Assembly: GCF_030865425.1 (NCBI RefSeq)
Contig: NZ_JAVFCB010000003.1
Span: 62,001 to 126,000, forward strand
Reading direction: 5' to 3'
Source of the DNA: Microbacterium capsulatum
GTDB lineage: Bacteria > Actinomycetota > Actinomycetes > Actinomycetales > Microbacteriaceae
Length of the DNA: 64,000 nucleotides
Shown piece by piece: positions 1 to 64,000 of this stretch (within the stretch, counting starts at the first letter, position 1; each line of letters opens with the position of its first letter). The notes beneath the pieces were generated by a model. That model ran no database searches and was not told where the DNA came from. It was given only the letters and a program-made list of their open reading frames with translations. The position numbers were made by a program, and so were the translations under genes.

Positions 1-364
1 CTACGCCTGGGACGAGGTGCACGACGAGGCCGAGGTCCTCGAGCACACGATCAGCGACCGCCTGCTGGCGGGCATCGACGCCCGGCTCGGGCACCCGCGC
101 TTCGACCCGCACGGCGACGCGATCCCCGACTCCGCGGGCGCGGTCGAGCGCACCCCGTTCGTGCTGCTGGTCGATGCACCGGCCGGGCACTCCGGACGCG
201 TGCTGCGCGTGGACGACCGCGATCCGGAGCTGCTGCGCGCGCTCGAGTCGGCGGGCGTGGCGATCGGCGGCGAGGTCACGGTGCTCGAGGACGGGCTGCG
301 GATCGGCGGCGCCGACGTGGCGCTGCCCGACGGCGCGGCCGAGGTCGTGTGGCTGTCGGCCTGA
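1..364 (+). CDS. DtxR/MntR-family metal-dependent transcriptional regulator, C-terminal part (5' end outside window)
   Basis: The open frame runs in from the left edge (codons start at base 2) and ends at TGA 362-364. The first visible residues, YAWDEVHDEAEVLEHTISDR, followed by LLAGIDARLGHPRFDPHGD, are the metal-binding and dimerisation signature of DtxR-type repressors (WDEVHxEAExLEHxxS, then RLGxPxxDPHG). The last ~75 residues look like the SH3-like FeoA-type domain that closes the long forms of this family. The family represses iron or manganese uptake genes when bound to Fe2+ or Mn2+. The DNA-binding helix-turn-helix lies outside the window, so which metal is sensed cannot be judged. The gene is followed by a repeat-filled gap and does not appear co-transcribed with the next gene, which has its own promoter. 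Confidence 0.85.
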   Translation, partial: YAWDEVHDEAEVLEHTISDRLLAGIDARLGHPRFDPHGDAIPDSAGAVERTPFVLLVDAPAGHSGRVLRVDDRDPELLRALESAGVAIGGEVTVLEDGLRIGGADVALPDGAAEVVWLSA

Positions 365-435
365 GGCCCGCCGGGACCGCCGCGGGTCGAGCACACCGCT
401 CGCACCCTCGCCCCGAACCCACGCCCGTCGGACCC

Positions 436-633
436 GGAGATGGAAACCGCGCCTGCACGCACCCCGCGAGCAGCGGAATCCATCTTCACACGTCCGTGCG
501 TTCGCGCCGGAGATGGAAACCGCTCCTCCACGCACCCCGCGAGCAGCGGAATCCATCTCCCCGCATCCGCACGTTCGCGCCGGAGATGGAAACCGGTCCT
601 CCACGCGCCCCGCGAGCAGCGGAATCCATCTCC
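436..633. repeat. Three tandem 73-bp units, each holding an imperfect hairpin (family A)
   Basis: Units begin at 436, 509 and 582, exactly 73 bp apart. Each opens with GGAGATGGAAACCG and closes about 51 bp later with AGCGGAATCCATCTCC (CATCTT in the first). The ends are inverted complements except for an AA/AA mismatch, so each unit can form a stem of about 16 bp, separated from the next by a ~21-bp spacer. Diverged copies occur at 14963-15084, so this is a dispersed family. The 365-713 gap contains nothing else recognisable except the promoter of the next gene. Confidence 0.8.
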
Positions 634-701
634 CCGGCGGGCGCGCACGGCCCCACCGCGCCAATCGCCCGCCCCGACATCCGCCCGTAACCGTCCGGTC
701 C

Positions 702-707
702 TAGGCT
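702..707 (+). promoter_or_regulatory. Predicted -10 box (TAGGCT) of a leaderless promoter
   Basis: TAGGCT lies exactly 6 nt before the ATG at 714 and there is no Shine-Dalgarno sequence between them, so the transcript probably starts at or next to the start codon. The same geometry recurs at eight other genes in the window. Confidence 0.6.
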
Positions 708-713
708 GGGCGC

Positions 714-1517
714 ATGGTCGAACGCGCGGACATCGAATGCTGGCTCACCGACATGGACGGCGTGCTCGTGCACGAGAACGACGCCCTGCCCGGGGCGGCC
801 GACCTGCTCGCAGGATGGGAGCGCGACGGGATCCCGTACCTGGTCCTCACGAACAACTCGATCTTCACCGCCCGCGACCTCTCCGCCCGGCTCCGCTCGA
901 GCGGCCTGATCGTCCCGGAGGAGCGGATCTGGACCTCGGCCCTCGCGACCGCCGACTTCCTGAAGCAGCAGCTGCCGGGCGGATCCGCGTTCGTGATCGG
1001 CGAGGCAGGGATCCTCACCGCGCTGCACGAGGCCGGGTTCATCATGACCGAGACGGATCCCGACTTCGTCGTCGTCGGCGAGACCCGCAACTACTCCTTC
1101 GAGGCGATCACGAAGGCGATCCGGCTCATCGAGCGCGGCGCGCGCTTCATCGTCACCAACCCCGACGCCACCGGTCCGAGCGCCGACGGTCCGCTGCCCG
1201 CGACCGGCGCGATCGCCGCGCTCATCACGAAGGCGACCGGCAAGGATCCGTACGTGGTCGGCAAGCCGAACCCGATGATGTTCCGCTCGGCGCTCAACAA
1301 GATCGGCGCGCACTCGAAGAAGACCGGCATGATCGGCGACCGGATGGACACCGACATCGTCGCCGGCATCGAGGCGGGCCTGCACACCGTGCTCGTGCTG
1401 ACCGGGATCAGCGACCGCGCCGAGATGGAGAAGTACCCGTTCCGCCCCGACGAGATCTTCGGCGGCGTGATCGACCTGGTCGCCGAGCCTGTCGAAGCGC
1501 CCACCGGGACGGACTGA
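714..1517 (+). CDS. HAD-IIA family phosphatase, NagD-like
   Basis: A 267-residue cytoplasmic HAD hydrolase of the IIA (NagD/p-nitrophenylphosphatase) type. Visible motifs: DMDGVL near residue 14 (nucleophile and acid Asp), LTNNS (motif II), GKPNPMMF (motif III Lys) and GDRMDTDI (motif IV). The family removes phosphate from nucleotides and sugar phosphates; the natural substrate cannot be read from sequence. The ATG at 714 sits 6 nt after TAGGCT, so the mRNA is probably leaderless. It is the first gene of a three-gene operon (next start 2 nt downstream). The last residues, AEPVEAPTGTD, are encoded by a copy of the dispersed GAGCCTGTCGAAG-type repeat, so the tail probably arose by repeat insertion or extension. 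Confidence 0.85.
   Translation: MVERADIECWLTDMDGVLVHENDALPGAADLLAGWERDGIPYLVLTNNSIFTARDLSARLRSSGLIVPEERIWTSALATADFLKQQLPGGSAFVIGEAGILTALHEAGFIMTETDPDFVVVGETRNYSFEAITKAIRLIERGARFIVTNPDATGPSADGPLPATGAIAALITKATGKDPYVVGKPNPMMFRSALNKIGAHSKKTGMIGDRMDTDIVAGIEAGLHTVLVLTGISDRAEMEKYPFRPDEIFGGVIDLVAEPVEAPTGTD
1481..1500 (+). repeat. Short dispersed repeat (GAGCCTGTCGAAG type) inside a coding region
   Basis: The sequence is the complement of the CTTCGACGGGCTC repeat seen at 17001-17025 and 17893-17913. Here it encodes the C-terminal EPVEA of the NagD-like phosphatase. Confidence 0.5.
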
Positions 1518-1519
1518 CC

Positions 1520-2092
1520 ATGGGTGCGCTCGACGACGGGGTCAGGGTGGTCGCGGCGGACGCCGCAGCCTGGCGCGCCTGGCTCGCCGAGAACCACGCC
1601 TCCTCCGCCGGCGCCTGGCTGGTGCGCCCGCGGCCCGGCAACGAGGACGTGCACATCGACTACGAGGACGCGATCCTGCAGGCCCTGTGCTTCGGATGGA
1701 TCGACGGGCCGGTGCGGAGCTTCGACGAGCGGATCGGCGGCCTGTGGTTCGCACCGCGCCAGGCGTCGAGCGGGTGGGCGGCGACGAACAAGGCCCGCGT
1801 GGCCGCGCTCGAGGCGGCCGGACTGCTCGAAGCGGCCGGGATCCGCGCGATCGAGGCCGCGAAGGCGAACGGCGCGTGGACCGTGCTGGACGGACCGGAG
1901 GCGGGGATCGAACCCGACGACCTCACCGCCGCACTGGATGCGTCGCCGGCCGCGCGTGCGGGCTGGGACGCGTTCCCTCCCTCGGCCAAGAAGTTCGCGC
2001 TCACGCAGATCGCGATGGCGAAGCGCCCGGAGACCCGGGCCGCGCGGATCGCGAAGGTCGCCGCCGACGCCGCGGAGGGGAGGCGGCCATGA
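1520..2092 (+). CDS. YdeI/OmpD-associated-type protein
   Basis: A 190-residue soluble protein whose first two thirds match the YdeI/OmpD-associated family: W-rich start, DAILQALCFGWIDG, then RFxPRQASSGWAATNKARVAAL. The end (SAKKFALTQIAMAKRPETRAARI) is the lysine/arginine-rich helix that usually closes these proteins. The biochemical role of the family is not established. ATG 1520 follows the phosphatase stop by 2 nt, and the stop codon overlaps the next start (ATGA at 2089-2092), so the gene is translationally coupled on both sides. Confidence 0.75.
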   Translation: MGALDDGVRVVAADAAAWRAWLAENHASSAGAWLVRPRPGNEDVHIDYEDAILQALCFGWIDGPVRSFDERIGGLWFAPRQASSGWAATNKARVAALEAAGLLEAAGIRAIEAAKANGAWTVLDGPEAGIEPDDLTAALDASPAARAGWDAFPPSAKKFALTQIAMAKRPETRAARIAKVAADAAEGRRP

Positions 2093-2262
2093 CCCCCGGC
2101 GACAACCAGCTGCTGCTCGTCGTGCTGCTGCTCATCTCGCTCGCGGCGCTCACGGTCTGGATCGTGCAGTTCTTCCGCGGCCGGCGCGGTCGCGGCGACG
2201 GCCACGGCCCGTGGTGGGAGGGGCCGTGGGACGAGGACGACAAGGATTCATCCGGTCGTTGA
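2089..2262 (+). CDS. Small single-pass membrane protein (57 aa)
   Basis: The ATG overlaps the preceding stop (ATGA). The protein is MTPGDNQLL, then one hydrophobic helix (about residues 8-29), a basic RGRRGRGD stretch and an acidic W-rich tail (WWEGPWDEDDKD). This predicts an N-out/C-in membrane protein. No family is recognised. The stop codon falls in the first bases of a dispersed GGTCGTTGAGCGAGC repeat, so the extreme C-terminus is repeat-derived. Operon position and the coherent hydropathy argue that it is a real gene. Confidence 0.6.
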   Translation: MTPGDNQLLLVVLLLISLAALTVWIVQFFRGRRGRGDGHGPWWEGPWDEDDKDSSGR

Positions 2263-2442
2263 GCGAGCCCCGAGCGCAGCGAGGAGCGAGACGAAACGAT
2301 CTCCAGACCCCGCCGATCGACGGGCACCGCCCCATCCGCTCGCTGGTCGCGACACGCCCTCATTCCCGGGCTTTGACGACGATTCGCGACCAGCGAGGAG
2401 CGAGACGAAACGAGGCGATCGACGGGCACCGCCCGAGGGCAG
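2254..2442. repeat. Repeat cluster with a 60-bp palindrome (family B, copy 1)
   Basis: At 2339-2397, CTCGCTGGTCGCGA and TCGCGACCAGCGAG form perfect 14-bp inverted arms around CACGCCCTCATTCC...GACGAT. On both sides is a direct repeat GAGCGAGACGAAACGA, followed by GATCGACGGGCACCGCC. The upstream flank starts with GGTCGTTGAGCGAGCC. Copies of the palindrome recur at 26470-26530 (opposite orientation) and 29796-29854. It separates two convergent genes. Confidence 0.75.
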
Positions 2443-3345
2443 CTACCGCAGGATCAGCGCCGCGGCACCGATGAGCGGCCCCTCGTCGCCGAGCCCCGAG
2501 CGCACCACCCGGGTGCCCCGGGAGTAGGCGTGCTGCGCCGTCTCCGCGAGCGCGGCCTGCACGAGCTCGACGTAGTCGTCCGAGACGCGGGAGAAGCCGC
2601 CGCCGATCGCGACGACCTCGAGGTCCACGAGGGTCGAGGCGTCGCCGAGGGCCAGGCCCACGGTGCGCGCGGAGCGCTCGATCGCGGCGCGGGCGATCGG
2701 ATCCCCGGCCTTGGCGTCGCGGGCGAGATCCTCACCCGCAGCACCCGTCCAGCCCTGCGTGCGCGCCCAGGCGACGCTCGCGGGGCCGGAGGCGACCTGC
2801 TCGACCGTGAGCTCGGGCGTCGCGTGCACCTGGCCGAGGTGGCCGGCGTTGCCCGAGGCGCCGGGCATGTACCGGCCGTCGATCACGAACCCGCCGCCGA
2901 CGCCCGTCGAGACGACGATCGACAGCGACGTGGCCGCGCCCTGGGTGGCGCCGAGCCACGACTCGGCGAGCGCGAGGCAGCCGCCGTCGTGCGCGAACAC
3001 CGTCGGGACATCCGTCCCGGTCACCGCGGAGGCGGACTCCCGGACCGCTCCGCGCAGGTCGAACCCGCGGGCGCCCGGCATGTTCACGGGGATGATCGTG
3101 CCCTGCTCGCGGTCGATCGGGCCGGCGCTGCCGACACCCGCGCCGAGCAGCGCCGCATCCGTGGGCAGACCGGCGAGCGCGTGCGCGACCACCTCGTCGA
3201 TCGCGGCCCGCATCGACGCGAACGTGGCGTCGGGTCCGGTTGGGCGGCGGCTGCGCGTGCCGTCGACCACGCTGCCGTCGTCGCGCACGAGCGCGGCCTC
3301 GAGCTTGGTGCCGCCGACGTCGACGGCGAGCGCGACCGCAGTCAT
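2443..3345 (-). CDS. ROK-family sugar kinase, glucokinase-like
   Basis: A 300-residue ASKHA-fold protein. The N-terminal phosphate loop AVDVGGTKLEAALV, the GAGVGSAGPID block, the HDGGCLALAE segment (where ROK enzymes carry the catalytic Asp) and STGVGGGFVIDG identify it as ROK. A bound transcription factor is excluded because there is no N-terminal HTH. After GNAGHLGQ the usual zinc site CxCGxxGCxE is missing and is replaced by VHATPELTVEQVASGP, so this is a zinc-less variant. The likely role is ATP-dependent phosphorylation of a hexose or hexosamine; the substrate is unknown. GGAG lies 8 nt before the ATG. Confidence 0.75.
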   Translation of the reverse strand: MTAVALAVDVGGTKLEAALVRDDGSVVDGTRSRRPTGPDATFASMRAAIDEVVAHALAGLPTDAALLGAGVGSAGPIDREQGTIIPVNMPGARGFDLRGAVRESASAVTGTDVPTVFAHDGGCLALAESWLGATQGAATSLSIVVSTGVGGGFVIDGRYMPGASGNAGHLGQVHATPELTVEQVASGPASVAWARTQGWTGAAGEDLARDAKAGDPIARAAIERSARTVGLALGDASTLVDLEVVAIGGGFSRVSDDYVELVQAALAETAQHAYSRGTRVVRSGLGDEGPLIGAAALILR

Positions 3346-3374
3346 GCGGCCCGCTCCGCCCGGTCACCCGCGAC

Positions 3375-3450
3375 GGATGCACGATCCTGCGACGTCTGCA
3401 CGACCCGATCCGCGATTCGATCGTGCAGACCTCGCGCGATCGTGCAGATG
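3375..3450. repeat. Clustered short inverted repeats in the ROK/pyrE gap
   Basis: The motif ATCGTGCAGA and its complement TCTGCACGA occur several times here (GACGTCTGCACGA, TCGATCGTGCAGAC, CGATCGTGCAGATG). The stretch could fold into alternative hairpins. It lies downstream of pyrE and upstream of the ROK gene, so it may terminate pyrE transcription or act as an operator; which is not clear. Confidence 0.4.
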
Positions 3451-3466
3451 TCCGCGCCCGAGGTCA

Positions 3467-4042
3467 TCACTGCGGTGCGAGACCCAGGTCGTCGAGGTCG
3501 ATCGCGGCGAGCCACTGCAGGCCCTCGGCCTCGATCGCGGCCTGCGCCCCGGTCTTGCGGTCGACGATCGAGATCACCGCGACCGGCTCGGCGCCGGCCT
3601 TGCGGAGCACCTCGACGGCCTTCAGGGGGGATCCGCCGGTGGTGGAGGTGTCCTCGACGACGACGACGCGCTTGCCGGTGACGTCGGCGCCCTCGATCTG
3701 ACGGCCGCGGCCGTGGTCCTTCGGTTCCTTGCGCACGACGAACGCGTCGACGGGTGCGCCCGCGCGGACGGACTCGTGCATGACGGCGTTGGCGATCGGG
3801 TCGGCGCCCAGAGTGAGGCCGCCGACGGCCTGGATGCCGTCGAGCCCCTGCAGCAGGTCGAGCACGATGCGGCCGATCGCGGGCGCCGCACGGTGGTCGA
3901 GCGTCAGCTTGCGCATGTCGACGTAGTACGTCGCCTTCTTGCCGCTGGAGAGCGTGAAATCGCCGTGGAACACCGCCTCGTCCTTGATCAGGGCGATGAG
4001 GGCCTGGCGGTCGGCTTCGAGTTCAGGGGTGCTGAGCGTCAC
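3467..4042 (-). CDS. pyrE: Orotate phosphoribosyltransferase
   Basis: A protein of about 191 residues that joins orotate to PRPP to form OMP, the fifth step of de novo UMP synthesis. The PRPP-binding signature VVVVEDTSTTGGSPLKAVEV is intact, as are SSGKKATYYVDMRKLTL and the VRKEPKDHGRGR loop that carries the catalytic Lys. The frame can also start at GTG 4048, but GTG 4042 lies exactly 6 nt after TAGACT, the spacing seen at the other leaderless genes here, so I prefer it. The gene stands alone, with no other pyrimidine genes in the window. Confidence 0.92.
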   Translation of the reverse strand: MTLSTPELEADRQALIALIKDEAVFHGDFTLSSGKKATYYVDMRKLTLDHRAAPAIGRIVLDLLQGLDGIQAVGGLTLGADPIANAVMHESVRAGAPVDAFVVRKEPKDHGRGRQIEGADVTGKRVVVVEDTSTTGGSPLKAVEVLRKAGAEPVAVISIVDRKTGAQAAIEAEGLQWLAAIDLDDLGLAPQ

Positions 4043-4048
4043 GGTCAC

Positions 4049-4054
4049 AGTCTA
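4049..4054 (-). promoter_or_regulatory. Predicted -10 box (TAGACT) of pyrE, leaderless
   Basis: Read on the minus strand, TAGACT is followed by GTGACC and then GTG. The 6-nt spacing to the second GTG matches the other leaderless promoters. Confidence 0.55.
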
Positions 4055-4160
4055 GGACGCGGGTTCGCCGCGCCCAGGCCCGCGGATCCCCCTGGCCCGG
4101 CGGGGAGGACGGTGCGAGACTGGCGGAGACCCGAGACGGAGACACCAGGGAGGATCCCCC

Positions 4161-4703
4161 ATGCTCGACCTCGATCCGTACGCCGCCCTCGCCCGGCTGA
4201 GGCCGGTGCCGCCGCTGGAGCTGTCGAGCCCCGACTTCGACGCCGGCGGGCCGCTGCCCGCGTGGGCGTGGTCGGAATCGCGCGGCGGAGCGGACCGGTC
4301 CCCCGGCCTCGTCTGGGGCGAGCCGCCGGCCGGCACGAAGAGCTTCGCGCTGAGCGTGCTCGATCCGGACGCCCCCACCGGCACCGGCTTCTGGCACTGG
4401 GCGGTGGCGAACATCCCCGCGGACGTGCGGTCGCTGCCGGCCGATGCGGGCGACGGGGAGAGCGGATCCCTGCCGGCCGCGGCGGTCACGCTCCCGAACG
4501 AGGCGCGGCTGCCGCGCTACATCGGGGCGGCTCCGCCGGCCGGCACCGGCGTGCACCGCTACTTCTTCACGGTCGACGCGCTCGACATCGCGGAGATCGA
4601 TCTGACCGGTCGGGAGACGCCCGCCTACCTCGGTTTCAACCGGCATTTCCATGTGCTCGCGCGCGGGATCCTGATCGGCACCGCGGATCCGTCTGTCCGG
4701 TAG
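4161..4703 (+). CDS. YbhB/YbcL-like phosphatidylethanolamine-binding (PEBP) family protein
   Basis: A 180-residue protein with the PEBP/Raf-kinase-inhibitor-like signature: LSVLDPDAPTGTGFWHWAV followed by NIP, and later GVHRYFFTVDALD. The anion-binding pocket residues (DPDAP, HW, HRY) are present. Bacterial members are soluble proteins of unknown physiological role. The ATG has a good ribosome-binding site (GGGAGGA, 5 nt upstream). It is transcribed divergently from pyrE. Confidence 0.85.
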   Translation: MLDLDPYAALARLRPVPPLELSSPDFDAGGPLPAWAWSESRGGADRSPGLVWGEPPAGTKSFALSVLDPDAPTGTGFWHWAVANIPADVRSLPADAGDGESGSLPAAAVTLPNEARLPRYIGAAPPAGTGVHRYFFTVDALDIAEIDLTGRETPAYLGFNRHFHVLARGILIGTADPSVR

Positions 4704-4759
4704 CGCGCCCCGCGGATCCGCGTTCGTTCTTTCGATAGGTGGAACTTAAGCTTCACATT

Positions 4760-4800
4760 GTGGTAATCTCGCCGCGAGAGTAATCTCGACATCGAGATAA
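4760..4800. promoter_or_regulatory. Putative operator of the GlcG-like/malate synthase operon
   Basis: ATCTCG-ACAT-CGAGAT at 4783-4798 is a perfect inverted repeat, preceded by a related CTCG-CCG-CGAG at 4768-4778. The region just upstream (4735-4768) is unusually AT-rich for this genome and probably holds the promoter. A repressor that senses glyoxylate or glycolate would fit the genes it controls, but no regulator is encoded next to it. Confidence 0.45.
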
Positions 4801-4820
4801 ATCACGCCGAGGAGACACCG

Positions 4821-5255
4821 ATGTCCACCACGCACCGACAGACCGTCGCGATCACGTACGAGACGGCCGCACGCGCTGTGGCGATCGCCCTCGAGATCGG
4901 CGCCGAGCGAGGGCTGCCGACCGTGGCCGCCGTCGCCGACCCCTCGATGACGCTCATCGCCTACGGCATGGCCGACGGCTCCACGCCGCACAGCGCCGAC
5001 ACCTCTCAGCGCAAGGCCTTCAGCAGCGCCTCGATCCGCCGCCGAACCGGCCAGATCTCCGAGGCGCTCGCCGCGACCCTGCCTCTCGGCACGGGCGGCA
5101 AGATGACCACGATCGACGGCGGAGTCCCGATCTTCTTCGGCGACCTCCACGTCGGCGGCCTCGGCATCGCCGGCGGACCCCCGGCGCTCGACGCCGAGAT
5201 CGCCCTGGAAACCCTGAAGCGCCTCGGCGCACGCACAGAAGGAATGGAACTATGA
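4821..5255 (+). CDS. GlcG/HbpS-family protein
   Basis: A 144-residue protein of the GlcG/HbpS (PduO-C-like) fold: [31 protein letters not shown], then [13 protein letters not shown] and [20 protein letters not shown]. Some members bind haem or cobalamin-like ligands, and many are encoded next to glycolate/glyoxylate genes with no known activity. Here its stop overlaps the start of malate synthase G (ATGA, 5252-5255), so both are made together. An accessory role in glyoxylate metabolism is inferred from this linkage only. Confidence 0.8.
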
Positions 5256-7438
5256 CCTCGTACCTCTCCCGCGCGGACCTGTCGGTCGCCGCGCCGATCG
5301 TCGAGTTCGCCGAGGCGTCGCTTGCCGATGCCGGTCGCGACATCGACGCGTTCTGGGCGGGGGCGAGTGCGATCGTCCACGACCTCGTGCCCCGCAACGC
5401 GGCGCTGCTCGCCAAGCGCGACGAGCTGCAGCAGAAGATCGACGAGTACCACCGCGCGAACCCGGGTCTGCCGGATCCGGCCGCCTACCGCGCCTTCCTC
5501 ACCGAGATCGGCTACCTCGTCCCCGTCCCCGAGTCGGTCAGCGTGACCACCGAGAACGTCGACCCCGAGATCGCCACCCTGGCCGGTCCGCAGCTGGTCG
5601 TGCCGCTGCTGAACGCCCGCTTCGCGCTGAACGCCGCGAACGCCCGCTGGGGATCCCTCTACGACGCCCTGTACGGCACCGACGCGATCGACCAGACCGG
5701 CGAGCTCGCCCCCGGCACGGAGTTCAACCCCGCCCGCGCCGCCGCGGTCGTCGCCTACGGCCGCCGCCTGCTCGACGGCATCGCCCCGCTCGCCGACGGC
5801 TCGCACACCGAGGCCACCGGCTACCGCGTGGACGCGGACGGCCTCGTCGTCTCGACCGCCGCCGGCGACCGCCGCCTCGCCGACCCCGCCCGCTTCGTGG
5901 GCTACACCGGCGACGCCGACGCCCCCGGCGCGGTGCTGCTGGTGCAGAACGGCACGCACGCCGAGATCCTCATCGACCGCACCGGACGGATCGGCAGCAC
6001 CGACGCCGCCGGCGTGCAGGACATCATCCTGGAGTCCGCGCTCACCGCGATCCTCGACCTCGAGGACTCGGTCGCGGCCGTCGACGGCGACGACAAGGCG
6101 CTCGGCTACCGCAACTGGCGCGGCTTCATGGACGGCACCCTCACCGAGTCCGTCACCAAGGGCGGCCGCACGTTCACACGTGCGCTGAACCCGGACCGCA
6201 CCTACCGCACCGCGAACGGCGGCGAGATCACGCTCCCCGGCCGCGCCGTGCTGTTCATCCGCAACGTCGGCCACCTGATGCGCACGCCCGCCGTGCTCGA
6301 CCGCAACGGCGAAGAGGTGTTCGAGGGCATCGTCGACGCGATCATGACTGCGCTCGGCACGCTGCCGGAGCTCGAGGGCCCGAACCGCGGCCGCAACTCC
6401 CGCACCGGCTCGATGTACATCGTCAAGCCCAAGATGCACGGCCCCGAAGAGGTCGCGTTCGCCACCGAGCTGTTCGGCCGCGTCGAGGAGCTCCTCGGCC
6501 TGCCCGCGCGCACCATGAAGGTCGGCATCATGGACGAGGAGCGCCGCACCTCGGCGAACCTCGCCGCCGCGATCGCCGCCGGATCCGACCGGGTCGTGTT
6601 CATCAACACCGGCTTCCTGGACCGCACCGGCGACGAGATCCACACCTCGCTGCACGCCGGCCCGTTCCTGCCGAAGGCCGGCATCAAGGCCCAGCCGTTC
6701 ATGAAGGCCTACGAGGACCGCAACGTCGCGATCGGCGTCGCCGCGGGTCTCAGCGGACGCGCGCAGATCGGCAAGGGCATGTGGGCCGAGCCCGACCTCA
6801 TGCACGACATGCTCGAGAAGAAGATCGCGCACCCGCTCGCCGGCGCCTCGACCGCGTGGGTGCCCTCGCCGACCGCCGGGACGCTGCACGCGCTGCACTA
6901 CCACGAGGTCGACCCGTTCACCGTGCGGGCGACGCTGCCGCCGGTCGACGACAGCGCACTGGACCGCCTGCTCGTCCCGCCGCTCGCGGACGAGGGCGCG
7001 CTCACGCCCGAGGTCGTCGCCGAGGAGATCGACAACAACGTGCAGTCGATCCTCGGCTACGTCGTGCGCTGGATCGACCAGGGCATCGGCGTCTCGAAGG
7101 TCCCGGACATCCACGACATCGGTCTGATGGAGGACCGCGCCACGCTGCGCATCTCCAGCCAGCTGCTGGCGAACTGGCTGCTCCACGGCGTGATCACCGA
7201 GGCGCAGGTCGACGACAGCCTGCGGCGTCTCGCGGTCGTGGTCGACGAGCAGAACGCCGGGGACCCGAACTACGAGCCGCTCGCGTTCGCCGAGGGCGAG
7301 GAGCCGGGTATCGCGTTCACCGCTGCCCGCCGCCTGATCGTCGAGGGCGCCGCGCAGCCGAGCGGCTACACCGAGCCGCTGCTGCACGGCCTGCGTCGCG
7401 AGAAGAAGGCCGAGCAGGCCGCAGCGGTCACGGCGTAA
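5252..7438 (+). CDS. glcB: Malate synthase G
   Basis: A 728-residue enzyme, the usual length of the G isoform, that condenses glyoxylate with acetyl-CoA to give malate. Recognisable blocks: [13 protein letters not shown] (active-site acidic residues), the NPDRTY segment, [19 protein letters not shown] (substrate-binding Arg region), [12 protein letters not shown] and [22 protein letters not shown]. Start and RBS (AGAAGGAA) overlap the GlcG-like gene. In this window glyoxylate could come from the allantoin pathway encoded at 60.8-64 kb; no isocitrate lyase is present. A strong hairpin downstream ends the operon. Confidence 0.96.
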
Positions 7439-7462
7439 GCCGCGGCCCCGAGGCCCTGCCAT

Positions 7463-7502
7463 CGAGAGGCGGGCGGATCCACCCGGGCCCGCCCGCCTCT
7501 CG
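7463..7502 (+). terminator. Hairpin terminator after malate synthase
   Basis: CGAGAGGCGGGCG and its complement CGCCCGCCTCTCG form a ~13-bp GC stem 25 nt after the glcB stop. There is no U-tract, as is common in high-GC actinobacteria. It lies between convergent genes and may serve both. Confidence 0.7.
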
Positions 7503-7528
7503 GCGTCTTCGCGCCGGCGTCCCCGCCG

Positions 7529-8119
7529 TCAGTGTGCGGGCACCTGCGCCTCGACCCACCGCGGGCCGGGCCTCGTCGCCGCGGCGTGCGCGTAGGCGGA
7601 GTGCCAGATCCGCTCGAACCGGCCCGGATCCATCGCGCCGGACCGGTAGGCGAGACTCGCGGCCTGGATCGTGTCGGCGAGGGCGTCCAGCCGGCGCCGG
7701 TGCTCGCCCTGCTCGCTGCTCTCCCCGCGCATCGGGCTGCACGACCAGAGCGCGGCGGCCGCGCGCCGCACCGTTCGCGTGCTCCGGGCGAGGGCGACCC
7801 CCGCCGCGACGAGCAGCGCGCCGAGCAGGAGCGCGGAGGCCAGCGGCGGGACGCCGACCGCGGTGAGCGCGATCCAGAGGATGAGGCCCGCGCCTCCCGC
7901 GACGGGCGGATAGCAGCGGGAGATCTCCGCGCGCCGTCGATCCCGCTCCGACGCCTCGGGCGGGTAGATCACGAGCAGGCTCGAGACGACGCCGTACCGG
8001 CTGACCGTGCGCGACAGGTACCCCCAGTGCAGGCGAGGGCGGTGCGTGCGCGGGGCGCGCACCCTCGCGGAACCGGAGGGGGTCCCCTCCGGGAACGCGG
8101 ATCGCTGTTCGATGACCAT
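7529..8119 (-). CDS. Two-helix membrane protein of unknown function
   Basis: A 196-residue protein. The N-terminal part holds HWGYLSRTVSRYGVVSSLLVIYPP, which resembles small actinobacterial membrane proteins of the DUF6611 type (recalled, not searched). Two membrane helices follow (about residues 77-113: PVAGGAGLILWIAL and PPLASALLLGALLVAAGVAL). The C-terminal third is cytoplasmic and helical. No catalytic motif is seen. The start ATG is 6 nt after CAGGGT and has no RBS, which matches the leaderless pattern. Confidence 0.6.
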   Translation of the reverse strand: MVIEQRSAFPEGTPSGSARVRAPRTHRPRLHWGYLSRTVSRYGVVSSLLVIYPPEASERDRRRAEISRCYPPVAGGAGLILWIALTAVGVPPLASALLLGALLVAAGVALARSTRTVRRAAAALWSCSPMRGESSEQGEHRRRLDALADTIQAASLAYRSGAMDPGRFERIWHSAYAHAAATRPGPRWVEAQVPAH

Positions 8120-8125
8120 GGCTCC

Positions 8126-8131
8126 ACCCTG
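8126..8131 (-). promoter_or_regulatory. Possible -10 box (CAGGGT) of a leaderless gene
   Basis: CAGGGT on the minus strand ends 6 nt before the ATG at 8119. It is a weaker match (C in the first position) than the other boxes. Confidence 0.35.
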
Positions 8132-8214
8132 CGTCCGGGTCTCGGGCCGGGTACCGGATCCATACGGAACGCATGCGGGTGCCCCGCGGATCCCCGCGCT
8201 TCCCGAACACCCTG

Positions 8215-8283
8215 CCGGTTTCGAAGCGCGAAGTTCGCTCGATATCGGGTCCGGATGCGGCAGACATCGCGCCTCGAAACCGG
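8215..8283. repeat. Long imperfect palindrome, 17-bp arms
   Basis: CCGGTTTCGAAGCGCGA pairs with TCGCGCCTCGAAACCGG (one mismatch) around a 35-nt loop. It lies between divergent genes and is too far from either stop codon to be a terminator. No second copy was seen, although the GTTCGAAGCGCG core recurs in the palindrome at 32231. Confidence 0.7.
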
Positions 8284-8303
8284 GAGAGCGGGCGCGGTCG
8301 GGC

Positions 8304-8395
8304 GGGAGCTGCCTGGGCGGGCGGGCGGGAGCTGCCTGGGCGGGCGGGCGGGAGCTGCCTGGGCGGGCGGGCGGGAGCGGCCTGGGCAGGCGGGC
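8304..8395. repeat. Tandem array of a 23-bp G-rich unit (about 4 copies)
   Basis: CGGGCGGGAGCTGCCTGGGCGGG is repeated in tandem; the last copy has diverged (AGCGGCC, GGCAGG). It contains many GGG runs and could form G-quadruplex structures. It lies directly upstream of the exonuclease III promoter. Confidence 0.75.
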
Positions 8396-8442
8396 CCGAG
8401 CGGGGAGCCGTCCGACGGCGGGGCGATGTCCCCGGTCGCCCG

Positions 8443-8448
8443 TAGGCT
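8443..8448 (+). promoter_or_regulatory. Predicted -10 box (TAGGCT) of exonuclease III, leaderless
   Basis: The box is identical to that at 702-707, and the gap to the ATG at 8455 is again exactly 6 nt. Confidence 0.6.
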
Positions 8449-8454
8449 GGATCC

Positions 8455-9300
8455 ATGCGCCTGGCCACCTGGAACGTCAACTCCATCCGCACCCGCGTCG
8501 CCCGCACCGTCGAGTTCGCCGTGCGCGAGGACATCGACGTGCTGGCCATGCAGGAGATCAAGTGCAAGCCGGAGCAGTTCCCGTACGGCCCGTTCGAGGA
8601 CGCCGGCTACCACGTCGAGGTGCACGGCCTGAACCAGTGGAACGGCGTCGCGATCGCGAGCCGTGAGCCGATCACCGACGTCCGCCACGCGTTCGACGGC
8701 ATGCCCGGCTTCGCGAAGGGCCACGAGGGCCCGAACGCGCCGCAGGAGGCGCGCGCGATCGGCGCGATGATCAACGGCGTGCGAGTGTGGAGCCTGTACG
8801 TGCCGAACGGCCGGTCGCTCGGCGACCCTCACCTCGCCTACAAGCTGCACTGGCTCGAGGCGCTGCGCACCGCGACCGCGGCCGAGCTCGCCGCGTCGCC
8901 CGGCCTGCCGCTCGCCCTCGTCGGCGACTTCAACATCATCCCGTTCGACCACGACAACGGCGATCCCGACATCGTCGTGGGCACGTCCACGCACGTCTCG
9001 CCGGAGGAGCGCGCGGCGTTCTTCTCCCTGGAGTCCGCCGGCGTGCACGACGTCGTGCGCCCGATCCTGCCCGAGGGCTACACCTACTGGGATTACCAGC
9101 GCCTGAAGTTCCCCCGCAATGAGGGGATCCGGATCGACTTCGTGCTCGGCTCGAAGGCCTTCGGCGATGCCGTGCAGGGTGCCGCGATCCACCGCAACGA
9201 GCGCAAGGGCGAGCAGCCCAGCGACCACGTCCCCGTGGTCGTCGACCTGAACCTCGCGGGGACCGCCGAGGACGACGACCTGCCGATGATCTTCGCCTGA
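8455..9300 (+). CDS. xth: Exodeoxyribonuclease III (AP endonuclease family)
   Basis: A 281-residue enzyme of the endonuclease/exonuclease/phosphatase fold that cuts DNA at abasic sites and degrades 3' ends in base-excision repair. All family motifs are present: MRLATWNVNSIRTR, MQEIKCKPEQFP (metal-binding Glu), SLYVPNG, LVGDFNIIPFDHDN (Asp/Asn), RIDFVLGS and SDHVPVVVDL (catalytic Asp-His). The mRNA is probably leaderless. The HAD gene starts 2 nt after its stop, so the two are co-transcribed. Confidence 0.92.
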   Translation: MRLATWNVNSIRTRVARTVEFAVREDIDVLAMQEIKCKPEQFPYGPFEDAGYHVEVHGLNQWNGVAIASREPITDVRHAFDGMPGFAKGHEGPNAPQEARAIGAMINGVRVWSLYVPNGRSLGDPHLAYKLHWLEALRTATAAELAASPGLPLALVGDFNIIPFDHDNGDPDIVVGTSTHVSPEERAAFFSLESAGVHDVVRPILPEGYTYWDYQRLKFPRNEGIRIDFVLGSKAFGDAVQGAAIHRNERKGEQPSDHVPVVVDLNLAGTAEDDDLPMIFA

Positions 9301-9302
9301 CC

Positions 9303-10202
9303 ATGACCGACGTCTCGGCCCTCCCTGCGGATCCCTCGGTCCGCGGGTCCGCCGACCCCGGACGCGGGCGCGCCGCCGAGGCGCAGGGCGCGGCGATCCG
9401 CCTCATCGCCACCGACCTCGACGGCACGCTGCTCGACGAGACCGGCCACGTGACCGCGCGCACCCGTGCCGCTCTCGACGCCGCCCGGGTCGCCGGGATC
9501 GTCGTCGTGCCGGTCACGGCGCGGCAGCCGATCGGGTTGCGCGCGATCTCGGAGGAGGCCGGCTTCGACGGCTGGGCGCTGTGCGGCAACGGCGCGTACG
9601 CGATCCACCTGACGACGCAGGAGCGGCTGTTCGCCGAGGAGATCGCGGTGCCGGTGCAGCAGCGGATCGCGCGCGAACTGGCGGAGCGGATCCCGGATCT
9701 GCTGTACGCGAGCGTGCGCGAGGCCGGCGAGGTCTTCGTCGCGCAGGAGGGCTACGCCGAGGTCGCGGCGCACGGCGACCACAAGCGCGACCCCGCGACG
9801 ATGGGCGCCGTCCCGCTCGACGAGGTGCTGGCGGCGCCGAGCCTGAAGCTCGTGATCCGGCACCGGACGATCCCGACGACGGAGGTCTTCGCGACGCTCG
9901 GCGAGCTGGATCCGACCGGCTTCGAGGCGACGCTCTCCGGCGCCCCGTTCGTCGAGGTCATGGCCGAGGGCGTCACGAAGGCGACCGGGCTCGCTCAGCT
10001 GTGCGGGAGCCTCGGCATCGACTCGTCCGAGGTGCTCGCGTTCGGCGACGCGCTCAACGACGTCGCCATGCTTCGGTGGGCCGGCCGCAGCGTCGCCATG
10101 GCGAACGCCGAGCCCGATGCCCTCGCCGCCGCGACCGAGGTCACGCTCTCGAGCGCGGAGGACGGCGTGGCCGCCGTGCTCGAACGACTGCTGGCGGGCT
10201 GA
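9303..10202 (+). CDS. Cof-type HAD-IIB family phosphatase
   Basis: A 299-residue cytoplasmic hydrolase. Motif I (ATDLDGTLLDE) is near residue 39, motif II is PVTARQP, and the C-terminal motif IV is AFGDALNDVAML, with K in GVTKATGL as motif III. The large cap between motifs II and III is of the IIB (Cof/YbiV) type, which acts on sugar phosphates, nucleotides or PLP/flavin phosphates. The substrate is not predictable. The first ~30 residues before the domain are poorly conserved in type, so a later start is possible, but this ATG is 2 nt behind the xth stop and fits coupling. Confidence 0.8.
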   Translation: MTDVSALPADPSVRGSADPGRGRAAEAQGAAIRLIATDLDGTLLDETGHVTARTRAALDAARVAGIVVVPVTARQPIGLRAISEEAGFDGWALCGNGAYAIHLTTQERLFAEEIAVPVQQRIARELAERIPDLLYASVREAGEVFVAQEGYAEVAAHGDHKRDPATMGAVPLDEVLAAPSLKLVIRHRTIPTTEVFATLGELDPTGFEATLSGAPFVEVMAEGVTKATGLAQLCGSLGIDSSEVLAFGDALNDVAMLRWAGRSVAMANAEPDALAAATEVTLSSAEDGVAAVLERLLAG

Positions 10203-10239
10203 CCGGGGTCAGTCCGCCAGCAGTCGGCGCGGCCCGGGC

Positions 10240-11367
10240 TCAGGCCCGGCGGCGGGCGCGGATCAGCGCGGTTCCGAGCAGCAGCATGATCGCGGCCGCG
10301 ATGACGGCGAACACCGGGATCTCGGAGCCGGTCTCGGCGAGCGTCGCCGCTGCCGAGCCGGTGCCCTGGCTGTTTCCGCCCTGTCCGCCCTGACCCTGGT
10401 CGCCCTGCGCGGGGTCGCCGGCTGCGGGCGCCGCGGCGACGGTGAGCGGAATGCTGCCGTCGAGGGTGGAGGAGACGCCGGTGAGCACGATCTGGTGCGT
10501 GCCGACCGCGGTGTCCGCGGGGATCGTCACCGTCGCCGAGACGGAACCGTCAGAAGCGGCGGTGACCGTCGCGAGCGTGACCGGCGTGGAGTGCAGGACG
10601 ATCCCGACCGACTCCCCCTGCACGAAACCGGACCCGGTCACCGTGATCGTGTCGCCGGGGTGGACCGTGCCGGTGGACAGTGCGACGGGCGCGTGCATGC
10701 GCGTCATGTCGAAGTCGGCGCCGGTCCTGGGCTCCTCCGCGGTGACCGTGACCGTCGTCGCACCGGCCTCGGTGCTCGAGTGGTCGAAGTACTGCGGCTC
10801 CACGACCGGGAACTCATCTCCCTTGGCGACGAGCGTGTAGGTGCCCGCCGGCACGCTCAGATGGTAGGTGCCGTCCTGCCAGGCCCAGGCCATCGCGACG
10901 AACTCGCCGTTCGCCCAGGCCTCGACGCGAGCGCGGTGGAAGGGCGCGCCGTCCACCCGGATCGTTCCGGAGATCGAGGCGACGGGTGCCAGCACGGCGT
11001 CGATGCCCGTCGTCGTCTCACCGACGACCACGGTGACGGGCGTGCCGGCGTTCCAGGTGGAAGCGCCGTGCCAGTACTGCGTGATGTAGTCTTCCGAGCT
11101 CTGGGCGAACGTGACCTTGTAGTCTCCGGGCGCAAGTCCGTCGATCGTGTACGTCCCGTCCGCGCCCGTGACAGCCCACCGGGGCCCTGCCGACACGGTG
11201 ATGCCGGCGACGGGCAGACTGTCCGACGAGCGGGTGACGGTCCCGCTGATGGATCCGGTCGTGAAGTCCGCATGCGCGGCTCCTGCGCCGGCGAAGATGA
11301 GCGCGGCGGCGAGCAGCGCGGTCAGCGCGCTCTTCCATCCGCGGCGTCCGGGCGTGCGTGTGGGCAT
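10240..11367 (-). CDS. Secreted surface protein with carboxypeptidase-regulatory-like repeats and LAETG sorting signal
   Basis: A 375-residue protein. A signal peptide (positive start, hydrophobic LTALLAAALIFAGAGAA, cut after AHA) is followed by two carboxypeptidase-regulatory-like beta domains (GSISGTVTRSSDSLPVAG, then ASISGTIRVDGAPFHRA) and an IPT/Ig-like domain (about 230-310). A Gly/Gln-rich linker leads to LAETG, a hydrophobic helix and RARRRA, a complete cell-wall sorting signal. LAxTG is the motif known for class E sortases of high-GC actinobacteria. No sortase gene is in the window. A paralogue lies just upstream on the same strand. RBS GAGGGGG precedes the ATG. Confidence 0.82.
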   Translation of the reverse strand: MPTRTPGRRGWKSALTALLAAALIFAGAGAAHADFTTGSISGTVTRSSDSLPVAGITVSAGPRWAVTGADGTYTIDGLAPGDYKVTFAQSSEDYITQYWHGASTWNAGTPVTVVVGETTTGIDAVLAPVASISGTIRVDGAPFHRARVEAWANGEFVAMAWAWQDGTYHLSVPAGTYTLVAKGDEFPVVEPQYFDHSSTEAGATTVTVTAEEPRTGADFDMTRMHAPVALSTGTVHPGDTITVTGSGFVQGESVGIVLHSTPVTLATVTAASDGSVSATVTIPADTAVGTHQIVLTGVSSTLDGSIPLTVAAAPAAGDPAQGDQGQGGQGGNSQGTGSAAATLAETGSEIPVFAVIAAAIMLLLGTALIRARRRA

Positions 11368-11449
11368 CGTTGTCCCCCTCGAGTGAATGGCCGCCCCGTC
11401 GTCGGGCGTCAGCCGAACCCGGTCCCCCCGGGCACGGATTCACACTAGT

Positions 11450-11455
11450 ACCATA
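11450..11455 (-). promoter_or_regulatory. Possible -10 box (TATGGT) of the LAETG surface-protein gene
   Basis: TATGGT on the minus strand lies in the only AT-rich part of the intergenic region, about 80 nt upstream of the ATG. No convincing -35 box is seen. Confidence 0.35.
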
Positions 11456-11561
11456 GGTTTCTCCCAGCAAAGTCTGAGGGAGATGTCGTTGCAGTCACGT
11501 CCCGGACTCCGAGCACCGGACTCCGGGCACCACGACGTCGGCCGCCCCGCATCGACACCCG

Positions 11562-12836
11562 TCAGGCGTGAGCGGCCGGGGTCGGCACGGACTCCTCGTC
11601 CGGGGAGACGACCGTGACGCGAGCGCTGCCGGCGACTCCGGAGAACGATCCGGTGAGGCCGATCACGTGCTCGCCGGCTTCCGTGTCCGCCGGGATCACG
11701 GCCGCGGCCGAGACGATTCCACCCTCCCCCGCCTCGACCGTCGCGAGGGTCAGCGCCTCATCGAGCGTGACCGTGACGCGCTCTCCGCCCGGGAATCCGG
11801 ATCCCGTGACCTCGACCGCATCCCCGGGCCGGACCGTCGACGACGACAGCACGACGGTGGGCGGGCTCGGATCGAGATCGAAGTCCGCGCGGCACGGCAC
11901 CCCGGCCACGGTCGCCACCAGCGAGGCCGCGCCCGCGGCCGCCGTGCGGCCGGAGTACGGCGCTGCGACCGCCGGAAGACGCCCGCCCCGGGCGACCAGG
12001 CTGTACGTGCCCTCGGGGACGGTCAGGCGATAGCTGCCGTCCTTCCGGGCCCACGCCAGTGCGACCCGTTCGCCGTCCGTCCACGCCTCGACGCAGGCGG
12101 TCGGGCAGGGGGCGCCGCCCGCGCGGATCGTCCCGGTGATCGTGGCGGTCGACGCCAGACGGGCGTCCAGCCCGTGCATCGCGCTGCCGGCGGCGACGAC
12201 GACGGGGATCGCGTTGCCCGCGGCGACCACTCCCGGCCAGTACTCGTTGCAGGTGAGCGGATCGAGCGAGTCGAAGAACACGGTGTACTCGCCGGGGCGC
12301 ACCTGCAGCAGGTAGGAGCCGTCGTCGCGGATCGCGGCACGGAACGAGCCGCTCGCGCCGCGCGCGGTGACCGATCCGCGCACCGGCGCTCCATCCGCGG
12401 CCCGGCGCACGGAGCCGGCGAGGAAGCCGCCCGCCTGGAGCGCGGCGTCGATCCCTGGCACCGTCTCGCCCGCGACGACGCGGACCGGGCTGCCCCTCCA
12501 TGGCTCGGCCGCCCCGTTCCAGTACTGCCCGATCCAGTCCGAGGACTCGTGGGCGAAGGACACGGTCCAGCCCTCGGCGACGAGGCCCTCGATCGTGTAC
12601 GAGCCGTCGGCGGCCGTGCGGACGGACGCCGACATCCCCGTGCCCGGAAGAGCCGCACGCACGGCGACGCCCTCGAGGGGGGAACCGTCCGCGGCGCCGG
12701 TGACGACCCCGCTGATGGACCCGGTGGTCCAGGAGTGGTCGGCGTGCGATGCCTTCTCCCGGGTCAGGAGCCGGGAGAGCGAAAGCAGGGCACCGGGCGC
12801 GCTTCTGCGACCGGCGGACGACGCACGTGCGCTCAT
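11562..12836 (-). CDS. Paralogous surface-type protein lacking the wall anchor
   Basis: A 424-residue paralogue of the neighbouring LAETG protein: same GSISGVVTGAADGSPLEG start, three regulatory-like beta domains (about 35-240) and an IPT/Ig-like domain with GDAVEVTGSGFPGGERV. It differs at both ends. The N-terminus (APGALLSLSRLLTREKASHADH) aligns with the signal peptide of the paralogue but contains charged residues in the core, so export is doubtful. The C-terminus stops after VTVVSPDEESVPTPAAHA with no LAxTG or membrane helix. It could be a soluble secreted protein or a decaying duplicate. Extra Cys pairs (TCNEYW, CPTAC) suggest an extracellular fold. Confidence 0.65.
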   Translation of the reverse strand: MSARASSAGRRSAPGALLSLSRLLTREKASHADHSWTTGSISGVVTGAADGSPLEGVAVRAALPGTGMSASVRTAADGSYTIEGLVAEGWTVSFAHESSDWIGQYWNGAAEPWRGSPVRVVAGETVPGIDAALQAGGFLAGSVRRAADGAPVRGSVTARGASGSFRAAIRDDGSYLLQVRPGEYTVFFDSLDPLTCNEYWPGVVAAGNAIPVVVAAGSAMHGLDARLASTATITGTIRAGGAPCPTACVEAWTDGERVALAWARKDGSYRLTVPEGTYSLVARGGRLPAVAAPYSGRTAAAGAASLVATVAGVPCRADFDLDPSPPTVVLSSSTVRPGDAVEVTGSGFPGGERVTVTLDEALTLATVEAGEGGIVSAAAVIPADTEAGEHVIGLTGSFSGVAGSARVTVVSPDEESVPTPAAHA

Positions 12837-12904
12837 CCGCCTCCGTTCATCGGGTCAACGGCCGCGCTCGTCCCTCAAGCCGGCCGGAGCCTGATCGAGC
12901 CCAG

Positions 12905-12985
12905 GCGCACATCAATATATCGCGGCGAGTCGTTGTCGCATACAGAATGAATACCGATATAGGGATCCGTGTAACACACAGGTCC
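12905..12985 (-). promoter_or_regulatory. AT-rich promoter region of the paralogous surface-type gene
   Basis: The stretch CATCAATATATCG...ACAGAATGAATACCGATATAGG is far more AT-rich than its surroundings and lies 70-150 nt before the start codon at 12836. A promoter is expected here, but no unique -10/-35 pair can be fixed. Confidence 0.35.
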
Positions 12986-13006
12986 CCGCTCGCCCGCCGC
13001 GAGCGC

Positions 13007-13630
13007 TCAGCCGCCCATGATCCCCGTCGTCGGCTCGCCCGGCAGCGGGGCGTAGCGCAGCAGCAGCGTGCTGCCATCACCGCTCTCAGCGTGCACCAGC
13101 TGCATGTTGGCGGGGCGTGCGCCGTCCGGGAACACCTTCTTGCCCTGGCCCAGCACGATCGGGTACACCCACAGCTGCAGCTCGTCGTAGAGCTGCTCGG
13201 CGAGCAGGGTCTGCACGAAGCCGACGCTGCCGATCACGTGGACGTCCTGATGCCTCTCGCGCATCCCGGCGATCTCGGCCGCCAGGTCGTCGCCCACCCG
13301 CGTGCTGCCCTGCCAGCCGAGCTCGATCCCGGCGTCGCGCGACGCGACGTATTTCGGCACGCGGTTGAAGAGCTGCCCGATGAACCCCTCCGGCCCGGTC
13401 GTGTGCTCCGGCCAGTAACCCGCGAAGATGTCGTAGGTGCGCCGGCCGAGCAGCAGCGCGTCGAGGGTCTGCATGCCCTCGGTCACGCTGCGCATGACGG
13501 CCTGGCTGGGCAGAGTCGCCTGCCAGCCCCCGAAGCGGAAGCCGTCGGAGGTGTCCTCGTCCGGACCGCCCGGCGCCTGGGCGACGCCGTCCAGAGTGGT
13601 GAACAGGTCGATGATGATGCGTCCGGTCAT
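13007..13630 (-). CDS. Dihydrofolate-reductase-like (RibD C-terminal) family protein
   Basis: A 207-residue protein with MTGRIIIDLFTTLDGVAQAPGG at the start, LLGRRTYDIFAGYWP in the middle and DVHVIGSVGFVQTLLAEQLYDELQLWVYPIVLGQGKKVF near the end. This is the RibD-C/DHFR-like fold that binds NADPH. Family members of this size are usually uncharacterised reductases next to HxlR or SRPBCC genes. ATG 13630 has GGAG 6 nt upstream. It lies 20 nt behind the HxlR gene and is the last gene of that operon. Confidence 0.85.
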   Translation of the reverse strand: MTGRIIIDLFTTLDGVAQAPGGPDEDTSDGFRFGGWQATLPSQAVMRSVTEGMQTLDALLLGRRTYDIFAGYWPEHTTGPEGFIGQLFNRVPKYVASRDAGIELGWQGSTRVGDDLAAEIAGMRERHQDVHVIGSVGFVQTLLAEQLYDELQLWVYPIVLGQGKKVFPDGARPANMQLVHAESGDGSTLLLRYAPLPGEPTTGIMGG

Positions 13631-13650
13631 GATGTGAGCTCCTTCACGCG

Positions 13651-14382
13651 TTATCCGGTCATCGCTGCATTCGAAGCATCTCTCGCGGATCCCGGCGCGT
13701 CCAGACCGGCGACCGGATCGATGTGGAACACGCGGGCGAAGACGTCCAGGATCCGCTCCTCCCCCCGCACGACGGCGACGAGATCCTGCGCGATCGCCTC
13801 GGCAGGGGTGACCTCGCCGCCGATCAGGCGACGGATGCCGGGGCCGGCGACGAGCACGGCCTCGGCCTCCCCTGCCGGCAGCACCCCTCCCACGGGCGGC
13901 GCGGGCGGCGCGAGCTGCGCCACCGCGAGCGCGCCGTCGCGCACGATCGCCCGCAGCGCCACGTCGCCGACGTGCAGCTCGACGTCGAGCCGCTCGGCCG
14001 CCTCCGGCCGGAACGCGGTGCGCAGCGCCATGGTGAGCGAGTCGGGCGTGACGACGTCGCCCTCGTCCGGATCGCCCATCGCCTGGAACCCCCAGCGCCC
14101 GAGAGCGAGGACGATCGGCTCGAGCGCCCGACCGTACGGGGTCAGCTCGTAGACCAGGCCGCAGCCGAGCAGCGGCACCCGGCGCACCACGCCGCCCTCC
14201 TGCAGCTCCTTCAGTCTCGTGGACAGGATGTTCGTCGGGATCCGCGGCAGTCCCTGCTTCAGATCCGTGTACCGGCGCGGCCCGACGAGCAGATCGCGCA
14301 CGATGAGCAGCGCCCACCGCTCGCCGATCAGCTCGACGGCGGTGGTGACGCCGCAGTACTGGCCGTAGCTGCGCGCGGCCAT
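13651..14382 (-). CDS. HxlR-family transcriptional regulator
   Basis: A 243-residue protein. Residues 1-100 form an HxlR winged helix: YGQYCGVTTAVELIGERWALLIVRDLLVGPRRYTDLKQGLPRIPTNILSTRLKEL. The conserved Cys10 is the thiol many HxlR proteins use for sensing electrophiles or oxidants. The C-terminal ~130 residues form a second domain of the SCP2/sterol-carrier-like type found in long HxlR proteins. It is in an operon with a VOC protein and a DHFR-like reductase, and the CAAGCTTG-type palindromes upstream of that operon are its probable binding sites. Confidence 0.85.
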   Translation of the reverse strand: MAARSYGQYCGVTTAVELIGERWALLIVRDLLVGPRRYTDLKQGLPRIPTNILSTRLKELQEGGVVRRVPLLGCGLVYELTPYGRALEPIVLALGRWGFQAMGDPDEGDVVTPDSLTMALRTAFRPEAAERLDVELHVGDVALRAIVRDGALAVAQLAPPAPPVGGVLPAGEAEAVLVAGPGIRRLIGGEVTPAEAIAQDLVAVVRGEERILDVFARVFHIDPVAGLDAPGSARDASNAAMTG

Positions 14383-14412
14383 CTCAGATCCGTCCCCTCG
14401 TCCCGGCGCGGC

Positions 14413-14856
14413 TCAGGACTGCACGCCCGCCTGCTCGGCCATGTACGCCTCCGGGCCGACCTCGGCCGCCCGCGGCTCCATGAACAGGAAGCCGAGCGAG
14501 TTGCCGTCCGGGTCGTTCAGGTCGCGCGAGTACATGAAGCCGTAGTCCTGCGCGGGCCGCGGCTCGGCGCCGCCGGCGGCGAGGCCCTTCGCCATGATCG
14601 CGTCGACGTCCTCGCGGGAGTCGCGGCTGAACGCGACCGAGACCTGCAGCGTCCGGGTCGGATCCGCGATCGGCAGGTCGGTGAAGGTCGAGAAGAACTC
14701 GCGCGTGATCACCATGAAGTAGACGTTCTCGTCCCACACGACGCACGCGCCGTTGTCGTCCGTGAACTGGGGATTGAGCTCGCATCCGAGCGCCGTGTAG
14801 AAGGCCTTGGCACGGTCGAGGTCGGTGGTGGGCAGGTTGACGAACACGTTGGTCAC
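14413..14856 (-). CDS. VOC (glyoxalase/bleomycin-resistance-like) family protein
   Basis: A 147-residue protein with the two beta-alpha-beta-beta-beta modules of the vicinal-oxygen-chelate fold: FVNLPTTDLDRAKAFYTALGC and, in the second half, YGFMYSRDLNDPDGNSLGFLFMEP. It is of the small PhnB/lactoylglutathione-lyase-like type with no known substrate. I chose GTG 14856 because AGAGGAG lies 7 nt before it and nothing upstream fits. First gene of the VOC-hxlR-DHFR-like operon. Confidence 0.83.
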   Translation of the reverse strand: MTNVFVNLPTTDLDRAKAFYTALGCELNPQFTDDNGACVVWDENVYFMVITREFFSTFTDLPIADPTRTLQVSVAFSRDSREDVDAIMAKGLAAGGAEPRPAQDYGFMYSRDLNDPDGNSLGFLFMEPRAAEVGPEAYMAEQAGVQS

Positions 14857-14900
14857 GATGACTCCTCTGTCGGTGGGCCCTGTGCTCGGGTCCGTTGGGT

Positions 14901-14941
14901 CAAGCTTGTAAAAAGCAAGCTTGCTTGTCAATAGCAAGTTT
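14901..14941. promoter_or_regulatory. Palindromic operator cluster before the VOC-hxlR operon
   Basis: CAAGCTTG at 14901-14908, the perfect 14-bp palindrome AAGCAAGCTTGCTT at 14913-14926, and AGCAAGTTTG starting at 14933 form repeated CAAGC half-sites in an AT-rich stretch 45-85 nt upstream of the first gene. This is the layout of an autoregulated HxlR operator and probably overlaps the promoter. Confidence 0.6.
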
Positions 14942-14962
14942 GCCCGCGGGATCCGTTGTTGG

Positions 14963-15118
14963 GGAGATGGAAATCGCTGCGCGGGATCGGCTGGGAGCGG
15001 CGGAATCCACCTCTGAGGATCCGGAGCCCGCGCTGGGGATGGAAAACGTCGCTCCCGCCGCGCCCGGAGCGGCGGAATCCATCCGCGAGTCGTCGGAGCG
15101 ACGGTTTCCAACTCCCGC
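14963..15118. repeat. Diverged copies of the family A hairpin
   Basis: Two full units (14963-15013 and 15035-15084) begin GGRGATGGAAA and end GAGCGGCGGAATCCAYC, and a half unit (GGAGCGACGGTTTCCAACTCC) follows at about 15094-15116. They are the same family as the 73-bp array at 436-633 but are spaced differently. The rest of the 14857-15235 gap holds the HxlR operator and the histidine kinase promoter. Confidence 0.65.
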
Positions 15119-15223
15119 GACTGGCCGTCGCGAGGAAGCGCACCGGGCCGGATCCGCTGCGCGGGGACCGGCCACCGGTCCGGATCCGCCCTGCGGGGGA
15201 TGCCGCCCCGGATCCGCCCGTCC

Positions 15224-15229
15224 TACGGT
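15224..15229 (+). promoter_or_regulatory. Predicted -10 box (TACGGT) of the histidine kinase gene
   Basis: The box lies exactly 6 nt before the ATG at 15236. A purine-rich GGAGGA also sits directly against the ATG, too close to act as a Shine-Dalgarno sequence. Confidence 0.55.
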
Positions 15230-15235
15230 GGAGGA

Positions 15236-16546
15236 ATGCCGTTCACCCGCACGCCGACTCCGCGCGACCTGCGCCAGGACCTGATCCTCGCCGCCGTCCT
15301 GCTCGTGGGCGGGGTGCTCAGCGCGGGGCTGTCGTCGATCGCGAAGGTCTACGGCTCGCAGCAGGCGGCGCTGTGGACGGCGATCCCCTACGTGCTGGTC
15401 ATCACCGCGGCGCTCTCGCTGCGCCGGCGCCGGCCGGCCGCGGTCGCCGTGGTGGTCTCGCTCGCGTTCGTGGTCGCCACGGCCGTGCGCGTCCCGGAGA
15501 TCTACGTCGGCAACATCGCGATGTTCATCGCGCTGTACACGGTCGGTGCGTGGATGAACTCGCGCCGCGGCGCCTTCCTCGTGCGCGCGGGCATCATCGT
15601 CGTGATGGCGGTGTGGCTCGTCGTCGAGATGTACCGGCAGGCGATCGAGCAGGCCGCGAAGGCCGACGTCGCCGCGGGCTTCTTCTCGCCGCTCGTCGCG
15701 TTCATGATGCTGCAGGTCATGCTGAACGTGCTGTACTTCGGCGGCGCCTACTACTTCGGCGAGCGCAGCTGGAGCGCGGCCGCGCAGCGCGCCGCCCTCG
15801 AGCAGCGCACCGCCGAGCTCGAGCGCGAACGCGCGCTCAGCGCCGCGCAGGCGGTCGCCCTCGACCGGGTCAGGATCGCCCGCGAGCTGCACGACGTCGT
15901 CGCGCACCACGTGTCGGTCATGGGCGTGCAGGCCGGGGCCGCGCGGATGATGATCCCGGAGGATCCGCAGGCGGCGGCGGATCTCGTCGGCGGGATCGAG
16001 ACGGCCGCGCGCGACGCGATCCGCGACTTCCGCCAGCTGCTGGACACGCTGCGGGCACCCGGCGACGCCGAAGACGGCGCGTCCACGGTCGGGATGGACG
16101 ACATCCCCGCGCTCGTCGAGGCCTCCACGGCCGCGGGCCTGCCCGCGCGACTGCAGGTCTTCGGCGATCCGATCCCGGTGCCCCGGGTGACCGCGGTGAA
16201 CCTGTACCGGATCGCGCAGGAGGCGCTCACCAACGCCCGCCGGCACGCCGGGCCGGACGCCGAGGCGGACGTGCGGATCCGCTACGAGCGGAGCGCTCAG
16301 GGCACGGTCGTCGAGCTCGAGGTCGTGAACACGGGCCGGGTCGTGCCGACGCTGCGGCCCGGGCTCGGCCAGCTCGGCATGCGCGAGCGCGCGGCAGCGT
16401 CGGGCGGCACGATCGAGCTCGTGCCGCGGCCGACCGGAGGCTTCCGGGTGCGCGCGACGGTGCCGCTCGACGCCGCGGGTCCTGCCCTCGCCGGCCCCGA
16501 CCACGCCGCGGCAGCGCCCGCCCCGACCGCCGGAGCCCCCGCATGA
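15236..16546 (+). CDS. Sensor histidine kinase (HisKA_3/NarL-type two-component system)
   Basis: A 436-residue membrane kinase. Five or six hydrophobic segments fill residues 15-185 without a large outside domain. A coiled coil (EQRTAELERERAL) leads to the dimerisation box RIARELHDVVAHHVSVMGVQAG, whose His is the phosphorylation site. A HATPase region follows with NLYRIAQEALTNARRHAG (N box) and GLGQLGMRERAAASGG (G box). With so little outside the membrane it probably senses membrane state or an intramembrane ligand. It overlaps the response regulator gene by 4 nt (ATGA). Confidence 0.93.
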   Translation: MPFTRTPTPRDLRQDLILAAVLLVGGVLSAGLSSIAKVYGSQQAALWTAIPYVLVITAALSLRRRRPAAVAVVVSLAFVVATAVRVPEIYVGNIAMFIALYTVGAWMNSRRGAFLVRAGIIVVMAVWLVVEMYRQAIEQAAKADVAAGFFSPLVAFMMLQVMLNVLYFGGAYYFGERSWSAAAQRAALEQRTAELERERALSAAQAVALDRVRIARELHDVVAHHVSVMGVQAGAARMMIPEDPQAAADLVGGIETAARDAIRDFRQLLDTLRAPGDAEDGASTVGMDDIPALVEASTAAGLPARLQVFGDPIPVPRVTAVNLYRIAQEALTNARRHAGPDAEADVRIRYERSAQGTVVELEVVNTGRVVPTLRPGLGQLGMRERAAASGGTIELVPRPTGGFRVRATVPLDAAGPALAGPDHAAAAPAPTAGAPA

Positions 16547-17265
16547 CCGATCCGATCCGCGTGCTGCTCGTCGACGACCACGCCATGCTGCGCGCCGGGT
16601 TCCGCACGATCCTCGACCTGCAGCCGGACATCACGGTGATCGGCGAGGCCGGGACCGGATCCGAGGCGGTCGAGCTCGCCGCGACGCTGCAGCCCGACGT
16701 CATCACCATGGACGTGCAGATGCCGGACATGGACGGCCTCGAGGCGACGCGGCGGATCGGCGCGGACCCGCGGATCACGGCCTCGGTCGCGATCGTCACG
16801 ACCTTCGACAGGGACGACTACCTCTTCGCCGCCCTGGACGCCGGGGCGAGCGGCTTCCTGCTGAAGAACGCCGGGCCGGAGGAGCTCGTCGCGGCCGTGC
16901 GCGCCCTCGCCGCGGGCGACGGCATGCTGGCACCCGAGGTGACCCGGCGGGTGCTGCGGCGGTTCGCGGATCCGGCGGGATCGGCCCCGTCGACGGTGTC
17001 GGGCCCTTCGACGGGCTCAGGGGCCGATCCGGGCCGAGCTCCTGCGACCGCCCTGCCGACCGCGGGCCCGTCCGAGCCGCTCACCGAACGCGAGTCCGAG
17101 GTGCTGCGGCTCGTCGCCGAGGCCTGGAGCAACGCCGAGATCGCGGCCGAGCTGTACATCGGCGAGGCGACCGTGAAGACGCACGTGTCGCGGATCCTGC
17201 AGAAGCTCGGCGCCCGCGACCGCGTGCAGGCCGTCGTGCTCGCGCACCGGCTCGGCCTGCACTGA
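16543..17265 (+). CDS. LuxR/NarL-family response regulator
   Basis: A 240-residue partner of the preceding kinase. The receiver domain (1-120) has VLLVDDHAMLRAGF (acidic pocket), ITMDVQMPDMDG (phospho-Asp55 region), TTF and K in GFLLKNAGP. The GerE-type HTH is LTERESEVLRLVAEAWSNAEIAAELYIGEATVKTHVSRILQKLGARDR. The linker is unusual: APSTVSGPSTGSGADPG is the translation of a copy of the CCTTCGACGGGCTCAGGG dispersed repeat, so the linker was lengthened by repeat DNA. Confidence 0.93.
   Translation: MTDPIRVLLVDDHAMLRAGFRTILDLQPDITVIGEAGTGSEAVELAATLQPDVITMDVQMPDMDGLEATRRIGADPRITASVAIVTTFDRDDYLFAALDAGASGFLLKNAGPEELVAAVRALAAGDGMLAPEVTRRVLRRFADPAGSAPSTVSGPSTGSGADPGRAPATALPTAGPSEPLTERESEVLRLVAEAWSNAEIAAELYIGEATVKTHVSRILQKLGARDRVQAVVLAHRLGLH
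17001..17025. repeat. Dispersed CCTTCGACGGGCTCAGGG repeat inside a coding region
   Basis: The repeat, preceded by a degenerate half-copy (CCCCGTCGACGGTGTCGGG), encodes the GPSTGSG part of the response regulator linker. Related copies are at 1481-1500 and 17893-17913. Confidence 0.6.
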
Positions 17266-17302
17266 GCCGCGGCGGCGAACACGTCCGCCCCCGACGCCCC
17301 GC

Positions 17303-17308
17303 TAGCCT
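17303..17308 (+). promoter_or_regulatory. Predicted -10 box (TAGCCT) of the BenE-type transporter gene
   Basis: TAGCCT lies 6 nt before the ATG at 17315, in the leaderless geometry. Confidence 0.55.
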
Positions 17309-17314
17309 CTGTCC

Positions 17315-18511
17315 ATGGCCGAAACCGCGCGAGGGACCGCCCGCCTGTCCCGCCCGATCCTGGCCGGGCTGGTCACCGCGCTCGTCGGCTTCACGAGCTC
17401 GTTCGCGGTCGTGCTCACCGGGCTCGGCGCGGTCGGCGCCTCGCACGCCCAGGCCGCGAGCGGTCTGCTCGCGCTGAGCCTCACGATGGGCGTCGCGTGC
17501 ATCGTGCTGGCCTGGCGGTACCGGATGCCGATCACGTCGGCGTGGTCCACACCCGGCGCCGCCCTGCTCGCGGCGTCCGGCGCCGTGGAAGGCGGCTGGC
17601 CCGCGGCCGTGGGCGCGTTCCTCGTCGTCGCCGCACTCATCCTGCTCACCGCGCTCGTGCCGCGGATCGGATCCCTGATCGCCGCGATCCCGCCGTCGAT
17701 CGCGCAGGCGATGCTCGCCGGCGTGCTGCTGCCGCTCTGCCTCGCCCCGGTGACCGGGATCCTGAAGAACCCGTGGGGCGTGATCCCGGTCGTGCTGACC
17801 TGGCTCGTGTGCGCGCGGATCGCCCCGCGCTGGGCGGTGCCGCTCGCGTTCGTCACGGCCACGGTCGTCATTGTCGTCGGCATCGCGACGGGCGGCCCGT
17901 CGACGGGCTCGAGGCTGGATCCTGCCGCACTGCTGCCGCACCTCGGATTCACGCTGCCGACGTTCACGGTCGGCGCGCTCGTCGGGATCGCGCTACCGCT
18001 GTTCATCGTGACGATGGCGTCGCAGAACGTGCCCGGCGTCGCGGTCATGCGCAGCTTCGGCTACGCCGTGCCGTGGCGGCCGGCCATGCTCGTGACCGGC
18101 CTCGGCACCGCGCTCGGCGCCCCCGCGGGCGGCCATGCGATCAACCTCGCCGCGATCAGCGCCGCCCTCGCCGCCTCTCCCGACGCGGAACCGGATCCCG
18201 CACGCCGCTGGATCGCGGGCGTCTCGACGGGGGTGTCGTACGTCGTCCTGGGCGTCTTCTCGGCGGTCTTCGCCGCGCTCGTCGTGCTCGCCCCGGCCGC
18301 GGTGATCCCGGCGGTCGCGGGCCTCGCGCTGTTCGGCGCGTTCGGATCGGCGGTGCAGCAGGCGATCGACGACCCCGGCGAGCGCACGCCCGCCGTCGTG
18401 ACGTTCCTCGTCGCCGGATCCGGCGTCGCGTTCTGGGGTGTGAGCGCCGCGTTCTGGGCGCTGCTGGCCGGCCTGCTCGTGCGTGCCGTGCTGCACGCCG
18501 GCCGCCGCTGA
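17315..18511 (+). CDS. BenE-family benzoate/H+ symporter-like transporter
   Basis: A 398-residue polytopic membrane protein with about 11-12 helices. PILAGLVTALVGFTSSFAVVLTGLGAVGASHAQAASG, WSTPGAALL and the later LGFTLPTFTVGALVGIALPLFIVTMASQNVPGVAV are typical of BenE. The family imports benzoate and possibly other aromatic acids. No aromatic degradation genes are nearby, so the substrate is open. A loop at about residue 195 (GGPSTGSRLDPA) is encoded by the dispersed repeat. Confidence 0.88.
   Translation: MAETARGTARLSRPILAGLVTALVGFTSSFAVVLTGLGAVGASHAQAASGLLALSLTMGVACIVLAWRYRMPITSAWSTPGAALLAASGAVEGGWPAAVGAFLVVAALILLTALVPRIGSLIAAIPPSIAQAMLAGVLLPLCLAPVTGILKNPWGVIPVVLTWLVCARIAPRWAVPLAFVTATVVIVVGIATGGPSTGSRLDPAALLPHLGFTLPTFTVGALVGIALPLFIVTMASQNVPGVAVMRSFGYAVPWRPAMLVTGLGTALGAPAGGHAINLAAISAALAASPDAEPDPARRWIAGVSTGVSYVVLGVFSAVFAALVVLAPAAVIPAVAGLALFGAFGSAVQQAIDDPGERTPAVVTFLVAGSGVAFWGVSAAFWALLAGLLVRAVLHAGRR
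17893..17913. repeat. Dispersed CGTCGACGGGCTCGAGG repeat inside a coding region
   Basis: It encodes GPSTGSR in a hydrophilic loop of the BenE-type transporter, the same peptide that the related repeat gives in the response regulator linker. Confidence 0.5.
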
Positions 18512-18527
18512 CGGCCCCACTCCCGCC

Positions 18528-18595
18528 CCCTGCCCTATCCCGCTCCCGTCCCTGCCCTATCCCGCTCCCGTCGCTGCCCTATCTCGCTCCCGTCG
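18528..18595. repeat. Tandem 22-bp repeat, about three copies
   Basis: CCTGCCCTATCCCGCTCCCGT recurs three times with small changes and runs directly into the palindrome at 18589-18643. Confidence 0.65.
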
Positions 18596-18643
18596 CGAAA
18601 TCTGTCGCCATTCCGTCCGGAAAGCGACAGAGTTCGCGACGGG
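18589..18643. repeat. Long hairpin with 20-bp arms
   Basis: CCCGTCGCGAAATCTGTCGC pairs with GCGACAGAGTTCGCGACGGG (one mismatch) around a 15-nt loop, CATTCCGTCCGGAAA. The CCATTCCG at the loop edge is also present in the palindrome at 32231-32291. It lies about 80 nt after the BenE-type stop and ahead of a separate terminator. Confidence 0.75.
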
Positions 18644-18672
18644 AAGGAACGATGAGCGTCCCGGAGCACGAC

Positions 18673-18704
18673 GATGCCCCCGGATCCGAGGATCCAGGGG
18701 CATC
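18673..18704. terminator. Bidirectional hairpin terminator
   Basis: GATGCCCCCGGATCC and GGATCCAGGGGCATC form a 15-bp stem with one mismatch and a 2-nt loop. It lies between the convergent BenE-type and FMN reductase genes. Confidence 0.7.
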
Positions 18705-18735
18705 GGGGAAGCGCGTCAGCGCGGGAGACGGCTGA

Positions 18736-19308
18736 TCACACCAGGACGTGCGCGCGAGCGGCCTCGACGCGGGTGACCATCGTGTCGAACGCGGCGAGGA
18801 AGCCGGCGAGGAAATCCGCGGTGCCCTCGACCGTCACGGTGCCGTCCTCGGCGATGAGCTCGGGGGTGACCTGCAGGAAGCCCTCCGGCTGGCCCATGGT
18901 CACGGCGTTGAAGTGGCCGAGGATCGCACGCAGGTGCTGCTGCGCGGCGGCGGTGCCGATCGCGCCGACCGAGGCGCCGATGACGGCGGTGGGCTTGCCG
19001 TCGAAGGAGTTCTGGCCCCACGGGCGGGCCGACCAGTCGAGGGCGTTCTTCAGGACGCCCGGGATCGAGCGGCTGTACTCGGGGGTGATGATGAGCACGC
19101 CGTCGACGTCGGCGAGGGCCTGCTTGAACGCGAGCGCCGAGGCCGGGTAGGCGGCGTCGTGGTCGGGCGAGTAGAACGGCAGGTCGGCGATGGAGATCTC
19201 GACGAGCTCAACGCCCTCCGGGGCGAGCTTGGTGAGGGCCGAGGCGAGGCGACGGTTGATCGAGGTGCTCGAGAGGCTGCCGACGATGTAGCCGATCTTG
19301 TGAGTCAC
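18736..19308 (-). CDS. NADPH-dependent FMN reductase family protein
   Basis: A 190-residue flavodoxin-fold enzyme. The phosphate-binding loop is GSLSSTSINRRLASAL, the flavin-contact loop is ITPEYSRSIPGVLKNALDW, and the third loop is GASVGAIGTAAAQQHLR. This is the SsuE/ArsH/chromate-reductase group, which uses NAD(P)H to reduce quinones, azo dyes or metals. It appears to be a single gene with an AT-rich upstream region at 19309-19443. Confidence 0.9.
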   Translation of the reverse strand: MTHKIGYIVGSLSSTSINRRLASALTKLAPEGVELVEISIADLPFYSPDHDAAYPASALAFKQALADVDGVLIITPEYSRSIPGVLKNALDWSARPWGQNSFDGKPTAVIGASVGAIGTAAAQQHLRAILGHFNAVTMGQPEGFLQVTPELIAEDGTVTVEGTADFLAGFLAAFDTMVTRVEAARAHVLV

Positions 19309-19443
19309 GGGGAATTCCTTCTGCTGTTGCTCATCCGGCCGCGCCGGTGCGACGTCGTGCCGCTGGAGAGGGCCAACGGGGGCCTTCCGCGATCTATTCC
19401 GTTGAATGAAGATTTGTTACGGCAGGATCGGGATCCGCGCGGG

Positions 19444-20157
19444 TCACCGCCGCGTCGCGTCCGGCTGCGTCGCGTCCGGGTGCGGCGCGTCCACCGCCGG
19501 CGCCGTCCGCCGATCCGCCCGCGCCCAGACGATGAAGCCCGCGATCGTGAAGCCGCCGTAGAACAGGTACATGGTGCCGGTGGCGTAGTAGCCCGCGCTG
19601 AACAGCAGCGGCACCCCGACCGTGTCGACGGCGACCCAGATCAGCCAGAACTCGGTCCAGCCCTTCGCCATGCCGTACGTCGCGAGGAGGGAACCGACGA
19701 AGGTCCACGCATCCGCCCACACCGGGGCGTAGGAGCCGAGCACCGTGAACAGCGGCGTCAGCGCCGCCGTGCCGCCCAGGAGCACGCCGATCAGCACGAA
19801 CCGGGTCGGCCAGGTCGCCCACCGCGGGGTGACGGCGATGCCGGCGGCGTCCCTGTCGCGGCTCCACCGCGCCCAGCCGTAGACCGACACGGTGATGAAC
19901 ATGACCTGACGCCCGGCCTGGCCGAGCAGCTCCGGTGCCGAGCTGTGCGGATTCACGATGCTCGCGAGGAACACGGTCAGCAGCAGCAGGTTGCCGATGA
20001 TCCCGGCCGGCCATGCCCACACGCGCCGACGCAGGCCGCCGAGCGCGCTGGCCAGCCCGAAGACGTTGCCGACGACCTCGCGGACCAGCAGCGTCTGCCC
20101 GCCCGGCAGCACGATGGTCGCGCCGAAGGCGTCGATGAGCCACCGCAGGACATCCAT
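19444..20157 (-). CDS. pnuC: PnuC-type nicotinamide riboside transporter
   Basis: A 237-residue membrane protein with seven predicted helices. Family marks: GNVFGLASALGGLRRRVWAWPAGIIGN near the start, SVYGWARWSR in the middle and WTEFWLIWVAVDTVGVPLL near the end, including the W residues of the substrate gate. The family imports nicotinamide riboside for NAD salvage by facilitated diffusion. The C-terminal tail repeats DATQPDATRR through a short DNA repeat. RBS GAGAGGAGAA precedes the ATG. No NadR kinase gene is adjacent. Confidence 0.9.
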   Translation of the reverse strand: MDVLRWLIDAFGATIVLPGGQTLLVREVVGNVFGLASALGGLRRRVWAWPAGIIGNLLLLTVFLASIVNPHSSAPELLGQAGRQVMFITVSVYGWARWSRDRDAAGIAVTPRWATWPTRFVLIGVLLGGTAALTPLFTVLGSYAPVWADAWTFVGSLLATYGMAKGWTEFWLIWVAVDTVGVPLLFSAGYYATGTMYLFYGGFTIAGFIVWARADRRTAPAVDAPHPDATQPDATRR

Positions 20158-20193
20158 GGTTCTCCTCTCGGCCCCCCGGCGGCGATGCAGATC

Positions 20194-20199
20194 ATGCTA
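20194..20199 (-). promoter_or_regulatory. Possible -10 box (TAGCAT) of pnuC
   Basis: TAGCAT on the minus strand is 36 nt before the pnuC start, which leaves room for its RBS. It is in the AT-rich part of the divergent intergenic region. Confidence 0.4.
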
Positions 20200-20272
20200 T
20201 TGCGCCCGACGACGTACCCGACCCCGGTGACGGATCCGCCGCGCGGGGGATGCCCGCCCGCGCGGCCGTCAA

Positions 20273-20278
20273 TAGCGT
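20273..20278 (+). promoter_or_regulatory. Predicted -10 box (TAGCGT) of the ABC transporter operon
   Basis: TAGCGT lies 6 nt before the ATG at 20285, with no RBS between them, indicating a leaderless operon mRNA. Confidence 0.55.
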
Positions 20279-20284
20279 GGGGTC

Positions 20285-21181
20285 ATGACCACAGGGCATC
20301 TCGACCTCTCCGGCGTCACCAAGAGCTACGGCTCGCGGCGCGTGCTCGACGACATCTCCTTCCAGGTCGCGCCCGGCCGGCTCACCGGCTTCGTCGGCGG
20401 CAACGGCGCCGGCAAGACCACGACCATGCGGATCGTGCTGGGCGTGCTCGCCTCCGACGGCGGATCCGTCCGGCTGGACGGCCGCGAGGTCACCGACGCC
20501 GACCGCCGGCACTTCGGCTACATGCCGGAGGAGCGCGGGCTGTACCCGAAGATGAAGGTCCTCGAGCAGGTGACCTACCTCGCCCGGCTGCACGGCTTCG
20601 CCAAGGCCGACGCGACCGCCCGCGGTGAGGAGCTGCTCGTCGAACTGGGCCTCGGCGAGCGCCTGCACGACACGATCCAGTCGCTGTCGCTCGGCAACCA
20701 GCAGCGCGCGCAGATCGCCGCCGCCCTCGTGCACGACCCGGAGGTGCTGATCCTCGACGAGCCGTTCTCCGGCCTCGATCCGCTCGCGGTCGACGTCGTC
20801 GCCGGGGTGCTGCAGTCGCGCGCCGCGCAGGGCTGCTCGATCCTGTTCTCCTCGCACCAGCTCGACGTCGTGGAGCGCCTCTGCGACGACCTCGTCATCA
20901 TCGCGGCCGGCACGATCCGGGCGGCGGGATCCCGCGAGGAGCTGCGCGCGAGGCACTCCTCGCCGCGCTACGAGCTGGTCTCCGACGGGGATGCGGGCTG
21001 GATCCGCTCCGAGCCCGGCATCGCGGTCGTCGATTTCGAGGGCGGCACCGCCGTCTTCGACGCGCCCTCCCCGGAGGACGCGCAGCGGGTCCTGCGCACC
21101 GCGATCGGGCACGGCGAGGTCCACTCGTTCGCCCCGCAGCGCCCCTCTCTCGCCCAGATCTTCAAGGAGGTCATCCTGTGA
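20285..21181 (+). CDS. ABC transporter ATP-binding protein, NatA-like
   Basis: A 298-residue ATPase. Walker A GGNGAGKTTTM, Q-loop region YMPEERGLYPKMKV, signature LSLGNQQRAQIA (in place of LSGGQ), Walker B VLILDEPFSGLDP and the H-loop SSHQLDVVE are all present. The ~75-residue C-terminal extension and the YMPEERGLY motif are typical of the NatA/drug-efflux subgroup. Overlaps the permease gene by 4 nt (GTGA). Confidence 0.92.
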   Translation: MTTGHLDLSGVTKSYGSRRVLDDISFQVAPGRLTGFVGGNGAGKTTTMRIVLGVLASDGGSVRLDGREVTDADRRHFGYMPEERGLYPKMKVLEQVTYLARLHGFAKADATARGEELLVELGLGERLHDTIQSLSLGNQQRAQIAAALVHDPEVLILDEPFSGLDPLAVDVVAGVLQSRAAQGCSILFSSHQLDVVERLCDDLVIIAAGTIRAAGSREELRARHSSPRYELVSDGDAGWIRSEPGIAVVDFEGGTAVFDAPSPEDAQRVLRTAIGHGEVHSFAPQRPSLAQIFKEVIL

Positions 21182-22278
21182 GCACCACGACCCCCGTCGG
21201 CTCGCTCTCCGCCAGCGGCGGCATCTGGCTCGTCGCCGAACGCGAGATCGGATCCAAGCTGCGAAGCAAGGCGTTCCTCATCTCCACCGGGATCCTGCTG
21301 CTGATCGCCCTCGCCGGCGTGCTCATCGGCGGATTCATGAGCAAGAACGTGTCCGAGACGAAGGTCGCCGTGACCAGCGAGACCGCCCAGGCCGTGCACG
21401 GGCTGCCGGGGCTGGCCGTCACCGAGGCCGCAGACCCGACCGCGGCCGAGAAGCTCGTGCGCGACGGGAAGGTCGACGCTGCGCTGATCCCGTCGGCGGA
21501 TCCCGCGTTCGGCTACACGATCGTGGCCCTGACCAGCGCCCCGAGCAGCCTCCAGATGCTGTTCGCGAAGACGCCGAAGGTGACGATCCTCGAGCCGGAG
21601 GCGACGAACGGGCTGCTGCGCTACTTCGTCGCGCTCGGGTTCGGCGTCGTCTTCCTGATGGCCGCGTCGACGTTCGGTGCGACGATGGCGCAGAGCGTCG
21701 TCGAGGAGAAGTCCACCCGGGTGGTCGAGCTGCTGCTGGCGGCGATCCCCGCGCGCGTGCTCCTGGCGGGCAAGGTCATCGGCAACACCGTGCTGGCGAT
21801 GGCGCAGATCCTGCTGCTCGGGGCGATCGCGGTGGTCGGGCTGATCGTGACCGGGCAGAACGCGGTGCTGGAGGGGCTCGGCTCCCCGCTGATCTGGTTC
21901 GCGGTGTTCTTCCTGTTCGGCTTCGTGCTGCTGGCATCGCTGTTCGCCGCGGCCGCGTCGCTGGTGTCGCGGCAGGAGGACATCGGATCCACGACCATGC
22001 CGATCACGATGCTGGTGATCGCGCCGTACTTCCTGGTGATCCTGCTCAACGGCAACCCGGTCGCGATGACCATCCTGTCGTACGTGCCGTTCTCGGCGCC
22101 GGTGGCGATGCCCGTGCGGCTGTTCGTCGGCGATGCGCAGTGGTGGGAGCCGCTGCTCTCGCTCATCGTCCTGCTCGCCACGTGCGTCGCGGCGATCCTC
22201 GTCGCGGCGAAGATCTACGAGCGCTCGCTGCTGCGGATGGGCGCGCGTGTGACGCTGCGCGAGGCGCTGCGCGGCTGA
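21178..22278 (+). CDS. ABC-2 type transporter permease, NatB-like
   Basis: A 366-residue membrane protein starting at GTG. One helix follows the EREIGSKLRSKAFLIST start. A ~130-residue extracytoplasmic region (about 50-160) comes next, followed by a bundle of five or six helices including VVEEKSTRVVELLLAAIPARVLLAGKVIGN, the classic cytoplasmic loop of NatB/ABC-2 exporters. With the preceding ATPase it forms an efflux pump for Na+, drugs or peptides; the substrate is unknown. Confidence 0.88.
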   Translation: MSTTTPVGSLSASGGIWLVAEREIGSKLRSKAFLISTGILLLIALAGVLIGGFMSKNVSETKVAVTSETAQAVHGLPGLAVTEAADPTAAEKLVRDGKVDAALIPSADPAFGYTIVALTSAPSSLQMLFAKTPKVTILEPEATNGLLRYFVALGFGVVFLMAASTFGATMAQSVVEEKSTRVVELLLAAIPARVLLAGKVIGNTVLAMAQILLLGAIAVVGLIVTGQNAVLEGLGSPLIWFAVFFLFGFVLLASLFAAAASLVSRQEDIGSTTMPITMLVIAPYFLVILLNGNPVAMTILSYVPFSAPVAMPVRLFVGDAQWWEPLLSLIVLLATCVAAILVAAKIYERSLLRMGARVTLREALRG

Positions 22279-22323
22279 GGCTCCGACCGGGTCCGGGATC
22301 CGGGATCGCCGGCTCCGGGAATA

Positions 22324-22337
22324 TTCATACGCATGAA
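22324..22337. promoter_or_regulatory. Putative operator before the nitroreductase gene
   Basis: TTCAT-ACGC-ATGAA is a perfect inverted repeat in a short AT-rich stretch, about 62 nt before the start codon. No regulator gene is adjacent. Confidence 0.35.
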
Positions 22338-22398
22338 GTGTTGAATCGTCCTGTGCGGACGACGAGGTCCGGAACCATCTGAACCGAAAGGCCTCGCC

Positions 22399-22986
22399 AT
22401 GAGCACCGCAATCCTGGACCGTACCGCCGACACCGACCACCCCGTCATGGAGGTGCTCGCCGACCGGTGGAGCCCCCGCGCCTTCGACACCGAGCTGCCG
22501 ATCGACGAGCAGAAGCTCGCCTCGGCCCTCGAGGCCGCCCGCTGGGCGCCGTCCGCGAACAACTCGCAGCCGTGGCGCTTCCTCGTCGCGCGCCGCGGCA
22601 CCGCCCTGCACAACGGCATCCAGGCCGCGCTGATGGGCTTCAACCAGACCTGGGCCCCGCACGCCGCCGCGCTCATCGTGGCGATCGCCGAGACCGAGAC
22701 CGAGGACGGCCAGCCCGTTCCGTTCGCCGCCTACGACCTCGGCCAGGCCGTGGCGCACCTCAGCGTGCAGGCCCACCACGACGGTCTCGTCGTGCACCAG
22801 ATGGGCGGCTTCGACCGCGAGGCCGTCCGCGCCCTGAGCGGGCTCGATGAGCGCTTCGTGCCGCTGACGGTCGTCGCGCTCGGCGAGCTCGGCGACCTCG
22901 CCGCCCTGCCTGAGGCCCTGCAGGAGCGCGAGACCGCTCCCCGCACCCGCCGCCCGCTCGTCGAGAGCGTGGTCGCGGCCGCCTGA
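22399..22986 (+). CDS. Nitroreductase-family flavoprotein
   Basis: A 195-residue enzyme. RWSPRAFDTELPIDEQKLASALEAARWAPSANNSQPWRFLVARRG is the FMN-binding start of the nitroreductase family. GQAVAHLSVQAHHDGLVVHQMGGFD forms the dimer and second FMN site. Family members reduce nitroaromatics, quinones or enals with NAD(P)H. RBS GAAAGG lies 8 nt upstream. Single gene, closed by a strong terminator. Confidence 0.9.
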   Translation: MSTAILDRTADTDHPVMEVLADRWSPRAFDTELPIDEQKLASALEAARWAPSANNSQPWRFLVARRGTALHNGIQAALMGFNQTWAPHAAALIVAIAETETEDGQPVPFAAYDLGQAVAHLSVQAHHDGLVVHQMGGFDREAVRALSGLDERFVPLTVVALGELGDLAALPEALQERETAPRTRRPLVESVVAAA

Positions 22987-23013
22987 TCGGCCGACGCGAA
23001 GCAGCAACCCGAT

Positions 23014-23050
23014 CGGAACGCCCTCCCCCGCCTGCGGGGAGGGCGTTCCG
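23014..23050. terminator. Strong hairpin terminator
   Basis: CGGAACGCCCTCCCC pairs perfectly with GGGGAGGGCGTTCCG around a 7-nt loop. It lies between the convergent nitroreductase and GH15 genes. Confidence 0.85.
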
Positions 23051-23067
23051 CGTTCACCGCCTCGGGT

Positions 23068-24876
23068 TCAGCGCATCCGGTGGCGGGCCGCGGCGAGCGC
23101 GTCGGCAGCGCGGATCAGCGCCAGGTGCGAGAACGCCTGCGGGGTGTTGCCGACCTGGCGGCGACCGACCGGGTCGTACTCCTCGCTCAACAGCCCGACA
23201 TCGTTGCGGTACGCGCACAGCCGCGTCATGAGCCGGCGCGCGTCGTCCGTGCGGCCGGTCGCGGCGTACTGCTCCACGAGCCAGAACGAGCAGGCGAGGA
23301 ACGGATGCTCCGCCCCGGAGAGCCCGTCCACCCCGCTCGAGGTGCGGTAGCGCAGGACGAGCCCGTCGCGCATCAGCGTCTGCTCGATCCGCTCGACGGT
23401 CACGAGCATGCGCTCATCGTCCGGCGCGCAGAACCCGGTCCGCGGGATGAGCAGCAGCGCCGCGTCCACCTCGTCCGTGTCGTCGTGCTGGACGAACCCG
23501 CCGTCGCGCACGCCGCGCGCGTCGATCTCGGCGCGCAGCCCGTCCCGCACCGTGCGCCACTGCTTCGCCGGTCCCGGCCGGCCGTCCCGCTCGACGCCCG
23601 TGATCCCGCGGTCGAACGCGGCCCACAGCATCACCCGGGAGTGCGTGAAGAACCGCGGATCCCCGCGGATCTCCCACATGCCGTTGTCCGGACGGTCCAA
23701 CTGCGACTCGGCGTGGCGCAGCAGCACGCGCTGCACGGACCAGGATCGGGTCGACTCGGCAAGGCCCGCCCGTCGTGCGGCGGCGAGCGTGACCATGACC
23801 TCGCCGACCACGTCGGCCTGGTACTGCCCCTCCGCGCCGTTCCCGACCCGCACCGGGGCGGATCCCGCATAGCCGGGCAGCGACGGCATCTCCCGCTCCC
23901 GGAGATCGCGCTCTCCCGCCATCCCGTACATGATCTGCAGATCGGCCGGATCCCCCGCGACGGCGCGCAGCAGCCAGTCCCGCCAGGCGACGGCCTCGTC
24001 GACGAGGCCGTGGTCGATGAGCGCCTCGAGCGCCAGGGCGGCGTCGCGCAGCCACACGTAGCGGTAGTCCCAGTTGCGCTCCCCGCCGAAGTCCTCCGGC
24101 AGCGACGTGGTCGCCGCGGCGGCGATCCCGCCCGTGTCGCGGTTGGTCAGGGCGCGCAGGATGAGCCGCGAGCGGCGCACCGCGTCGGCGTCCGGTCCGC
24201 GATCCCGGATCCGCGCCGACCAGCGCTGCCACCAGTCCCGGGTCTCGCGCTCGGCGGCGTCGACGTCGAGCCGCGCCGGCTCCGGCCGGTACGACGGATG
24301 CCAGGTCAGGGTGAGGTCGACGCGCTCCCCCGCGGACACCGTGACCGTGCCGGCGTGACTGCGCCCGTCCGGGTGCAGGGCGGCGCCGCGGATCACGACC
24401 GCATCCGGCCCGGCGGTCGCGGTGAGCGCCGGCTCCTCCGCGGTGCCGGTCTGGCGCACCCAGGGCACCGCCCGGGCGTAGTCGAAGCGCAGCCGCAGCT
24501 CCTGCACGAAGGCGACCGTGCCCTCGATTCCGATGATCCGCCGGATCACGTCCGTCCGGTTCTCGCCGGCGGACGCGGCATCCGCGCCGTCGGCTCCGAT
24601 CGGCATCCACTCGCGCACGTCGGCGGTCCCGTCCGCCGTCTGCCACCGGCTGACCAGCGTGAAGGTGTCGCCGTCGTAGCGGCGGGTGAGGGTGGCGGAG
24701 GGATCCGCCGGCCGCAGATCCCAATGCCCCTGCTCCTTGCCGCCGAGCAGGGCCCCGAACAGCGACGCCGCGTCCAGGCGGGGCGCGCAGAGCCAGTCGA
24801 TGCCGCCGGCGCGGGACACGAGCGCCGCCGTCCTCGCGTCGCTGAGCAGGGCGTAGTCCTCGATGGGTGTGCTCAT
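23068..24876 (-). CDS. Glycoside hydrolase family 15 protein, glucoamylase/trehalase-like
   Basis: A 602-residue enzyme. An N-terminal beta domain (1-220) with IEDYALLSDARTAALVSRAGGIDWLCAPRLDAASLFGALL precedes the (alpha/alpha)6 barrel with NWDYRYVWLRDAALALEALI (general-acid region) and, near the end, GLLSEEYDPVGRRQVGNTPQAFSHLALIRAA (second catalytic Glu). Actinobacterial proteins of this type include trehalases and glucoamylases. There is no signal peptide, so the protein is probably cytoplasmic. The ATG at 24876 is 6 nt after CAGACT; upstream extension of the frame is non-coding. Divergent from G6PDH. Confidence 0.88.
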   Translation of the reverse strand: MSTPIEDYALLSDARTAALVSRAGGIDWLCAPRLDAASLFGALLGGKEQGHWDLRPADPSATLTRRYDGDTFTLVSRWQTADGTADVREWMPIGADGADAASAGENRTDVIRRIIGIEGTVAFVQELRLRFDYARAVPWVRQTGTAEEPALTATAGPDAVVIRGAALHPDGRSHAGTVTVSAGERVDLTLTWHPSYRPEPARLDVDAAERETRDWWQRWSARIRDRGPDADAVRRSRLILRALTNRDTGGIAAAATTSLPEDFGGERNWDYRYVWLRDAALALEALIDHGLVDEAVAWRDWLLRAVAGDPADLQIMYGMAGERDLREREMPSLPGYAGSAPVRVGNGAEGQYQADVVGEVMVTLAAARRAGLAESTRSWSVQRVLLRHAESQLDRPDNGMWEIRGDPRFFTHSRVMLWAAFDRGITGVERDGRPGPAKQWRTVRDGLRAEIDARGVRDGGFVQHDDTDEVDAALLLIPRTGFCAPDDERMLVTVERIEQTLMRDGLVLRYRTSSGVDGLSGAEHPFLACSFWLVEQYAATGRTDDARRLMTRLCAYRNDVGLLSEEYDPVGRRQVGNTPQAFSHLALIRAADALAAARHRMR

Positions 24877-24882
24877 GAGCGC

Positions 24883-24888
24883 AGTCTG
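24883..24888 (-). promoter_or_regulatory. Possible -10 box (CAGACT) of the GH15 gene
   Basis: The box on the minus strand ends 6 nt before the ATG. It is one base from the TAGACT of pyrE. Confidence 0.4.
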
Positions 24889-24929
24889 CCACCGGGCGCG
24901 GCGGTCTCGGCCACGCGCGGTCCTCTTCC

Positions 24930-24998
24930 GCGAGAAACCAGATCCAGCATGAGGCACCACGTCTGCGATGCTGTCTCATGCGGGAAGTGGTTTCTCGC
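24930..24998. repeat. Nested palindrome between the GH15 and G6PDH genes
   Basis: The outer arms GCGAGAAACCA / TGGTTTCTCGC are perfect and the inner arms GCATGAGGCA / TGTCTCATGC have one mismatch. The whole could extrude as one long hairpin. It occupies the promoter region of both divergent genes. Confidence 0.7.
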
Positions 24999-25014
24999 GC
25001 CAAAGGGCCCGGCC

Positions 25015-25020
25015 TATCGT
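25015..25020 (+). promoter_or_regulatory. Predicted -10 box (TATCGT) of the G6PDH gene
   Basis: TATCGT lies 6 nt before the ATG at 25027 and 16 nt after the nested palindrome. Confidence 0.55.
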
Positions 25021-25026
25021 GGGGGC

Positions 25027-26397
25027 ATGACGACCCCGACGACGCTGCTCATCCTCGGCGCTTCCGGCGACCTCACCTCCCGCCTGCTCCTGCCCGCGAT
25101 CGCCCAGCTGCTGCAGCGGCAGCCGGATCGCGAACTCGTGCTCCGCGGGGCCGGATCCGACGACTGGTCCGACGAGCGCTGGCAGGAGGCGGTCCGCACC
25201 GCCTTCGCCGCGGAGGACGCCGGGGATCAGCAGGAGCGGATCGCGGGCACGACCTACGTGCAGGCCGACGTCACCGATCCGGATGCGATCGCCGCGCTCG
25301 TGGAGGGCATCGAGGGTGCGCTCGTGATCTACTTCGCCCTGCCGCCGGCGATCGCGCTCGCGGCGTGCGAGAAGCTCGTCGACATCCCGCTCCCGGAGCA
25401 CACGGTGCTCGCCCTGGAGAAGCCGTTCGGCGGCGACGAGCAGAGCGCCGCCGAGCTGAACCGGCTGCTGCTGCGGATCGTCCCGGAGAACCGGATCTTC
25501 CGCGTCGACCACTTCCTCGGCCGGTCCACGATCCTGAACATCATGGGGGTCCGGTTCGCGAACCGTCTCGTCGAGCCGGTGTGGTCGGCCGACCAGGTGC
25601 AGTCGGTGCTCGTGCGGTACGACGAATCGCTCGCCCTGGAGAACCGCGCCCGGTACTACGACAAGGCCGGGGCGATGATCGACATGATCCAGAGCCACCT
25701 GCTGCAGGTGCTCGCGATCCTCGCGATGGAGCAGCCGGCGGATCTGGACGAGGTGGACCTGCGCGACGCGATGGCCGCCGCGCTGCGCGCCACCCGGATC
25801 CAGGGCGACGACCCGATCGCGTCCACCCGGCGCGCCCGGTACACCGCGGGCAGGAGCGGCGACCGGCCGGTGCCCGCGTACACGGACGAGGAGGGGGTGG
25901 ATCCGTCCCGGGAGACCGAGACCCTCGCCGAGATCACCTGCGAGGTGAACACGGCCCGCTGGGCGGGCGTGCCGTTCACCCTGCGCAGCGGCAAGGCGCT
26001 CGCCGAACGCCGCGCGGAGATCGTCGTCACGTTCCGTCCCGTGCGGCACCTCCCCGAGGGCCTGACCGGGACGCCGACCGACGGCGGGGTGCTGCGGTTC
26101 ACGCTGGGACCTGACCGGATCGACCTCGAGCTCAACGTGAACGGCGGCGACGATCCGTTCGCCCTCCGCCGCGACGTGCTGTCGACGCCCCTCGGCGAGG
26201 GCACCCTGCTGGCGTACACCGAGGTGCTCAGCGAGATCCTGGACGGCGACGTCGCCCTGTCCGTCCGCGCGGACGCCGCCGAGCAGTGCTGGCGGATCAT
26301 CCAGCCGGTCCGCGACGCCTGGCGCAGCGGCGCGGTCCCGCTGCAGGAGTACCCCGCCGGATCCCTCGGGCCGGAGGACTGGACGACCTCGCACTGA
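25027..26397 (+). CDS. Glucose-6-phosphate dehydrogenase
   Basis: A 456-residue enzyme. The NADP-binding start LILGASGDLTSRLLLPAI, the substrate-site EKPFGGD, and FRVDHFLGR (usually RIDHYLGK, with the catalytic His) identify it. It is shorter than the ~500 residues of the standard zwf product, and the canonical K of HYLGK is R here. It stands alone, away from any tal/opcA/pgl genes. It is therefore probably a second, divergent G6PDH of the type actinobacteria often carry, rather than the housekeeping zwf. Leaderless start. Confidence 0.85.
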   Translation: MTTPTTLLILGASGDLTSRLLLPAIAQLLQRQPDRELVLRGAGSDDWSDERWQEAVRTAFAAEDAGDQQERIAGTTYVQADVTDPDAIAALVEGIEGALVIYFALPPAIALAACEKLVDIPLPEHTVLALEKPFGGDEQSAAELNRLLLRIVPENRIFRVDHFLGRSTILNIMGVRFANRLVEPVWSADQVQSVLVRYDESLALENRARYYDKAGAMIDMIQSHLLQVLAILAMEQPADLDEVDLRDAMAAALRATRIQGDDPIASTRRARYTAGRSGDRPVPAYTDEEGVDPSRETETLAEITCEVNTARWAGVPFTLRSGKALAERRAEIVVTFRPVRHLPEGLTGTPTDGGVLRFTLGPDRIDLELNVNGGDDPFALRRDVLSTPLGEGTLLAYTEVLSEILDGDVALSVRADAAEQCWRIIQPVRDAWRSGAVPLQEYPAGSLGPEDWTTSH

Positions 26398-26469
26398 GAT
26401 CCGGCCGCCCTCTTCCCCCTTCCTCCCGTCGCTCCCTCCCCGGTCCCCGCACTGGACCCGCCTACCTCT

Positions 26470-26530
26470 GCTCGCTGGTCGCGAATCGTCGCTGAACCGG
26501 CGGAATGAGGGCGTGTCGCGACCAGCGAGC
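26470..26530. repeat. Family B palindrome, copy 2 (inverted orientation)
   Basis: GCTCGCTGGTCGCGA at the left and TCGCGACCAGCGAGC at the right are perfect 15-bp arms. The interior (GGAATGAGGGCGTG) is the complement of copy 1 and copy 3. It lies between two convergent genes. Confidence 0.75.
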
Positions 26531-26566
26531 AGCGGCGTTCGGCCGGGAAGAAGGGGCGAACGACGA

Positions 26567-26594
26567 GACGCCGCCTCCCGGAGGAGACGGCGTC
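26567..26594 (-). terminator. Hairpin terminator of the NCS2 permease operon
   Basis: GACGCCGCCTCC pairs with GGAGACGGCGTC (one mismatch), 23 nt after the permease stop on the minus strand. Confidence 0.65.
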
Positions 26595-26616
26595 CGTCGT
26601 GCGGATCGGATCCGGG

Positions 26617-28080
26617 TCAGTGCTCCGGGTGGTGCACCGCGACCTCGTTGCCGTCCTTGTCGAGGATCTTGCCGTCGACGATCGAGTCGCCCTCCTCGAA
26701 CGCGTCCAGGTAGGCGACCGGGATGCTGCGGGTCGGTGCCGCGGCGAACGCGTTCTTGCGTGCGCTGCCGCCGAGGTGGTTGAACAGCAGGTTCAGCAGG
26801 ATCGCGGTGACCGCGGCCGAGCTGATGCCCGAGTGGAAGATCGTCACGAACCAGGCCGGCATCTGCGAGTAGATCGTCGGGACGGCGATCGGGAGCATGC
26901 CGATCGCGAGCGACGAGGCCACGATCACGAGGTTCATGTTGTCGCGGTACTCGACCTTCGCGAGCGTGCGGATACCGGACGCCGCGACCGAGCCGAACAG
27001 CACGAGGCCGGCGCCGCCGAGGACCGGCGACGGGATCGCGCCGACGACACGGCCGAGCACGGGCAGCAGACCGAGGACGACGAGCACGCCACCGCCGGCG
27101 GTGACCACGAAGCGGCTCTTCACGCCGGTGATCGCGACCAGGCCGACGTTCTGCGCGAACGCGGACTGGGTGAAGCTGCCGAAGATCGGCGAGACGGCGC
27201 TGGAGAGCATGTCGGCGCGCAGGCCCGCGGCGATGCGCTTGGAGTCGACCTTGGTGCCCACGATCTCGCTCACCGCGAGGATGTCGGCGGTGGTCTCGGT
27301 CAGGGTGACCAGGATCACGATGAACATCGAGATGATGCCCGCGATCGGGAACGTCGGCAGGCCGAAGCCGAAGAGCTGCGGGAAGGCGAAGATGTCGCCG
27401 TTGAGCACCTTGCTGAAGTCGGCCTGACCGAGGAAGACCGCGACGATCGTGCCGAGCACGATCGAGAGCAGGATCGCGAGGCGCGAGATCGCGCCGACCG
27501 GGATCTTGCTGAGGATCAGCACGATCACGAGGGTGATGCCGGCGAGCAGCAGGTTGCTCGCCGGAGCACCCTTCGCCGCCCCGCCCTCCCCGGTGCCGAC
27601 GATCCAGCCGGCGGCGACCGGGAGGAGGCTGAGACCGATCGTGGTGATCACGGTTCCGGTCACGACCGGCGGGAAGAACCGGATGACCGTCGCGAACACC
27701 GGGGCGATGAGCAGACCGATCACGGATGCCGCGATGACGGATCCGAAGACCGCGGGCAGCCCGCCCCCGCTCGTGACGATCGCGGCCATGGTGGCGACGC
27801 CCGCGAACGAGACGCCCTGCACGAGGGGCAGCTGGGATCCGAAGAACGGGACGCCGACGGTCTGCAGGATCGTGGCGAGACCGCCCATGAACAGGCACGC
27901 GGCGATCAGCACGCCGATCTGGTCGGCCTTCAGGCCGGCGATCTGCCCGATGATGAGCGGCGGCGCGATGATGCCGCCGTACATCGTGAGCACGTGCTGG
28001 ATGCCGTAGCCGATGGTGGCGCCGATCGGGAGGCGCTCGTCCTCCGGCCGGCGCGCGGCCTTCTTCTGTTTGGTAGTCAT
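26617..28080 (-). CDS. Nucleobase:cation symporter-2 (xanthine/uracil/urate permease)
   Basis: A 487-residue membrane protein with about 13-14 helices. The NAT/NCS2 signature QNVGLVAITGVKSR fits QNxGxxxxT, and the substrate-binding ETTADILAVSE and QGVSFAGVATM are present. The N-terminus (YGIQHVLTMYGGIIAPPLIIG) is that of bacterial xanthine/urate permeases. It is the second gene after the deaminase (50-nt gap with RBS GAAGAGG), so purine import and deamination are co-expressed. Confidence 0.93.
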   Translation of the reverse strand: MTTKQKKAARRPEDERLPIGATIGYGIQHVLTMYGGIIAPPLIIGQIAGLKADQIGVLIAACLFMGGLATILQTVGVPFFGSQLPLVQGVSFAGVATMAAIVTSGGGLPAVFGSVIAASVIGLLIAPVFATVIRFFPPVVTGTVITTIGLSLLPVAAGWIVGTGEGGAAKGAPASNLLLAGITLVIVLILSKIPVGAISRLAILLSIVLGTIVAVFLGQADFSKVLNGDIFAFPQLFGFGLPTFPIAGIISMFIVILVTLTETTADILAVSEIVGTKVDSKRIAAGLRADMLSSAVSPIFGSFTQSAFAQNVGLVAITGVKSRFVVTAGGGVLVVLGLLPVLGRVVGAIPSPVLGGAGLVLFGSVAASGIRTLAKVEYRDNMNLVIVASSLAIGMLPIAVPTIYSQMPAWFVTIFHSGISSAAVTAILLNLLFNHLGGSARKNAFAAAPTRSIPVAYLDAFEEGDSIVDGKILDKDGNEVAVHHPEH

Positions 28081-28130
28081 TTCGACCTCTTCGTCGGGTG
28101 AATGGGTTTCTTTGGGGGAAATCGGGGAGC

Positions 28131-29498
28131 TCAGCCGTGCCGTGCGAGCAGGCGCCGGGCGGCTTCGCTGTGGTGGGCGATGAGTTCGGGCACGTCGAGA
28201 CCGACGATCCGGCCGTCGAGGACGCGCCAGGTGCCGCCGACCATGACCCGGTCGGCGCGTTCGGCGCCGCACAGGAGCAGCGCGGCCAGGGGGTCGTGGC
28301 TGCCGGAGAAGCGCAGCTCGTCGAGCGTGAACATCGCCAGATCCGCCTGCTTGCCGGGGGCGAGCACGCCGATGTCGCTGCGGCCGAGGGCGCGGGCGGA
28401 TCCGGCGGTCGCCCAGCCGAGCGCGCGCTCAGGGGTGACCGCGGCGGCGCCGTAGCGCAGGCGCTGCAGGTACAGGGCCTGGCGCACCTCCATCATCATG
28501 TTGGATCCGTCGTTGGAGGCGGATCCGTCGACGCCGAGGCCGACCGGCACGCCGGCCTCCTGCAGCTCGACGGCACGGGCGATGCCGGAGGCGAGCCGCA
28601 TGTTCGAGGTGGCGCAGTGCGAGACGGCGGTGCCGGCCGCGCCCAGCCGGGCGATCTCGGCGTCGTCGAAGTGGATGCCGTGCGCTAGCCAGGTGCGCTC
28701 GCCCAGCCAGCCGACGCTCTCCAGGTAGTCGACCGTGCGCAGGCCGAAGGTCTCGCGGCAGAAGTCCTCCTCGTCGATCGTCTCGGCGAGGTGGGTGTGC
28801 AGGCGCACGTCGAGGCGCTCGGCGAGGGCCGCGGTGTCGCGCATGACGCCGGTGGTGACGGAGAACGGCGAGCACGGCGCGAGGCCGATCTGCACGAACG
28901 CGCCGTCGCCGCGCTCGTGGTGGGCCCCGACGAGCCGCTCGCTGTCGGCGAGGATCACGTCGGGGTCCTGCACGGTGCTCTGCGGGGGCAGGCCGCCGTC
29001 CTTCTCGCCGAGGGACATGGATCCGCGGGTCAGCGTCGCGCGCATGCCGAGCCGCTTGACGACGTCGACCTGGACGTCGATCCCCTCCTCCAGCCCGTTC
29101 GGGAACAGGTAGTGATGATCGGCGGCGGTCGTGCAGCCGCTCAGCAGCAGCTCGGCGAGCGCGGCGGTCGTGGCGAGCTCGAGATCGCGCGGGGTGAGGC
29201 CCGCCCAGACCCCGTACAGGCCCTTCAGCCACGGGAACAGCTCGGCGTTGACGACGGGGGTCCAGGCGCGGGTGAGGGTCTGGTAGAAGTGGTGGTGCGT
29301 GTTGATCAGGCCGGGGATGATGACGTGCCGCGACGCGTCGACGATCTCGTCCACGCGTCGGGTCGGCTCCGCCCCTGCGGGCACGGCTTCGGCGATGCGG
29401 CCGTCTTCGACGACCAGCCCTCCGGACGCATCCGCGTCGGCTCCGGTGTAGATCCCGAGCGGGTTCTTCAGCCAGACGCTGTGCTTCGTTGCGGACAT
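28131..29498 (-). CDS. 8-oxoguanine deaminase-like amidohydrolase
   Basis: A 455-residue metal-dependent hydrolase of the TrzN/AtzB/guanine-deaminase-like superfamily. Metal ligands and catalytic residues are visible in GLINTHHHFYQTLTRAW, HTHLAETIDEEDFC, LAHGIHFDD and GLGVDGSASNDGSN. HHHFYQTLTRA is the form I associate with 8-oxoguanine deaminase, which turns 8-oxoguanine into urate. Guanine, isoxanthopterin or another hydrolysable purine remains possible. Co-transcribed with an NCS2 permease. ATG 29498 was chosen because the preceding frame has no domain and GGAG lies upstream. Confidence 0.82.
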   Translation of the reverse strand: MSATKHSVWLKNPLGIYTGADADASGGLVVEDGRIAEAVPAGAEPTRRVDEIVDASRHVIIPGLINTHHHFYQTLTRAWTPVVNAELFPWLKGLYGVWAGLTPRDLELATTAALAELLLSGCTTAADHHYLFPNGLEEGIDVQVDVVKRLGMRATLTRGSMSLGEKDGGLPPQSTVQDPDVILADSERLVGAHHERGDGAFVQIGLAPCSPFSVTTGVMRDTAALAERLDVRLHTHLAETIDEEDFCRETFGLRTVDYLESVGWLGERTWLAHGIHFDDAEIARLGAAGTAVSHCATSNMRLASGIARAVELQEAGVPVGLGVDGSASNDGSNMMMEVRQALYLQRLRYGAAAVTPERALGWATAGSARALGRSDIGVLAPGKQADLAMFTLDELRFSGSHDPLAALLLCGAERADRVMVGGTWRVLDGRIVGLDVPELIAHHSEAARRLLARHG

Positions 29499-29642
29499 CG
29501 AGGTGACTCCCTTGTTCGACTCGTGGAGCCGAACGCAGGCCCCACGGGGGGCCAGCTCAGTTTTGACCTGTCTGCTGATCCAGGTGGCCTCCGGGCGCGG
29601 AGGCATACCGTCGTTTCTACCAGCCGACTCACAGGGAGTCAA

Positions 29643-29685
29643 GCATTTCTTTCGAAATGCGGACGATTTGTTCCGTGTGACGGAA
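29643..29685. promoter_or_regulatory. Paired operator-like inverted repeats upstream of the deaminase/permease operon
   Basis: GCATTTC-TTTC-GAAATGC (29643-29660) and TTCCGT-GTG-ACGGAA (29671-29685) are both perfect and lie in an AT-rich island 145-190 nt before the deaminase start. A purine-responsive regulator (PucR or GntR type) is plausible; none is encoded nearby. The rest of the 29499-29872 gap contains a C-rich degenerate repeat (29740-29795) and the family B palindrome. Confidence 0.45.
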
Positions 29686-29795
29686 AACTGTGGATTTGCA
29701 GGGCGACCACAGCAACGCCCGCACACCACCGCTCAAGACCCCGTCACCCCCGCTGGAGACCCCGCCACCCCCGCTGGGACCCCCGCCACCACCCT

Positions 29796-29854
29796 GCTCG
29801 CTGGTCGCGACACGCCCTCATTCCGAAGGAATGGCGACGATTCGCGAGCAGCGG
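29796..29854. repeat. Family B palindrome, copy 3 (partly degenerate)
   Basis: GCTCGCTGGTCGCGACACGC plus CCTCATTCC is identical to copy 1. The right arm is shortened (GACGATTCGCGAGCAGCG). It lies downstream of clpB. Confidence 0.7.
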
Positions 29855-29872
29855 TCGGAGGGGCGACCCGAC

Positions 29873-32104
29873 TCAGTCGTCGAGCAGCTCGGCCTCGATC
29901 ACGTCGTCGTCGGGGCCGCCGTCGGCACGCCGCTCCTCCGCCGGCACCGGACCGGCGCTCGTGAGCACGAGACCGGATCCGTCCGCCGACATGGCCACGC
30001 GCACGACGTCGCCGTCGCGCACGTGGCCCGAGAGCAGCGCGGTCGCGAGCCTGTTCTGCACCTCGGTCTGGATGAGGCGGCGCAGCGGACGGGCGCCGAA
30101 CACCGGGTCGTACCCGCGCTGGGCGAGCCACGACCGCGCGTCCGGGGTGACCGCGAGGGTCAGCCGGCGCTCGGCGAGCCGGCGCTGCAGCTGGTCGATC
30201 GTGAGCTCGACGATCTGCGCGAGGTCGTCCTCGGTGAGGGCGGAGAACATCACGATGTCGTCGAGGCGGTTCACGAACTCGGGCTTGAACGCCTGCCGCA
30301 CGAGCGCCATGACGGCGTCGCGCTTGTCGTCCGGCGAGAGCGTCGGATCGATGAGGATCGGGGATCCGATGTTGCTGGTCAGGATCAGGATCACGTTCGA
30401 GAAGTCGACCGTGCGCCCCTGGCCGTCGGTGAGCCGGCCGTCGTCCATGACCTGCAGCAGCACGTCGAACACCTCCGGGTGCGCCTTCTCGACCTCGTCG
30501 AGCAGCACGACGCTGTACGGGCGCCGGCGCACGGCCTCGGTGAGCTGGCCGCCCTGCTCGTAGCCGACGTAGCCCGGAGGGGCGCCGACGAGCCGCGACA
30601 CGGAGTGCTTCTCGCCGTACTCCGACATGTCGATGCGCACCATGGCGTGCTCGTCGTCGAAGAGGAACTCGGCGAGCGCCTTGGCGAGCTCGGTCTTGCC
30701 GACGCCGGTGGGTCCGAGGAACAGGAAGGAACCGGTCGGGCGGCCGGGGTCGCTGATCCCCGCCCGCGACCGGCGCACCGCGTCGGAGACCGCCGCGACG
30801 GCGTCCTTCTGCCCGATCAGGCGCTTGCCGAGCTCGCGCTCGAGGTGCAGCAGCTTCTCGGTCTCGCCCTGCATCAGCCGGCCCACCGGGATCCCGGTCC
30901 AGGCCGCGATCACGGCCGCGATGTCCTCGTCGGTGACCTGGTCGTTGACCATGCGGCCGCCGGCCTGCTCGTCGGCGGCTTCGGTCCGCTCGGCTTCGAC
31001 GAGCTCGCGCTCCAGGCCCGGGATCTCGCCGTACAGCAGCCGGGACGCCTTCTCCAGGTTGCCCTCGCGCTGGGCGCGTTCGGCCTCCACGCGGGCGGCG
31101 TCGAGGCGGGTCTTCAGGTCGCCGACGCGGTTCAGCGAGGCGCGCTCGCGCTCCCAGCGCTCCTGCAGGCCGTGCAGCTTCTCCTGCTCGGCCGCCAGAT
31201 CGGCGCGCAGGGTCGCCAGGCGCGTCTTGGACGCCTCGTCCTTCTCCTTCTTCAGTGCGAGCTCCTCGAGCTTCAGGCGGTCCACGTGCCGTCGCAGCTC
31301 GTCGATCTCCACGGGTGCCGAGTCGATCTCCATGCGCAGACGCGACGCGGCCTCGTCGATGAGGTCGATGGCCTTGTCCGGCAGCTGCCGGCTCGGGATG
31401 TAGCGGTGCGAGAGCGACGCGGCGGCCACGAGCGCGCCGTCGGCGATGGCGACCTTGTGGTGCGCCTCGTAGCGCTCCTTCAGGCCGCGCAGGATCGCGA
31501 TCGTGTCCTCGACGCTCGGCTCGCCCACGTACACCTGCTGGAAGCGCCGCTCGAGGGCGGCGTCCTTCTCGATGAATTCGCGGTACTCGTTGAGCGTGGT
31601 CGCGCCGATGAGGCGCAGCTCCCCGCGCGCGAGCATGGGCTTGAGCATGTTGGAGGCGGCGACGGATCCCTCTCCCCCGCCGGCGCCCATGAGCACGTGC
31701 AGCTCGTCGATGAACGTGATGATCCGGCCGTCGGACTCGGTGATCTCCTTGAGGACGCTCTTCAGGCGCTCCTCGAACTGGCCGCGGTACATCGCTCCGG
31801 CGACGAGCGCCGAGATGTCCAGGGTGACCAGCTCCTTGTCCTGCAGCGAGGAGGCCACGTCGCCGGCGACGATGCGCTGCGCGAGACCCTCGACGACGGC
31901 GGTCTTGCCCACACCGGGCTCGCCGATCAGCACCGGGTTGTTCTTCGTGCGCCGGGTGAGCACCTGGCTCACCCGGCGGATCTCGGCATCACGGCCGATC
32001 ACCGGGTCGAGCTTGCCGTGCCGTGCGCGATCGGTGAGGTTGATCCCGAACTGCTCGAGAGCCGACTTCTGTTCTTCCTGCGGTGCCGTCTGCGGGGTGG
32101 CCAT
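29873..32104 (-). CDS. clpB: ClpB disaggregase lacking the N-terminal domain
   Basis: A 743-residue Hsp100 ATPase that re-solubilises aggregated proteins with DnaK. Both AAA domains are complete: [13 protein letters not shown] and IIFIDE-type ITFIDELH in the first, [16 protein letters not shown] and [15 protein letters not shown] in the second, with the coiled-coil middle domain between (about 300-420). ClpB is normally ~860 residues. Here the first AAA domain begins at residue ~20 ([21 protein letters not shown]), so the substrate-capturing N domain is absent. RBS AGGAGG precedes the ATG, and a HAIR operator lies upstream. Confidence 0.95.
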
Positions 32105-32163
32105 TCGTCCTCCTGGAGTCTCCTTGCATGTGCGCGGGACCGCGGAAGGATGCGGATCCCAAA

Positions 32164-32184
32164 GTTGAGTTGATTGGACTCAAG
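32164..32184. promoter_or_regulatory. HAIR element (HspR operator) upstream of clpB
   Basis: GTTGAGT-N7-ACTCAAG matches the actinobacterial HAIR consensus CTTGAGT-N7-ACTCAAG in 13 of 14 arm positions. It is 60 nt before the clpB start. HspR bound here represses heat-shock genes until DnaK is titrated. hspR itself is not in the window. Confidence 0.85.
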
Positions 32185-32230
32185 TTTATCGGATAGATCC
32201 GACGCCGACAAGACACGGCGTGCCTCTTTC

Positions 32231-32291
32231 GTTCGAAGCGCGCAAATGGCGCCATTCCGACCACGGATCCGGCGATTTGCGCACTTCGAAC
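32231..32291. repeat. Long palindrome with 17-bp arms
   Basis: GTTCGAAGCGCGCAAAT pairs with ATTTGCGCACTTCGAAC (one mismatch) around a 27-nt loop containing GCCATTCCG. It lies between the clpB promoter and the acetamidase remnant. Confidence 0.7.
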
Positions 32292-32364
32292 ACGGATCCT
32301 CCCGCCGGCGACCCGGGATGCTGTCGGACGAAGACCGTGCGCCCTGCGTCCGACGGCGGATCAG

Positions 32365-32566
32365 TACAGCTCCGTGTTCGGGGACCGCGAGCCGCAGCTG
32401 ACGATCCGCCTCGGCGATGTCGTCGGGCTCAGCACCGAGGACTGCTTCAGGGAGCCGGTGACCTCGCCCTCGCAGAGGCCACCGAGGTGTGCGACTTCTC
32501 CGAGCTGAACCCCGTCATAGGTCCGATCCACGGCGACGGCGCCGAGTCCGGCGCGGTGAATCCCTG
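32365..32566 (+). pseudogene. Frameshifted remnant of an acetamidase/formamidase gene
   Basis: One frame (from 32365) reads YSSVFGDREPQLTIRLGDVV followed by GLSTEDCF. The next frame (about 32453-32566) continues EVCDFSELNPVIGPIHGDGA then ESGAV before a stop at 32567. Together these match the N-terminal region of acetamidase/formamidase-family enzymes (LTVRPGD..WTEDCF ... VNPxTGPIyVEGAEPGD). The two parts need a frameshift near 32450, and the remaining ~250 residues are gone. The stop codon is supplied by the hairpin repeat at 32567. No start codon or promoter is evident. Clearly non-functional if the reading is right. Confidence 0.6.
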
Positions 32567-32608
32567 AGACGCCGAATGCCGGCCCCCAGGGCGGGGACCG
32601 GCATTCGG
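32562..32608. repeat. Hairpin repeat at the left edge of the secretion locus (probable terminator)
   Basis: CCGAATGCCGGCCCC and GGGGACCGGCATTCGG form a stem with a single bulge, 29 nt after the stop of the variant-LRR gene (minus strand). The flank CCCTGAGACG and the hairpin are nearly identical to 60703-60750 at the other end of the locus. Confidence 0.7.
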
Positions 32609-32636
32609 GCGGATCGGGTGATCACTCTTCATCCGT

Positions 32637-34103
32637 TCACCAGGATTTCCCGATCCGGAACGTGGTGTCACCGGTCACCTTCGCGACGATGGTCGACCCC
32701 AGCGAGAACTGGATGTCGTCGAGCTTCGGGTTGCCATTCGGGTTGTTCGGCGTGAAGACCGTGTCGAGCCCGATCACGAACGGGACCGGCCCCCAGGTGT
32801 TCCCCTTCGACATGTCAGCTTTGATGAGGGGATGCGCCCCGCCGACCGCATCGGACGCGGACCCGGACGAGTACTGCCTGGCCTGCATCGTGGCCCCCAT
32901 CCCCTCGAAGCTGGGGTCGTGCCAGTTCGTGAACATTCCGTCGAATTTGATCAGCGGCGTCAGGTAGACCCACGCACTGCCTCCGCTGAAGTTCGCGGCC
33001 GGGAACGCGGTCGTGAGGTTCTCGATCTGCACCGTACCGAACACGAAGGCGCCGTCGGCCGGCGTGAAGCCGTCCGACCCGACGGACAGCGGCATCTTGT
33101 CCTTACCGCCGACCAGGTTCCACGCTTTGTCGAGAGTGGCGGCATCGGATCCCTTCACCCAGGATCCGATCTTGATCGTGATCCTCTCCTTGTTCCCGTT
33201 GCCGTCCGTCGCCTCGATCGTGTACGTCGAGCTGGGAGCGATCTTGCGATCGACGAGAGCCTGCGCGCTGGCCTTGACCGCGCTGACGCCGTCGTCGAGA
33301 CCGGAGGACAGCTTCTGGATCGTCTCGACTCGCTTCTGCAGATCTGCCGTCTGGCCCTTGATCGCCGCCGTGTCACCGGCGATGCCCGGCTTGGTCACGT
33401 CAACCTTGGCGGCCTCGTCGACGAGCTTCTGCAGCGAGGCGCGCGCGCTCGGATCGGCGACGGAGTCGTCGCCGATCGCGGCCAGTAGGTCGTGAGCGTT
33501 CTTCGCCGACGACGCGAGGGTAAACGCTGCAGTGTCAAGCTGTGCTGCGTCGTCGTGGAACGCGGCCACCGCGGCGTCCTTCTCCCTCTGCGGCACGAGA
33601 GCCGCGTTCCAGATCGCGGCGCCACCGCCGATGAGCACAAGAACCGCCAGCACGCCGCCGACCGTCCACAGCACTCGGCGGTCGCTGAGGCGCCACTTCC
33701 GCGCAGGTGTGATTCCCGCCCCGGGTTCGGCGACTGGCTCGCCGGCAACACTCATGGCCTCGCCGGCCGACGCATCGGGCGTGACCGCCTGGAAGCTCGG
33801 TGCGAACAATGCCGGGTCGGGCGCGAGCACTTCGGAAGCGGCCGGGCGCACTGACGGCACGTCGTCCCCGGCTGACCGCTCGGTTTCCCCGACCTCGAGG
33901 AGCGGCGCTGCCGGAGTCGTCCGCGCACCCCCGGCGGCAAGGGCTGCGACCGTGTGCCGCGCCCACCCGACGAGCTCGGGGTAGGCGTTCGGATGCACCT
34001 CGACAGCGCTCGCGAACTCAGGGTACTGGGCGGCGATCGCCGCGAGGTCCGCCGCAGCCGTCGCAGGATCGTGAAGTGCTGTCCATGCGCCCAACCTGTC
34101 CAT
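32637..34103 (-). CDS. Variant leucine-rich-repeat membrane protein of the type VII locus
   Basis: A 488-residue protein. Residues 1-60 (DPATAAADLAAIAAQYPEFASAVEVHPNAYPELVGWARH) form a variant-LRR helical domain. A Pro/Ala-rich linker follows, then one membrane helix (about 143-167) and an outside part with a helical, coiled-coil-like stretch (170-290). The C-terminal ~200 residues are a beta-rich domain without recognised family. The cytoplasmic vLRR and external domain suggest an accessory of the secretion machine. It is transcribed alone from a promoter carrying the shared 20-bp palindrome 79 nt upstream. Confidence 0.7.
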   Translation of the reverse strand: MDRLGAWTALHDPATAAADLAAIAAQYPEFASAVEVHPNAYPELVGWARHTVAALAAGGARTTPAAPLLEVGETERSAGDDVPSVRPAASEVLAPDPALFAPSFQAVTPDASAGEAMSVAGEPVAEPGAGITPARKWRLSDRRVLWTVGGVLAVLVLIGGGAAIWNAALVPQREKDAAVAAFHDDAAQLDTAAFTLASSAKNAHDLLAAIGDDSVADPSARASLQKLVDEAAKVDVTKPGIAGDTAAIKGQTADLQKRVETIQKLSSGLDDGVSAVKASAQALVDRKIAPSSTYTIEATDGNGNKERITIKIGSWVKGSDAATLDKAWNLVGGKDKMPLSVGSDGFTPADGAFVFGTVQIENLTTAFPAANFSGGSAWVYLTPLIKFDGMFTNWHDPSFEGMGATMQARQYSSGSASDAVGGAHPLIKADMSKGNTWGPVPFVIGLDTVFTPNNPNGNPKLDDIQFSLGSTIVAKVTGDTTFRIGKSW

Positions 34104-34181
34104 GCGAACTCTCTCTCATCCCTCGAGATCCTCTGCCGGGATCACTGTGTCCCGATCTCACCGCACCCGCGCGTGACCCGC

Positions 34182-34201
34182 GATGGGCAATATGTCCCAC
34201 C
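34182..34201. promoter_or_regulatory. Shared 20-bp palindrome of the type VII locus (copy 1)
   Basis: GATGGGCAATATGTCCCACC lies 79 nt before the start codon of the variant-LRR gene. It matches the copies at 39470 and 59321, including the CG that follows CCATC when read on the minus strand. Confidence 0.7.
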
Positions 34202-34253
34202 GGGCGCCCTTCGTGATCGGGCGGCGTCTCAGGTCAGGACATCTGCGATCTCC

Positions 34254-34652
34254 TCAACCGCCGTATGCGGAGCCGTAATGCGCCAGCTGCGTGAACATCA
34301 CGATCCAGATGATCACCCCGATGACCGCCGCCGCGATGCTGAGATACCCGAGCACGAGCCCGGCAACGGCCAGCCCGCGCCCCTGCTCGCCCGTTCGCCG
34401 GATCTGCGCGAGAGCGACATGCCCGAAGACGACAGCGAGCAGCGAAATGAAGAACGCGAAGATCAGAGACAAGATCGCCATCGTGTTCGTGCGCGTCGAC
34501 AACGGGTAGCCGTCCGGGCCGACTCCTCCCTGCGGTTGAGCCGTCCGGCGACGGTTCGATGCGCTTGCGGTCACGACGATCACTACGACAACCACCACAA
34601 CGACGACCACGAACAAGATGATCAGGTGCCACCCGCTGAGTCCACCGAACAT
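34254..34652 (-). CDS. DUF4190-type membrane protein
   Basis: A 132-residue protein with an N-terminal helix made almost only of valine and isoleucine (residues 8-28), a short basic stretch, and two further helices. The segment TNTMAILSLIFAFFISLLAVVFGHVALAQIRRTGEQGRGLAVAGLVLGYLSIA is the DUF4190 signature. Function unknown; such proteins are common in actinobacterial envelopes. It is the last gene of the WXG-FHA operon, 14 nt after the upstream FHA gene. Confidence 0.75.
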   Translation of the reverse strand: MFGGLSGWHLIILFVVVVVVVVVVIVVTASASNRRRTAQPQGGVGPDGYPLSTRTNTMAILSLIFAFFISLLAVVFGHVALAQIRRTGEQGRGLAVAGLVLGYLSIAAAVIGVIIWIVMFTQLAHYGSAYGG

Positions 34653-34666
34653 GTGACTTCTCCTTG

Positions 34667-36373
34667 CTATCCGAGGCCGGCTTGGCTATCCGCGCCGGCT
34701 TGCCCGGCATGCCGGATCTGGATGACGAACTCGCCGAGGCGCAGGTCTGCGTCGCGCCGGACGGCGTGCGGCTGCTCGACGAGGACCCTGGTCGCCGAGC
34801 CGTCGATGACGATCGCCGTGCCGTTCGTCGAGTGCAGGTCGGTGACGAACAGCTCCCCGTCGCGGAGCTGAAGCTGCGCATGGGTCTTGGAGATCGACTT
34901 CGCCGGATCCCGCAGCGGCACCAGCACGGTTCCCGGCTCGGTCGGATCCGCGATCGGGTCGCGCCCGAAGCGCATCGCCGAACCGATCGGGAGCGTCCGC
35001 CCGTCGGGGAGGACGACCTGCCAGGCCGCGGCAGGCGAAACTACGCGAGTCACATCGAGGTCGTCCTCCTGGTCGACAGCGACCGCCGGACCTGACGGCG
35101 CGGTTGCGCCCAGCGCGGAATCGCTCGCCGCGGAGGCGGGATCCGTCGGCGCGAGGCCCGGGATGGAGGCGATCACCTCGCCAGCGCGCTCCGCGGGCGG
35201 CGGGACCCACCCCGGAACCACGGGCGGAACCCGCTCGTCCGACGGGACCACGACCGGTGTAGCAGCGACCGGGGCAGGTACCGGGGGAATGATTGGAAGC
35301 TGCGTGAGCGGTTCCGGCATCGGCGGAAGCGGTGCAGGCGCCGACACCCCGGTCGTCGTCAGCGGAATCGGCGGCACCGGAACCAGCGCCCCGGGCGGGT
35401 TCGACGAAGCCGGCGGAACGGGCGCGTCCGTATCTGCTTTCATCGCCTCGGCACTGTTCCGCGCGCGTTCCTGGCGCAGCTTGGCGGCAAGCTCGTCGGC
35501 GGCGGCGGAGTTCGCCCTGCGGCCGAGCAGGAAGCCGATACCGGCGATGACCCCGCCGAACACCAAGACCAGGATCGGTCCCACCGTGACGTTGCTGGGC
35601 GTCGCGTACCAGAAGATGAGCCCACCGACCGCGATCGCACCACCGACGATCTGCACCGTCCGGGCGGTCGACTCGCTGATCCCCGAGGCCGTGCTGACAC
35701 CGCCGCCTTCCTGCCCCAGGGGCGCAGGCGTGACAGGCCCGGGAGCCTGGGGCGTGGGAGGCACGGGCACCGGGGGCGCGACGGCGGCCGGCACAGGCCT
35801 GTCGGACGCGACGGTCTCCGCGGGGAGAGACACCGCGGAGACCGCCCCCGTGGACGGTGCGAAGGCAGGAAGGACCGGGTCCGGCGCCGGTACCGCCGCA
35901 GAGACCTCTGGAGGGTGGATCTCTTCTGGCGCGGAGGATGTCGGGACGGCCGAGGGCGTCGATACGACCGGCTCCCGGTCTTCGCGTTCGACCATCCGGA
36001 TCCGCGCCGAGGGATCAGCCGCCTGCATGGCCTGCCCGAAGGTCGTCATGAACCTGCGGTAGATCCCGATGCCTTCCATCGACTTCGGACCCACCGGGAT
36101 GAAATACACGGTGGTCTGCGAAGTGCGGTACTGCTCGATCGCGCTGACGACCCTGGTGCGGCCGTCCGCATCCTCGGCGGAGACCACGAAATGCATGAGC
36201 GCCCCGCCGAGCAGACCGGTCAGGGCGACCCGGATCCCGCTCGCTCCTTCCCCGATGATCCGCAGGCTTCTCTGCGTGCCCACGGCGTGGCGTGCGATCT
36301 CGATCGTGCGGTCGATCGACAAGTCGGAGTCGATCTCGATCCGTGCCTTGGCCAGCTTGTGCGGCTTCCCCAT
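34667..36373 (-). CDS. FHA-domain protein with membrane hairpin (568 aa)
   Basis: Residues 1-140 form an alpha/beta domain of no recognised family (LRIIGEGASGIRVALTGLLGGALMHFVVS ... TTVYFIPVGPKSMEGIGIYRRFM). After a Pro-rich linker, two helices cross the membrane (about 245-290). A second long Pro-rich linker leads to a C-terminal FHA domain (about 470-560) with RFGRDPI, KSISKTHAQLQL and DLHSTNG, i.e. all phosphothreonine-binding residues. It is thus a candidate substrate-docking partner of the locus kinase. Overlaps the preceding FHA gene by one base (TGATG). Confidence 0.75.
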   Translation of the reverse strand: MGKPHKLAKARIEIDSDLSIDRTIEIARHAVGTQRSLRIIGEGASGIRVALTGLLGGALMHFVVSAEDADGRTRVVSAIEQYRTSQTTVYFIPVGPKSMEGIGIYRRFMTTFGQAMQAADPSARIRMVEREDREPVVSTPSAVPTSSAPEEIHPPEVSAAVPAPDPVLPAFAPSTGAVSAVSLPAETVASDRPVPAAVAPPVPVPPTPQAPGPVTPAPLGQEGGGVSTASGISESTARTVQIVGGAIAVGGLIFWYATPSNVTVGPILVLVFGGVIAGIGFLLGRRANSAAADELAAKLRQERARNSAEAMKADTDAPVPPASSNPPGALVPVPPIPLTTTGVSAPAPLPPMPEPLTQLPIIPPVPAPVAATPVVVPSDERVPPVVPGWVPPPAERAGEVIASIPGLAPTDPASAASDSALGATAPSGPAVAVDQEDDLDVTRVVSPAAAWQVVLPDGRTLPIGSAMRFGRDPIADPTEPGTVLVPLRDPAKSISKTHAQLQLRDGELFVTDLHSTNGTAIVIDGSATRVLVEQPHAVRRDADLRLGEFVIQIRHAGQAGADSQAGLG

Positions 36374-37506
36374 CAGAGACCTGCTTCCTTACCCAGTCGG
36401 ATCGTGTACTCGCCGATCCGCAGCTCGGCATCGGCACGAACGAGAAAGGGCGCGCCCGGCGCGAGCACGGTCGGCGTGCCGTCGGCGAAACGAACGACCG
36501 TGCCGTTGGTCGAGTGCAGGTCGGTGACGAGGACCCCGTCCTCCGTGACCGAGAGTGCCGCATGCGTCTTCGAGATCGACTTCGCCGCATCGTCTAGCGG
36601 GATGAGAAGAGCGGACGGATCCGACGGATCAGCTCCCGGATCCCGTCCCAGTCGTGCAGAACATCCGAGTGCGATCTGCCGCCCGTCGGTGAGCACGATC
36701 CGCCAGGATCCGGTCGGCTGCACCGTGATCCGGGTCGCGTCAAGGCCGTCATCGGCGGCGGGAGCGACGATTTCGGGCATCGGCGGAGCAACGGGTACCG
36801 GGGGAGCGGGCGGCACGATTCCCGGGACTGCCTGGATCGGTGCCGCTGGCACAGGTGGAACGGCCATCGTTGGGATCGCTGGAGCCGGGGGCAGCGACGG
36901 CACGGTCGGCGCAGCGAACCCCCCGGACGACGTGGCAAACTCGGCGGCCGGGACAGCGGGCACGGGCGGCACCGAGGGAACGGCCGGCGCAGCGTAGGGC
37001 TGCGAAACCGGCCACTCGTACGCCATCCCGGGCACGACCGCCCCGAAGGATGCCCGGCCACCCGGAGGGCCGTCGAATCGCGCGCCCCGCGGGTCCGACG
37101 GTTGCAGCAGGAACACGAGCGTGATGATCGGCCCAGCGAAAGGGATCAGCGCGAACAGAAGCGTTAACCCCGAGCGGCCCGCATCGTGCAGACGGCGTAC
37201 ACCGACGGAGATCATCATGACCGATCCCGCGAGGAACGCGATCCAGACGAGCAGCCCGACGACGCTCAGGAACGCGACGATTCCGCTGTCGTACATGCTC
37301 ACGGTCACCACCCCGGCGATCGTCAGCAGGATCTCGACCGCCAAATAGCCGCCGTCCACAAGGAGCGCCGTCTTCCAGTACTCCGAGCGACTCGCGCGTC
37401 CCGTGTAGACGAAGGCCTTCTTCACGAAGCGCCGGGCCACCGCGTCGAACGGTGCCCCGTAGTACGGCTGGTCGAGCGGCGGTTCAGCCACAGGTTGGAT
37501 GGTCAT
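36373..37506 (-). CDS. DUF805-like membrane protein with C-terminal FHA domain
   Basis: A 377-residue fusion. Residues ~25-125 resemble DUF805 (FVYTGRASRSEYWKTALLV, then VRRLHDAGRSG and LLQPSDPRGARFDG) with four membrane helices. A Pro-rich linker (~140-235) follows. The FHA domain (~265-350) carries RLGRDPG, KSISKTHAALSV and DLHSTNG and is closely similar to that of the next gene, so the two FHA domains are duplicates. ATG 37506 has TTGGAG 8 nt upstream. Confidence 0.78.
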   Translation of the reverse strand: MTIQPVAEPPLDQPYYGAPFDAVARRFVKKAFVYTGRASRSEYWKTALLVDGGYLAVEILLTIAGVVTVSMYDSGIVAFLSVVGLLVWIAFLAGSVMMISVGVRRLHDAGRSGLTLLFALIPFAGPIITLVFLLQPSDPRGARFDGPPGGRASFGAVVPGMAYEWPVSQPYAAPAVPSVPPVPAVPAAEFATSSGGFAAPTVPSLPPAPAIPTMAVPPVPAAPIQAVPGIVPPAPPVPVAPPMPEIVAPAADDGLDATRITVQPTGSWRIVLTDGRQIALGCSARLGRDPGADPSDPSALLIPLDDAAKSISKTHAALSVTEDGVLVTDLHSTNGTVVRFADGTPTVLAPGAPFLVRADAELRIGEYTIRLGKEAGL

Positions 37507-37571
37507 CGTTTTGCTCCAAGGGGGTCGCGGGTGCGGATCATCGCCGATCGACGAGGCGGCGACGTCGGGCG

Positions 37572-38183
37572 TCACGCATTCACGGGGACCGGCGGTTGCC
37601 GGCCGGCGGATTCCGAGACCAAAGCCTGGGCGAGCCGGTCGAACCCCTCTCCCGCCGCCTGGACGCATCGTTCGAACCGATCGGCATCCTTTGCCGCCAG
37701 CCGAACGTCCCCCTGCGCAAAGTACGCATCGACGATCACCTCGTCCCGGTCGCACAGCGTGACGCGAAGGCGCGCTGTCGGATCAGACTCCAGCGCGCCA
37801 CGGATCACCCGCGAAACGAGATCATCGTCGCCGAGTGCGTACTCGACGACCGGACCATGCAGAACCGCGACCAAGGTCGCTCCTTCGCTCAGGATCACAA
37901 TCGCCGGAGGCACCAGCGAGCCATCGGAGCGGATGCTGATCCAGCCGTGTGCCCGCCTCGCAGCGGCAGCGACAAGGAGGGACACTTCGCGCTCGGCCGT
38001 GCTCTCGGCGTCATCAGCGGCGTCGAGCCTGCCGATGAGCTGCATGAACCCGCCCTCGAATCCGTCGGACCCGACCCCGTAGTTGCAAATCGCCGCTGCC
38101 CCCTGCGGCCCCGCACCGAGTAGCGCGAGCGATTCGAACGGCAGGAGCAGGCCGCTGCCCGCCGGTTCCCGAGAATCTGTCAT
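37572..38183 (-). CDS. Unknown soluble protein (203 aa) next to the WXG genes
   Basis: No family recognised with confidence. The protein is soluble, with no signal peptide or membrane helix. An N-terminal helical part (FMQLIGRLDAADDAESTAEREVSLLVAAAARRAHGW) is followed by a beta-rich part (ISIRSDGSLVPPAIVILSEG and LRVTLCDRDEVIVDAYF). It lies 9 nt after the large WXG gene. Size, fold pattern and position would suit a chaperone for a type VII substrate (EspG-like role) or an immunity protein. This is inference from context only. Confidence 0.6.
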   Translation of the reverse strand: MTDSREPAGSGLLLPFESLALLGAGPQGAAAICNYGVGSDGFEGGFMQLIGRLDAADDAESTAEREVSLLVAAAARRAHGWISIRSDGSLVPPAIVILSEGATLVAVLHGPVVEYALGDDDLVSRVIRGALESDPTARLRVTLCDRDEVIVDAYFAQGDVRLAAKDADRFERCVQAAGEGFDRLAQALVSESAGRQPPVPVNA

Positions 38184-38192
38184 GGTCGTCCT

Positions 38193-39050
38193 TTAATAGA
38201 CCTTGATGCCCATGGAGAGCAGCCAGTCGGCGGGGCCCTGCATGGCCGTCTCCGCAATCCTGTTCATCCACGGAGCCTTGCGCTCGACGTTGTCGTTGCC
38301 GAGATTGATGAAACCCTGCAAGCCCGAATAGCGCGTGGCGATCTCGCTTTCGGAATAGCCGCGCCCTTCCATCCACGCCATGTGCTCATCCCGCGACGCC
38401 TGATCCAGAGGGATGAAGAAGCCTGTCATTTCCTTCATGCCGCCCCAGAGCATCGATATGGGGCTCGGCGTAAACGAGAAGGCCCCGTCGGCAGCGGTGA
38501 GCATTGCCCCCGACCAGTCACCCTCCCTGACCGCCAGCGCCAACCGCGCCGCGTCATCGCCGAGGCCGATACCTTTCAAGGCAGAGCTGATGTAAGAACC
38601 GTGCGGCACCACCTTCCAGACGTCGAAGTCCTTCCCTGTCACGTTGCTCACGACAGACCCCGCCATATCGACGACATCCGAGAACGACTTGGATCCATCG
38701 ATCACCACGTCCTGGACGAAGGATCCGACTGATCCCGGGATGCCGACGAGGCCGCGCGCGGAGCCACCTCCGATCGCCCGACCCTGCGCCGCACTCGCCC
38801 GATCCTGCTCGTCGGCGTTGCGGCGCAGGTCGTTTGCGGCGGAGCGCAGGGTCTCGGCCGCGCTGTGCACGCGGCGGCTGTAATCCGAGTCCCACAGGTG
38901 CCGGAAGCGCACAGCGACCGGCCCGAGCCAGGCGGAGATCTGGATCGCGCTGCCCACCGTCATCCGATGCGCGTCCAGCTGCTGCGCGTGGCGGTCGAAC
39001 TGCTGCGCGAGGGTGCGCAGCTGCGCGATGTCCGCACCGTACATGGCCAT
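38193..39050 (-). CDS. Large WXG-type protein (285 aa), candidate type VII substrate
   Basis: Residues 1-100 form an ESAT-6-like helical hairpin: YGADIAQLRTLAQQFDRHAQQLDAHR, the WXG turn WLG at 41-43, then FRHLWDSDYSRRVHSAAETLRSAANDL. Unlike EsxA-type proteins it continues for ~185 residues, with a Gly-rich turn, a weakly hydrophobic stretch and an Asp/Trp-rich C-terminus (REGDWSGAML ... HMAWMEGRGYSESEIATRYSGL). No known toxin motif is seen. It could be a secreted effector or a structural partner of the 87-aa WXG100 protein 65 nt upstream. Two ATGs are possible (39050, 39044). Confidence 0.75.
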   Translation of the reverse strand: MAMYGADIAQLRTLAQQFDRHAQQLDAHRMTVGSAIQISAWLGPVAVRFRHLWDSDYSRRVHSAAETLRSAANDLRRNADEQDRASAAQGRAIGGGSARGLVGIPGSVGSFVQDVVIDGSKSFSDVVDMAGSVVSNVTGKDFDVWKVVPHGSYISSALKGIGLGDDAARLALAVREGDWSGAMLTAADGAFSFTPSPISMLWGGMKEMTGFFIPLDQASRDEHMAWMEGRGYSESEIATRYSGLQGFINLGNDNVERKAPWMNRIAETAMQGPADWLLSMGIKVY

Positions 39051-39115
39051 GGGCGGTCCCTTCTGAATCGTTCCCGGCCCGCCGCGACGACGTGTCGTGG
39101 CGGGCCGATCCGGGC

Positions 39116-39379
39116 TTACTGCGAGGCCTGCTCCTGCTGAGCGGCGTTCTGCTGGGCGTTCTGCGCGGCGTCGCGGAGAGCCTGGGCGACCTGCTTCAGC
39201 GCGGAGGTGTGCTGGCCCGACCAGTCGTTGCGGAACTTGGTCGCGTCGGGGCCCTCCCACTGGGTGTTGTTGAGCGCGCCGGTGAGGCTGCTCAGGATTG
39301 AGTCGATGTCCGACGCCTTCTGGCTGAGCTGGGTGCTCAGCTGCCGGACCTGCTGTACGTCAAGACCCCACACGGCCAT
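39116..39379 (-). CDS. WXG100 (ESAT-6-like) protein
   Basis: A classical 87-residue WXG100 protein: helix 1 VWGLDVQQVRQLSTQLSQKASDIDSILSSL, the WEG turn at residues 41-43, helix 2 DATKFRNDWSGQHTSALKQVAQALRDAAQ and a Gln/Ala-rich tail. Such proteins are exported as helical-hairpin dimers by EccC/EssC ATPases and serve as both substrate and component. It is the first gene of its operon, has RBS AGGAAAGGAAA, and lies 91 nt downstream of a copy of the shared palindrome, right behind the EssC-like gene. Confidence 0.9.
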   Translation of the reverse strand: MAVWGLDVQQVRQLSTQLSQKASDIDSILSSLTGALNNTQWEGPDATKFRNDWSGQHTSALKQVAQALRDAAQNAQQNAAQQEQASQ

Positions 39380-39469
39380 GTCGGTTTCCTTTCCTCTGCG
39401 GATCGATCGATCCGACGTCTTCTCGCTCCTGCGATACCCACAAGCTAGGGGCGGCCCCGCGGGGCTGTC

Positions 39470-39489
39470 GATGGAGAACATGTCCCATC
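39470..39489. promoter_or_regulatory. Shared 20-bp palindrome of the type VII locus (copy 2)
   Basis: GATGGAGAACATGTCCCATC is nearly a perfect palindrome. It begins 10 nt after the stop of the EssC-like gene and is 91 nt before the WXG100 start. It marks a separate promoter for the WXG operon. Confidence 0.75.
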
Positions 39490-39498
39490 CGCGGACCG

Positions 39499-42400
39499 TC
39501 ACACATGCGCCACCTGAACCTTCGCGGCACGGCCTCCCGCGATGAGGAATCCCCGGCCAGCGGGGAAATCCGCACGACGGATCCGGCCGAGCGGAGTCCC
39601 GAGGAGCAGGTCCCCGTCCATCTCTCCCGGCACGAGGATGAGCCCCCGGCGCGACGCCTTGAACGGCTGCCCGAGCGTGTAGGCCTGCGACCAGGTGGAG
39701 GACTCGCCCTCGCCGACGACGAACAGCTCTTCGCGGGCCGCGGCCTTCACGAGCCGGTCGAGCTCGTACTCCGCTTCGGTCCCGGTGAACTCTGGCAGCC
39801 CTTCGACGAAGAGCGCGAAGCGCTCGCGAGCCTCGATCCGCGGGACGAGTTCGGACGCCAGGGCGAGCACGGCCTCCGGGCCCTCGGCCCTGCGACTCCA
39901 TCCGGCGCTCGCGAGCACGCTGCGCCGCGACGAGAGCAGGACCGTCTGCAGGGCCGGATCCGCTCGACGCACCGCGGCGCCCAGCGTCGCGACCGCGGTG
40001 GTGCGCCCGCTGCCCGGAGGGCCGGCGAGCAGCAGCGGACCGCTGGTGCGCACGACCGCGGCGCCCAGCGTGACGTCGTCCACGCCGATCACCGGGGTCT
40101 CGGCCGGGCCCACCGGAAGATCCGCGAGCAGCACATGCTCGGGCACCCGTCCGACGCCGGCAGGCCGGGGACCCGTGGCGCGGCCGAGGCTGCGACCCAG
40201 CCGCTCCATCTCGCGGGCCTGCTCGGCGATGTTCCCGCTCGCCCCGAGCACGGCGATCTGCACCTCCAGCCCGCGCACGATGCCCCGCCCTGGCGGGGAG
40301 ACCGGGCTCAGCACGTCGCGCGGCGCACCGAGCATGAGGTAGTCGTCCTCGTGCGCGAGTCGCAGCACGATGCGCTGCTGCATGGTCGACGCGATCGAGG
40401 TCGGCAACGCATTCGGCCGATCCGCCGTGGCGACCACATGCACGCCGAGCGCGCGACCGTCCGCGGCGATCTGAGCGAAAGCGCTGAACGAGGCGCTCAG
40501 ATGCGCGGCCCCGAACTCGTACTGCTCCTTGAAGGCACCGATCCCGTCGACGAGCAGCAGGATACGCGGCTCCTCGGGCGCCTGCGCGAGCGCACGGTAC
40601 TCCGAGACGGATCCGGCGTTCACGGCCGCATAGCGGACGGCACGCTCGTCGACGATGTCACGGAGGAGGCGCAGCAGGCGCACCACACGCTCCTCATCGT
40701 CGCCCTGGATGATCGCGCCGACGTGCGGGAGCCCGTCGAGCATGCTGAGACCCCGGGAGCCGAAATCGAGGCCGTAGACGTGCGCCGGTCCGCCGTGACG
40801 GGCGGTCGCCGCGGCCGCGACGGCGATCGTGCGCAGCGCCGTACTCTTGCCGGCTCCGCCCGCCCCGAAGATCACCAGGTTGCCGTCGTCGGGCTCGAAG
40901 AAGAACGCCGGCTGTGCCTGCCGGGCCGGTTCGTCGATCACGCCGAGCGGCAGCGCGGTGTCGACCCTCGGGTTGGGCAGCCGGTCGAACCGGTACACCG
41001 CCGCGAGCTCGTCGAGCCAGGGTCTCCGCGGCGCGGGGATCCCGGCACGGGTCGCCGCCTCGCCCGCCGTGCGCACGATGCGGGAGATGTCGTTCGGGCC
41101 GCTCTCCACGGCGACCTGCTCGGCCTGCGGCTCCTCCCAGTCGGCGTGCACGCCGAAGCCCAGGCCGGCGACGTCGATCCGGGGCGTCGGCGGCTCACCG
41201 CTGGTGTGCCCGCCGGCGTAGCCGGTCTGGAACGGGATCAGGCGGCCCGGCCCGATCTTCACCGCTCCCCTGCCGGGGACCGACGGGTCGAAGAAGGCGG
41301 CCATCTGATCGCCGAGGATGTCGGCGGAGTCCTCGGCGTCGGCCATCCGCAAGGCGATGCGCAGGTTAGTGTTGGCACGCAGGTTGTCCTTGATCACGCC
41401 CGCCGGGCGCTGGGTAGCGAGTACCAGATGCAGGCCCAGCGAACGGCCGCGCTGAGCGACGTCCACGACGCCGTCGACGAACTCGGGCACCTCCTGCACG
41501 AGTGCGGCGAACTCGTCGACCACGATCACGAGACTCGGCGGGCACGCCGGATCCCCGCTCTTCTCCATCGACGCGAGATCCTTCGCGCCGGCCGCATTGA
41601 GCACATGCTCGCGGTGGCGCAGCTCTGCGCGCAGCGACTCGAGCGCCCGCCGCACGAGGTGCGGGGAGAGGTCGGTGACGAGCCCCACGGTGTGCGGAAG
41701 CTGGACGCAGTCGGCGAACGCCGCTCCGCCCTTGTAGTCGACGAACAGGAACGTGAGCCGGTCGGGGCTGTGCGCGGCAGCCATCGCGAGCACCCAGGAC
41801 TGCAGGAACTCGCTCTTTCCCGCGCCGGTCGTTCCGCCGACGAGCGCGTGCGGGCCGTCGGCACGCAGGTCGAGCGAGAACGGCTCCGATCCGGCATGGC
41901 CGAACACCGCCCGCAGCGTCCCGTCTCGCCTGCGCGGGGCGGCAGCGTCGCCGCGTGCCGTGATGGATCCGCTCTGGCGCCAGCGGTCGACGATCGCGTC
42001 CGCGTCATCGAGCACGTCGTCTCCGAGCAGCGCGGGCAGCCCGATGGATCGCGGCAGGTCGGAGTCGTCGACGTCCGGCGTGCCGATGTCGACGACCGGG
42101 GCCAGCTGACGGGCGAGGTACTCGGCCCCGGCGATGTCGAGCCGCTCCGGAACGATGGGAGTGGCCAGCGTGCCGTGACGCACCTGTCCGGTTGCGGCGG
42201 TGCCCTGATCGTCCACGTGCACCACCGCGCGGCAGGCCGCCGGCAGCTGCTCGACCCTCGGAGCGCACCACACCAGGTGCACGCCGGCGTCCGGGCCGCG
42301 TTCGGCGATGCGGGTCAGCCTCGCCCGGTCGGCGGGCACGCCGTGCTCGACGAACACGACGAGCGCCGGGACACGAGGTTCGGGCATGTCGGACGGCGCG

Positions 42401-43905
42401 GACTCGTCGATGATGCCACGTCGCGCGACGTCCCCGATCCGAGCGTCGATGGCCTCCTCGATCCGCGACAGCACCGCGCCGAGAGCACCGCGGTTGTCGG
42501 CGAGATGCACCCCGCCGAGAGGGCTGTGGGCTGTGCTCGTGTGGGGCAGCCACGCCAGCCACTGCCACTCGGGTGCGGCGGTCGGCGGGATGAGCGCCGC
42601 GATCGCCATCTCGGTCGGGGCGTGCCGGATCGCGAGCTGGGCGAGCAGCCCCCGCGCGACGTCGCGGGCAAGCGATCCGGCGACGCCGACGGATCCCGAC
42701 TCCCGCAGCGCCACCGCCACCGGCACGTCCGCGATCGTCGCGTAGCGGTCGCGGAGCTCGTGCAGCTCGCGAATGCTCTCCGGCAGGGTCTGCTGCGCGG
42801 GAGGCAGTTCGACCTCGGTGCGGGAGCGATCTGCACCGGTGCCGGTGCGAACGGCGAGGAACGTGCCGGACTCGGCGCGTTCCGTCCACAGCAGCGGTCC
42901 GAGCCGGAGCGCGTCCTGCTGCAGGGCGGCGAGGCTGGGCAGCTCCTCCTCGCGCACCGTGCGCTCTCGCGTCTGCAGCTCGTCGAGCCGCTCCCGAGTG
43001 AGCTGCATCGCCCCCGCGAACGCCTTCTTCCCGGCCTTGAGCGTGCGCCTCCCGACGAGCGCCTGATCGATGAACGCGCCGACGAGCAGCAAGGGGCTCA
43101 TCGCCATCATGAGCACGCCGAGCAGCTGACCGGTCAGAGCCCACATCACGGCGCCCATCACGAGCGGCGCGGCCAGCGCGATGTACGGGAAGCGCTGCCG
43201 AGGAGGCAGCTGGGGCGGCGCCGGCGCGGCGACCTTCTCGCCCGGGAAGCGCGGAACAACGCGCGGAGAGCGGATGTGGTCGATCTGCGGCGCGGAGGCC
43301 GCCCCGCCCTGCTGCAGGCGGGACAGAGAGAGCACCGAGTCGCCGATCGTCGCCGTGTCCGTCGGCCCGAGCACGACCCGGCCGATGCGGGTCCCGTCCA
43401 CGACCACCCCGTTCGCGGATCCGAGGTCGACGATCTCGATCCGGTCGGAGACGTTGATCCTGGCGTGCCGTTTGGAGACCAGCGGATCGCCGAGACGCAC
43501 GTCGACGTCGCGGTCCCGCCCGATCACGGTCGCGCCCTCGGGGAGGGCGAACTCCGCACCGGCGTCCGGTCCGGCCAGCACCCGCAGCCGGGCGGCGGCA
43601 GGCCCGCGGTCGCGAGGCGCGAAGCGATCCTGTTCGGGCACCGCTATCGCCTCGACGTGCATGCCCGAGAGCAGCCCGGCCTCGGCGATGGTCGTGTCGG
43701 CAGCCAGCGGGCGCCCGCCGTGCGGTGCGGACGCGTCGAGGATCCGCAGCGACACGGCGCCGCCCGCGGACGCGCCGGATCCGATCCCCTGGGGATCCGT
43801 CCGCACGAGCCGTCGGGCGACGTCGCCCACGGTCGCGGTCGCATCCACGGTGATCGCGAGATCGGTGCGGGCGGAGCCCGAGTGAAGAGTGACCTTCAGC
43901 TTCAT
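39499..43905 (-). CDS. EssC/EccC-like FtsK/SpoIIIE ATPase of the type VII secretion system
   Basis: A 1,468-residue motor. Residues 1-90 look like a ubiquitin-like YukD/EccD domain and ~105-190 form an FHA domain (VIGRDRDVDVRLGDPLVSKRHARI, DLGSANG). Two membrane helices (about 238-283) follow, then three P-loop domains: GGTTGAGKSEF (~691) with SLVIVVDEFAAL, FGAGGAGKSTAL (~1030) with ILLLVDGIGAF, and GPPGSGRTT (~1290), where the Walker Lys is Arg. FHA at the N-terminus is the EssC (Firmicutes type VIIb) layout rather than mycobacterial EccC. ATG 43905 overlaps the upstream gene by 4 nt. Confidence 0.92.
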   Translation of the reverse strand: MKLKVTLHSGSARTDLAITVDATATVGDVARRLVRTDPQGIGSGASAGGAVSLRILDASAPHGGRPLAADTTIAEAGLLSGMHVEAIAVPEQDRFAPRDRGPAAARLRVLAGPDAGAEFALPEGATVIGRDRDVDVRLGDPLVSKRHARINVSDRIEIVDLGSANGVVVDGTRIGRVVLGPTDTATIGDSVLSLSRLQQGGAASAPQIDHIRSPRVVPRFPGEKVAAPAPPQLPPRQRFPYIALAAPLVMGAVMWALTGQLLGVLMMAMSPLLLVGAFIDQALVGRRTLKAGKKAFAGAMQLTRERLDELQTRERTVREEELPSLAALQQDALRLGPLLWTERAESGTFLAVRTGTGADRSRTEVELPPAQQTLPESIRELHELRDRYATIADVPVAVALRESGSVGVAGSLARDVARGLLAQLAIRHAPTEMAIAALIPPTAAPEWQWLAWLPHTSTAHSPLGGVHLADNRGALGAVLSRIEEAIDARIGDVARRGIIDESAPSDMPEPRVPALVVFVEHGVPADRARLTRIAERGPDAGVHLVWCAPRVEQLPAACRAVVHVDDQGTAATGQVRHGTLATPIVPERLDIAGAEYLARQLAPVVDIGTPDVDDSDLPRSIGLPALLGDDVLDDADAIVDRWRQSGSITARGDAAAPRRRDGTLRAVFGHAGSEPFSLDLRADGPHALVGGTTGAGKSEFLQSWVLAMAAAHSPDRLTFLFVDYKGGAAFADCVQLPHTVGLVTDLSPHLVRRALESLRAELRHREHVLNAAGAKDLASMEKSGDPACPPSLVIVVDEFAALVQEVPEFVDGVVDVAQRGRSLGLHLVLATQRPAGVIKDNLRANTNLRIALRMADAEDSADILGDQMAAFFDPSVPGRGAVKIGPGRLIPFQTGYAGGHTSGEPPTPRIDVAGLGFGVHADWEEPQAEQVAVESGPNDISRIVRTAGEAATRAGIPAPRRPWLDELAAVYRFDRLPNPRVDTALPLGVIDEPARQAQPAFFFEPDDGNLVIFGAGGAGKSTALRTIAVAAAATARHGGPAHVYGLDFGSRGLSMLDGLPHVGAIIQGDDEERVVRLLRLLRDIVDERAVRYAAVNAGSVSEYRALAQAPEEPRILLLVDGIGAFKEQYEFGAAHLSASFSAFAQIAADGRALGVHVVATADRPNALPTSIASTMQQRIVLRLAHEDDYLMLGAPRDVLSPVSPPGRGIVRGLEVQIAVLGASGNIAEQAREMERLGRSLGRATGPRPAGVGRVPEHVLLADLPVGPAETPVIGVDDVTLGAAVVRTSGPLLLAGPPGSGRTTAVATLGAAVRRADPALQTVLLSSRRSVLASAGWSRRAEGPEAVLALASELVPRIEARERFALFVEGLPEFTGTEAEYELDRLVKAAAREELFVVGEGESSTWSQAYTLGQPFKASRRGLILVPGEMDGDLLLGTPLGRIRRADFPAGRGFLIAGGRAAKVQVAHV

Positions 43906-44648
43906 GCAGTGTCCTCCGGGCTCATGTCGAGGAGCGGGAGATCCGCCCGGGTCACGATCCGTGCGGCGATCGCGTACTCGACGAGGCGGATCCGTCGGTT
44001 GGTCGCGTACGAGCGCATGCCGCCGCGCAGCCCCCGCACACCGAGGCGGTCGAACTTGTCGCAGACGTTGTCGAGCTTGCGGTTGAAGCGGGTGATGCTC
44101 CAGCCCAGGCGCGCCGCAGCCCTGGCACCGGTGGGGATCTCCCCCATCCCGACGCCGTCGCGCAGCAGCATCGACTCGGCGAGCGCGAGGATCACCAGCT
44201 TCTGCGAGGGAGTCAGCGTGACGTCGCCGACCGTGGTGATGCCGTGCACCGGTCTCGGTGCCGCCTCGGCGAACGCGGGTTCGGCCATGTGCACGGAGAG
44301 CTCGTAGGTCGTCGGCCCGGCGGTGAAGACGACCGTGGTGAGCCCGAACACGAGCGGCAGCCGGGCTCCGGGGCCGAGCCACGACTGCAGCCGCCCCGCA
44401 CCGTCCGTGACCGTGACCGCGAGCCGGGTACCGACGTTCGACATCACCCAGAGCCCCTCGACCTGGCGCACGTCCAGCAGGTGCCGGTGCAGGAACGGAT
44501 TGTCATCGATGACGAGGTCGGCCTCGCGGCCGATGGACATGCTGCCGCCGGCGCGCAGCGCGTGCCATTCCCCGCAGTACTCGACGTGCAGCGCGGGCTC
44601 GTCCGGATCGGGCGTGATACCGGCGACGACCGCGATCGATCCGGTCAT
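43902..44648 (-). CDS. FHA-like protein with C-terminal helix-turn-helix-like region
   Basis: A 248-residue protein. Residues ~20-110 form a degenerate FHA-like domain (MSIGREADLVIDDNPFLHRHLLDVRQVEGLWVMSN; the usual SRxH is LHRH). The C-terminal third, TLTPSQKLVILALAESMLLRDGVGMGEIPTGARAAARLGWSITRFNRKLDNVCDKF, resembles a winged or LuxR-like HTH with the pattern of a reading-frame-independent sequence classifier. It may be a phosphorylation-dependent transcription factor for the locus. Its start overlaps the kinase stop and its stop overlaps the EssC-like start, both by 4 nt. Confidence 0.7.
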   Translation of the reverse strand: MTGSIAVVAGITPDPDEPALHVEYCGEWHALRAGGSMSIGREADLVIDDNPFLHRHLLDVRQVEGLWVMSNVGTRLAVTVTDGAGRLQSWLGPGARLPLVFGLTTVVFTAGPTTYELSVHMAEPAFAEAAPRPVHGITTVGDVTLTPSQKLVILALAESMLLRDGVGMGEIPTGARAAARLGWSITRFNRKLDNVCDKFDRLGVRGLRGGMRSYATNRRIRLVEYAIAARIVTRADLPLLDMSPEDTA

Positions 44649-46336
44649 GGCGCGCATCCCTGTACGCCGTCGGCGGAGGCCACCCCGGACGCGCGTACCA
44701 GCAGCACCTGGATGCACGTGCGGCCGCCCGCGGCGACCGGAACAGTGGCGGTCGCCGCCGTCGAGGTCTGGAACGTGGACTCCTGACCCGCGACCACCGG
44801 GCGCCAGCGATAGGTGTCGCCCTTCTTCGGATCCGGGTCGGTCCACATGAACGCGACCTGGTCGCCCGTCACGATGCCCTTCAGGTCCTTGACGTCGACC
44901 GGCTGGTCGCTTCCGACGTCGATCGGATCCGGTGAGGAGCTCGACTTCGGGGCCGCCGACCCGGGCGGCACCACCACGAGCGCGATCGTCACGACGGCCG
45001 CGAGGAGTGCCACCCCGCCTACGAGCAGGCCGATCCGCGCACCACGACGGCGCTTCGGCGACGCCTCCGGCGGGGACTGAGACGGCGCCGCGGACTCGCG
45101 CACGATCGTCTCGTCGACCGCGGCGGCGATGGGGGCGGCGAATGCACCCGGGTCGCCGAGCACGGGGCCTGCGACGTATCCCTGCGCCGGCGACACGGTG
45201 TCGGGCGGACGCACCACGCTCGCGTCGTCGAGAGGGGCGGCGAGGCCTGCCGCAGCACCAAGGGCGCCGTGACGAGTCGCCCCCGATGTATCGGCCGACG
45301 GTCCGGCAGGCGACCCCCCGAGCACCTTCGTCGGATCCGGGACCGTCGTGCCCGCCGGCGCGACAGAGGCGGTGGAGGCGCCGGGCACGGTCGTCCCGGT
45401 CTGCGCGTCGATCCGCACGATGCCGCGGAAGCGCGTCTCCTCCTCGCCGTCGTCATGCGGGGTCGAGGCGAGTTCCTCCTCGACGACGTCGATCGATGTG
45501 GGCTGCATGCCGAGGCCGATCTGCACGCGCTGCAGGGCGCGCGCGAACTCGAGCGCGCTCGCGTATCGGTCCTCAGGACGCTTGGCCATGGCGCGGCGCA
45601 GCACGGCCTCGAGCTCCTCCGAGACGTCGTGGCGGCCGAGCGGGGGCAGCGGCGCCGCCTGGATCCGCGAGATCACGTCGATCTCACTGTTCGCCCCGCC
45701 CACGATCTGGAACGGCGTGCGGTTCACGAGCAGCGTGTACAGGGTTGCGGCCAGCGAGTACACGTCGGACGCGGCAGTGCCGGTCGGCGGCACCGCGAGC
45801 GACTCGGGCGGCGACCAGGGGATGCTCATGCCGACGAGCTCCTGCCCGCCGGCCGCTGAGATTCCGAAGTCGGTGAGCTTCGGCTTGCCGTACTCCGTGA
45901 CGAGGATGTTCGCGGGCTTGATGTCCCGGTGCAGGATCCCGGCGCGGTGCGTGGTCTCGATGGCTCCCGCGATCTGGATCCCGATCCGCAGCGTGTCGGC
46001 CTCGCTGAACCGCTCGGCGCGGTGCCGCATCTGCAGGTTCGGCTTGGAGCAGTACTCCATGACGAGGTACGGGCGCCCGTCGTCCGAGACGCCGGCCTGG
46101 TAGACGGCGACGATCGACGGATGATTCGCGAACTGCGCCATCACGTTCGCCTCTTCGGTGAACCCCGCGATGGTGGACGCGGCCATGCGCTCCTTGAGCA
46201 GCACCTTCACCGCGACCTGCCGGCGCGGATGCGACTGCTGGTACAGGAACACGTCGGCGAAGCCGCCGGAGCCGAGCAGGCGGATGCTCTCGAAGCCCGG
46301 GATGACGGGTGGACTGGAAGGAGGACGCGCAGCCAT
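44645..46336 (-). CDS. Transmembrane Ser/Thr protein kinase (PknB type)
   Basis: A 563-residue Hanks-type kinase. The glycine loop is LGSGGFADVF, ATP Lys44 is in VAVKVLL, the catalytic loop is HRDIKPANIL (Asp138) and DFG is at 156-158. After a Thr/Pro-rich juxtamembrane part (likely autophosphorylation sites) comes one membrane helix (about 437-458), then a ~100-residue outside domain of FN3-like appearance ending with a Cys pair. There are no PASTA repeats, so it does not sense muropeptides like PknB. GTG 46339 is an alternative start; ATG has the better-spaced RBS. The phosphatase and FHA partners are encoded beside it. Confidence 0.93.
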   Translation of the reverse strand: MAARPPSSPPVIPGFESIRLLGSGGFADVFLYQQSHPRRQVAVKVLLKERMAASTIAGFTEEANVMAQFANHPSIVAVYQAGVSDDGRPYLVMEYCSKPNLQMRHRAERFSEADTLRIGIQIAGAIETTHRAGILHRDIKPANILVTEYGKPKLTDFGISAAGGQELVGMSIPWSPPESLAVPPTGTAASDVYSLAATLYTLLVNRTPFQIVGGANSEIDVISRIQAAPLPPLGRHDVSEELEAVLRRAMAKRPEDRYASALEFARALQRVQIGLGMQPTSIDVVEEELASTPHDDGEEETRFRGIVRIDAQTGTTVPGASTASVAPAGTTVPDPTKVLGGSPAGPSADTSGATRHGALGAAAGLAAPLDDASVVRPPDTVSPAQGYVAGPVLGDPGAFAAPIAAAVDETIVRESAAPSQSPPEASPKRRRGARIGLLVGGVALLAAVVTIALVVVPPGSAAPKSSSSPDPIDVGSDQPVDVKDLKGIVTGDQVAFMWTDPDPKKGDTYRWRPVVAGQESTFQTSTAATATVPVAAGGRTCIQVLLVRASGVASADGVQGCAP

Positions 46337-47790
46337 CACAGCCCTTCGAAGGAGAGAACGATGTCGTCGCCGAGGTCGAGCCGGTCGCCGCCGACGAGAA
46401 GCGTCGCCTCGCCGGGGTGCAGGCGCACCGGCTCAGCCCCGACCCGCAGCAGCCGCGTGCCGTTGGTCGTATTGAGATCGGTCGCGACGATGTCGGCCCC
46501 TTCCACCCGCAGCTCGACGTGACTGCGCGAGACGTCCTGGTTCGGGCTGTCGACCGTGACCAGGTGGGGGATGAGCCCTGTCGCGCGCACGGCCCTGGGA
46601 CGACGGCCGATCACGGCGCCGCGGTCGAGCACGACCCGCTCCCCCGACGACACCAGGAGCACGGCGGGTGCGGACGCAGCGACGGCCGCCGGCGCTGCGA
46701 CCGCGGCAGCCACCAGCCCCTGGAGCCCGAGCAGATGCTCGGCGGACACCGTCTCGCCGTCGTGATCGCCCTGCTGCACGCCCGCCGGGCCGGCGGGAGC
46801 CGCCGCGGGTGCGCCGGTCGACGTCCCCCTGGGGATCCCCGTGATCATGACCGAGCCCGGGGCGGTCTCGGGACGCACCGCCGCCGCCTCCACGGACTGG
46901 ATCCGTGTCTCACCCCAGAGCAGGTGGTCGTAGCCGGTGGTCAGGTCTGGCGCCTCCTCCCCGTCCTCCGCGGTCTCATCGTCCGAGGTCTCGCCGAACG
47001 TCTCGTCGAGCGGGGCGACGTAGGTCTGGCCGAGAACCGAGCCGAGAGTCTCGTCCGCGCTCGCTTCTGCGGCCGGCTCGTCGAGCTCGGTCGCGCGAAC
47101 GATGGGCACGGTGTCACGAGGATCGGGGTCCGACGGCGCGGGATCGGGCGGTTCGGCGATGACGATCGGCTCTGCGAGCGCAGAAGGCTCGGAATGCCGG
47201 CCGTCGTCCTCGGACTCCTCGACCGGAGCCGGCGCGGCGGCGACCGGGATCGGATCCGGAGCGGTCGATGCGGATCGGGTGCCCTCCGAGGCTGCCGTCT
47301 CGCCGATCACAGGGCGGTGCGGCGCCGAGGTGTCGATCTCGGTCCGCACGCGCGAGAGCTCCCAGTGCACCCGACCGACCGCAGCCACGCCGTCGGCGAG
47401 CGGGTAGAGCACCGGCTCGTCGCCGGCGCCCGCCAGCTCGACGGCCACCACGCCTGCCACCGAGCGCTCGCTCCAGGTAGCGACGCCCAGCCCGCCGACC
47501 TCCTCGACCGAGCCGTCGGCCCGGGTCAATCGTGCACGGGCGGTGCCGCGCACCATGAGCCGCACCTCGTCCGCGTCCTCGTCGCGGAACGCGACGGCGA
47601 ACGAGGGCAGCGCGCCGAGGGACGAGCCGAAGGAGCCCACGAGCACCTGGATCACCGCGCCGGGCACGGGGTCGGCGGACAGCGCCGACCACATGGCACT
47701 CACGGACGCGGCCGGCAGTTCCGCTGAGAACAGCGCCGCCACGCCCTTACCGACGACCGCGGTCCAATCCCCCCGACTATAGGCGACCAT
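46336..47790 (-). CDS. FHA-domain protein, probable kinase partner
   Basis: A 484-residue soluble protein. An N-terminal ~150-residue domain of unknown type (DWTAVVGKGVAALFSAELPAASVSAMWSAL) is followed by a long acidic, disordered linker (about 155-370). The C-terminal FHA domain (about 405-484) has VIGRRPR, DVSRSHVEL and DLNTTNGT. The Thr-rich acidic linker offers kinase target sites. Coupled by overlap to both the phosphatase gene (14 nt) and the kinase gene (1 nt). Confidence 0.78.
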   Translation of the reverse strand: MVAYSRGDWTAVVGKGVAALFSAELPAASVSAMWSALSADPVPGAVIQVLVGSFGSSLGALPSFAVAFRDEDADEVRLMVRGTARARLTRADGSVEEVGGLGVATWSERSVAGVVAVELAGAGDEPVLYPLADGVAAVGRVHWELSRVRTEIDTSAPHRPVIGETAASEGTRSASTAPDPIPVAAAPAPVEESEDDGRHSEPSALAEPIVIAEPPDPAPSDPDPRDTVPIVRATELDEPAAEASADETLGSVLGQTYVAPLDETFGETSDDETAEDGEEAPDLTTGYDHLLWGETRIQSVEAAAVRPETAPGSVMITGIPRGTSTGAPAAAPAGPAGVQQGDHDGETVSAEHLLGLQGLVAAAVAAPAAVAASAPAVLLVSSGERVVLDRGAVIGRRPRAVRATGLIPHLVTVDSPNQDVSRSHVELRVEGADIVATDLNTTNGTRLLRVGAEPVRLHPGEATLLVGGDRLDLGDDIVLSFEGL

Positions 47791-48589
47791 GCGCTTCCCC
47801 TTCCTGCTCCGCCGGGCGCGGCAAGGTGGCGCCCGCGGTGTCGTCCTCGCTCTCCTCATCGGTGAGCGCCTCGATCACGTCGACCACGACGACCGTGATG
47901 TTGTCGCGCCCGCCTCGGAGCAGCGCCTCGTGCACGAGCCTCGTGGCGGCGCCTTGGGGCGACGGCTCGTCGCACAGGACACGCCCGATGTCGTCGGCAC
48001 CGAGTTCTTTGGTGAGCCCGTCGGAGCAGACCAGCAGACGCTCCGCGGTCACGACCGGCAGCAGCCAGTAGTCCGGTGTCGCCGTGGATCCCGCCCCCAG
48101 AGCGCGCGTGATGACACTGCGCTGCGGGTGCCGCTCGGCCTCGGCGGCCGAGATGCTGCCGCTGTCGATGAGCTGCTGCACGGATGAATGGTCGACGCTG
48201 ATCTGGGCCAGCGAGCCGCCGAAGAGCCGGTATGTCCGCGAATCGCCGACATTGAGGATCACCCAGTACGGCTCGCCCGCCTGCTCGCAGAGCACCGCAC
48301 CGCAGAGCGTGGTGCCGGGCGGGAAGGATCCGGATCCCAGCTCGTCGACACTGCGCGCCGCCCGCGCGAAGGCCTCCTGAACGGCGTCCGGAGCGAGGCG
48401 AGTGCCGACGAGACCGGTGAATTCGGCGATCGCCCGCGCGCTCGCCTCAGCCCCGGCCTCGTGTCCGCCCATGCCGTCGGCGACGAGGAACAGCGGGGCC
48501 TCGGCGAGGTGGGAGTCCTCGTTGCGCGGACGGCGGAGCCCGCGATCCGAGGCCGATCCCCAGGCGAGCTCCACGCCGTTCAGGCGCAT
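47777..48589 (-). CDS. PP2C-family Ser/Thr protein phosphatase
   Basis: A 270-residue metal-dependent phosphatase with all PP2C motifs: RPRNEDSHL (22-28), VADGMGGHEAG (Asp38, metal), NVGDSRTYRL (115-118) and RDNITVVVVDV (228-238). There is no membrane helix, so it is cytoplasmic, unlike mycobacterial PstP. It should reverse phosphorylation by the neighbouring kinase. ATG 48589 overlaps the upstream stop by one base; GTG 48592 is an alternative. Confidence 0.92.
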   Translation of the reverse strand: MRLNGVELAWGSASDRGLRRPRNEDSHLAEAPLFLVADGMGGHEAGAEASARAIAEFTGLVGTRLAPDAVQEAFARAARSVDELGSGSFPPGTTLCGAVLCEQAGEPYWVILNVGDSRTYRLFGGSLAQISVDHSSVQQLIDSGSISAAEAERHPQRSVITRALGAGSTATPDYWLLPVVTAERLLVCSDGLTKELGADDIGRVLCDEPSPQGAATRLVHEALLRGGRDNITVVVVDVIEALTDEESEDDTAGATLPRPAEQEGEAHGRL

Positions 48590-50877
48590 CACGTCGACTC
48601 CCCGTTCTTCCGGCGCAGAGGAAGGCGCAGCACCGGCCGGTGGAACCCGCGCAGCCTCGGCCGGCGGATCCCGCGCAGCACAGACGCGGGGAACAGACGT
48701 GCCCGCACGCGACGATGCCAAGGCATGGCGCGTGCGAGGAGCACCCGGGCCTGCTCCGTGTCCGCCCAGTACTGCCGGGCATCGGCCTCGTCGGGTTCGC
48801 CCGCCCCGAACACCGCAGCGTCCGCTCGGTGCGCGAGTGCCACGGCCCCGCCCTCGGGCACGCGCGCGTCGAGCGCCGCACCCTGCTCGCGCCGCGTTCC
48901 GCCCCGCGGGACCGCGTAGCCGACATCGCCCGCGGCGTCGATGAGCTCCGCCCACCCGCCGTCGACCCGGCCGACGCTTCCGCCACGCCCCGCACGGCCG
49001 CGACGACGACGCGCCTGGAGGATCGCGAGGGCGATCGACGGGCCGCACAGAACCAGCAGCACGAGCAGCGACAGCCCTGTGATCTGCAGCGTCGCCCACA
49101 GCCAGCCGAGGTCGACCGGCTGATGGCCCTTCTGAGAGTCCTCGACGGGTGGTGCCGGCGGCAGCTGCGCCGGCTCCTGCGGCTGCTGCGGCGGCTGGGC
49201 GACCTGCGCACGCGGCTTCTGCCGCGGCTTGGGCGCCTGCTCGGTGGGGATCCTGTCTTCCGGCGGGGTCGGGTGGAACGCGACCCAGCCCGCGCCGTCG
49301 AAGGGCACCTCCACCCACGCGTGCACGTCCTTGCCGGTGACGGCCGTCTTTCCGGCCGCGGGCGTGAAGCCGAGCACGACGCGGGAGGGCACACCCATCT
49401 GGGCGAGCGCGAGCGCCATCGCGACCGAGTACTGCTCGTCGTCGCCGATCATCTGCTCCTGCCCGACGAGAGCCTGCTCGCGGTTCAGGGAGTGGCCCGA
49501 GCGGGAGGCCGCCTGACCGGCCAGGCCGTGGCTGAAGTACCCCTTGCGGAAGAACGCCTCGAGCGCCTTGATCTGTTCGATCGGGGTGCCCGTGGACGGC
49601 ACGGTGTCGCCGATGATTCCGGAGATCGCGTCCGGGATCTTGGCAGGGGCCGGCATGCTGATCTTCGCGACCTGCGCCTTCGCGAGCTGGGCGTCGGTGG
49701 GCGTCGCGGGCACCGTCACATCGAGGGTGTAGTGCGAGCCCTTGCTCAGGCCCGTGGTGACCACCGCCGTGCCGGTCGCGGCGTTGTAGTTCACGGCCTC
49801 GGCGTCCACCTTGCCCTCCGCGGCGAAGTCGTCGAGGTAGCCGACCGTCGGCATCCACACGCCGCCGAGGTCGTCGATCGTGATCCCGATCCGGGCGCGC
49901 GTTCCGTGAAGGGGATCGTCGACCGAGCGCCCGAGGCGGCTGAACACACCGGATCCCGGGCCTCCGCTGCCGGACACCTTGTAGACGATGCCGTCGTACA
50001 GGTCGAGGGTGGCGAGGCGTACCGGCACCCCGTCGGGGAGCCCCGTGACGTCGAAAAGCGAGGAGTCGGATCCGTCCCGCGTCCACTTCCGGAAGCTCAT
50101 CAGCGGTGAGGCGTAGTCGTGCAGCTCGAGCGGAGGGACGACGTGATCGCGCAGCACGTCGCGGTTCGGGGCGGCGATCGCGGCCGCCGCACCGCCCCCG
50201 GCCGCCGCAGCGACGACGATGGCGCCGGCGATCGCCGCGCCGACGACCCTGCCCGACCGGGAGGGGGCCTGCTCGCCGACGACGGCCAGCTCCCCCGCAT
50301 GTCGAGCCCGCTGCGCCCACCAGGCCGCCCAGCTCACCCCCACGAGGGCGAACGCGGCGCCGACCGCCACGGGGAACGAACCGAGGTAGGTGCTGAACGC
50401 CATCGCGAACACGAGCAGCATCCCGGTCGGGATGAGGGCGAAGAGCACGCGGCGCACCCGCACTGCGATGGTGACCGCGACGGTGGCCGCGATCAGGGCG
50501 GCGATGAACGGTCCGATGACGAGCGAACCGAAGCCCTGGAACGGCGCCGGCAGCGTGAGCAGCTGCCGCCAGACCTCCACGGCGTCGGTGGCGAGGGCGC
50601 TGAGCACGCTCAGCGTGGGCACGACGCCGAACAAGGCGATGTCGCCGTGCCCGATCGCCCCGCCGACGAGGAAGTACGCGACCACCACCGCCGCGGCGAC
50701 GACGAGCACGCCCCAGCGACGCCAGGCGCCGAGGACCGCGATGAGGGCGCCGAGCAGTGTTCCGGCACTCGCGGCCACCCAGAACCCGATGCTCTGGAAC
50801 GCCGAGGAGAGCGGGACGATGGCCAGGCCGATCAAGACGACGATGACCGTGACGTCTGTCCAGGAACGGGACTTCAT
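48589..50877 (-). CDS. Transglutaminase-fold membrane protein lacking catalytic residues
   Basis: A 762-residue protein. Five or six membrane helices fill residues 1-220, a ~350-residue outside region carries a transglutaminase-like core, and one last helix (about 625-650) is followed by a cytoplasmic tail. The core reads MIGDDEQYSVAMALALAQMGVPSRVVLGFTP, then DVHAWVEVPFDGAGWVAFHPTP. The His is kept, but the Cys expected before the helix is absent (no Cys anywhere in the external part) and the Asp of DPT is His. So the fold is retained and the chemistry is probably lost. It corresponds to the tgm gene of the bifidobacterial PFNA cluster. Confidence 0.82.
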   Translation of the reverse strand: MKSRSWTDVTVIVVLIGLAIVPLSSAFQSIGFWVAASAGTLLGALIAVLGAWRRWGVLVVAAAVVVAYFLVGGAIGHGDIALFGVVPTLSVLSALATDAVEVWRQLLTLPAPFQGFGSLVIGPFIAALIAATVAVTIAVRVRRVLFALIPTGMLLVFAMAFSTYLGSFPVAVGAAFALVGVSWAAWWAQRARHAGELAVVGEQAPSRSGRVVGAAIAGAIVVAAAAGGGAAAAIAAPNRDVLRDHVVPPLELHDYASPLMSFRKWTRDGSDSSLFDVTGLPDGVPVRLATLDLYDGIVYKVSGSGGPGSGVFSRLGRSVDDPLHGTRARIGITIDDLGGVWMPTVGYLDDFAAEGKVDAEAVNYNAATGTAVVTTGLSKGSHYTLDVTVPATPTDAQLAKAQVAKISMPAPAKIPDAISGIIGDTVPSTGTPIEQIKALEAFFRKGYFSHGLAGQAASRSGHSLNREQALVGQEQMIGDDEQYSVAMALALAQMGVPSRVVLGFTPAAGKTAVTGKDVHAWVEVPFDGAGWVAFHPTPPEDRIPTEQAPKPRQKPRAQVAQPPQQPQEPAQLPPAPPVEDSQKGHQPVDLGWLWATLQITGLSLLVLLVLCGPSIALAILQARRRRGRAGRGGSVGRVDGGWAELIDAAGDVGYAVPRGGTRREQGAALDARVPEGGAVALAHRADAAVFGAGEPDEADARQYWADTEQARVLLARAMPWHRRVRARLFPASVLRGIRRPRLRGFHRPVLRLPLRRKNGEST

Positions 50878-52157
50878 GTCGCCACCGCCGACATGGCGCG
50901 GCGCAGCTCGCCGAGAGCGGGCACGTCCACGGTCACGAGGTCGCCGACGACGTGCCGGGCGAGGCTCTCCGCGGAGGTCGCCCGCAGCGCCAGCGCCTGC
51001 GCGGCGGGAGGGACCCGTGTGGCGGCCTGCCGCAGCTGCTGCAGCGGGACCGCGGATCCGGCCACGAACGCGACGATCGAGACCGCGGGGGCCTTGGTCG
51101 CGACGGTGCGAGCGGTCTCTGCGAGCGTCGCCGCGGCAGCGGTGCGCTCCACACCGGAGAGCAGGTCGAGCAGGGCGGCCGGGGTGGGCGCGTGCAGCAG
51201 GCTCTCGGACGCCGCGACCCGCACGTCCTTCCCGTCCCGCAGAGCGCTCACCGCGATGGATCCCGCGATCGACACGGCGAGTTCGAACTCGTCGTCGTCG
51301 GAGTACTCGTCGGCGCGGGTCGACAGGGCGATCACGAGCTGGGAGCGCCGGGTCTGCTCGAACTGCCGGATCATGAGTTTCTGCGTGCGGGCGGTCGACT
51401 TCCAGTGCACGTAACGCAGGTCGTCACCGGGCACGTACTCGCGCAACGCGTGGAACGACACGTCGTCGTCGGCGAGGTCGCGCGTCGGCAGTCCCTCGAG
51501 ATCGCGCAGAAGACCGGTCGTGTCGCCGTCCAGCGGCACGGTGCGCGGATGAACGTACAGCTGGGTCGGTTCGGTCCAGGCGACCTCACGACGCAGGACG
51601 CCGAGCGGATCCGTGCGCTCCGAGGAGACCGGTCCGAGGGTGAGCACCGCACGGCGCTGGGTGGGGATCTGGAACAGCTCGTCGTGCACGGCATCCGCGG
51701 CCAGCCGCGGCACCCGGAACTGCGCCTTCGCCTGCCCCACAGGCAGCACGATCCAGGCGGAGGGCGACCCGCGCCGTCCGGCTGCACGCACGACCACCCG
51801 CCCGACCGCGGACTCCCCGACGACGACCCGAGGTGAGGCCAGCTCGACGGCGACGGCGTACTGCGCCCGTCCGATCACGAACGGGACCGCAAGCACGAGC
51901 ACCAGCACGGCGGCCGCCCCGACGGCGATCAGCTCGGCCCACCCCCAGAGCACGCCGGCGGCGAGCGCGAGGACGGCGACGCCCGCGAGCGCCCAGCCGA
52001 GCGCGGTGGCGATGCGCAGCCTGCGGCCGACCGCGGCGAGCGCCGCTCGGATCGGACCTGCGGACGCTCCCGCCCACGCGCGCGCACGTGCGACCGCCCG
52101 GGCTCCCCTCGTGTCGGAGAACGCCGTACGCGAGGCGGCGGGAGCATCGACGGTCAT
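50874..52157 (-). CDS. DUF58 domain protein
   Basis: A 427-residue protein with two membrane helices close together (about 50-95), a beta domain, and the DUF58 signature FHALREYVPGDDLRYVHWKSTART at about 260. The C-terminal half is vWA-like, with a degenerate metal site (VIALSTRADEYSDDDEFELAV). DUF58 proteins are nearly always encoded with a MoxR ATPase, as here (4-nt overlaps on both sides), and are thought to work with it in assembling or activating a protein complex. Confidence 0.9.
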   Translation of the reverse strand: MTVDAPAASRTAFSDTRGARAVARARAWAGASAGPIRAALAAVGRRLRIATALGWALAGVAVLALAAGVLWGWAELIAVGAAAVLVLVLAVPFVIGRAQYAVAVELASPRVVVGESAVGRVVVRAAGRRGSPSAWIVLPVGQAKAQFRVPRLAADAVHDELFQIPTQRRAVLTLGPVSSERTDPLGVLRREVAWTEPTQLYVHPRTVPLDGDTTGLLRDLEGLPTRDLADDDVSFHALREYVPGDDLRYVHWKSTARTQKLMIRQFEQTRRSQLVIALSTRADEYSDDDEFELAVSIAGSIAVSALRDGKDVRVAASESLLHAPTPAALLDLLSGVERTAAAATLAETARTVATKAPAVSIVAFVAGSAVPLQQLRQAATRVPPAAQALALRATSAESLARHVVGDLVTVDVPALGELRRAMSAVAT

Positions 52158-53128
52158 GCCACGCTCACCCTGGACTGCGGAGCGGCGACGTCGGCAAGCA
52201 CCCGGGCGACGACCCCCTCGGCACTGGCCCCCGAGAACTCGGCATCGGGATCCATGACGATTCGGTGGGCCCACACGGGCCCAGCAAGCGCCTTGATGTC
52301 GTCCGGGATGACGTACGTGCGGCCCTCGGCGGCGGCCCAGATCTTCGCGGCGCGCATCATGGCGACCGCGCCGCGCACGGAAACCCCCAGACGCGTGTTC
52401 GGATCACGTCGGGTCTCTTCGGCAAGCTGGGCGACGTAGTGCAGCAGCGCGTCGTCCACGTGCACGGTCGCCAGCAGGTCCGAGAGGTCGGTCACCGCGC
52501 TCGTGGTGATCATCGGCTGCAGGGCGGCGGCACGGTTCTTCGTGTGGGATCCGCGCAGCACCTCGGCGGCGGCCGCGAGATCCGGGTAGCCGATCGACGT
52601 CTTGATCAGGAACCGGTCCAGCTGCGCCTCGGGCAGCTTGTACGTGCCGGCCTGCTCGATCGGGTTCTGCGTCGCGATGACCATGAACGGGCGGCCGGCC
52701 TCGTGCGAGGTGCCGTCGACGGTGATCCGGCCCTCCTCCATGACTTCGAGCAGCGCCGACTGGGTCTTCGGTGACGCCCGGTTGATCTCGTCCGCGAGCA
52801 CGATCGATGCGAAGATCGGGCCCTTGTGGAATTCGAAGCGGTGCTGCTGCTGGTCGTAGATCGTGATGCCGGTCACGTCGCTCGGCAGCAGGTCGGGCGT
52901 GAACTGGATCCGCGCGTGCGAGCCCTGCACGGTCGCCGCGAGCGCCTTGGCGAGCTGCGTCTTGCCGGTTCCCGGCGCGTCCTCGAGCAGCACGTGCCCC
53001 TCGGCGACGAGCGCCGTGAGCACGAGCCGGATCACCTCCTGCTTGCCGAGCACGGCCTGCCCGATGTTCTGCGCGAGCTGCGAGAACGTCTGGGAGAACC
53101 AGGTGGCCTGTTCTTGGGTGAGTGTCAT
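52154..53128 (-). CDS. MoxR-family AAA ATPase
   Basis: A 324-residue chaperone-like ATPase. Walker A is LLEDAPGTGKTQLAKAL (51-57), Walker B is IVLADEINRASPKTQSALLEVM, sensor 1 is VIATQNPIEQAGTYKLPEAQLDRFL, and a C-terminal lid domain follows. It belongs to the MoxR proper subfamily that works with DUF58/vWA partners. Start ATG 53128 lies 14 nt after the giant surface-protein gene; the RBS is AAAGGAAT. Confidence 0.94.
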   Translation of the reverse strand: MTLTQEQATWFSQTFSQLAQNIGQAVLGKQEVIRLVLTALVAEGHVLLEDAPGTGKTQLAKALAATVQGSHARIQFTPDLLPSDVTGITIYDQQQHRFEFHKGPIFASIVLADEINRASPKTQSALLEVMEEGRITVDGTSHEAGRPFMVIATQNPIEQAGTYKLPEAQLDRFLIKTSIGYPDLAAAAEVLRGSHTKNRAAALQPMITTSAVTDLSDLLATVHVDDALLHYVAQLAEETRRDPNTRLGVSVRGAVAMMRAAKIWAAAEGRTYVIPDDIKALAGPVWAHRIVMDPDAEFSGASAEGVVARVLADVAAPQSRVSVA

Positions 53129-53142
53129 GACATTCCTTTGCG

Positions 53143-56100
53143 TTACCAGCTCGTGGTGTTGGAAGGTTTGGAGCCGTACGGGTCGGTGATCACGACCTGG
53201 TACGGGCCTCGCCAGGAGTTCGTCGGGTACGCGGAACCGATCGGGCAAAGCTGGGTGTCGATGGATCCACCACCATCGACTCCCACCTGCACCGTCTTCC
53301 AGGGACTTCCGGAGGTGTCGTTGTAGCAGCCGACCGTCACTTGGCTGTTCGGTTGGAATCCACCCGCCGTGACGTGGAAGTAGTAGCAGCCCGGCGCTGC
53401 TGCTGTGCAGGATCCCGTCGTCACGCCGCCGACGTACTGGTTCCCCTTTGCCAGATTCACCCAGCGCCCGGGGTTCGCTCCCGTGCTCCCGTTCGCGGTG
53501 TACGTCGCAGACTTCCCTTCGGCCGTGTTCACCGTCATCGTGAACCCGAACGTCGTGTAGTACGCCGATCCGGAGCACGCGCTGCCGGTGACGCCGCCCG
53601 CACCGGACTGACCGCCCTGCGCCGAGTACGTGAGCGACGTGAGCGTCTGCCCGTCGAGCGCCCCGGAGACGTCCCAGCTGAAACAGACCTGGCTGCCGTT
53701 CACCGACGAGTTCGGCGTGTAGCCCAGCAACGGCCCCCAGGGCTTTCCCGCGTTGCTCGTGGTGGCGGGACCGGCGGTCTGCGAGACCGCAGACACACCA
53801 TGCACGCTGATGGTCTGCGTCTGACCGTTCGGTGCGCCGTTCACGGTTCCGACCACCTGCGTCTGTGATGCGGACGAGACGGCGATCTGCCCCGAGTTCC
53901 AGTACCAGCTGACCTCATTCGGCGCGTTGCCGTTCCAGGCGCCCGGAGTGATGGTGACGCTGAACTGCCCCGCCGTTCCGGTCGCGGCGATCTGGACCGA
54001 GACGGGCGCATCGGGCGCGTTCGCGGCCTGCATCGGCGCCGATGCTGGGCTGGGCGCCGACGACCCCGCCTTGTTCGTCGCTACCACCGTGAAGGTGTAG
54101 CCACTCGTGCTCGTGCCTACCGAGAACTTCGCCGACGTCGTCGAGCCGGAAACGGTCTGCTGACGCGACTGCCCGTCGCCGCCTGTCGCGGTGACCGTGT
54201 AGGTCGCGACCTCGTCGCCATTGTTCCTCGGCGTGGTGACCGCCTGCCAGGTCACGTCCAACTGCGCCTGGCTCCCCACCGAGGGCGCGAACGAGGCCTG
54301 CGGCTGCCCGGGCGCGTCGGGCACGCCGGCGGGCACCATGGGCGCCGACCACGCGCTCCAGTCGGAGGGGTCGGGTGCGAGGTTGTGCGCGCGGATCCGC
54401 ACCTGGTAGGAGACGCCGTTCTGCAGGCCGTCCCAGCTGAGACTGTTGCCCGAGACGCCGAGCTTGTCCGCTGCTGCACCGAGCTGCGGCGTGATCTGCA
54501 GGTCGTAGTTCGTGACCGGCGAGCCGTTCGAGTTCGGCGTCGTCCACGAGACCGCGAGCTTCTTGTCACCGAAGGCCAGCGTCGGCGCGGCCGGCATGTC
54601 GGGCCGTGCGTCGGGGCGTGCATCCGCCGACGTCGGCGACGGGTCGGACGAGCCGATCGCGTTCACCGCGACCACCTGGAAGCGGTACACGACGTTGTTC
54701 GTCAGCCCGTCCAGTGTGCAGGTCGTCGAGGCGCAGTTCTTCGAGTAGCCGTTCTGCGAGGTCACGACGTAACCGGTGATCGGCGAGCCGTTGTTCGACG
54801 GCGGCGCCCACGACAGCACGACCGTGCGGTCCTGGATCGAGGTCACGGTCGGCACGCCGGGCGCACCTGGCTTGCCGCGCACGGTGAGCACGATCTTGGC
54901 CTCAGCCTGACGATCCGGCGAGTTCGTCGCATCCGCGATCCGGTAGGTCACGATGAGCGTGCCGAAGAAGTCGGACGCGGGTGTCACGGACACCTTGCCG
55001 TCCTGGATCGTCGCCGTGTGGGATCCGGGGGTGTCGACGTGCACCGAGACGATCGTGAGCGGCTTCTCGCCCTGGAACGGGTTGAAGTCGTTCGCGAGGA
55101 CGTCCACAACGCTCGCCACGCCCTGCTTGGCGTCAGGCACGAGGTCGTCGTTCGCGACCGGCATCGGCCGCTGCGTCGTGACGATCGAGATCGTGACGAC
55201 GCCCTCGCCCGGCTTGCTCTTGCCGTCGTCCGCGGTGACCTTGAACGACAACGTCGCCCCGGGCTTCAGGTCGGAGGCCGCCTTCACCGTCAGCGCACTG
55301 CCGGAGATCGAGGCGTCGATGCCGTTCGGCGCCGAGCCTTCGATCGCGTAGCTCATGCGATCCAGATCTCCCTCGTCGGGATCGGTTGTGAGCCTCTTCA
55401 GGTCGAGCGTCAGGCCTGCTTCCCCCGGAGCGAGGCTGACGGCGGCGTTGCGCAGCGTGGGCGACTGGTTCTCCAGGGGCTGCACCAGGATCGGGATGGT
55501 CACGTACGCGGACAGGCCCTGCGGATCGTCCGGGCCCGTGCCGTCGGTGACCCGCACGCCCACGGCGTCGGGCCCGAAGTAGCCCTTCGCCGAGGTGTAC
55601 TGCAGATGCTCGGCATCCTTCAGGAGCGGCGCCCCGTCGGCATGACCCGCACGGAGCGAATCCGCCACGGCGATGCGCGGGGTACGGCCGCTGCGGACCA
55701 TCACGTGGTCGGCGAGAACGATCGAGACGCTCTCGCCGCTCTTCACGACGATCGGCGTGGTGTCCGTGACCGTCGGCACGGCGTCCTTGGTCCCGGGCAC
55801 GAAGATGAACGCCTGCGCAGTGAGACCGTCCTGGTCGGTGTCCTCGTATCGGATGACCTGCGGATCCGCGGCGACCTTCACCTCGACGATCCCGCCCGCC
55901 AGCACCTTCGCGTTCGGCGAGAACGCGGTGACGGTCAGCTGGTCGGTGGTGCCGTCCGGGTTCTCGTCGTTCTGCAGCACCGAGACCTTGACGCTGTCCG
56001 ATCGCATCACGGCCGAAGCCGGCACGTGGTCGTCGCGGGCGATCGGCGGCTTCAGCGGCGCGTCGCTCGAGACGTTCAACAGGAGCGGCGCCTGCGCCGT

Positions 56101-59100
56101 CGCGCCGTACACGTCGGCGATCGTGTAGGTCAGCGTGTACTGACCCGGCTGAGCCGGGGCTGTGACGACGACACGACCGCCGGCGATGGAGGCCTTGATC
56201 CCGGACGGCACCGTGAGCCCGCTCGTCACGAGCGAGATCTGATCCCCGTCAGGATCGCTGTCGTTGGCCATCACGGGCACCGCGATGGTGCGCCCCGGGC
56301 GCACGTCCACGACGTCCTTGACCGCGTACGGTGCCTGATTGTCGGCGCCGGGGGGCGCGACGCCCACGGTCACCGTGCTCTCCGCGGTCGCGCCGAGGCG
56401 GTCGCGCACGACGTACGTGAACGAGTCGCGCCCCTGTGACGTGTCGTAGGCGGTGTAGGTCAGCCAGGCATCGCCCACGGTCACCCGGCCCAGCGACGGG
56501 CTCGAGGACGTACCGACGAGTTCGACGGAGTCGCCGTCCGGATCGATGCCGTCGAGCGGGATCGGGATCCGCACGGTCGTTCCCGCGATCGCACGTGCGA
56601 TCACCGGCTTGGGCAGGGGCGCGGAGTTCGTCGCCGCATCGGCGGCGAGCACCTGCACCGTGAGATAGCCAGCGACCCTGTTCCCCTGACTGTCGGTCAC
56701 CTGGTATGTGATGTAGGCGGGGCCCGGCTTGGATCCGGCCTGGAAGCGCACACGGCTGCCGTCGACGAACGCCGCCCCGTCGCCGATCTTCGTGTCGACG
56801 AGGTCGGGCAGCAGCGTCAGGGTGTCGTTGTCGGGCGAGTAGTCGTTGGCGAGCACGTCGACAGAGACCACGTCGCCGACGCGGACGACAGCGTTGTCCG
56901 GAACGCTCACCGGCGGACGCAGCGTCGCCGGCAGCGGTACAGGCACGACGAGGATCTCGCCCTCGGCGCTCTGCAGGCCGTCCGAGATGGTGTAGCCGAT
57001 CGTCATCGGCTGGTGCAGGCCGCCGATATCGGTCACCCGCACGACGGAGTGGTCGAGCACCTCGGCCGACACCGGGGAACCCGGGGGAACGTGCACGCTC
57101 TGCACGACGAGCACCCCTCCGCCCGGATCCTCGTCGTTCGCGAGCACGTCGACGAGCACGTTGCGACCGGTCGGCAGCAGGGCCGTGTCGCGCACGGCGA
57201 TGGGCGGATGCCCGTTCCCGCCGGCCGGCGCGACATCGATGCGGATGAGACCGGCGGCCGATTCGGCGCCCGAGGTCACGAGGTACTGCACGTAGTACGT
57301 ACCTTGCGCGTCCGCTTCGAACGTCAGGGTGTTCGCGGTGTAGTTCGGGGTGATCTTCGCACCCGGTGCGTAGTCGTTGCGGGCGAGGCGCAACGGCTCC
57401 CCCGATCGGCTGATGTCGTTGTCGAGCGGCGAGAGGGTGATGGGGGTGCCCGCCGTGGCGGTGTAGTGATCGGCGTTCGCGATCGGGGCGAGCGAGCCCT
57501 TCGGCCGCACGTCGACCTTGAGCACTCCGGTCGTGCTTGCCTGGCCGTCCGAGACCGTGAGCGCGACGTCCTTGATTCCGGTGGCACCGCTCGCCGCGCG
57601 GAACTCCATCACGCCGTTGGTGCGCGTGGTGACGACATCGCCGCCGGCGACTTCCGCGTGCTGCAGGAACAGGTCGTCGCCGTCCGGGTCCTTCCAGCCC
57701 TGTAGTGCGTCGTACGTGATGCTCGCGCCGGCCTCGACCTGGATCGTCTGCGGACTCTCCAGCACGGGCGGGGAGTTCTCGGAGAGCGGATGGATGGTCA
57801 GCGTGACCGTCGCCTGGTCGGTGCCGCCGCGTCCGTCGTCGACCTGGTATCGGAAGCTCGCCGTACCGGTGGCCGCCGCCGGCACCGCGACCTGCAATGC
57901 CGCACCGCCGAGGACCGGAGTCACCGTCATCCCTGAGGGCGGTGCGCCCACGAGGGAAGCCGACAGCAGATCGCCGTCGGGGTCCGTGTCGTTCTCAGTG
58001 ACCCTCAGCACCGACGTCCGGCCGGGGCGCACCCCGTACGAGTCGTCACGCGCGGTCGGCTTGTGGTTCTCGGCGCTGCGCTTGGGCAGCTCGAGCTGTT
58101 GCTGCTGTTCTTCGCTCTGGTCCTGCTGCTGCTTGTCGTCGGGCGGAGGGACGACGTCGTCCCAGTTCTGCACGAGCTGAGCCTTGGTGCTGACCACCCA
58201 GACCATTCCGCCGCGGGTGTCGTTGACGACGACCACGCGACGGTTGACCCGGAGGACCGGGGTCGCCGCGGCCGGCATGTCGAGCTTGACGTTCACGGTC
58301 GGCTGCCCGTCGCATCGGCGCACGTAGGCGCCGTTGCCCCACACCGCGTAGGCGCAGCCGTTCAGCCACACTGGCGGGGACGGGGCGCCACCGGCATCGT
58401 CCGAGCGCAGGATCTGCGCGGCCGACCCGTCGAGCGGTTGACGGATCAGCGCGGATCCGGTGGCGAGGTAGGCGGCGTCGCCATCGGCGGACGTCTGCTG
58501 CAGACGAGCGCCCGACGACTTCGGGATCGAGATCGTGCGCCCGTTCTCGACGAGCACGCCGTGGCGGGCGTCGAACACGACCGGAATGTCGCCGACGGCC
58601 GCCAATTGCACCTGTGCATCCGCGGCCAGTCCGTCCAGCGTTTCCGTGCGCACCGTGCTCGACGCCGTGTCGACGGTGACGAGCTTCTTCTGCGCGGGAG
58701 CCACGGCGTACAGGAAAGACCCGTCGTGGGCGATCGCGACCACGCCGCCGTCGCCCACCGTGGCGAGCGAGCCCTTCTTGTCGAAGCGCGCGCCGACGAC
58801 GCGGTCGGTCGCGACGGCGTAGAGCCTGCCGCCGCCCAACACGCCCATCTCCGCACCGCCGAGGACGACCGTCGATCCACCTGGCATCGCCTGCTGCCCG
58901 GTGAACTGATTCGAGGCGGGATCGATCGGAGAGAGAACCCCGTTGGCACGGTCGACCACGACGACGCGGTTGCCGTCCTGCAGCACGTCGTAGTCGGGGG
59001 CCGTGGTGCGCAGCGCCCCGTCGAGCAGGCGCGACGGGTAGTTCAGGTGACCGACGAGCAGGTCGTTCGACTTGGTGACCCACACCCCGCCGTCGTCCAG

Positions 59101-59232
59101 CCGCAGGTCGGCCGTGGGGATTCCCTGATAGAGAACCGCGAGCGTCGAGATGGTGACTGCCGCGGCGGTCAGTGTCGCCCCCGAGGCGAGCATCGCGCGC
59201 CGCTCCCTGAGCACGCGGAAGAGCCTCGACAC
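53143..59232 (-). CDS. Giant surface protein: membrane anchor, propeller-like domain, Ig-like repeats, FN3 domains
   Basis: A 2,029-residue protein starting at GTG 59232 (AGGTGG lies 5 nt upstream). A basic N-terminus and one hydrophobic helix (about 14-36) act as an uncleaved anchor. Residues ~45-355 repeat short beta segments like a propeller. A Gln/Glu-rich linker (361-390) follows, then a long array of cadherin/Ig-like repeats with VLANDxDPDGD-type motifs (about 395-1440). FN3 domains follow (VVLSWAPPSNNGSPITGYVV, LAVSWTTPNSNGSPVTNYDL and more), and the last ~150 residues are Cys-containing. It corresponds to the fn3 gene of the bifidobacterial PFNA cluster. First gene of the long operon. 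Confidence 0.85.
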   Translation of the reverse strand: MSRLFRVLRERRAMLASGATLTAAAVTISTLAVLYQGIPTADLRLDDGGVWVTKSNDLLVGHLNYPSRLLDGALRTTAPDYDVLQDGNRVVVVDRANGVLSPIDPASNQFTGQQAMPGGSTVVLGGAEMGVLGGGRLYAVATDRVVGARFDKKGSLATVGDGGVVAIAHDGSFLYAVAPAQKKLVTVDTASSTVRTETLDGLAADAQVQLAAVGDIPVVFDARHGVLVENGRTISIPKSSGARLQQTSADGDAAYLATGSALIRQPLDGSAAQILRSDDAGGAPSPPVWLNGCAYAVWGNGAYVRRCDGQPTVNVKLDMPAAATPVLRVNRRVVVVNDTRGGMVWVVSTKAQLVQNWDDVVPPPDDKQQQDQSEEQQQQLELPKRSAENHKPTARDDSYGVRPGRTSVLRVTENDTDPDGDLLSASLVGAPPSGMTVTPVLGGAALQVAVPAAATGTASFRYQVDDGRGGTDQATVTLTIHPLSENSPPVLESPQTIQVEAGASITYDALQGWKDPDGDDLFLQHAEVAGGDVVTTRTNGVMEFRAASGATGIKDVALTVSDGQASTTGVLKVDVRPKGSLAPIANADHYTATAGTPITLSPLDNDISRSGEPLRLARNDYAPGAKITPNYTANTLTFEADAQGTYYVQYLVTSGAESAAGLIRIDVAPAGGNGHPPIAVRDTALLPTGRNVLVDVLANDEDPGGGVLVVQSVHVPPGSPVSAEVLDHSVVRVTDIGGLHQPMTIGYTISDGLQSAEGEILVVPVPLPATLRPPVSVPDNAVVRVGDVVSVDVLANDYSPDNDTLTLLPDLVDTKIGDGAAFVDGSRVRFQAGSKPGPAYITYQVTDSQGNRVAGYLTVQVLAADAATNSAPLPKPVIARAIAGTTVRIPIPLDGIDPDGDSVELVGTSSSPSLGRVTVGDAWLTYTAYDTSQGRDSFTYVVRDRLGATAESTVTVGVAPPGADNQAPYAVKDVVDVRPGRTIAVPVMANDSDPDGDQISLVTSGLTVPSGIKASIAGGRVVVTAPAQPGQYTLTYTIADVYGATAQAPLLLNVSSDAPLKPPIARDDHVPASAVMRSDSVKVSVLQNDENPDGTTDQLTVTAFSPNAKVLAGGIVEVKVAADPQVIRYEDTDQDGLTAQAFIFVPGTKDAVPTVTDTTPIVVKSGESVSIVLADHVMVRSGRTPRIAVADSLRAGHADGAPLLKDAEHLQYTSAKGYFGPDAVGVRVTDGTGPDDPQGLSAYVTIPILVQPLENQSPTLRNAAVSLAPGEAGLTLDLKRLTTDPDEGDLDRMSYAIEGSAPNGIDASISGSALTVKAASDLKPGATLSFKVTADDGKSKPGEGVVTISIVTTQRPMPVANDDLVPDAKQGVASVVDVLANDFNPFQGEKPLTIVSVHVDTPGSHTATIQDGKVSVTPASDFFGTLIVTYRIADATNSPDRQAEAKIVLTVRGKPGAPGVPTVTSIQDRTVVLSWAPPSNNGSPITGYVVTSQNGYSKNCASTTCTLDGLTNNVVYRFQVVAVNAIGSSDPSPTSADARPDARPDMPAAPTLAFGDKKLAVSWTTPNSNGSPVTNYDLQITPQLGAAADKLGVSGNSLSWDGLQNGVSYQVRIRAHNLAPDPSDWSAWSAPMVPAGVPDAPGQPQASFAPSVGSQAQLDVTWQAVTTPRNNGDEVATYTVTATGGDGQSRQQTVSGSTTSAKFSVGTSTSGYTFTVVATNKAGSSAPSPASAPMQAANAPDAPVSVQIAATGTAGQFSVTITPGAWNGNAPNEVSWYWNSGQIAVSSASQTQVVGTVNGAPNGQTQTISVHGVSAVSQTAGPATTSNAGKPWGPLLGYTPNSSVNGSQVCFSWDVSGALDGQTLTSLTYSAQGGQSGAGGVTGSACSGSAYYTTFGFTMTVNTAEGKSATYTANGSTGANPGRWVNLAKGNQYVGGVTTGSCTAAAPGCYYFHVTAGGFQPNSQVTVGCYNDTSGSPWKTVQVGVDGGGSIDTQLCPIGSAYPTNSWRGPYQVVITDPYGSKPSNTTSW

Positions 59233-59320
59233 CGATACCACCTCGAACCCCCCAGACCTCTGCCACGCCGCCCACCGCGACGTGCCACCTCCGACAGAAC
59301 CGGAACGCACGCCGAACCGC

Positions 59321-59340
59321 GATGGGGAATATCCCCCATG
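59321..59340. promoter_or_regulatory. Shared 20-bp palindrome of the type VII locus (copy 3)
   Basis: GATGGGGAATATCCCCCATG lies 89 nt before the giant surface-protein start. Like copies 1 and 2 it has CG after CCATC on the minus strand (CCATCGCGG). It is in a 463-bp gap between divergent genes that holds no further gene. Confidence 0.7.
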
Positions 59341-59464
59341 CGCGAGACGCGCGCTCCCCCGCTCCTTCCGCGGTGACGCCGCGATTCCGGAGCTCCTGTG
59401 CGGAACACTATCCGCCGTCCGAAGCCCGCCATCGCCGAAAAGGGTGCGGAAACATGCGGAATTT

Positions 59465-59487
59465 CCGATCCGGAACATCCGGATCGG
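59465..59487. promoter_or_regulatory. Perfect 9-bp inverted repeat in the divergent region
   Basis: CCGATCCGG-AACAT-CCGGATCGG is a perfect palindrome in the middle of the 59233-59695 gap. It could be an operator for either divergent unit, possibly for the HTH protein encoded to the right. Confidence 0.5.
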
Positions 59488-59695
59488 GGCTCCGGAACCC
59501 GGTGCGCCAGGAGTCCTGGAACGGCCCCGATGACGAGCCCTCAGCCGACCGGAGGGTCCCGGTGTGCGCAGGCGCGGGACACAGCGAGCGGAATGGGACC
59601 GAACATGGCTACCCGCGAGTGGTACAACATGGATATCCGCTCCTCCCCGCCGCGCCGATCCAGCGCCACCTCCGCCCCTTCCCCAGGACAGTCCG

Positions 59696-60607
59696 ATGAC
59701 CAGCAGCACTCCCGAATCAGACGTTCCGCACCCCGCTGAGGACTCCGGCCCGCACTCGGAAGCGGATTCCATCCAGCGCTTCGCCGCAGATCTGAGATCC
59801 TTGCGCCTGCGTGCTGCCAGCCCGACCCTGTTCAGCCTTCAGCACGCCACATCGATCTCGAAGACGGTCATCTCCGACGCGTTCCGCGGCAAGCGGCTCC
59901 CCACCGCCCGAACCGTCAACCGGATCGTGCGCGCGCTGGACGCCGACCCCGCCGAGTGGATCGCCCGCCGCGACCGCCTCGCCAACCTGACCGGATCGCC
60001 CGAGGAAAGCGCCGAATCGACGGCGGAGGATGCCGACCCGCCGGTCACGACCCCCGCAGTCGCACGCTGGATCCGGCCCCGCACCGCGATCCTGCTGGCG
60101 GCCGCGGCGTTCGTCGTCGGAATCGTCATCAGCGGCGGAATCAGCTACGCCATCGCCGCGAGCCTCGTCGACGAGGTCCGCGCAGACACCATCGCGCAGA
60201 CCAAGAAGGACATCCTCGCCGCGCCGGTGAGCCCGCATGCGCAGATCAACGTCACCAACGGCGTGGATCCGGCACAGACCCCGTGTGTGAACGACGCCAA
60301 GGTCGTCGCGGCCGACAACCGGTCGAACGACACGAAGCTCGAGATCATCTGGTCGAACAAGTGCTACGCCGGATGGGGTCGCGTGACCCGGTACGACGGC
60401 AGGGCCGAGGGCAACTCCGTGACGATCGCGATCTACCCGGAGACCGCGCCCTACGGACCGGATCGGCAGAGCGCCACCGAGCCGGGCGTGCAGAGCGCCT
60501 ACACGACGCTCGTGGTGCGGCCGTCGCCGCAGACCCGTCTCTGCGCCGTGGGCTCGATCACCCTCAACGGCAAGAGCCTCGACCTCGGCGACCCGATCTG
60601 CATCTGA
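59696..60607 (+). CDS. Membrane-anchored HTH protein with DUF2690 domain
   Basis: A 303-residue protein. An N-terminal helix-turn-helix of XRE-like type (FAADLRSLRLRAASPTLFSLQHATSISKTVISDAFRGKRLPTARTVNRIVRALDADPAEWIARRDRL) is followed by one membrane helix (about 125-148). An outside DUF2690 domain (VTNGVDPAQTPCVNDAKVV ... IIWSNKCYAGWGRVTRY ... RLCAVGSITLNGKSL) carries two Cys pairs. It could pass an outside signal to DNA. It is divergent from the giant operon, so it is a natural candidate regulator of the locus. ATG chosen for AGGA 7 nt upstream. Confidence 0.78.
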   Translation: MTSSTPESDVPHPAEDSGPHSEADSIQRFAADLRSLRLRAASPTLFSLQHATSISKTVISDAFRGKRLPTARTVNRIVRALDADPAEWIARRDRLANLTGSPEESAESTAEDADPPVTTPAVARWIRPRTAILLAAAAFVVGIVISGGISYAIAASLVDEVRADTIAQTKKDILAAPVSPHAQINVTNGVDPAQTPCVNDAKVVAADNRSNDTKLEIIWSNKCYAGWGRVTRYDGRAEGNSVTIAIYPETAPYGPDRQSATEPGVQSAYTTLVVRPSPQTRLCAVGSITLNGKSLDLGDPICI

Positions 60608-60702
60608 ACGTCAGGCGGACGACGGCTGACCGTGCTCCGTCTCGCGAAGACCCGCACGGAGCGAATGCGTTTGCTCGCGCTCCGCTCACGCAAACGACCG
60701 GG

Positions 60703-60750
60703 CCCTGAGACGCCGAATGCCGGCCCCCGCACTGGGGACCGGCATTCGCG
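60703..60750. repeat. Hairpin repeat at the right edge of the locus (probable bidirectional terminator)
   Basis: CCCTGAGACGCCGAATGCCG and the closing GGGGACCGGCATTCG match 32562-32608 almost base for base, in the same orientation; only the loop differs. It lies between the convergent HTH-DUF2690 and allantoinase genes. Confidence 0.75.
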
Positions 60751-60765
60751 TGCGAGCGGATCGGG

Positions 60766-62115
60766 TCAGTCGACGCCGTGCGCGAGCAGGCGGCCGCGCG
60801 GCGCGACACCGTCGATGACCTCGCCGCGCAGGTACGCGGCGCGGACCGCACCGGTGAGCTCACGGCCGGCGTAGGCCGAGACCGGGTTCTTGTGCCGCAG
60901 GTTCGCGATGTCGACGGTGAACGCCTCGTCCGGGGCGAACACGGCGAAGTCCGCGTCCTTGCCCACCTCGAGGCGGCCCTTGCGCTGCAGGCCGGTCAGC
61001 GCGGCGGGCGCGGCCGACATCAGCTCGACGATGCGCTCGAGGGCGATGCCGCGCTTGCGGGCCTCGGTCCAGACCAGGGCCAGGCCCAGCTGCAGCGACG
61101 AGATGCCGCCCCACGCGACGTCGAAGCCGCCACCCTCGGGGTGCTTCAGCTCGACCGTCGCCGGCGAGTGGTCCGAGACGATGAGGTCGATCGTGCCGTC
61201 GGCGATGCCCTCCCAGAGCAGGTCCTGGTTGCCGGACTCGCGGATCGGCGGGCAGCACTTGAACGCGGTCGCGCCGTCCGGGATCTCCTCGGCCTTGAGC
61301 ACGAGGTAGTGCGGGCAGGTCTCGACCGTGAGCCGGACGCCCTCCGCCTTGGCGTCACGGATCTCGCCCAGCGCGTCCGAGGAGGACAGGTGCAGGATGT
61401 GCGCGCGGGCGCCGGTGCTGCGAGCGCGGTCGATGACGTCCTTGATCCCGGTGTCCTCGGCGGAGCGGGGACGGGAGGCGAGGAAGTTCGCGTACACCGG
61501 GCCGTCGGGCTGCGGAGCCTCCTCGATGACGTGCGGGTCCTCGGCGTGCACGATGAGCAGCGAGTCGTACTGCTTCAGCTCGGCGAGGTCGGTCTCGATC
61601 TCGTCGAGGCTGAGCGGCGGGAACTCCGGCACGCCGCTGTCCAGCAGGAAGCACTTGAAGCCGAAGACGCCGGCCTCGTGCAGCGGGCGCAGCTGCGCCG
61701 TGTTGCCCGGCACCGCGCCGCCCCAGAAGCCCACGTCGACGTGCGCCTGGTCGCGCGCGACACCGCGCTTGACCTCGAGCGCGTCCACGTCCACGGTCGG
61801 GGGGATGCTGTTCAGCGGCATGTCCACGATCGTGGTGACGCCGCCGGCCGCGGCGGCGCGGGTGGCGGAGGCGAAGCCCTCCCACTCGGTGCGGCCCGGC
61901 TCGTTGACGTGCACATGCGAGTCGACGAGGCCGGGGAGCAGGATCTCGTCGGCGGCGATCTCGACGACGCGCTCGCCCGCGAGGCCCGCGCCCAGCGGCT
62001 CGACGGCGGCGATCACGCCGTCCTTGACGCCCACCTCGCGGGCGCCGATGCCCTCGGCGGTGAGCACCCGCTCGCCCCGGAGGACGAGGTCGTACTTTTC
62101 GGTCTCCTGCGACAT
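60766..62115 (-). CDS. allB: Allantoinase
   Basis: A 449-residue amidohydrolase that opens allantoin to allantoate. Metal and catalytic residues are visible: [23 protein letters not shown] (HxH), [11 protein letters not shown] (Lys that is carbamylated in the family), [15 protein letters not shown] and [14 protein letters not shown] (Asp). The [15 protein letters not shown] form separates allantoinase from dihydropyrimidinase and dihydroorotase. It follows the racemase and permease genes in one operon; allantoate amidohydrolase is not in the window. Confidence 0.94.
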
Positions 62116-62191
62116 GTCGCGGTTCCCTTCTGCCGGCGGCTGTGCCGGCTGTTCTCTGACGGTGTGATGGATGGTTCGGTGGGCGCCCGGG

Positions 62192-62914
62192 TCAGCGGAC
62201 GGACGGGAAGCCGGTGATCCGCTTCGGGCGCGGGGTGGCGTAGGTGCGCACCTTGGAGGTGGTCAGGCCCAGCCGGACCAGCCCCTCGGCGACCGCGACG
62301 GCCGCCTGCACGCCGTCCACGACGGGCACGCCGCACAGCTCGACGACGCGGTCCTTCAGCTCGGCCATGCCGCCGCAGCCGAGCACGATGACCTCAGCCT
62401 TGTCGATCTCGACCGCCTTCTGCGCCTCGCGGGCGATCGCCTCGACGGCGCGCTCCGGGTCGGACTCGAGTTCGAGCACGCCCATCCCGGACGAGCGCAC
62501 GGAGGCGCAGCGGTCGTGCAGGCCGCCGAGGATCAGGCGGTCCTCGATGAGCGGCACCGTGCGGTCGAGCGTGGTGACGACCGAGTACGACCGGCCGAGG
62601 AACATCGCCGTGGAGGCCGCCGCCTCCGTGATGTCGACCACGGGGACGTTCAGCAGCTCCTGCAGACCCTCGCGGCCGTGCTCGCCGTAGCCGGCCTGGA
62701 TCACGGCGTCGTACTCGCCCTCGTAGCGGACGACCTTGTCCATGACCGCGATCGCGGCGAGGTAGCTCTCGAAGTTGCCCTCGCACGAGTCCGCGCCGAA
62801 GTCCGGCGTGAGGCCGATGATCTCGGTGCCCGGCGAAGCGGCGGCGCGGGCCGCCTCGGCGATGCCCTCGGTCATGGTCTCGGTGGTGTTCACGTTCGCG
62901 ACGAGAATGCGCAT
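62192..62914 (-). CDS. Aspartate/glutamate (hydantoin/allantoin) racemase family protein
   Basis: A 240-residue protein of the HyuE/HpxA racemase fold: [18 protein letters not shown] at the start, [25 protein letters not shown] in the middle and [12 protein letters not shown] near the end. The second catalytic Cys (LGCGGM) is present. Where hydantoin racemases have the first Cys (ACFGDPG), this protein has AGYGEHG. It may therefore be a one-base or altered enzyme. Between allantoinase and an NCS1 permease, the obvious role is conversion of (R)-allantoin to (S)-allantoin. Confidence 0.82.
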
Positions 62915-62939
62915 CTCTTCTTGCTCCTTGTTCGGCGTG

Positions 62940-64000
62940 TCAGTGCGTGGCGGCGACGGCGATCTCGGCGCCGTCCACGTCGTGGAACGGACCGCGGCGG
63001 TCGGCGATCAACGCGTAGATGATCGCTGCGGATCCCGCGGCCACGAACCACGAGAAGTCGCGGACGGCATCGAAGACCGGAAGGAACGTGAATGCCAGAG
63101 ACAGCGCCCCCGCGATCACCAGCGTAGTCACGGCCCGCGGGTTGAAGCCCCGGCGGTAGGCGTATTCCGAGGTGACCGTGTCGGAGTAGAGCTCCGGGAC
63201 GTTGATCCGCTGCTTCTTCACCAGCCAGTAGTCGACCATGATGATGCCGAACAGCGGGCCGAGCAGGGCGCCCAGGCCGCCGAGGAACACGTTGATCACG
63301 ACCGGGGAGTTGTACATGTTCCACGGGGTGATCACGATGCCGATGACGGCCGAGATGAGCGCCGCGCGACGGAAGTTCAGGTGCCGCGGGAACAGGTTGT
63401 TCAGCGCGTAGGTCGGGGCGACGAAGTTCGCCATCAGATTCACCGCGATCGTCAGTGCGATCAGCGCGAGCGAGGCGAGCACGAGCAGGAACGTGTTCGG
63501 GATCGCCGCGACGACCTCGGCGGGCGAGGTGATGACCTTGCCGTGCAGGGTGAAGGTGCCGCCGGTGAGGACGACGACGATCACGCCGAAGAACAGCATG
63601 TTGATCGGGATGCCCCAGAAGTTGCCCTTCACGATGGCCTTGCGCGAGCGGGCGCCGCGGGTGAAGTCGCAGAAGTTCAGCACGAACGTGCCGTAGATCG
63701 AGACCCACAGGGATGCGCCGCCGAGCATCTTCAGCCACACGTCGCCGCCCTGGGACGCCTTCGTCGGCGCCCAGTCGATCCGGAAGCCGGACTGCACGAG
63801 CACCCACACGGCGAGGGCGACGAAGGTGGCGAGGATGATCGGGCCGGCGAAGGCCTCGTATTTGCGGATCATCTCCATGCCGAAGCTGACGATGACGACC
63901 TGGATGACCCAGAGCGCCACGAACGTGATCCAGCCGAGCGGCGACAGGCCGAGGAAGGATCCGCTCTGCAGCCCCCTGACGCCCGGGAAGACCGCGAGCA
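62940..64000 (-). CDS. NCS1-family permease, probable allantoin transporter (5' end outside window)
   Basis: The frame is open to the right edge; the visible C-terminal ~350 residues hold about nine membrane helices. NCS1 marks: SLWVSIYGTFVLNFCDFTRGARSRKAIVKGNFWGIPINML, NLMANFVAPTYALNNLFP and GIIMVDYWLVKKQRINVPELYS. The family imports allantoin, hydantoins, uracil or cytosine with Na+ or H+. Directly upstream of racemase and allantoinase genes (25-nt gap), it is most likely the allantoin importer. Confidence 0.92.
   Translation of the reverse strand, partial: LAVFPGVRGLQSGSFLGLSPLGWITFVALWVIQVVIVSFGMEMIRKYEAFAGPIILATFVALAVWVLVQSGFRIDWAPTKASQGGDVWLKMLGGASLWVSIYGTFVLNFCDFTRGARSRKAIVKGNFWGIPINMLFFGVIVVVLTGGTFTLHGKVITSPAEVVAAIPNTFLLVLASLALIALTIAVNLMANFVAPTYALNNLFPRHLNFRRAALISAVIGIVITPWNMYNSPVVINVFLGGLGALLGPLFGIIMVDYWLVKKQRINVPELYSDTVTSEYAYRRGFNPRAVTTLVIAGALSLAFTFLPVFDAVRDFSWFVAAGSAAIIYALIADRRGPFHDVDGAEIAVAATH

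Follow-up and report, generated by a model that had tools for sequence, protein, structure and literature searches.

The window, a 64,000-nucleotide stretch of Microbacterium capsulatum DNA, contains a type VII secretion locus whose genes lie on the minus strand. A long unit is headed by a Big_9/Fn3 protein (53143..59232), followed by a MoxR-type AAA ATPase (52154..53131), a DUF58 protein (50874..52157), a TgpA-like transglutaminase protein (48589..50877), a PP2C-type phosphatase (47777..48589; Pfam PP2C_2 at 6e-5 with 23.1 bits, below the cut-off of 24), an FHA-domain protein (46336..47790), a Ser/Thr protein kinase (44645..46339; Pfam Pkinase 4.7e-41), an FHA-HTH protein (43902..44648) whose gene overlaps that of the kinase by 4 bp, and an EccC/EssC-type ATPase in which an N-terminal FHA accompanies FtsK/SpoIIIE domains (39499..43905; Pfam FtsK_SpoIIIE 1.1e-51). 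A second unit starts with a WXG100 protein (39116..39379), whose profile scores lie below the curated cut-offs (WXG100 22.5 bits against 27.3; TIGR03930 30.1 against 44.85), and continues with a second WXG100-related protein (38193..39050), assigned from blast relatives and a weak TIGR03930 match (E 0.016), a DUF805-FHA protein (36373..37506) and an FHA-domain protein (34667..36373). An LRV_2 protein (32637..34103) lies in another unit, and a gene for an HTH-DUF2690 protein (59696..60607, plus strand) is the divergent neighbour of the Fn3 gene.

Each unit is preceded on the minus strand by a 20-bp palindrome that we predict to be an operator: 34182..34201 before the LRV_2/TM gene, with an A..T core; 39470..39489 before the WXG100 gene, with a counterpart in a related genome, G064 (L281:9278); and 59321..59340 before the Fn3/Big_9 gene, with counterparts in G064 (L283:4082) and G122 (L284:1069). 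The genes behind this last site overlap or lie no more than about a dozen bases apart, so that the FHA-HTH gene is probably part of the unit that starts there. The preliminary description had reported the element at these three places, 79, 91 and 89 nt from the start codons and followed in minus-strand reading by CCATCG; a re-reading of the sequence confirmed the positions, the distances (starts at 34103, 39379 and 59232) and the hexamer. In the three 20-mers, 14, 12 and 16 of the 20 positions equal their own reverse complement.

Fitted to all three sites, a degenerate pattern matched the organism's own genome (3,988,377 bp, or 4.0 Mb, in 17 contigs) three times and its backwards control not at all, and GATGGGGAATATGTCCCATC with up to three mismatches returned the same three matches, all at the type VII locus (reversed control 0); because these patterns were fitted to the sites, it is the missing fourth match, together with recurrence in relatives, that is informative. 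The looser GATGGG-N8-CCCATC, with one mismatch, gave 14 sites (control 1), three at the window locus, three on contig C17 at a second type VII cluster and eight elsewhere.

Across relatives the general form of the site is GATGGGGAnnnnTCCCCATC, found in 74 of 149 genomes of the same genus (control 1) and, with one mismatch, in 88 of 297 genomes of the order (control 2), where it amounts to 223 sites against two for the control pattern. GATGGGNAATATNNCCCATC with two mismatches occurs in 25 of the 149 same-genus genomes (control 2). This first genus pattern, with its ATAT core, missed most relatives, the core being a dialect of the window's clade. A class-wide scan matched 16 of 296 genomes; the order, with 30 genomes in that set, accounts for 13. 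The idea of a motif common to the whole class was rejected, as outside the order three of 266 genomes matched against four with the control pattern. The three are G492, with five copies of one repeat, G609, with one site, and G551, with one site and an FHA-HTH homologue. The G492 copies (GATGGGGAATTTTCCCCATT, near-identical, within 23 kb of contig C7) belong to a member of another order for which no FHA-HTH match is listed, and are probably unrelated to the operator. A scan of GTDB species contigs found at least 119 stretches with a site; among the 80 matches listed, 12 come from other phyla by title and most others from genera that we take to be Micrococcales. Relatives of the Fn3, EssC, WXG100, MoxR/DUF58, kinase or FHA-HTH genes flank a part of these loci, while others show small WXG-like genes with no homologue in the window and some show nothing recognisable.

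In 120 fetched loci, paired half-sites were found 46 times without mismatch and 48 times with one (control 0 in both cases), and 96 times with two mismatches against 40 in the control. A position weight matrix built from these pairs found 140 sites at a score of at least 10 and none in the reversed sequence. Pattern, half-site and matrix counts, set against their controls, rule out a chance origin of the palindrome. The site also keeps its place: 47 of the 53 EssC 3' ends with enough sequence carry one within 350 bp. The six others are L281, L317, L320, L322, L367 and L368, of which L281 has a weaker site (score 9.7). The proposal that the locus forms a regulon through a common cis-element is thus strongly supported, the strict scan of the genome having produced nothing beyond the three sites and the motif being strongly kept at orthologous loci. 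In G013, three identical sites recur at 464-bp spacing (C1:1794594, 1795058 and 1795522), which suggests a tandemly amplified gene.

The reach of the element was read from the genes downstream, after sites at least 80% alike in their downstream sequence had been removed, as was also done for the −10 and −35 counts below. A downstream reading frame follows all but one of the 194 oriented non-redundant sites, and 141 of these 193 genes fall into the five largest similarity groups, which are WXG-type, helical and Fn3 proteins: 40 with WXG100 relatives, 37 in a group of 95 residues (one example matches Pfam WXG100 at 43 bits), 37 in a longer group (median 440 residues), 17 in a group of 112 residues and 10 Fn3 proteins. 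The frames were chosen by a simple coding score, so individual assignments can be wrong. Examples from the 440- and 112-residue groups had no match in a Pfam scan, so that it is their place in the regulon and their appearance that link them to type VII secretion. The regulon is wider than the three units of the window and includes unlinked substrate genes in relatives. In genus g62, a site stands before a gene judged by eye to be FlgB-like (L150, L151 and L152, from G276, G357 and G407), 115 nt away in L150 and L152 and before a longer frame in L151; the box has possibly spread to flagella in this genus.

Among 43 non-redundant sites adjacent to EssC, 40 are followed by TANNNT starting 22 nt (23 cases) or 23 nt (17 cases) after the palindrome; at the same spacing on the opposite side it occurs in none. 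At the remaining non-redundant sites, TANNNT is present on at least one side in 175 of 276. In the window the predicted −10 hexamers, all on the minus strand, are TAGCTT (39442..39447; 23 nt after the palindrome), which is canonical, and two weaker ones, each 22 nt after it: TGAGAT (34155..34160), with its second base off TANNNT, and TTCTGT (59294..59299), which also departs from it. TGRGAT stands at the offset of the window's TGAGAT, counted by hand, at three G064 sites in L281 and L282. Such a rigid distance to the −10 could also mean that an alternative sigma factor reads the element as part of an extended promoter, with no dimeric regulator involved. We consider this highly improbable: the 20-bp two-fold symmetry speaks against it, the −10 is of the canonical TANNNT type, and no such factor was recognised among the cluster proteins scanned.

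The −35 region is less well defined. With spacers of 16–19 nt, the best match to TTGACA reaches only two or three of six bases in 24 of the 40 promoters, four in 13 and five in three; at an arbitrary downstream place used for comparison, 39 reach three or fewer and one reaches five. From these counts, a partial TCGAC-like −35 overlaps the end of the palindrome in some promoters and most do without; one that has it is that of the window site at 39470, where TCGACA lies 18 nt upstream of TAGCTT (39442..39447). If the −10 is placed at −12 to −7, simple arithmetic would put the palindrome centre at about −43.5 or −44.5 from the predicted start. The site therefore abuts or replaces the −35 at a fixed distance from the −10, as sites of class II-type activators do, and this placement suggests that the element is likely an on-switch.

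A protein covering the −35 might instead be a repressor: the FHA-HTH protein could bind the palindrome and keep RNA polymerase out, its release depending on the kinase or the secretion machine. EspM, an FHA-HTH regulator of type VII secretion in mycobacteria, is a repressor of whiB6, the gene for an activator of ESX-1 genes (PMC7002343), and the partial −35 found in 16 of the 40 promoters lies where a bound protein would occlude it. In the other 24, however, the −35 is no better than three of six, and a repressor would have no need of a −10 phase that is constant within one base. Repression is, in our view, unlikely, albeit the strongest of the competing explanations.

The preliminary description had named two proteins of the locus as candidate regulators, and the FHA-HTH protein fits by co-occurrence, adjacency and operator co-variation. 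At E <1e-30 it has homologues in 125 of the 297 genomes of the order. With nine weak matches (E >1e-7) left out and G037 and G111 retained in every count, 81 genomes have both site and homologue, seven the site only, 44 the homologue only and 165 neither; the corresponding genus figures are 68, 6, 27 and 48. Outside the order, strong homologues occur in six of 266 genomes, four of them in family f40 without a site and one in G551 with a site. Matches with internal stops were seen in five genomes of genus g58 (G425, G356, G289, G406 and G261) and in G272, where the stop precedes the conserved domain and a mis-set start is likely.

AlphaFold models of this 248-residue protein show an FHA domain with the expected beta-sandwich fold and a NarL/LuxR-like helical domain, the latter being a moderate fold match. 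A Pfam search with six members, up to E 10, returned no family, the FHA profile included, and a sequence search of solved structures gave no match. When the whole protein was used in a structure search, the matches fell mostly on the FHA part, for which reason the C-terminal domain was modelled separately; none of the listed matches was a solved structure with the same architecture over its full length. The phosphothreonine pocket of FHA domains comprises the Arg of a GR, the Ser of an SxxH and the Asn of an NG motif; here Arg41 and Asn71 are conserved and the Ser was not found.

Co-occurrence is confounded by linkage, and the element could instead be bound by a regulator encoded elsewhere, with the FHA-HTH protein merely a signalling part of the cluster. 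In line with this, G037 and G111 have strict sites at WXG-like and Fn3 genes with neither an FHA-HTH homologue nor a full-length EssC relative. Yet 215 of the 223 sites of the order are in genomes with an FHA-HTH homologue, and the 172 genomes without one share just eight. Moreover, the dialect of the site differs between two clusters of one genome and matches the FHA-HTH protein of each, a pattern not expected if one unlinked protein bound both. An unlinked regulator is, on this balance, improbable.

The second cluster, type VII/PFNA-like, is the one on contig C17 of the organism's own genome (L205, L290 and L291). It encodes its own FHA-HTH protein, 59% identical to that of the window, and carries three sites with a G..C core, two of which precede an Fn3 gene and a WXG100 gene (L291:7001-7318; WXG100 score 48.3), respectively. 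All eight sites of the window and of the matching G064 locus read A..T at core bases 9 and 12; among those in G064, one lies nearer to a third, diverged FHA-HTH gene. Four of the five second-cluster sites of the two genomes have the G..C core, the fifth scoring only 9.3. Elsewhere the A..T core is found at two of three sites in G122, one of five in G055/G007/G009 and none of 124 at the remaining FHA-HTH loci. In a tree of FHA-HTH proteins, built by a quick method, the window protein groups with that of L281 (G064) inside a seven-member set with support 100, and the C17 copy groups with that of L292 (G064). The operator dialect thus tracks the FHA-HTH clade, including the two paralogous clusters of one genome. 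The third G064 protein is encoded at C70:24096-24776 (L281:18027-18806) next to another copy of the kinase gene; a site (L281:19836) lies close by.

The A..T dialect has a second companion. The HTH-DUF2690 gene, the other candidate, adjoins the Fn3 gene in the window, in G064 (L283:4462-5280) and in G122 (L284:80-910), and these three share the A..T core, as might be expected if a membrane-anchored sensor regulated at least the A..T sites of the window. Against this stands its distribution: strong homologues (best E <1e-20) occur in nine of the 297 genomes of the order, including two of the 88 with a site, 30 have any match at E 0.001, and tblastn found no relative at 80 plus 20 site loci. On these numbers the protein is rejected as a general regulator, and a regulatory role for it even at the window's own sites seems quite doubtful. 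Its position beside Fn3 in G064 and G122 makes a local role in the A..T clade conceivable, possibly as a co-regulator.

Taken together, we think it probable that the palindrome is an order-wide type VII promoter element that the FHA-HTH protein likely binds, activating as a dimer from the −35 place. Binding by this protein, its dimerisation and activation rather than repression are all predictions. An FHA-HTH dimer would sit on the palindrome 22 or 23 nt before the −10 and touch RNA polymerase, substituting for a good −35, and machinery and substrate genes would be switched on jointly. More speculatively, the FHA domain may sense phosphothreonine that the neighbouring kinase writes and the PP2C phosphatase removes, through which envelope signals might flip the whole regulon; and, as the unit beginning at the site at 59321-59340 probably includes the FHA-HTH gene, activation would reinforce itself. 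Whether the protein is a kinase-wired, LuxR-like master activator that runs a Micrococcales type VII regulon through a portable 20-bp box, marking machinery and substrate genes wherever they lie in the genome, is a more tentative matter, for which we see a little less than an even chance; on the same reading, paralogous systems of one cell that use different box dialects would be separately controlled.

A common box gives a direct listing of likely type VII substrates in actinobacteria of the order, and if the master-activator reading is true, the box alone would predict unknown type VII effectors. The analysis also names one testable regulator family of at least 4196 proteins that has no Pfam model, and provides a simple case of co-variation between regulator and operator in paralogous systems of one cell. 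The literature found on the control of type VII secretion concerns mycobacteria and Bacillota; in titles and abstract openings, with thin coverage of subscription journals, we found no work on this box or on a Micrococcales FHA-HTH regulator of type VII secretion.

LuxR/NarL-type activators use boxes of about 20 bp at the −35 region, the lux box lying near −42.5. The system described here resembles them in its 20-bp palindrome at the −35 place and its similar predicted DNA-binding fold, and differs in having FHA instead of a receiver or acyl-homoserine-lactone domain and in lacking a match to Pfam GerE. T7SSd and other type VII variants share the ATPase with N-terminal FHA, the WXG100 protein and the Ser/Thr kinase, and possible phosphorylation control of these variants is discussed (PMC11217815); the passages considered describe no FHA-HTH regulator or operator, and the main text does not contain the words Micrococcales, Microbacterium or helix-turn-helix. 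The locus is also like the PFNA operon of Bifidobacterium, with its kinase, Fn3 protein, AAA ATPase, DUF58, transglutaminase and FHA (PMC8430577): the kinase, fn3, AAA, duf58 and tgm gene types are all present. The PFNA order begins with the kinase, unlike the gene order here, and the terms WXG, type VII and promoter are absent from the main text of the same paper. A likeness in domain plan is seen with EspM (and EspN) of mycobacterial ESX-1, which likewise combine an N-terminal FHA with a C-terminal HTH domain beside the type VII locus they control (PMC7002343 and PMC11005418); here too FHA precedes HTH at a type VII locus, the HTH part resting on the moderate fold match. EspM is longer, its constructs reaching residue 363 against 248 residues here, and the main text of PMC7002343 does not use the word "motif", whereas for the present protein there is a defined candidate operator, which is widespread and whose geometry resembles that of activator sites. 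By analogy, EspM offers a precedent for the FHA-HTH domain plan, with the opposite sign.
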